20,075 bases of DNA from a virus, in IMG/VR virus record IMGVR_UViG_3300030406_000393, positions 1 to 20,075 of that record; one strand, given 5' to 3'. The notes beneath the pieces were generated by a model. That model did no database searches and was not told the origin of the DNA. It saw nothing but the letters and a program-made list of their open reading frames with translations. This document shows positions 1-20,075 of this stretch, in pieces. The position numbers and the translations under genes were made by a program. Each line of letters starts with the position of its first letter. Positions within the stretch are counted from its first letter, which is position 1.

Positions 1-94
1 CACATTCGATTAGGCACTCATAGTATTCTGTGATTAAATCGTTATCTTGATCTTGTGACCCTACTAACTGATTGAAAGAAATTAAGTTGTGCAT
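1..94 (-). CDS. Small phage protein, C-terminus cut by window edge
   Basis: An open frame begins with ATG at 92-94 and runs off the left edge. The visible protein begins MHNLISFNQLVGSQDQDND and is acidic, with a Cys in the last visible residues (YYECLIEC). A good Shine-Dalgarno (AGGAG, plus-strand ctcct at 103-107) sits 8 nt upstream of the ATG, which fixes the start. A late-promoter-like CATAAATA lies about 70 bp upstream. I do not recognise a function. By general resemblance it is one of the short conserved hypothetical proteins of T4-like cyanophages, but that is from memory and not checked. Confidence 0.75.
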   Translation of the reverse strand, partial: MHNLISFNQLVGSQDQDNDLITEYYECLIEC

Positions 95-102
95 GAATCG
101 GA

Positions 103-107
103 CTCCT
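103..107 (-). promoter_or_regulatory. Shine-Dalgarno of the left-edge gene
   Basis: Minus strand AGGAG, 8 nt before the ATG at 94. Most genes in this window have weak or no such site, so this one stands out and supports the start. Confidence 0.7.
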
Positions 108-163
108 ATTTTACTGGTTCATAATGTAGAGATTTAAAGCATTTTGAATCTCCAATTCTGTAT

Positions 164-171
164 TATTTATG
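164..171 (-). promoter_or_regulatory. Candidate T4-type late promoter (CATAAATA)
   Basis: Minus strand reads CATAAATA, matching the NATAAATA form of T4-like late promoters described for marine cyanomyoviruses. It lies in the 122-bp gap between the cupin gene ending at 217 and the small gene starting at 94, with the right orientation and a leader of about 65 nt. The gap is AT-rich, so a chance match is possible. Confidence 0.45.
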
Positions 172-179
172 TGTTGATA

Positions 180-194
180 CCTTAAAATTTAAGG
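180..194. repeat. Short AT-rich inverted repeat
   Basis: CCTTAAA-A-TTTAAGG is a perfect 7-bp inverted repeat around one base, in the gap just after the cupin gene stop. On the minus strand it is not followed by a T-run, so a rho-independent terminator is not supported there. On the plus strand TTTTGTT follows, but no plus-strand gene precedes it. It could be a protein site or a weak hairpin. Confidence 0.35.
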
Positions 195-216
195 TTTTGT
201 TAATAAAAATTTATGC

Positions 217-690
217 CTACTCGCCTAGTTTGTGTATTACTGGTTTCTCTCTTGTAAGTATATTATAGAGTTCAATATTGGTCGCACATGATACAGGATA
301 GAACTCTGCACTTGGATCAAATCCTTCATATCTCTTTGCCTGATTAATTACTATCGAACCATCCTTTCCTGATACTGACCTGTGAAATGTGCCACGAGGT
401 ATGAACAATGCACCATTATGAACATTTAAATTCACAATATGATATGGATACTTCCACTTATAATTTACCAACTCAAATGTCCGTTGCCCTGATACTACTC
501 TATTATAATCATCTTGAAAACTATGAATGTAGAATTGTTTTGCTCCCACATTATCATTTGGTGGAGATACTGCTGTTCCTGTGTGTACTACAAGATCAGA
601 AGCATTTGACTCCTCAACAGTTATATCATAGAATATAACATCCTCTGTCTCACGAAAGACAACGTGTTTTTTATAGTGAACATCACTCAT
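217..690 (-). CDS. Cupin-like protein, 157 aa
   Basis: A complete frame of 157 residues. It shows a cupin-like second motif: G93 followed by IPRGTFH (P98, G100, H103) and a hydrophobic strand (GSIVINQ). An upstream SGQRTFELVNY segment is consistent with the first half of a small beta-barrel. The classical first motif with two His and a Glu is not evident, so metal binding is uncertain. Its ATG directly follows the TAA of the 91-aa gene upstream (TAAATG), which indicates translational coupling. It is the last gene of the helicase/methyltransferase unit. Similar sequences are familiar to me as conserved hypothetical proteins of T4-like cyanophages. The substrate is unknown. Confidence 0.8.
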   Translation of the reverse strand: MSDVHYKKHVVFRETEDVIFYDITVEESNASDLVVHTGTAVSPPNDNVGAKQFYIHSFQDDYNRVVSGQRTFELVNYKWKYPYHIVNLNVHNGALFIPRGTFHRSVSGKDGSIVINQAKRYEGFDPSAEFYPVSCATNIELYNILTREKPVIHKLGE

Positions 691-966
691 TTATCGCCAC
701 TTTGTTAATGGTTTAGTTTCAATTAATTTTGCTGTTTCTATATCATCACTCTCATCTGGATTTGTATGGTAGGTCACATCCTTTAGAGTTTTAAGATACT
801 CTAAAACGTGTTCCCTGATCTCCATCAAATCTTCATAACAACCTTGATTGTATGCACATCCACGCAAATCATGGTCAGGTTTCATAACTGACTCAGTAAA
901 AAGGTCTAATGCTCTCTGATACTTAACAGATGCAGACTCAGAACCTATTGATGCTTGATCTTTCAT
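691..966 (-). CDS. Hypothetical protein, 91 aa, helical
   Basis: A complete frame from ATG at 964-966 to TAA at 691-693, abutting the ATG of the cupin gene. The middle (about residues 14-63: VKYQRALDLFTESV, then YEDLMEIREHVLEYLKTL) looks like two or three amphipathic helices, followed by an acidic tail. There are two Cys (C37 and C43) near the turn. No membrane segment or catalytic motif is visible. The leader is AT-rich without a clear Shine-Dalgarno; the frame is supported by the 22-nt gap to the 53-aa gene and by the tight junction downstream. Function not recognised. Confidence 0.7.
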   Translation of the reverse strand: MKDQASIGSESASVKYQRALDLFTESVMKPDHDLRGCAYNQGCYEDLMEIREHVLEYLKTLKDVTYHTNPDESDDIETAKLIETKPLTKWR

Positions 967-988
967 GGTTTTATTTTTTCTTTATATA

Positions 989-1150
989 TCAATTCCAAGT
1001 ATCATCTGTGAAGAAATCAGCATTTACTCTGATAACTCTAGCGTTAGGGTTTCTAGCGAGTGCAACTTGCTCTGCTTCTGCGTAATCACGAGCATGAACT
1101 GACTCACTAAAAATTTGCCCTGCGACCATAAGGTCAACTTTACATTTCAT
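989..1150 (-). CDS. Small conserved phage protein, 53 aa
   Basis: ATG at 1148-1150, stop TGA at 989-991, 53 residues, beginning MKCKVDLMVAGQIFSES and ending DDTWN. A strong Shine-Dalgarno GGGAGG (plus-strand 1159-1164) lies 8 nt upstream. The ATG overlaps the stop of the 32-aa gene (TAATG), so the two are coupled. The sequence (beta strand, then helix ARDYAEAEQVALARNPNAR, then strand VIRVNADFF) looks like a compact alpha/beta fold. I recall similar small proteins in cyanophage genomes, without a known function. It overlaps no other gene. Confidence 0.75.
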   Translation of the reverse strand: MKCKVDLMVAGQIFSESVHARDYAEAEQVALARNPNARVIRVNADFFTDDTWN

Positions 1151-1248
1151 TAAAAGAACCTCCCTTTAGATGCAAAATTTACGATTGCAAATGATGAACC
1201 TATACAAAAAGTCATCAATACGAGTGTTAGAACAAATCCTTCAATCAT
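1150..1248 (-). CDS. Small single-pass membrane protein, 32 aa
   Basis: A 32-residue frame with ATG at 1246-1248 and TAA at 1150-1152. It has a clear Shine-Dalgarno AAGGAG (plus-strand 1254-1259) 5 nt upstream. The protein is MIEG followed by about 20 hydrophobic residues (FVLTLVLMTFCIGSSFAIV) and a short basic end (SKGRFF). This is the pattern of a tiny membrane protein. Its stop codon overlaps the start of the 53-aa gene (TAATG). The strong ribosome site and the coupling are what make it credible despite its size. Its role is unknown; tiny phage membrane proteins often act on the host envelope or on lysis, but nothing here shows that. Confidence 0.65.
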   Translation of the reverse strand: MIEGFVLTLVLMTFCIGSSFAIVNFASKGRFF

Positions 1249-1272
1249 GGTATCTCCTTTATTACTCTTCTA

Positions 1273-2394
1273 TTATATAATATCTAGTATGTTAATGCAA
1301 CTATCTTGTGTCGGTTTATTAACTGGTTGATAATCTTGTATTCTTTTCTGAATTAAGTTACCATATCCTTCATTAAGTTCACACCCAATATAATGTCGAT
1401 TTAGTGACTTTGCTACTGCCGCTGTAGTACCTGCACCCATGAATGGGTCAAGTATTGTATCCCCTTCTTCACTCCCTGCCTTGATGCAAGGTTCAATTAG
1501 ATCGGGTGGATAAGTTGCAAAATGTGCTTCTTTATATGGTTTAACAGTTACTGACCATACAGATCGTTTATTCTTTGTTGGATAACTTTTTGTAAGACCA
1601 CTATGCGGTTGGAGTCCTGTTCCTTCGTTATGATATTTTCCGTTTGTTCTGTCTCGTGTTCCCCAATCTTTTGCGGGTTCTTTGATTGCTTCATTATTAT
1701 AGTAGTATTTTCTATTTTTACTAAACAAAAATATGTATTCGTGTGACTTAGTACACCTATCTCTTACACTCTCAGGCATAGGATTTGGTTTATGCCAGAT
1801 GATATCTTGTCTCAGATACCATCCGTCTGCTCGCATTGCGAAAGCGAACATCCATGGGATTCCAATAAGGTCTTTTTCTTTGAGTCCTTCGATTCTATTT
1901 CCTCTGCGAGAACACATATCTGGTAAGTCTTGTTTAGTAGTTGAGACACTTTGTTTTGGTAATCCTTGTCCTTTTCCAGGTCTGTAATTATAGTAACTAT
2001 CCCCAAGATTAACCCAACAAGTTCCATCATCTGTAAGCACATTGCGAACCTCCTTAAATACGTTTACAAGATTTTCAATATATTCTTCTGGTGTTTCTTC
2101 TAGTCCTATCTGACTATCTTGTCTAACAGCACCACACTTCGGGCATACTGTTTTGTATATTGCATCCCCTACTCCATACATTTCATCATGATTCTTATGA
2201 CCTGTATTACAATTCTCAGGTTTGACTTTACTGTCTCTTCTATGATTACAGTTTGGATCTCCTCCTACCCACGTTGCTGTACCATAATCCCTAAGTCCGT
2301 AATATGGTGGAGAAGTAACACAAGTCCTAGCACTCTGAGGTAAAAATTCACTCAAAGTTTTCTTGCAATCTCCAAATAAAATAGTGTCTTTCAT
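1273..2394 (-). CDS. DNA methyltransferase (N6-adenine/N4-cytosine, beta-type order)
   Basis: 373 residues. Motif IV is TSPPYYG at residues 27-33 and the AdoMet-binding motif I is DPFMGAGTT at 316-324. The order IV then I is that of beta-class amino-methyltransferases (N6_N4_Mtase family). SPPY is commoner in N4-cytosine enzymes but also occurs in adenine enzymes, so the base modified is open. An insertion at about residues 44-90 carries Cys and His (C49, H51, C62, H66, C84, C87) and resembles a zinc-binding knuckle. The enzyme would methylate phage DNA, giving protection from host restriction or a regulatory mark. Its ATG overlaps the helicase stop (ATGA), so the two are co-translated. There is no restriction endonuclease in view, so it is probably solitary. 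Confidence 0.9.
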   Translation of the reverse strand: MKDTILFGDCKKTLSEFLPQSARTCVTSPPYYGLRDYGTATWVGGDPNCNHRRDSKVKPENCNTGHKNHDEMYGVGDAIYKTVCPKCGAVRQDSQIGLEETPEEYIENLVNVFKEVRNVLTDDGTCWVNLGDSYYNYRPGKGQGLPKQSVSTTKQDLPDMCSRRGNRIEGLKEKDLIGIPWMFAFAMRADGWYLRQDIIWHKPNPMPESVRDRCTKSHEYIFLFSKNRKYYYNNEAIKEPAKDWGTRDRTNGKYHNEGTGLQPHSGLTKSYPTKNKRSVWSVTVKPYKEAHFATYPPDLIEPCIKAGSEEGDTILDPFMGAGTTAAVAKSLNRHYIGCELNEGYGNLIQKRIQDYQPVNKPTQDSCINILDII

Positions 2395-3566
2395 CTTGTA
2401 ACTGTAACTGTAGCTGCTTCGCCTTTGTTGAAGATAGTATCAACTACTGCTTCAACCTTTCTTGCGGTAGTGATGCCTACCTTAGAATATACTGGTACAC
2501 ATATCATACCATAAACTTTGTCTTTTGCCCCTTTGCGTATCACTCTACCAATCGTTTGACTAATAGTAATGTAATCCATAGACCTCATAAACAATACTGC
2601 TTCAAGTCCATGAACATTGATACCCTCTGAGAGTATGCTGTGATGTAGAACAACAAACTTCTTGTCTGGGTCTCTACCCCACTCATTAAGTGTATCAAAG
2701 AATGTCTCTCTGTCCACCTTCTCTCCATCAACAATCGCCCCTGTCTTACTTGTAATGGTCATCCAAGAATAACCTCTGTCTGCAAGATCACTTACAAAGT
2801 CTGTGAAGTAAACAAGTGATACGATTTGCTTTGTAGACTTTGCACATATCAATACTTTGTCCTTCTCAATGTTATCTATTGCCTGTACCATCTGCTCACA
2901 ATCACGTTCAGCAACCAACTCATTCTTATCCAAGATTCTTGACTTGTAAACTTCAACCTTTGGAGGTAGTATGTATCCGTCTCTGACTAACTTTGGTGCA
3001 GGAACTTGGCAGATCACATCCCCATACACCTTACTCCAGTTCATTCCTGCTTTCTGAGGAGTCAAACTATTCTTTGGAGTAGCAGTAAAAAAGAAACATC
3101 TTTTCGCATTGTATGAGAAGTGTTCAGTAGCAGGGAAAAAGTTTTTCTGTACTGAGTTGTGTGCTTCATCAAAGTATATTGTATCTACTTCAATATCAAG
3201 AGACTCCTGTATTCTGTGTAGAGAATGATATGTTGTGAATATTAATAGATTATCTGTGCTATTGTGATACCAGTACTCAAGTTGATCTGTCTTAGTTGTA
3301 CTCTTATGATGTGTCTCTCCACTATGTACATGAATGACCTCTGCATTTGTGATGAACTCCAAGAACTCAGATGATAACTGATTTGCTAGGAGGATGCGTG
3401 GTGCGACAACTACAACTGTCTTTGGTAAACTATCCTGTGCGAAGAGTCTTCTCACATCTTCTATCATGCACATTGTTTTTCCACCACCTGTGGGTACAAT
3501 GATCTGACCCTTGCTGTGAGTCTGCATTGCGTTTAATCCGTCTAATTGATGTGGTCTGAGTTGCAT
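2391..3566 (-). CDS. SF2 DEAH-type helicase
   Basis: 391 residues with all the core motifs of superfamily 2: an N-terminal LRPHQ (Q-motif-like, residues 3-7), Walker A PTGGGKT (25-31), motif Ia APRILLANQ (55-63), Walker B DEAH (133-136), motif III TAT (161-163), motif V LSEGINV (312-318) and motif VI QTIGRVIR (337-344). It belongs with the type III restriction/UvsW-like helicases (DEAD/ResIII plus helicase C). At 391 residues it is a minimal two-domain enzyme; it could be a UvsW-like branch-migration helicase or a separate accessory helicase, and I do not assign uvsW. It is first in a unit with the DNA methyltransferase (ATGA overlap) behind its own promoter. Confidence 0.9.
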   Translation of the reverse strand: MQLRPHQLDGLNAMQTHSKGQIIVPTGGGKTMCMIEDVRRLFAQDSLPKTVVVVAPRILLANQLSSEFLEFITNAEVIHVHSGETHHKSTTKTDQLEYWYHNSTDNLLIFTTYHSLHRIQESLDIEVDTIYFDEAHNSVQKNFFPATEHFSYNAKRCFFFTATPKNSLTPQKAGMNWSKVYGDVICQVPAPKLVRDGYILPPKVEVYKSRILDKNELVAERDCEQMVQAIDNIEKDKVLICAKSTKQIVSLVYFTDFVSDLADRGYSWMTITSKTGAIVDGEKVDRETFFDTLNEWGRDPDKKFVVLHHSILSEGINVHGLEAVLFMRSMDYITISQTIGRVIRKGAKDKVYGMICVPVYSKVGITTARKVEAVVDTIFNKGEAATVTVTR

Positions 3567-3587
3567 ACTAATATCTTAGATACAACT

Positions 3588-3593
3588 ATTATA
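3588..3593 (-). promoter_or_regulatory. Candidate promoter -10 box (TATAAT) for helicase unit
   Basis: Minus strand reads GCTATAATAG, a perfect sigma70-type -10, 21 nt before the helicase ATG and just after the terminator of the fibre operon. No good -35 is visible at the usual distance, since the terminator stem occupies it. It would let the helicase and methyltransferase genes be transcribed by the host-type polymerase independently of the late fibre genes. Confidence 0.5.
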
Positions 3594-3597
3594 GCAT

Positions 3598-3618
3598 AAA
3601 AAAGACCCCAGAGGGGTC
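3598..3618 (-). terminator. Rho-independent terminator of the fibre operon
   Basis: On the minus strand GACCCC-TCT-GGGGTC (plus-strand 3604-3618) forms a perfect 6-bp GC-rich stem with a 3-nt loop and is followed by six Ts (plus-strand 3598-3603). It lies downstream of the 604-aa fibre gene and upstream of the helicase promoter, so it separates two transcription units. Confidence 0.85.
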
Positions 3619-3634
3619 GTGTGTGACGCTTTCG

Positions 3635-3700
3635 CTACTGTCTCTTAAAGAATATATAATCCGACTTACAATCCATACAAAGGTATGTATAAGTTTTCAT
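3635..3700 (-). CDS. Possible micro-ORF with CxxC, 21 aa
   Basis: ATG at 3698-3700 lies two bases after the TAA of the 604-aa gene, and TAG is at 3635-3637. The 21-residue product contains YLCMDCKSDYIF, a CxxC knuckle like half of a zinc ribbon, and ends in basic residues. There is no Shine-Dalgarno; translation would depend on reinitiation after the upstream stop. It lies before the terminator, so it is in the fibre mRNA. It may be a remnant of a longer zinc-ribbon gene or chance. Confidence 0.3.
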   Translation of the reverse strand: MKTYTYLCMDCKSDYIFFKRQ

Positions 3701-3702
3701 AT

Positions 3703-5517
3703 TTACGCTGCTGTGTGACTTACTTTCCTCCATGCAGACCCATTATAGAAACATAACGTGTCTAAATCAGAATCATAAACCATAGCACCCTGTTGCATAC
3801 CAACTAAGTTACCTCTCTCAGCAGTCGTGACTACAGGAGGATACATATACATTCTATTATTATCCTCTGCTTTGTTTATAACATCTGCATGATTTCTCCC
3901 TGCAAACCTAAAGTCAATTGCTGCTAACAATGCTGTAGTTCCAACACCTACCCCTGCGAAAGATGCCTTTCCATGTCTTACATCTAAGGCAAGAAGACCA
4001 ACATCATTGAAGGGAGCATCTGTACCTATCGCTACTGCATTGTTTAGATCAACATTAATTCCGAATCCTCTCGTAGGGAAGTTATTACTTATACCAGCTG
4101 AGAATGTATTAGCAATCGCCACATGACCAGATATTGAAGTGATACCTGCTACTTTAAGATTTCCATCTATATCTAGATTTTTAACCTTAGAGTGTTTTGT
4201 GGTAGCACTTAAGTTTAATCCTATGATGTCTGAATCAACTAACCCATAACTACCAGTTACAGACATATCCCCTGCTACAGTCACATCATTTTTGACTGTA
4301 AGATTGTTACCTATGAAAGCATTACTTGTAACTGTGCTAGTTCCTACAACATGAAGGTTATTTACTGGAACTGTGACTCCTATACCTAACTTCTTATCGT
4401 AAGTCAGAGTCATCAACTGGTCAACATTCTTACCTCTTAACCAAAAGAATCCACCAGTATTGATACCAGCTGCCCCTGCATGAAGATAATTATTAATGCT
4501 ACCTGTTGTGTAATTTATTATATCTAAATCATTTGACTCACTATAAGGGAAGGAAGCACTTTCATTACCAAATTTAATTGCACCAGCAGTTCCTTGCTGG
4601 TCTAGTCCTCTACTTAAAGTAATAAGACTTTCATTACTATCACTAGAAACTTGTACTGAGGAGATACCCGCTTTCTTCACATGAAGGTCAGATTGAGGTG
4701 CTGTAGTACCCACACCAATCGGTGCATTATCACCTGGTGTTACTATTGAACCTGTAACTGTTAAAATACCTACTTGTGCGTTGTCCGAAGTAAACGAACC
4801 AAAACTTAAATCTAGTCCATCAACTAAATCTCTTGCAGTTGTTGCAAAACCAACTACATCCCCAAGAACATTACCTTTAAATTGTGATGCTGTTAATATT
4901 CCAGAGAACTCATACCCTGCTTGAAGATATGCGTTAGAAACAATACCTGACTTTATATTTGTTGCGTTCAATGCTGTTATATCAGAACCCTCTCCTTTCA
5001 ATACCCCTGCTGTTACTATACCAGTAACCACCATGTTACCAGATGAATTAATACCTACTCCATTTTGGAAGTTAGATAAATCAGAATTACCACCGATTTG
5101 TAGTGTGAACTTGGGTAGAGTAGTTGCTATACCCACAGAACCAGTATTGTATATACTTACAATATTCAAACTAGGATCAACGTCAGTCCACTGTGATGTT
5201 GGAATATTTAATAATGAAGCACCATCACCTCTAAATGAAGTCGCACTAATAATCCCTGATGAAGGATACATTGTAATTGCTGATCCAACATGAACATTTC
5301 CTGTAAACGTAGATACACCTATTGATTCTAGTCCACCAGATATAAATGCACCAACTGCTGTTACTACTCCAACTGATTTTATATTTCCTCGTACATCAAG
5401 AGTTTCGCTAGGAACTGTTGTCCCCAAGCCCACGTTGCCCAAACTGTTTACAAATAGATTATCCTCATCTACTTGCACACCATTTCTTAAATTAAATGAC
5501 TTCCTTATATTTGCCAT
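3703..5517 (-). CDS. Tail fibre / stalk-like structural protein, 604 aa
   Basis: 604 residues of Gly, Ser, Thr, Val and Asn-rich beta sequence. It has at least four copies of a fibre-stalk motif of the form VGxGTTxP...LxVxG (first copy about residues 29-44; others carry IATTLP, VGTTAP and GVTVP). Segments such as GVSTFTGNV and FRGDGASLLNIP are typical of trimeric beta-helical fibre shafts of marine T4-like phages. The C-terminal 40 residues (GAMVYDSDLDTLCFYNGSAWRKV) form a small Trp-containing module resembling the N-terminal heads of the collagen-like fibres in this window. There is no S74 chaperone at the C-terminus, unlike the 1794-aa protein. It has its own late-promoter-like element (5538-5545) and is the last large gene before the terminator. 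The exact fibre it forms is not known. Confidence 0.85.
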   Translation of the reverse strand: MANIRKSFNLRNGVQVDEDNLFVNSLGNVGLGTTVPSETLDVRGNIKSVGVVTAVGAFISGGLESIGVSTFTGNVHVGSAITMYPSSGIISATSFRGDGASLLNIPTSQWTDVDPSLNIVSIYNTGSVGIATTLPKFTLQIGGNSDLSNFQNGVGINSSGNMVVTGIVTAGVLKGEGSDITALNATNIKSGIVSNAYLQAGYEFSGILTASQFKGNVLGDVVGFATTARDLVDGLDLSFGSFTSDNAQVGILTVTGSIVTPGDNAPIGVGTTAPQSDLHVKKAGISSVQVSSDSNESLITLSRGLDQQGTAGAIKFGNESASFPYSESNDLDIINYTTGSINNYLHAGAAGINTGGFFWLRGKNVDQLMTLTYDKKLGIGVTVPVNNLHVVGTSTVTSNAFIGNNLTVKNDVTVAGDMSVTGSYGLVDSDIIGLNLSATTKHSKVKNLDIDGNLKVAGITSISGHVAIANTFSAGISNNFPTRGFGINVDLNNAVAIGTDAPFNDVGLLALDVRHGKASFAGVGVGTTALLAAIDFRFAGRNHADVINKAEDNNRMYMYPPVVTTAERGNLVGMQQGAMVYDSDLDTLCFYNGSAWRKVSHTAA

Positions 5518-5532
5518 TCTATAGTTAGATTT

Positions 5533-6036
5533 TTAGTTATTTATCATTACTTCTGTGTCTAGTTTTACATCTAGAAAAAGAAACTTAGCGTCTTCATCAC
5601 AATAATTTGCACCACTATGGGTGTGATCCATGACTTCCCAACATTGTGGAACTCCAACATCCCAGTAATATTTTTTATCATCATCCCATACCATGTAACA
5701 TTTTTCTCGTTCTGGTACAACTAGAGGTATCTGTATTCTTTTATATTTGTGTAAGTAAACCTCTGGATCTCGATGTGGTTTAATGTCTGCACCTGACGCA
5801 ATATTTACAAATGCAGAGTACAATATATCTGGATTCTCGTGTATTTTAACTATATGTTCAGGCATATAACTCTTACGAATATTAGTCATTCTTCTCGTCA
5901 TCTTTAACCAATATCCTCTCCAATCATCCCCATCAAAGTCTTTTCCCCTACCTGTAAATTTAGGAGATATTTTTAGTGGAAACTCTACACTAGATCCCCA
6001 CTCAAATAATTGATCTAGATCATCTTTAGTTATCAT
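5533..6036 (-). CDS. Aspartyl/asparaginyl hydroxylase-like 2OG-Fe(II) oxygenase
   Basis: I choose ATG at 6034-6036 (167 aa), which overlaps the TGA of the upstream gene (ATGA). A TTG 12 nt earlier (6046-6048) would add four residues and is less likely. The protein has the metal triad of the Asp/Asn beta-hydroxylase family (pfam05118 type): H88-x-D90 in KPHRDPE and a distal His in DHTHSGANY (H138/H140), followed by KFLFLDV, where Lys may replace the usual Arg that holds 2-oxoglutarate. The segment RIQIPLV between them is the usual core strand. The family hydroxylates Asp, Asn or Arg side chains or small molecules using 2OG and O2. It lies between a cupin and a fibre gene, so a fibre target is an attractive but unproven idea. 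Confidence 0.8.
   Translation of the reverse strand: MITKDDLDQLFEWGSSVEFPLKISPKFTGRGKDFDGDDWRGYWLKMTRRMTNIRKSYMPEHIVKIHENPDILYSAFVNIASGADIKPHRDPEVYLHKYKRIQIPLVVPEREKCYMVWDDDKKYYWDVGVPQCWEVMDHTHSGANYCDEDAKFLFLDVKLDTEVMINN
5538..5545 (-). promoter_or_regulatory. Candidate late promoter (GATAAATA) for 604-aa fibre
   Basis: Minus strand GATAAATA lies within the last codons of the oxygenase gene, 20 nt before the ATG of the 604-aa gene. It matches the NATAAATA late-promoter form. The spacing would give a leader of roughly 12-15 nt. Confidence 0.5.
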
Positions 6037-6596
6037 GGCATATCCCAAGGGGGTGGTTTAACTTCTTTAGTTGCAGCCATTCTCCATGACCTCTCTTTAT
6101 ATTTAACACCATCAACCTCTGCCTGTTTCTCTGATACACCATAACCTTCATAATCCATTCCTACGCAAGATGGTTTGACTCCGTTTAACCATTGTTGTAC
6201 AGATAAAAATATACCACCAGTCGGACCAACTGCTGCACCATGTGGATCTCCATTATCAACTTGAATACAACGATATTTCTTTTTTGTTTTTGCTCTATAA
6301 AAATGAAGTGCAGGGTGTCTAGGATACAACCATTTACCACCATGACTAAACCATAAGTCTCCACTTATACCTACTTCAAAACTATGTACGTTTGGATGAG
6401 TATGTTCTGGAACTATAAAATATTTGTCTGGATAGAATCTAAAAACTTGAACTTGAAACTGATCATCACGATAATGAACGTGTGAATGAAAACCCACAAC
6501 TCCGTAGATGTCTTTATCGAACTTATCTAGCGGAGTGTTAATTGCGTCATCCACTGCTGAGGAATCTAAGTAATTGTGTAAAAAATCTTTTAACAT
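6033..6596 (-). CDS. Cupin-domain protein, 187 aa
   Basis: 187 residues. The centre has a metal-binding cupin motif: VPEHTHPNVHSFEVGISG gives H65, H67, H71 and E74, with a later His in NGDPHGAAV (H119). This agrees with the HxH...E...H pattern of cupins such as dioxygenases and isomerases. The C-terminal 50 residues are polar and basic and end in PPPWDMP. The ATG overlaps the end of the 172-aa gene by 7 nt, and its stop overlaps the start of the Asp/Asn-hydroxylase-like gene (ATGA), so the three are made together. A role as a second non-heme metal enzyme acting on phage fibre or host surface molecules fits the context; no substrate can be named. Confidence 0.75.
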   Translation of the reverse strand: MLKDFLHNYLDSSAVDDAINTPLDKFDKDIYGVVGFHSHVHYRDDQFQVQVFRFYPDKYFIVPEHTHPNVHSFEVGISGDLWFSHGGKWLYPRHPALHFYRAKTKKKYRCIQVDNGDPHGAAVGPTGGIFLSVQQWLNGVKPSCVGMDYEGYGVSEKQAEVDGVKYKERSWRMAATKEVKPPPWDMP

Positions 6597-7108
6597 TGTA
6601 CAAAAAGTCCTAATACTCCTCCGTTTAAGTCTATATCATATGAATTACCAAAGAATACTTCAGAATAGTCATACCTTTTTAATCTCTTATCATTTACTAT
6701 TGGTTTACCATCCAAACATATTATAAATGTTCTACCAGTAAAAGGTTCAACCCTATCATAATAACTTCTCAAATCTAGTTTAGTCTCTGTGCTTGATATT
6801 AGTCTTGCATCCCATTTCTGATATTTATCGTAAGTATTAAATCCAATGATGAAAAAATCTTCTGAAGCGTAAGACATGACATATTCATGCACATATTTTC
6901 TGAGATCAACTAATTCTCTCTCCTTAAATTCTATATTGTCTTCAGTAAACATGATACCTGCTTTACCTTTACCATATACAATATATTGAAATATTGTGTT
7001 CCTATCTTCTGGACTCTCAGCAGTCACATATCCTGCCTTACCTATGTTTACACATATCGCAAACTCATCACATCTACGATAAAATCTTTTGTTCGCATCA
7101 TCAATCAT
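6590..7108 (-). CDS. Hypothetical protein in fibre operon, 172 aa
   Basis: A complete frame, coupled at both ends (4-nt ATGA overlap upstream, 7-nt overlap downstream with the cupin). It is rich in aromatic and charged residues with many short beta-strand-like segments (IFQYIVYGKGKAG, FFIIGFNTYDKY, RTFIICLDGKPIV, GGVLGLFVQC). It could be a further cupin or jelly-roll, but I see no HxH/E set. It has no signal peptide and no membrane helix. I do not recognise it. Confidence 0.75.
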   Translation of the reverse strand: MIDDANKRFYRRCDEFAICVNIGKAGYVTAESPEDRNTIFQYIVYGKGKAGIMFTEDNIEFKERELVDLRKYVHEYVMSYASEDFFIIGFNTYDKYQKWDARLISSTETKLDLRSYYDRVEPFTGRTFIICLDGKPIVNDKRLKRYDYSEVFFGNSYDIDLNGGVLGLFVQC

Positions 7109-7443
7109 AATTCTACCCTATTCATAGCACCACTTGTATCACTAGTAGTGCAAACTATCTTTCCAATATAATCATTTATATCAGTTGATAATATCTCAGG
7201 AACTCCCTTATTAACCTCTAAAGGTTCTTCTTTTAGTAATTGCTTCATTATAATAGGATTTCCTCTGGAACGCATACTATCTTCAAATGCTTTTGGACTA
7301 CTAAAATCTATATTACGATATGAGACATTGTACGATCTATATTCATCAATTGGTTTTTGTGCATTTTCACGACAAAATTTAACGACAATTGATTGATTTA
7401 TTGGGTCGTTTGAAATCACTTTGAATAATATATTAGGAATCAT
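7105..7443 (-). CDS. Hypothetical protein in fibre operon, 112 aa
   Basis: A complete frame of 112 residues. Its ATG shares a base with the stop of the poly-glycine adhesin gene (TAATG) and its TGA overlaps the next ATG (ATGA). It begins MIPNILFKVISNDPINQSIVVKFCRENA, and the middle reads YNVSYRNIDFSSPKAFEDSM; it looks like a small alpha/beta protein. The position straight after an adhesin gene is where T4-type phages often carry fibre chaperones, so a chaperone role is possible, without a recognisable motif. Confidence 0.7.
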   Translation of the reverse strand: MIPNILFKVISNDPINQSIVVKFCRENAQKPIDEYRSYNVSYRNIDFSSPKAFEDSMRSRGNPIIMKQLLKEEPLEVNKGVPEILSTDINDYIGKIVCTTSDTSGAMNRVEL

Positions 7444-8471
7444 TATGTAGGATTAGTTGACGTTATTGTTCTACCTGTGATTGAACCTCCACCCGTTATA
7501 GACGGGGCAGATCCTTGATTAGTTATTATAGCATATCCATTACTTCCACCAATTCCGTGTCCACCTGTTGAATTATCCACTTCACCATCATCACCCTTTG
7601 TCGCTGAATTATTGACAGGACTACTATCACCACCATCACCACCATAATTTCCACCAGCACCACCCTGTGCCTGTCCACTTAATGTACCAGCACCACCATC
7701 ATCACCATTAGTACCACCACCAAAAGCATTATCAGGGCATATTCCAGCAGTTCCAGCAGGGAGTCCAGCTCCACCACCACCTCCACCACCTGGTGCACCA
7801 TTATTAACAGCTGGACTTTTTTTACCACCGCCAGTTGTCTGTGATCTTCCTCCTCCACCACCGCCACCTCCGTAGCCAGATTGGATGACACCTAAGTTAT
7901 TGACTGTGCAAGCGTACTGTATCCCTAAAGCACTCGAACCTGTTCCACCATCTCCACCTTTCCCATTATTTGCTGATCCACCGTTACCACCACCTCCACC
8001 AGCACCATATAATTTACCTGAAGCACCAATCTCGATAACAAGTGCTGTTCCTGAATCCCAAGTTCCAGTTTTTAAAGCACAATGAGTTTGAGTTCCTTGT
8101 GCAGATCCAATTGTTTTATTTACATTAATAATAACTCTATCATCAATTGTGTCTGGTGGTTGTGTTTTACCAGTTCTGCTTGATCCTACAATATGAACGT
8201 TTCCATTATTCCATCTATCTTTAGCATCTTGTCGGACTGTGTTATTTCCTATTGAATGTAAATCAACGATTTGATTTAATCTCTTGCTATAAAAATCACT
8301 AAATTTTATTTGACCAGTAACAGGAACTCCTACATCTAGTGGTACATTGGATAGTGATCCTACATTCTCACCTCCACCCAACCTAAATTCACCTAGTCCA
8401 CCATTGTTTGGTGTTCCAAACTCCGCAATAATTTGACTGTACTTTATAGTACCAGATGCTTGTAAAGCCAT
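7443..8471 (-). CDS. Poly-glycine adhesin-like fibre-tip protein, 342 aa
   Basis: 342 residues. The N-terminal ~65 residues (MALQASGTIKYSQIIAEFG..., TGQIKFSDFYSKR) form a head of a type I associate with cyanophage structural proteins. Residues ~70-155 are mixed beta, and residues ~156-335 are glycine-rich with runs of eight Gly (201-208) and seven Gly (228-234), interrupted by polar segments such as RSQTTGGGKKS. This resembles the gp38 adhesins of T2/S16-type phages, where polyglycine type II helices form the receptor-binding tip, and also other glycine-rich phage receptor-binding domains. I infer a receptor-binding role. The ATG overlaps the stop of the 1794-aa fibre (TAATG), again like gp37-gp38. 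Confidence 0.75.
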   Translation of the reverse strand: MALQASGTIKYSQIIAEFGTPNNGGLGEFRLGGGENVGSLSNVPLDVGVPVTGQIKFSDFYSKRLNQIVDLHSIGNNTVRQDAKDRWNNGNVHIVGSSRTGKTQPPDTIDDRVIINVNKTIGSAQGTQTHCALKTGTWDSGTALVIEIGASGKLYGAGGGGGNGGSANNGKGGDGGTGSSALGIQYACTVNNLGVIQSGYGGGGGGGGRSQTTGGGKKSPAVNNGAPGGGGGGGAGLPAGTAGICPDNAFGGGTNGDDGGAGTLSGQAQGGAGGNYGGDGGDSSPVNNSATKGDDGEVDNSTGGHGIGGSNGYAIITNQGSAPSITGGGSITGRTITSTNPT

Positions 8472-11400
8472 TAACCCTCCAGAGTCTTAACTCGTGCTTC
8501 TAGTTCTTGAATTGCATTTATAAGAATTGGAACCAATTTTTCATATCTGACCGCCATAGTTCCATCATCCCTAGTGGTGGTGATACCAGGCAAACCTAGT
8601 GCATCAACATGTTGTGCAATGATACCAGTGTCTTGTCTGTTTCCATTATATAAAAGATGATACCCGAATTCGGTATTTTGTTTCCAATCAAAAGTATATC
8701 CAGTCATTAATCCAACTTTAGTCAGTGCATTCGGTATAACAACAAGGTTCTCTTTTAAAGTTACATCTGAGGATGAGAAAGCGATTAGATCACCAGTGAA
8801 TGTTCCTGTTCCTCCACAAACTAAATTACCAGAGATATCTACGTTGTCGTTGATATCAATTGTTCCACCTGCCGAGTCTAAAACAAGATTACCTGTGCCT
8901 GTCTTAGTATCAATTGTGTTATCATTAGTGACTCCAATCTGTATGTTACCAAATGTACCACCAGTTGATACAATTGAACTATTACTTACAAGTTCACCAG
9001 AAAGAACTATGTCTGATAAGAATGTCGCTACACCAGCAACACTCAAACCACCACCAACGAACAAATCACTTTGGAATGTACCCACCCCAACAAAAGTTGA
9101 AACACCAGATACGTTTAAGTTACCACCTATGTTAACATTTTTCTCAACTCCCAGTCCACCTTCAAGAACTACACATCCTGTGTCTTTATCATTTGATTGT
9201 GTGGTATCTGTTACCTCTACAGTGTTATTAAACTTAGCAACACCATTTATAGTTGTCTTATCATTAATCTTAACTTCTTTGTCGAAGTTTACAGGACCAT
9301 CAAACTCAGATAGAATTGTCTTAGACTTACCACCCTCAACAAGTATTCTTTCTTTAACGATTACTTCATCAAATACAACACTCAATCTAGCAGGGTCTTG
9401 ACCTGTGATAGTTGGTACTGGTATATCAAATGTCTCTTCCTTACCAGTAGATGAGTTGATTAACTTATTACCGATATAGAAGTCTCCATCATTGTTCATA
9501 CCTGTGTAAACAACGATACCAGCAGCAGTTTCTTGTGCTTGTGATAAGAACTCCTCTTCTCTTGATAATGTCTTGACCTGAACCTGTGGTAAACCAGTTG
9601 AATAGTTACCTGGTCCATATCCAAGATATTCAAATGTGTGACCTGATGCTCTGATATAAGAAGGTCTGTGGAATTGAACTGCTCTTGGTAGAATCTTTTT
9701 GATTAATGCCCCACCAGAGTGATTTTCTTTTAGTGTTCCTAAAGCACCACGAATGACTGTAATCTCGTTGTTACCAGATCCAGAGAGTGTGCTACTTGTA
9801 ACACGCATGATCTCACTATCAATCTGGAAGTATGATCCTAATTCAAATCTTTGAGTGGTTGAGATACCTGCATTTGGTACTGATACATGAATTGTTGTAT
9901 CATTGGTGATGTTAGAATCAAGAGTCATTCTCTCATTACCAAAGAATGAAAGTCCCCTTGCTCCTAAATTCTCACCTGTAATATCTGATGCTCTGTCGTT
10001 AGCAGACATTCCATGCTTCAGTAAGAAAGCACCTGATAATGCTGCATCAGTCTTAGCAACAATAGTTGTAGTTGTGATACCTGTTGCAACGAAGTCACCT
10101 TTGTTGATGTTAGATGAATCGTGGACTCTAAAACTATTACCTGTTACAAATCCATGTGGTGAATTAGTGGTGAATGTTGTTATTCCTGTAACTGTATCAT
10201 AAGTTGATGATGAAACTATAAGTTCATGTCCTACATTTAATAAGTATTCACCTGCTTGTATATCATCAGACGCTGTGATTGCAATCGCAACTTGATTTGC
10301 AGCTGGTACACCAGATATTCTATAATATCCACCAGTTGCAGTTGTAAGACCAGTGATTTGAACTGTGTTACCCAAGACTGTTGATATACCAACTGTGCTT
10401 GTGGTAACTCTCGCACCAGATCCACCAGTGAATGTATTGTCTAAATCAAGTGTTTCACCACCAGCGTATCCAGATCCACCAGCAGTCACATCTACCTGAG
10501 TAACTTGACTGCCCGATACCACTACTGTTGCAGTCGCACCATCCCACGTTGTCGTGCCTGTGTTGAACAACTTGACGTTGTTATAAGTTCCGTTTGTTAA
10601 ACCTGATCCACCAGCAGATATTGAACAAGTAAGGATACCACTTAGATTATGTTGTCTATCAAAAGTAAGAGTTGCTGTACCAGCGTTCTGTGATGAGAAT
10701 GAGGTTGAAACTCCTGTGATTGGTAGTCCAATATGTAAATCTTTCAATATACTATCAGCAGTCTCTCTTGTAAGACTCTTCTTAAGATCATTAGTAACTA
10801 CGCTACCAACAGGTGATCTTCTAGCAAAAGTTTTAGATGCTGCTGGATTATCCTGTATGTTATCTCTATCAAGTTGAGGATATAAGTCATCAACATTCTG
10901 ACTGAATGATTGTGTAGTATATTCTTCTGTGATACTATTATCAGCATTTAGAACATAAAGATGATACACACCATCAGAAATATCCTTTTCATATTCTTGA
11001 ATCGTATCATTTCTGTAGATGTAATAGTTCGCCTGTAGATCATTTCTTTCAAATCTAGGAAGTGAAGTTGTTCTACTACTTGTATCATTTGTGAAGAATC
11101 CAACGCTATGTGTTACACCATCCACATCAGTTGTCGAATATTGGAATGTTTTATCACTATCCACTGATGTGACTAAAAATGTTCCATTATATCCTTGATT
11201 TACAGTTGCAGAAGTGTTGGTTGTACTACTTACATTTTTAATTATTATTTGATCACCAACATCTAAATCGTGTGGTAGTTCAGTAATTGCAGTAACTACA
11301 TTTGATGCTTCAGTGCAAGTACTAATGAATCTGTGATTGCGTTTGTAATCATAATCAGAATTACCAATAGTTGTTAGAGAGAAATCTGCATTTGACCTCG

Positions 11401-13855
11401 CAGCAGTTGATCCTGACTCTTGTAGTATGAATCCTTCTTCTGGATTCTTTGCATTATCAAATTCTTTTGGAACTACGACTCTAAACTTGTATAGTTTCTC
11501 ATCAATACTTCTAGCATCTTCCTTTCTCTTGAAGAATGATACATTTGTTCTTGCACCGAAGGAAGCGACACCACCTGATGTAAATGCGTTATAAATTCCA
11601 CTAGCAGCGTTCGTGTGAACATACCAATTTCCATTGGATGAGTCAAATTGTATTGGTGATCCAACATCACCAGCGTCTTTTTCAGATACTCTACTTAATA
11701 TTTTAAGATTTGTTCCACCATAGACTGTAATCGCTGTTCCATTTTCAGCATTAGATAATGATGATGCTAATTTGATTGCTGTAGAGGAAGTTTTTATAAC
11801 AAAATATGTTTGATGAGCATTAATATTTTCTGGTAAATCACCGTCATCACTAATTAACTTAACTTTTTCACCCGTTAGTAATCCATGAGTAGATAAGAAA
11901 TTAAATTGTGAATTTAATGTTATGTTAGCAACTTCTAATTCTTTAGTAGAGCTAGTAGTTCCATACACTGCTCCGCTTGCAGGATCAGTGTCCACCATCA
12001 AGATATCAGCAGAATAATTAGTTCCTGAGTTAATTATGTTTAACTTGTCATTTAACTTAGCACCAACTCTATAACCTTGAATTATGACTGGAGGTTTAAT
12101 ATCTTTATCATTAAATCCAAAGAGATATAAATGACTTGAAATACCTACAGATGTTGTAAGTCCAACATCTAATGAAATCCAATCAACATCTTCCTCTGTA
12201 GATGTAATCGCTTTAGGTGTAATTATATTTGTGATAAATGCTTTATCATCTTTTGAAAATGCTTCTTTCTTAAATCCCTCTGATGCTAGTGAGATTTGTC
12301 CAAAGTTAGAGTTAGAGTTTGTAACACTATAGTCAGCACCAGCGATACATTCAAAGTGTCTTGCATATCCAATCGCAAATACTGATACTATCTGTAAGAA
12401 GGAGTCATTACTTGCTTTAATATGAACAGTTTCCCAACCATTTCTATATCTTGCATTTGAATCTAGATGATATACCTGTGATGTATTAGTTGCAGATGAT
12501 CCACTTGCAAGTTCTGCACCTGTTACTTTAGTGATACCAATACCTTCATAAATTCTAGATGACTTATTGTAACTAACAAAAGCACGATCATCTTTCTGCA
12601 ATGATATACCAGTAAATTGAGCAACAACCATAGATCTAAATCCAGTTGCTTTCTTACCATCAGCATGCATACCATTCATACCAAATACTGATCTCAATGA
12701 TATGTTGAAGATATACGGGGATGCACCTGTGACTGTATCAGTCTCAATTGTGACTGTACCTGCTGCTGCACTTGGTGATGCTGGTAAATTAGTTCTTACA
12801 AATGGTAGTAGATATGTAAACTGTGTCGTGCTAGTTACATTCTGAACCTTTGTTGATACATTATAATCATCTACACCAACACCTTTAATCTTGATGGGTG
12901 TACCAGCATTGAGTCCGTGTGGATTTGTAGTGGTGACTGTGATAATTGAACCAGGCGTAAAACCATCACCAGAAATAATGTTAGATATATTAATAGGATC
13001 AGCAGCAAAAGCACCAACAATTTCAAATTCAGGTCTTTGTGGAGAGAATCCAGTATCACTAGCTGGATATCTATCTGTAGATTCAATTATTCTATCAGTA
13101 GAATTGAAAGCATTAGACAACTTAGCATAATACATCGCTAAGTCAGTAATTGTATACCCTGTTGGAATTGTGATACCATCTGCATACTCAAAACAAGTTA
13201 ACTTATGGTGGGAGAATGTTGGTTTTGATTGATTATTTGTTGAAAAGTCTGATGAGTCTGTGTATACAAGCCCACTCTCACTACCATCAAATATAGAGAA
13301 CTGCCAGAAATAACATGTACCTGTTACTCTGAATATCGCTGAGTTGCCTACATTAACATCTGTTGGATTTGGAACATACTTAGGTCTTATCTTTGTCTTC
13401 CTTAAATCTAAACCAACCAGTGATGTTCCCCTTGGTATAATTACACCACCGTTGATACTATTAAATTTGTGAAGAATATTATTTGCCTGTGTTAGATCAA
13501 ATACTGAACTGGAAGTTAGAGAAAATTCAGTTGTCGCATTTGTTTCAGCACCACTCTGTGATACTGCTTTTGCAGAAGTTCCATCTGCTTTTATTGCATA
13601 ACCAGGTCTGTTATCAATTATATGCTCGCCAGGATATAGTAATATTGTTGTCTTTTCTACTGTGTCGTTGTTGTTTCCTTTTAAGTAGGAGAATCTAGCA
13701 GCCTCAATGAGTGCTCTTTGAACAGTTTTAAAGGGTGTAGTAAGTGAATTACCCTGATTTTCTATCGCATCAGTTGAATCAAGGTCACTTGGGTTAACAT
13801 AAAGAATACGCCCTTCAGTATTCTTTATAAAGTTCTCTAACTTATTAAGGGGCAT
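8471..13855 (-). CDS. Giant tail fibre with C-terminal S74 chaperone, 1794 aa
   Basis: The largest gene of the window. Its N-terminus (ILYVNPSDLDSTD..., TTPFKTVQRALIEAARFSY) is a pectin-lyase-like start seen in long cyanophage fibres. The body is beta-rich and holds several related small domains containing NPHGLNAG, LPHDLDVG or SPHGFVTG followed by an IxIxxV strand. Late in the body come shaft segments (GVSTFVGVGTFQ, GVATFLSDI). The last ~100 residues (from about 1694) match the peptidase S74 / intramolecular chaperone domain: SSDVTLKENL with the Ser-Asp cleavage site and nearby Lys, GYTFDWK, TGIIAQHVDALG, then a helical end (LINAIQELEARVKTLEG). In this family the chaperone drives trimer folding and then cuts itself off before the Ser. 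The ATG at 13853-13855 has only a weak ribosome site. Confidence 0.9.
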   Translation of the reverse strand: MPLNKLENFIKNTEGRILYVNPSDLDSTDAIENQGNSLTTPFKTVQRALIEAARFSYLKGNNNDTVEKTTILLYPGEHIIDNRPGYAIKADGTSAKAVSQSGAETNATTEFSLTSSSVFDLTQANNILHKFNSINGGVIIPRGTSLVGLDLRKTKIRPKYVPNPTDVNVGNSAIFRVTGTCYFWQFSIFDGSESGLVYTDSSDFSTNNQSKPTFSHHKLTCFEYADGITIPTGYTITDLAMYYAKLSNAFNSTDRIIESTDRYPASDTGFSPQRPEFEIVGAFAADPINISNIISGDGFTPGSIITVTTTNPHGLNAGTPIKIKGVGVDDYNVSTKVQNVTSTTQFTYLLPFVRTNLPASPSAAAGTVTIETDTVTGASPYIFNISLRSVFGMNGMHADGKKATGFRSMVVAQFTGISLQKDDRAFVSYNKSSRIYEGIGITKVTGAELASGSSATNTSQVYHLDSNARYRNGWETVHIKASNDSFLQIVSVFAIGYARHFECIAGADYSVTNSNSNFGQISLASEGFKKEAFSKDDKAFITNIITPKAITSTEEDVDWISLDVGLTTSVGISSHLYLFGFNDKDIKPPVIIQGYRVGAKLNDKLNIINSGTNYSADILMVDTDPASGAVYGTTSSTKELEVANITLNSQFNFLSTHGLLTGEKVKLISDDGDLPENINAHQTYFVIKTSSTAIKLASSLSNAENGTAITVYGGTNLKILSRVSEKDAGDVGSPIQFDSSNGNWYVHTNAASGIYNAFTSGGVASFGARTNVSFFKRKEDARSIDEKLYKFRVVVPKEFDNAKNPEEGFILQESGSTAARSNADFSLTTIGNSDYDYKRNHRFISTCTEASNVVTAITELPHDLDVGDQIIIKNVSSTTNTSATVNQGYNGTFLVTSVDSDKTFQYSTTDVDGVTHSVGFFTNDTSSRTTSLPRFERNDLQANYYIYRNDTIQEYEKDISDGVYHLYVLNADNSITEEYTTQSFSQNVDDLYPQLDRDNIQDNPAASKTFARRSPVGSVVTNDLKKSLTRETADSILKDLHIGLPITGVSTSFSSQNAGTATLTFDRQHNLSGILTCSISAGGSGLTNGTYNNVKLFNTGTTTWDGATATVVVSGSQVTQVDVTAGGSGYAGGETLDLDNTFTGGSGARVTTSTVGISTVLGNTVQITGLTTATGGYYRISGVPAANQVAIAITASDDIQAGEYLLNVGHELIVSSSTYDTVTGITTFTTNSPHGFVTGNSFRVHDSSNINKGDFVATGITTTTIVAKTDAALSGAFLLKHGMSANDRASDITGENLGARGLSFFGNERMTLDSNITNDTTIHVSVPNAGISTTQRFELGSYFQIDSEIMRVTSSTLSGSGNNEITVIRGALGTLKENHSGGALIKKILPRAVQFHRPSYIRASGHTFEYLGYGPGNYSTGLPQVQVKTLSREEEFLSQAQETAAGIVVYTGMNNDGDFYIGNKLINSSTGKEETFDIPVPTITGQDPARLSVVFDEVIVKERILVEGGKSKTILSEFDGPVNFDKEVKINDKTTINGVAKFNNTVEVTDTTQSNDKDTGCVVLEGGLGVEKNVNIGGNLNVSGVSTFVGVGTFQSDLFVGGGLSVAGVATFLSDIVLSGELVSNSSIVSTGGTFGNIQIGVTNDNTIDTKTGTGNLVLDSAGGTIDINDNVDISGNLVCGGTGTFTGDLIAFSSSDVTLKENLVVIPNALTKVGLMTGYTFDWKQNTEFGYHLLYNGNRQDTGIIAQHVDALGLPGITTTRDDGTMAVRYEKLVPILINAIQELEARVKTLEG

Positions 13856-13907
13856 TGTCTTATGATTGCCAATATATTATTCTATGATCTATTTAGTTAG
13901 TCAGGAA

Positions 13908-14108
13908 TCAGTCTTCTGTAGTTGAGATATCAGCATACTCAACAATTCTAGGATCTGCTGAATTGTTAATTAACTGTAGAACATCCATAAACTGTTGCGT
14001 TGTATCACACTTAACTTTTCTCTTCTGTCCATCATCACTGTATAGCATAAATGTTTTTTTACAAACATCTATAGTAATATTCTCTAAAAATTCGTCTGAA
14101 TAACTCAT
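13908..14108 (-). CDS. Hypothetical small protein, 66 aa
   Basis: The frame stays open into the oxygenase gene, but the ATG at 14106-14108 (MSYSDEFLENITIDVCKK...) avoids the overlap and gives a 66-residue acidic protein with two Cys (C16, C34). The pattern (strand ITIDVCKKTFMLYSDDGQKRKVKCD, helix TTQQFMDVLQLIN) looks like a small single-domain fold. There is no clear Shine-Dalgarno; the leader is very AT-rich. The longer start at 14213 would overlap the oxygenase by 74 nt and is less likely. Function unknown. Confidence 0.6.
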   Translation of the reverse strand: MSYSDEFLENITIDVCKKTFMLYSDDGQKRKVKCDTTQQFMDVLQLINNSADPRIVEYADISTTED

Positions 14109-14139
14109 AGAATTATTATAGTTAAATTTATTTAGAAAG

Positions 14140-14751
14140 TCAAACGTTGAGGTCATTAACATAATACCAAGTAACCGCCACTCTTTTCTTTCCACTTGTG
14201 ACCTGTGTACCACAGTGTGGGAAACACCAATTAGATGGAAATATTAAAGCATGTCCAACTGGTGGTTTATATTCTTGACGAGCAAACTTTGTCGTACCAC
14301 CCTCAAAATCATCACTTAAGTATAAGATGATAGATATTTTTCTATGATATTCCTTTGAATCAGGCACAGGTGAGGCATCAGTATGCCATGTATATTTTTG
14401 ATTCTCAACATATTCTAACACTTGTATAAACTCTCTTTCTGATGTAGTCATGTATCCACCAGGAACTGGATATCCATCAAATGTTGGATGAATCTTCATC
14501 AATCTCTCACGATACTCAAGCAAAGCATTATTCATGCCTTCGTGAATAACCTTTGCTACCTCTTCCTCATTTTTTAAATATGCGACAGTGCTTGATCTAA
14601 TCTCTGGATCGACTCTAGCACTAAGATGACCAGTTCCATCATCAGCAAAACCTATCATACATACTTGAAATTCTTTTTTATCTAATTCAGCGTTAACAAA
14701 TTTCACTTGCTCAGGTGTAAGAACCTCAATAATTTGAATCAAATCGTTCAT
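14140..14751 (-). CDS. Prolyl-4-hydroxylase-type 2OG-Fe(II) oxygenase, 203 aa
   Basis: 203 residues of the P4H-alpha / 2OG-FeII_Oxy_3 type. The iron triad is H123-x-D125 in YTWHTDAS and H179 in FPHCGTQ; the 2-oxoglutarate-binding basic residue follows in VTSGKKRVAVTWY (K188 or R190). The segment ISIILYLSDDFEGGTTKF (139-156) is the usual core of the double-stranded beta-helix. The family hydroxylates proline or other residues in proteins using 2OG and O2 in the cytoplasm. In this window it lies directly downstream of three collagen-like fibre genes, which would be natural substrates, although proline there is only in the X position. It follows the tail-chaperone gene by 10 nt. Confidence 0.85.
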   Translation of the reverse strand: MNDLIQIIEVLTPEQVKFVNAELDKKEFQVCMIGFADDGTGHLSARVDPEIRSSTVAYLKNEEEVAKVIHEGMNNALLEYRERLMKIHPTFDGYPVPGGYMTTSEREFIQVLEYVENQKYTWHTDASPVPDSKEYHRKISIILYLSDDFEGGTTKFARQEYKPPVGHALIFPSNWCFPHCGTQVTSGKKRVAVTWYYVNDLNV

Positions 14752-14761
14752 AGTTTACATA

Positions 14762-15214
14762 CTAAGATGGTTTAGTTGGCCAGTTTGGATTTGCAGGATC
14801 ACTTGTATTTGCAGGTAAATCTCTCAATGCTTTTCTGTAGGTAATCCACTCTGCTTTTTTTGAATCACTTAATCCAATATCACCCAATTGAGTGAAATCT
14901 GAAGATAGTAAAAGATTATCTCTCTCACTTCTCAACTTCATCCACAAAAAAGTGCTGCTGTTAAGGTATTCATCATCTAAATCTTTTCTACGTTGAATTT
15001 CATTATTAAACGTAGTCTCTGCTTGAGAGTATATCCCAATGGATGTAATCTCTAAGTTTGCCTTTCCATCATTATATTCAATCTCACCCGAAGAACCATC
15101 CCAATGAACTGCATGGACATCAGAAGGTATCCAAGACATGTCAGTTCCAATCCCACTTATAATAGTAGTTCCTATGCCTATAATTCTATCTGATGGTATT
15201 ATTACTAAGTTCAT
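14762..15214 (-). CDS. Tail-assembly-chaperone-like protein, 150 aa
   Basis: 150 residues. The C-terminal half (about 95-150: RSERDNLLLSSDFTQLGD, EWITYRKALRDLP, then PNWPTKP) matches the phage tail assembly chaperone pattern (pfam16778 type: RxxRxxLLxxSDxTQ...WxxYRxALRDLP...WPxxP). In other phages such proteins follow tail-fibre genes and help fibres fold or join. The N-terminal half (residues 1-70) is beta-rich with Trp (MSWIPSDVHAVHWDG) and is also seen at the front of these proteins. The ATG overlaps the TGA of the 98-aa gene (ATGA). It probably serves one of the collagen-like fibres just upstream. Confidence 0.8.
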   Translation of the reverse strand: MNLVIIPSDRIIGIGTTIISGIGTDMSWIPSDVHAVHWDGSSGEIEYNDGKANLEITSIGIYSQAETTFNNEIQRRKDLDDEYLNSSTFLWMKLRSERDNLLLSSDFTQLGDIGLSDSKKAEWITYRKALRDLPANTSDPANPNWPTKPS

Positions 15215-15507
15215 AGTTTATCTCCCTCCAATCTATCTAGTGGTTCTTCTATTGTTTTCATATTTATTGTAGTGGATATTCTATTTAATGTTTCATTTCT
15301 AAATGATTCCACAGCAGCACCTGTTTGTCTTTGTTGTTGAGAATTTTCTATCATTAACATAGGCATCCACGTTACAGCACATCCCCATTCATCAACTGGT
15401 TCACCAGTTTGAGGATGATAACCTCTAATTTGAGTAAACCATGAACATTGTAAACCAATGCAGTCTTTACCAATTAAAGGACAAAATTTTCCTTGCTCAA
15501 GTTTCAT
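15211..15507 (-). CDS. Small Cys-containing conserved phage protein, 98 aa
   Basis: 98 residues with four Cys in the first half (C9, C16, C21, C43: FCPLIGKDCIGLQCSW ... WGCAVTW), which could bind zinc or an iron-sulfur cluster. A polar helical second half carries QQQRQTGAAVESFRNE. Similar proteins are familiar from T4-like cyanophage genomes as conserved hypotheticals. The ATG follows the stop of the collagen-like fibre gene by one base (TAA-T-ATG). Function not known; its conserved company with fibre genes suggests a part in fibre assembly or attachment. Confidence 0.75.
   Translation of the reverse strand: MKLEQGKFCPLIGKDCIGLQCSWFTQIRGYHPQTGEPVDEWGCAVTWMPMLMIENSQQQRQTGAAVESFRNETLNRISTTINMKTIEEPLDRLEGDKL
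15261..15268 (-). promoter_or_regulatory. Weak candidate late promoter (AATAAATA) inside 98-aa gene
   Basis: Minus strand AATAAATA, about 46 nt before the ATG of the tail-chaperone-like gene. It matches the late consensus but is coding sequence (codons for Thr-Ile-Asn-Met), so the match may be chance. Confidence 0.25.
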
Positions 15508-15508
15508 A

Positions 15509-16927
15509 TTAATTCTTCTGAGCTATTATAACATCTGTATAAGCAACATCCAAGTTAAAGTTAGGATTTGTAAATGTATGACTGTGTGCAGAGTTACTTC
15601 CAGTATTTTCTGAAGTTGGTGTGTATGAATCACTACTTCCGTGAACTTGACGATACCCCACATATCTATTCCAGTTACCACCTGCTTGTCCAGAATTACT
15701 AGTGCTACCACGAGATCCATCAATCGCTATTTCATTTCTAGTCCAAAGGTTATGATAGTGAGTAGCAAGTTGAGCTGTTGTTAAAGTATGATTATTGACT
15801 GAACCACCACCTGTGGTTACTGTGCTGGTTAATACACTTGTAAAAGAATTACTACCACCAGACCCCACAGATCCAGTTACAATTCTCAATGCTCTATTGT
15901 TTACACCTGATGTTACTTTTGTCCAACCAGTTGGTGCTGATGTTTGTTGAAATAACATTCTTGTTCCAGAGGTAAATACAGTTCCAGTAGTTCCTGTATT
16001 ACCTTGGTTGCCCTGAGCACCTGTTGCTCCTTGAGCACCTGTTGCCCCTTGAGCACCTGTTGTTGCATTACCAGCAGCACCTTGAGCACCTGCTGAACCA
16101 CCAGATCCTTGTGCTCCCGTTGCACCTTGTGCACCAGCAGCACCCTGAGCACCAGTAGGTCCTGTTCCACCACCTGTACCACTTTGTCCTTGATGACCTT
16201 GTGCACCCTGAGCACCCGTTGAACCTCCACCACCAGTATTACCCTGATGTCCTTGAGCACCTTGAGCACCCGTGGGTCCTGTTGCACCTTGAGCACCTGT
16301 AGCACCGACATTACCATTTGCTCCTTGATGACCTTGAGCACCCTGTGCACCAACAGCTCCTTGAGCACCTACAGCACCTTGAGCACCAGTTGCACCAGTT
16401 GCACCTTGAACACCTTGGGCACCCTGAGCACCTGCGGCTCCTTGAGCACCTACAGCACCCTGAGCACCTGTTGCTCCTGTAGCACCTTGAGCACCTTGAG
16501 CACCAGCAGCTCCTTGAGCACCAGCGGCTCCTTGTGCACCTTGACCTGCATTAGTTCCAGATTGTCCCTGATGACCTTGATGACCTTGAGCACCCTGATT
16601 CCCTTGAGCACCAGTTGCACCTGTAGTTCCTTGAGAACCTTGAGCACCAGTAGGTCCTGTAGATCCTGTATTACCTTGATGACCCTGTGCACCTTGAGCA
16701 CCTTGAGCAGCAGTAGCACCTTGAACACCTTGATGACCTTGAGCACCTTGTGCTCCAGTCGCTCCTCCTGAACCAGTCGCACCTTGATGACCTTGTGCAC
16801 CTTGAGCACCCTGTGCTCCTACTGCGGAAGATCTTCTCCAACTTGTACCATCCCATGTCCATGTGATTCCATTCGCAGTGTAATTATCACCGTTATTTGG
16901 ACTATTTGGGAAATCGAATGCTGCCAT
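15509..16927 (-). CDS. Collagen-like tail fibre with His-rich tip, 472 aa
   Basis: Residues 1-36 are a small head ([27 protein letters not shown]). Residues 37-315 are Gly-X-Y collagen-like repeats, mostly GAQ, GAT, GAA and GHQ, with eight GHQ triplets and breaks such as TNAGQ and NATT. Residues 316-472 form a receptor-tip-like domain beginning [15 protein letters not shown], with HxH motifs (THYHN, AHSHTF) and ending [12 protein letters not shown], which resembles C-terminal domains of phage tail fibres. Collagen-like shafts form triple helices in phage fibres, so a trimer is expected. The ATG is 10 nt after the stop of the next collagen-like gene, without a Shine-Dalgarno. Confidence 0.85.
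15983..16819 (-). repeat. Collagen-like coding repeat tract (472-aa fibre)
   Basis: About 93 Gly-X-Y triplets. The DNA is a 9-bp-periodic tract rich in the plus-strand unit ccttgagca / ccttgtgca. Its low complexity makes copy-number change by slippage or recombination likely. Confidence 0.85.
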
Positions 16928-16928
16928 G

Positions 16929-16979
16929 ATTTATATATTAAGTTTTCATGATATAACAAAGAGCATAATATGGTGGTCT
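16929..16979 (-). repeat. 51-bp direct repeat, copy 1
   Basis: Identical over 51 bp to 18580-18630. It covers the last 13 codons of the 546-aa fibre ([13 protein letters not shown]), its stop, and the 9-nt TATATAAAT just before the next ATG. Confidence 0.9.
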
Positions 16980-18578
16980 ATTTTCATGAGAGGATCCACT
17001 TCCAGCTGATCCAGTGTTACCAGTAACATCATGAGTGTGTGTAGCATTAATACTAACACCTGCAACAGGACTAGGAGAGGAACTTCCTGTTATAGGACTG
17101 AATTGACTTGGTATTTTTGTGAATATACCACTTGTACTACCATAGACATTGAAACACTCTGATATTCTGTTTATATCACCTGTTAAAGAGGTGTTTGGAT
17201 TACCTGTTGCTAATGTACCATCTCCGTGAGTGTGAGAAGGTAGTTGTGCAGTTGAAAGTGTAACAGAATTACTACCACCCTGAGCACCGACTGAGTAACT
17301 ACTACCACCACCAACAACAAATCTATCTCTCAAATCTGGTGTACCATTGCTTCCATTACATAATACCCAACCACTTGGAATATTATTTGATGCACCAGAC
17401 CATATTAGTATAACACCAGATGGAATTCCTGTTGATCCAGCAGTTCCTGTATTACCTTGATGACCTTGTGCACCCTGTGCTCCAGTGGGACCTGCAGCTC
17501 CTTGAGCACCTGTTGTTGCATTACCAGCAGCACCTTGAGCACCAGCCGAACCAGCACCACCTTGTGCTCCCGTTGCACCTTGAGCACCTGTAGGACCACC
17601 TGCTCCAGATGCACCCTGTGCTCCTTGTCCACCACCTGAACCAGTTTGTCCTTGATGACCTTGAGCACCCTGAGCACCAGTAGGACCAGTGGCACCTTGA
17701 GCACCAGCAGGACCAGTTGCACCTTGAGCACCTGCAGCACCTTGTGCTCCTTGAGCACCTGTTGGTCCTGTTGCACCTTGAGCACCAGCAGCACCTTGAG
17801 CACCAGCAGCACCCTGAGCACCTTGACCAGCGTTAGTTCCTGATTGTCCTTGATGACCTTGAGCTCCTTGAGCACCAGCGTTACCTTGAGCACCTGTTGC
17901 CCCAGTAGTACCTTGAGCACCTTGAGCACCAGTGGATCCAACACCACCTGAAATGCCTTGATGACCTTGTGCTCCTTGAGCACCTGCAGTTCCTTGTGCA
18001 CCAGTGGCTCCCTGAGCTCCAGTAACACCAACGTTACCTTGTGCACCTTGTGCTCCTGTAGCACCTTGTGCTCCTGTAGAACCCTGAGCACCTCTAACTC
18101 CAGTGTTTATTGATACCCACTGACTACTATTACCATCATTATAATAAACCAACAATACCGCATCATCAGTATCCCACCATAAGTCTCCTTCATTAGGACT
18201 AGACGGTGCACCTGTTGAAGTTGTTATACTTCCTACACCAATATTTCCTTGAGTTCCCTGTGCACCTTGTGCACCAGCATTACCTTGTGAACCTTGACTT
18301 CCTTGAGCACCTGCGGCTCCTTGAGCACCTGCAGTTCCTTGAGCACCAGCAGGACCTGTTCCACCAGCAGCACCTTGAGCACCAGCAGGACCTGCAGCAC
18401 CTTGTGCTCCTGCACCAGCAGGACCTTGAGGTCCAGTCTGTCCAGTATTACCCTGTGCTCCTACGACTGCTGTTCTACTTACTTTTCTCCAAGATGATCC
18501 ATTCCAAACCCAAACATTACCAAATGCAGAGAATTGTTGATTTACACTAGGATTGGAAGGAAAATCTATACCAGTCAT
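16938..18578 (-). CDS. Collagen-like tail fibre with collar-type tip, 546 aa
   Basis: Residues 1-39 are a small Trp-containing head ([27 protein letters not shown]). Residues 40-114 are a first collagen-like tract, 115-162 a globular insert ([24 protein letters not shown]) that looks like a second copy of the head fold, and 163-384 a second collagen-like tract. Residues 385-546 are a phage tail-collar domain: [11 protein letters not shown]...[21 protein letters not shown], as in T4 gp12-like proteins. There are HxH motifs (SHTHGD, THTHDV) and the end is [13 protein letters not shown], identical to the upstream fibre. The spacer before its ATG is TATATAAATT, with no Shine-Dalgarno. It is likely a trimeric side or short tail fibre that binds a receptor. 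Confidence 0.85.
17427..18092 (-). repeat. Collagen-like coding repeat tract 2 (546-aa fibre)
   Basis: About 74 triplets. It shares with the 472-aa fibre the same interruptions ([10 protein letters not shown] and [12 protein letters not shown]), so the two tracts are of common origin or have exchanged sequence. Confidence 0.85.
18237..18461 (-). repeat. Collagen-like coding repeat tract 1 (546-aa fibre)
   Basis: About 25 triplets between the head and the globular insert. It is richer in Pro (GPQ, GPA) than the second tract and has no GHQ triplet. Confidence 0.8.
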
Positions 18579-18579
18579 A

Positions 18580-18630
18580 ATTTATATATTAAGTTTTCAT
18601 GATATAACAAAGAGCATAATATGGTGGTCT
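18580..18630 (-). repeat. 51-bp direct repeat, copy 2
   Basis: Identical to 16929-16979. With copy 1 it brackets the entire 546-aa fibre gene as a cassette. Confidence 0.9.
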
Positions 18631-20075
18631 TGTATTTACAGTATCAGAACCAGAAATGTTTACTGTATCAGATCCAGAACCACTAAATGTATGGGAATGT
18701 TTGTTACTACCACCAGGCATTCCAAGACCATAACGATTATCACTTTGAGGTGCTGAAGTGGTTCCACTGATCGAAATATTAACTGTATCGGATCCAGAAA
18801 TAGTAACTGTATCAGTTTTTGCACCACCAGTATCACCTACATCATAATCGCCATCAGTATTACTATAACCAACAATAAATCTACCTCTAAGGTCTGGGGT
18901 TGAGTTTGACCCATTACATAATACCCAACCAGATGGAATGGCATTTGCTGCACCAGACCATATGATAATCCCACCTGAAGGAACCGCATAAACAATTGAT
19001 CCAGATGCACCTTGAGCACCAGTAGGACCTGTAGATCCACCACTACCCGTTGCACCTTGAGCACCTGTTGGTCCTGTTCCACCACCTGATCCAGTAGCAC
19101 CCTGAGCACCTGCAGCACCTTGAGCACCTGTCCCACCACCTGATCCTGTAGCACCTTGAGCACCTGCAGCACCTTGAGCACCTGTAGATCCTCCTGAACC
19201 ACCAGCACCCTGATGACCTTGAGCACCTTGAGCACCTGTTGCTCCTGTAGCACCTTGTGCACCTGTAGATCCTGTTGCACCCTGAGCACCCGATGCAGCA
19301 GCAATCCAATTCAACTCTGTTCCTGTTGATGATAAAACCTGTCCAGATGTTCCTAGTTGACCATCCTTATCTTGTAATCCACCAGTAATCTTCACACCAT
19401 CTGTTGTTGTTTCAAATCTCTTAGTATGACTATGAAATATTGTTGTCGCAGCACCAACATTAGCAGTCAAATATGATCTATCACTGGTTCCACTTCTCAA
19501 CTCTAACATATCAGCAACCACTTCCAACTGAGAATCTGAACGATTTGCTATTTGTGAAGCGGGTGGTGATACAGTAGTGTTATGTTTAATTGTTAAGTCA
19601 GAAGGAACACCACTACCATTATCTCCAAATCCTAACCTTGCATTATCTTTAAATTCTAATTCATCATCAGATTGATTCCATACTGCATTATAACTATCAC
19701 CTGTAAATTTTACAGTAGCACCTGTAAATGTTGTTATACCAGTTACTTTTAAGTTCCTTGTTGTTATATCATCACTTGATGAATAAGATGAACCTGTAGC
19801 ACCTTGATGACCTTGTGCTCCTTGAGCACCAGTCGGACCTACATCAGATATTGATATAGTGCCTTTCATAGCACTGTGATACTGACAGATATAATATAAC
19901 GTTGAAGGTGCGTTATATGGAACAGCAAATGTTAATGTTCCTGATTGTGTTCCATTTCCAGTCACACCACTTGTGTATTGATTTCCTGTGCCTGTGGTCT
20001 GTGCTGTTTTAATATAGAAAGGATGACCTGAAGCGTTAATATTGAATGTATATGTAAACCCTCTCAATAAATTAA
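18589..20075 (-). CDS. Collagen-like fibre with cupredoxin-like head (start outside window)
   Basis: The frame is open to the right edge, so the true N-terminus is outside; numbering here starts at the Leu (TTG) codon 20065-20067. Residues 1-74 look like a cupredoxin: GHPFYI (H15), then YYICQYHSAMKGTI with C61, H64 and M67, the order of a type 1 copper site. A short collagen-like stretch (77-91) is followed by a beta-rich shaft (95-259), a second collagen-like tract (260-356) and a tail-collar tip (357-492: [20 protein letters not shown]...PDLRGRF). The tip carries HSHTF and four SGSDTVNIS-like repeats and ends [13 protein letters not shown]. It is probably a trimeric fibre. The copper site is inferred from motif order and is not shown to be filled. 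Confidence 0.85.
   Translation of the reverse strand, partial: NLLRGFTYTFNINASGHPFYIKTAQTTGTGNQYTSGVTGNGTQSGTLTFAVPYNAPSTLYYICQYHSAMKGTISISDVGPTGAQGAQGHQGATGSSYSSSDDITTRNLKVTGITTFTGATVKFTGDSYNAVWNQSDDELEFKDNARLGFGDNGSGVPSDLTIKHNTTVSPPASQIANRSDSQLEVVADMLELRSGTSDRSYLTANVGAATTIFHSHTKRFETTTDGVKITGGLQDKDGQLGTSGQVLSSTGTELNWIAAASGAQGATGSTGAQGATGATGAQGAQGHQGAGGSGGSTGAQGAAGAQGATGSGGGTGAQGAAGAQGATGSGGGTGPTGAQGATGSGGSTGPTGAQGASGSIVYAVPSGGIIIWSGAANAIPSGWVLCNGSNSTPDLRGRFIVGYSNTDGDYDVGDTGGAKTDTVTISGSDTVNISISGTTSAPQSDNRYGLGMPGGSNKHSHTFSGSGSDTVNISGSDTVNTRPPYYALCYIMKT
18635..18820 (-). repeat. Short SDTVN-coding repeats in fibre tip
   Basis: Four copies of a roughly 21-bp unit encoding SGSDTVN(I/T), two on each side of the HSHTF segment of the collar tip. 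They are diverged at the third codon position, which suggests old duplications kept for the protein sequence. Confidence 0.7.
19000..19290 (-). repeat. Collagen-like coding repeat tract (cupredoxin-headed fibre)
   Basis: About 32 triplets with several GSG/GGG breaks and a repeated block [19 protein letters not shown] present twice in tandem, a sign of recent unit duplication. Confidence 0.8.

Follow-up and report, generated by a model that had tools for sequence, protein, structure and literature searches.

Why should a phage devote several genes in the midst of its tail-fibre operon to 2-oxoglutarate (2OG)-Fe(II) oxygenases? The question is raised by the DNA analysed here, a stretch of 20,075 nt (hereafter the window) from a marine cyanophage-type phage, in which fibre, chaperone and oxygenase genes form one tight minus-strand unit (Table 1). 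A sequence-only reading of the window had seen a single coupled operon region with three collagen-like fibres, a giant S74 fibre, a polyglycine adhesin and a tail-chaperone-like protein, and had proposed that two hydroxylase-type oxygenases and a cupin act on the fibres. The inventory was borne out by profile searches: all three collagen-like ORFs match PF01391 above the cut-off, the S74 domain spans residues 1696-1753 of the giant fibre, the chaperone scores 64 bits against a PF16778 cut-off of 26.6, and the adhesin is identified by its glycine-rich sequence and its phrog_11439 match. Family profile searches returned no significant match for p98 or p112. Matches to a T4-like late promoter motif numbered 12 across the window, close to the 10 expected. 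The association of the genes goes beyond chance, as judged from their synteny in relatives and from the counts given below.

Table 1. Genes of the fibre operon, listed from the upstream end; all positions refer to the window.
Feature	Coordinates	Strand	Basis or remark
Collagen-like/tail-collar fibre 1	18589..20075	-	PF01391 2.3e-7; phrog_1800 tail collar fibre 1e-26; N-terminus beyond window edge
Collagen-like fibre 2	16938..18578	-	PF01391 5.4e-34
Collagen-like fibre 3	15509..16927	-	PF01391 1.7e-34
p98, 98-aa protein adjoining chaperone	15211..15507	-	Conserved; in P-SSM2 and many relatives
Tail-fibre assembly chaperone	14762..15214	-	PF16778 1.1e-17; phrog_8716/4912/4697
P4H-type 2OG-Fe(II) oxygenase (clade I)	14140..14751	-	PF13640 1e-16
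Small DUF7294 protein, P4H/giant fibre interval	13908..14108	-	PF23966 1e-18; start inferred
Giant tail fibre, 1794 aa, C-terminal S74 chaperone domain	8471..13855	-	phrog_529 E 0; PF13884 7e-9
Polyglycine-rich adhesin (polyG)	7443..8471	-	phrog_11439 tail fibre 3e-8
p112, 112-aa conserved protein, polyG cassette	7105..7443	-	21-sequence alignment
p172, 172-aa predicted bicupin-fold protein, polyG cassette	6590..7108	-	Structure model, pLDDT 93
187-aa HxH protein (putative cupin)	6033..6596	-	HxH motif
Asp/Asn beta-hydroxylase-like 2OG oxygenase (AspH)	5533..6036	-	PF05118 2e-8; ATG start inferred

The P4H-type oxygenase and the collagen-like fibres

Among the candidate modifying enzymes is the P4H-type oxygenase, which scores 62.1 bits against a curated PF13640 cut-off of 27 and whose nearest solved relatives are the prolyl 4-hydroxylases 3itq and 5hv0 (~1e-13 over the catalytic domain). 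The metal triad that the sequence-only reading had described as intact, H123, D125 and H179, is invariant together with K189, presumably the basic 2OG-binding residue, in 93 of 93 clade-I proteins including that of the window (70 of them distinct). Clade I is a 47-row clade of the oxygenase tree (SH-aLRT 99; rows labelled irrespective of strand) that contains none of the nine rows from elsewhere than fibre loci. It is under purifying selection, the window gene showing a dN/dS of 0.16-0.23 against four relatives. Compared with its sister, the same gene has a dS of 1.06 and the chaperone, p98, p112 and p172 genes one of about 0.2, whence its alleles appear to have been swapped. The clade is fixed in its surroundings: among the best 80 of 132 matches in the IMG/VR P4H scan, 79 loci carry a fibre-locus marker and 61 a giant-fibre N-terminus, many of the others being short or cut. 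One clade-I gene (L058) has baseplate-like genes as neighbours, and the locus DNA covered shows no collagen. A glycosyltransferase gene adjoins the P4H gene in ACG-2014f and is one gene away in S-CAM7.

The relation to collagen was examined in 101 distinct giant-fibre loci: 69 from giant-fibre scans of IMG/VR (12 with P4H; three queries, two of them taken from P4H-bearing phages, with the best 80 of about 590-600 matches retained for each), 27 from P4H scans and five phage records. Loci were deduplicated, those with too little flanking DNA were excluded, and the giant fibre is present by construction in the P4H-negative loci. When collagen was scored strictly, by runs of 10 triplets, 10 of 34 P4H-positive loci among the matches listed seemed collagen-free; because inspection of two loci, L032 and L082, showed Gly-Pro-Pro repeats that were present but interrupted, runs of 4 and at least 8 triplets were thereafter taken as sufficient. 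Two loci whose P4H lies more than 9 kb from the giant fibre (L038, L049) count as P4H-positive in the resulting tally of 44 positive and 57 negative loci, and as P4H-negative in the strict-threshold count.

Among the matches listed, Gly-X-Y repeats were found upstream in 44/44 P4H-positive versus 19/57 P4H-negative loci (Fisher 7e-14) and Gly-Pro-Pro in 32/44 versus 1/57 (2.8e-15), the latter difference persisting when only the collagen-bearing loci listed were compared (32/44 versus 1/19; 6e-7). Restricting the comparison to the listed loci from the giant-fibre scans gave 12/12 versus 19/57 for Gly-X-Y and 9/12 versus 1/57 for Gly-Pro-Pro. Models of dependent evolution of P4H and collagen on the giant-fibre tree were favoured (LR 34.9 and 37.3). 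Phylogenetically independent contrasts are few: six supported pairs of giant-fibre loci, with same/opposite directions of 2.1/0.0 for Gly-X-Y, 2.7/0.1 for Gly-Pro-Pro and 2.1/1.1 for Y-proline, none of them significant. The P4H clade is tied to collagen-like fibres, above all to those with Gly-Pro-Pro, and since it always lies near such fibres in the phage DNA counted, it may well modify them.

Its specificity for collagen-bearing loci is not complete. Among the matches listed, 12 of the 44 P4H-positive loci lack Gly-Pro-Pro, three of these having two prolines or fewer; one P4H-positive locus (L023) has no collagen proline in 65 triplets, and the summed X and Y proline fraction falls below 0.1 in 10 of 42 deduplicated positive loci. 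The chaperone and p98 also associate with Gly-X-Y in the surveyed loci. A second oxygenase clade, oxA, showed no overall link to collagen in the 101 loci (13/17 versus 50/84, p 0.27), with a weak tie to Gly-X-Y inside the clade-I-negative loci listed (7/11 versus 12/46, p 0.03).

The window itself belongs to the proline-poor end of this range. Its collagens hold 16 prolines in 230 Gly-X-Y triplets, 15 at X and one at Y (fibre 2, 100 triplets in runs of at least 5, nine X-Pro and one Y-Pro; fibre 3, 91 triplets, three X-Pro and no Y-Pro), the repeats being of the Gly-Ala-Gln/Gly-Ala-Thr kind. The sequence-only reading had likened P4H and collagen repeats to their animal partnership; that partnership is echoed by co-occurrence in relatives but misfits the window literally, because the Y-position Pro-Gly sites expected of a collagen P4H substrate come down to a single Y-proline. 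In the window, the collagen substrate of the enzyme could be limited to the residual prolines, nearly all at X, or its main substrate could be another fibre.

The polyglycine adhesin cassette

AspH and the HxH protein associate with the polyG adhesin and with p112 and p172, and not with collagen; the single collagen-centred module of the sequence-only reading therefore held for the P4H clade, which is far from equally frequent where such fibres are missing, and gave way to a separate cassette for the other two proteins. The genes for p112, p172, the HxH protein and AspH form a chain of overlapping genes, of which p112-p172-AspH is kept in relatives. Neither this chain nor the bicupin p172 figured in the first reading. 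In 16 of 25 adhesin loci the adhesin gene is followed directly by an oxygenase gene, versus six of 78 control genes (3.6e-8), counted on deduplicated loci with sufficient flanking DNA. A PF13640 match (E <= 0.01) was found in 46 of 51 ORFs located after polyG; these come from a set of 56, two near-copies each from L108 and L164 and one non-oxygenase (L022:4186) being omitted, and include one clade-I enzyme (L022:2831). A single clade (SH-aLRT 100) holds 23 of the 26 post-polyG rows, three falling outside.

AspH was recognized correctly as an Asp/Asn-hydroxylase-like oxygenase: it scores 34.7 bits against a PF05118 cut-off of 22.6, and H92, D94 and H144 are invariant in 22 of 22 sequences. A TTG start at 6048 was judged by eye less likely than the ATG at 6036. 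Adhesins accompanied by AspH are not significantly richer in Asn or Asp (p 0.1 and 0.07), and the AspH relatives of P-HM2 and MED4-213 lie away from fibres. The cupin of the sequence-only reading fared less evenly. The HxH motif (H65, H67) of the 187-aa protein is invariant in six of six close relatives; the protein has no family or PDB match and its model, built on those six close sequences only, reached a pLDDT of 38, such that "cupin" is here a putative assignment read from the motif. The structure model of p172 is of the HutD/pirin/BacB type, with Z scores up to 12.7 (HutD/PA5104: rmsd 3.2-3.4 over 153-157 residues), from which a two-barrel bicupin fold can be confidently predicted; no HxH occurs among its invariant alignment columns. 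A relationship of p112 to the small S-PM2 protein phrog_4883 was considered and discarded on comparison.

A probable fibre-modification operon and its alternatives

We consider it reasonably likely that this tail-fibre operon includes its own modifying oxygenases, P4H acting on the collagen shafts and AspH on the polyG adhesin, and fibre modification by the window enzymes is probable. Late in infection, the P4H-type enzyme would be produced next to its collagen-like fibres and the fibre chaperone and, using O2, 2-oxoglutarate and Fe(II), would hydroxylate proline in the Gly-Pro-Pro or Gly-Pro-Xaa triplets of the shafts before or during fibre trimerisation. Hydroxylation might then stabilise the triple helix or create glycosylation sites. 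AspH, perhaps aided by p172 and the HxH protein, would modify the adhesin, which is likely the fibre tip; stability and receptor binding may be affected in turn. In the cultured phage S-PM2 four oxygenase genes follow the gp12 fibre gene: one comes directly after it, a pair after an intervening chaperone gene, and the fourth beyond two genes of unknown function.

The substrate might also be a different one: the enzymes could modify fibres and the clade-I P4H nonetheless act on a host protein, on the chaperone or on the giant fibre. The scarcity of collagen proline in the lineage of the window, despite purifying selection on P4H, and the giant-fibre N-terminus in 61 of the best 80 of 132 P4H-scan loci are suggestive of such a substrate, but P4H-negative loci also have the giant fibre and much more rarely collagen and Gly-Pro-Pro, and we regard this alternative as rather unlikely. 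We find it improbable that the oxygenases serve metabolism or regulation as auxiliary genes (in 2-oxoglutarate/NtcA signalling or DNA repair) and lie among fibres incidentally. A role of this kind was put forward in Sullivan 2010 (PMC3037559, passages on these genes), and the account of S-SCSM1 describes 24 such genes, their functions not specifically investigated (PMC9602691, same scope). Many copies do lie away from fibres: P-SSM2 has about 21 2OG oxygenase sites, one in the fibre locus, and shows no genome-wide enrichment at fibres, and in S-IOM18 they lie by head and replication genes. Against this stand the near-constant location of clade I (79 of the same 80 loci), a presence that tracks collagen and Gly-Pro-Pro content, which 2OG drawdown would not predict, and the stacking of other oxygenase clades behind one adhesin.

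Fibre loci might also be hypervariable islands that gather cargo, in which case the pairing would reflect shared recombination and ancestry. The swapped P4H alleles, the scarcity of phylogenetically independent pairs and the tally of 390 island genes in Mizuno 2014 (PMC3909814), eight of them for Fe(II) oxygenases, all fit hitchhiking. Yet mixed cargo would be expected, whereas 46 of the 51 post-polyG ORFs share one fold class; clade I is strongly linked to Gly-Pro-Pro, whereas oxA shows no such link; and purifying selection and invariant catalytic residues speak for function, leaving us with little credence in this explanation. Very unlikely, finally, is a PF05118 protein acting on host lipid or surface glycolipid in the manner of LpxO/OlsC: LpxO is the best curated match of the window AspH (1.6e-8), with a score of 34 bits where the cut-off is 500, but AspH is short, and in relatives its gene overlaps or abuts the bicupin/HxH genes that follow the adhesin gene.

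Extending the fibre-modification reading to the marine T4-like phages of this group is a more tentative step. Clade-specific 2OG oxygenases may there hydroxylate fibres with which they are swapped together, in a general, modular, oxygen-dependent fibre maturation, with P4H at the shaft and HxE/HxD stacks, AspH and bicupins at the polyG tip or behind gp12; many of the puzzlingly abundant "2OG oxygenase metabolic genes" would then encode virion-modifying enzymes.

Relation to known systems

The window P4H is of the same family as the cyanophage 2OG-Fe(II) oxygenases or PiuC proteins (T4-GC 28; phrog_61, phrog_274), whose genes are annotated as oxygenase, ferrochelatase or endonuclease; PiuC of P-SSM2 is its positional counterpart at about 50% identity. 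These repeated, unexplained genes have been discussed in terms of signalling, DNA repair and host metabolism, the relevant passages naming no fibre substrate (PMC3037559, PMC9602691). A link to host-recognition islands is already tabulated in Mizuno 2014, where the metaviromic-island oxygenases are filed in Table 1 as host recognition, that part of the paper specifying neither an enzyme clade nor a fibre partner, a substrate motif or a mechanism (PMC3909814). Should a fixed subset indeed modify fibres, hydroxylation would take its place beside glycosylation as a means by which phages tune receptor binding and the stability of their fibres, and that tuning would be tied to the oxygen and 2-oxoglutarate of the infected cell. 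The PF05118 family includes human AspH, LpxO and OlsC; the window AspH shares its profile and metal triad, and differs in being short, single-domain and part of a polyG cassette with p112 and the predicted bicupin. Further PF05118 copies occur in P-HM1/P-HM2 and, according to part of PMC7029224, in pelagimyophages.

The bacterial P4Hs 3itq and 5hv0, despite their similarity to the window enzyme, are cellular and not bound to a fibre locus. We take their source to be a spore-former, and the enzyme of Schnicker and Dey 2016 to be a Bacillus P4H. Activity on synthetic peptides is described in PMC8968730, which in the section concerned cites Schnicker and Dey 2016 for hydroxylation of both X- and Y-prolines, Y being favoured. 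Among viruses, a P4H of Paramecium bursaria Chlorella virus has been described (Eriksson 1999, as cited in a passage of PMC9301287). A further parallel is animal collagen P4H with collagen, likewise a P4H-class HxD...H...K oxygenase paired with Gly-X-Y, mostly Gly-Pro-Pro in the relatives of the window; the phage gene differs in lying inside a fibre operon with a fibre chaperone, in facing collagens almost devoid of Y-proline in the window, and in that its activity is predicted. A passage of a phage-collagen paper has bacteria and viruses without a prolyl hydroxylase for Y-position proline (PMC3368898); if the P4H proves active, the occurrence of its gene next to Gly-Pro-Pro collagens would run counter to that statement as a general rule.

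Gene order and catalytic residues of the fibre operon

The co-location proposed in the sequence-only reading was borne out by the gene map: fibres, chaperone, a P4H-type 2OG-Fe(II) oxygenase (P4H), a PF05118 Asp/Asn beta-hydroxylase-like oxygenase (AspH) and the 187-aa HxH protein, a putative cupin by its motif, lie in one tight unit, and all the genes discussed overlap or are separated by gaps of a few tens of bases at most. The window is the complete virus record (20,075 bases), which holds no genome beyond those ends. The P4H residues given in that reading (H123, D125, H179) were correct; with K189, they are invariant in 93/93 P4H proteins of the same tree clade (clade I; window and copies counted, 70 distinct), and H92, D94 and H144 are invariant in 22/22 AspH proteins. 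A 157-aa protein of the window has no match in Pfam or NCBIfam.

Features of the window, with minus-strand genes in order of transcription
Feature	Position	Strand	Place	Family match
Three collagen-like fibres		minus	first	
98-aa protein (p98)		minus	after collagen-like fibres	
Tail assembly chaperone		minus	after p98	PF16778 (1e-17); phrog_4697 (3.6e-10)
P4H	14140-14751	minus	after chaperone	PF13640 (1e-16)
DUF7294 protein		minus	between P4H and giant fibre	
Giant S74 fibre		minus	after DUF7294 protein	phrog_529
Polyglycine adhesin (polyG)		minus	after giant fibre	phrog_11439
112-aa protein (p112)		minus	after polyG	
172-aa protein (p172)		minus	after p112	
HxH protein	6033-6596	minus	after p172	
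AspH		minus	after HxH protein	PF05118
Tail protein		minus	after AspH	
Helicase		minus	after tail protein	
DNA methyltransferase	1273-2394	minus	after helicase	
157-aa protein	217-690			phrog_9052 'hemagglutinin'

P-SSM2 has the same order (fibres, p98 counterpart, chaperone, P4H, small protein, giant fibre, tail protein, later helicase), its P4H counterpart (L002:15001-15594; L numbers denote related loci) being about 50% identical and annotated as ferrochelatase (PiuC). The order P4H, small gene, giant fibre is kept in S-CAM7 and ACG-2014f, with a glycosyltransferase adjoining P4H in the latter and one gene off in the former. Elsewhere, a clade-I P4H lies downstream rather than upstream of giant fibre and tail protein (L105:13059), beside genes that look baseplate-like by eye (L058; no collagen in 10.7 kb, upstream DNA only 90 bases), or directly after an ORF judged carbamoyltransferase-like by eye, itself preceded by a PF13759-matching ORF (L082:7391-9990).

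In S-PM2, Syn1 and Sf-CH3, gp12/short tail fibre is followed by an oxygenase, the tail assembly chaperone, a second oxygenase, a third gene and two unknown genes; S-CAM1 shows the same initial order, its fibre and unknowns carrying no names. The helicase comes next, with a further annotated oxygenase in S-PM2 and Sf-CH3 and without one in Syn1. The S-PM2 chaperone is phrog_4697, which the window chaperone also matches. The third gene is named 'DNA endonuclease V' in S-PM2 and Syn1 and P4H-domain protein in Sf-CH3; the S-PM2 copy (L253:8019-8528) matches PF13640 (1.9e-6), and the last S-PM2 oxygenase matches PF13759. The S-CAM1 copy (L254:9231-9743) shares phrog_274 'DNA endonuclease V' with that of S-PM2, and these genes are likely misannotated 2OG oxygenases.

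Oxygenases surround the tail-fibre genes of S-SCSM1, and S-RIM2 has one three genes after its tail fibre. S-IOM18 has oxygenases near head and replication genes, and of some 21 oxygenase sites in P-SSM2 one falls within the fibre locus, so that work on fibres would explain only some copies.

Co-occurrence of oxygenases with collagen repeats and the polyglycine adhesin

The survey of oxygenases and collagen-like fibres proposed earlier found the two linked for clade-I P4H. Loci were found in IMG/VR via P4H or the N-terminus of the giant fibre, as best matches of longer lists, and all survey counts are among the matches listed. The set comprised 101 distinct giant-fibre loci, each with 5 kb or more of upstream DNA; a clade-I P4H is present in 44 and absent from 57. 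Gly-X-Y repeats, defined as 8 or more triplets in runs no shorter than 4, were present in 44/44 vs 19/57 loci (Fisher 7e-14), at least five prolines at Y in 32/44 vs 6/57, and Gly-Pro-Pro (GPP) in 32/44 vs 1/57 (2.8e-15), or 32/44 vs 1/19 in collagen-bearing loci alone (6e-7). A stricter 10-triplet threshold, applied to an earlier 80 loci, gave collagen in 24/34 vs 13/46. In loci kept from giant-fibre scans only, the counts were 12/12 vs 19/57 for Gly-X-Y and 9/12 vs 1/57 for GPP.

A second oxygenase clade, oxA, had no overall link in the same loci with Gly-X-Y (13/17 vs 50/84, p 0.27) or GPP (p 0.57), and a weak one with Gly-X-Y in clade-I-negative loci (7/11 vs 12/46, p 0.03). Gly-X-Y was also linked with the chaperone (27/29) and p98 (20/21), and GPP weakly so (p 0.06 and 0.04, respectively). 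A dependent-evolution model beat the independent one (LR 34.9 and 37.3, 4 df) on a one-gene tree with rates at bounds, where few changes may yield false positives; a cautious count over six supported pairs gave no significant result, with same/opposite directions of 2.1/0.0 for Gly-X-Y, 2.7/0.1 for GPP and 2.1/1.1 for Y-proline. The co-location is genuine rather than random, and largely specific where clade I is concerned.

In many relatives one to three differing oxygenases stand behind polyG, often followed by p112, p172 and AspH, with the HxH protein ahead of AspH in some of them; 46/51 ORFs of 140-270 aa in this position matched PF13640 at E <= 0.01. Among the matches listed for loci picked by giant fibre alone, the next gene was an oxygenase in 16/25 cases after polyG, vs 6/78 after giant fibre, tail protein and helicase pooled (Fisher 3.6e-8), and in 6/8 after p172 (AspH in five). 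Over all loci, 34/41 adhesins had an oxygenase within 2.5 kb and seven had none. In a tree with only nine rows from elsewhere in genomes, 23/26 post-polyG rows formed one clade (SH-aLRT 100). The window cassette retains p112, p172, the HxH protein and AspH without the first enzyme. At L153:7794-8318 and L162:9695-10219, polyG and its oxygenase are separated by a formyltransferase resembling PurN (Formyl_trans_N, best 1.8e-51).

A family search with p172 yielded no significant match; its predicted structure (pLDDT 93) aligns full-length with HutD/PA5104, pirin YhhW and BacB (Z 12.0-12.7), and the model identifies it as a bicupin, with HxH absent among the invariant alignment columns. In tblastn of the phage collection, with a low-complexity filter that may conceal glycine-rich matches, p112 and p172 matched one record each and a polyG relative taken from L103 matched two, all of these being single-cell marine virus records; the HxH protein matched nothing. 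AspH relatives occurred in six phage records, from P-HM1, P-HM2 and MED4-213, and lay away from fibres in both neighbourhoods examined (P-HM2, MED4-213).

Apparent allele exchange and possible substrates of the window enzymes

Between the window and its sister contig (L018/L090), identity is 91-98% for genes flanking P4H but 72.5% for P4H itself and 57% for the second collagen fibre; dS is 1.06 for P4H, with the chaperone, p98, p112 and p172 at about 0.2. From these comparisons, P4H looks to have been swapped as one unit, and fibres of this locus turn over as well. The DNA methyltransferase is another swapped gene (74%, neighbours 97-99%). In L091, L092 and L093 the HxH protein shares 92-97% identity with that of the window, and the adjoining p112/p172 only 25-35%, which reads as a recent horizontal move into the same slot.

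The window is an exception inside the P4H-collagen rule. Its fibres hold 15 X-prolines and one Y-proline in 230 triplets, the commonest being Gly-Ala-Gln, Gly-Ala-Thr and Gly-His-Gln; five fibre ORFs of P-SSM2 hold 63 Y-prolines in 259, and GPP is absent from 12/44 P4H-positive loci, L018 and L014 from the window's own lineage among them. Purifying selection nevertheless acts on the window P4H, with dN/dS of 0.16-0.23 in comparisons with four relatives. Since X- as well as Y-prolines are hydroxylated, according to part of a review (PMC8968730), the 16 collagen prolines may be its targets; its main target is possibly another fibre instead.

Cyanophage oxygenases have been proposed to act in 2-oxoglutarate signalling and DNA repair (Sullivan 2010, PMC3037559). 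Other reports describe 24 copies in S-SCSM1, with functions not specifically investigated there (PMC9602691), eight Fe(II) oxygenases in islands filed as host recognition (Mizuno 2014, PMC3909814) and, in a Baltic survey, viral P4H genes whose use is called cryptic, with tail-fibre collagen mentioned (PMC9301287). Top-ranked titles and abstract openings, covering few subscription journals, reported neither hydroxylated phage fibres nor a pairing of P4H with GPP. Catalysis on the fibres is the best explanation of the co-location, although unproven, and is weakest for the window's own P4H and HxH protein. By the Y-proline test the window P4H falls outside 'collagen P4H' proper; it and AspH belong to their enzyme families, and the mode of action is likened to that of collagen P4H and protein Asp/Asn hydroxylases.
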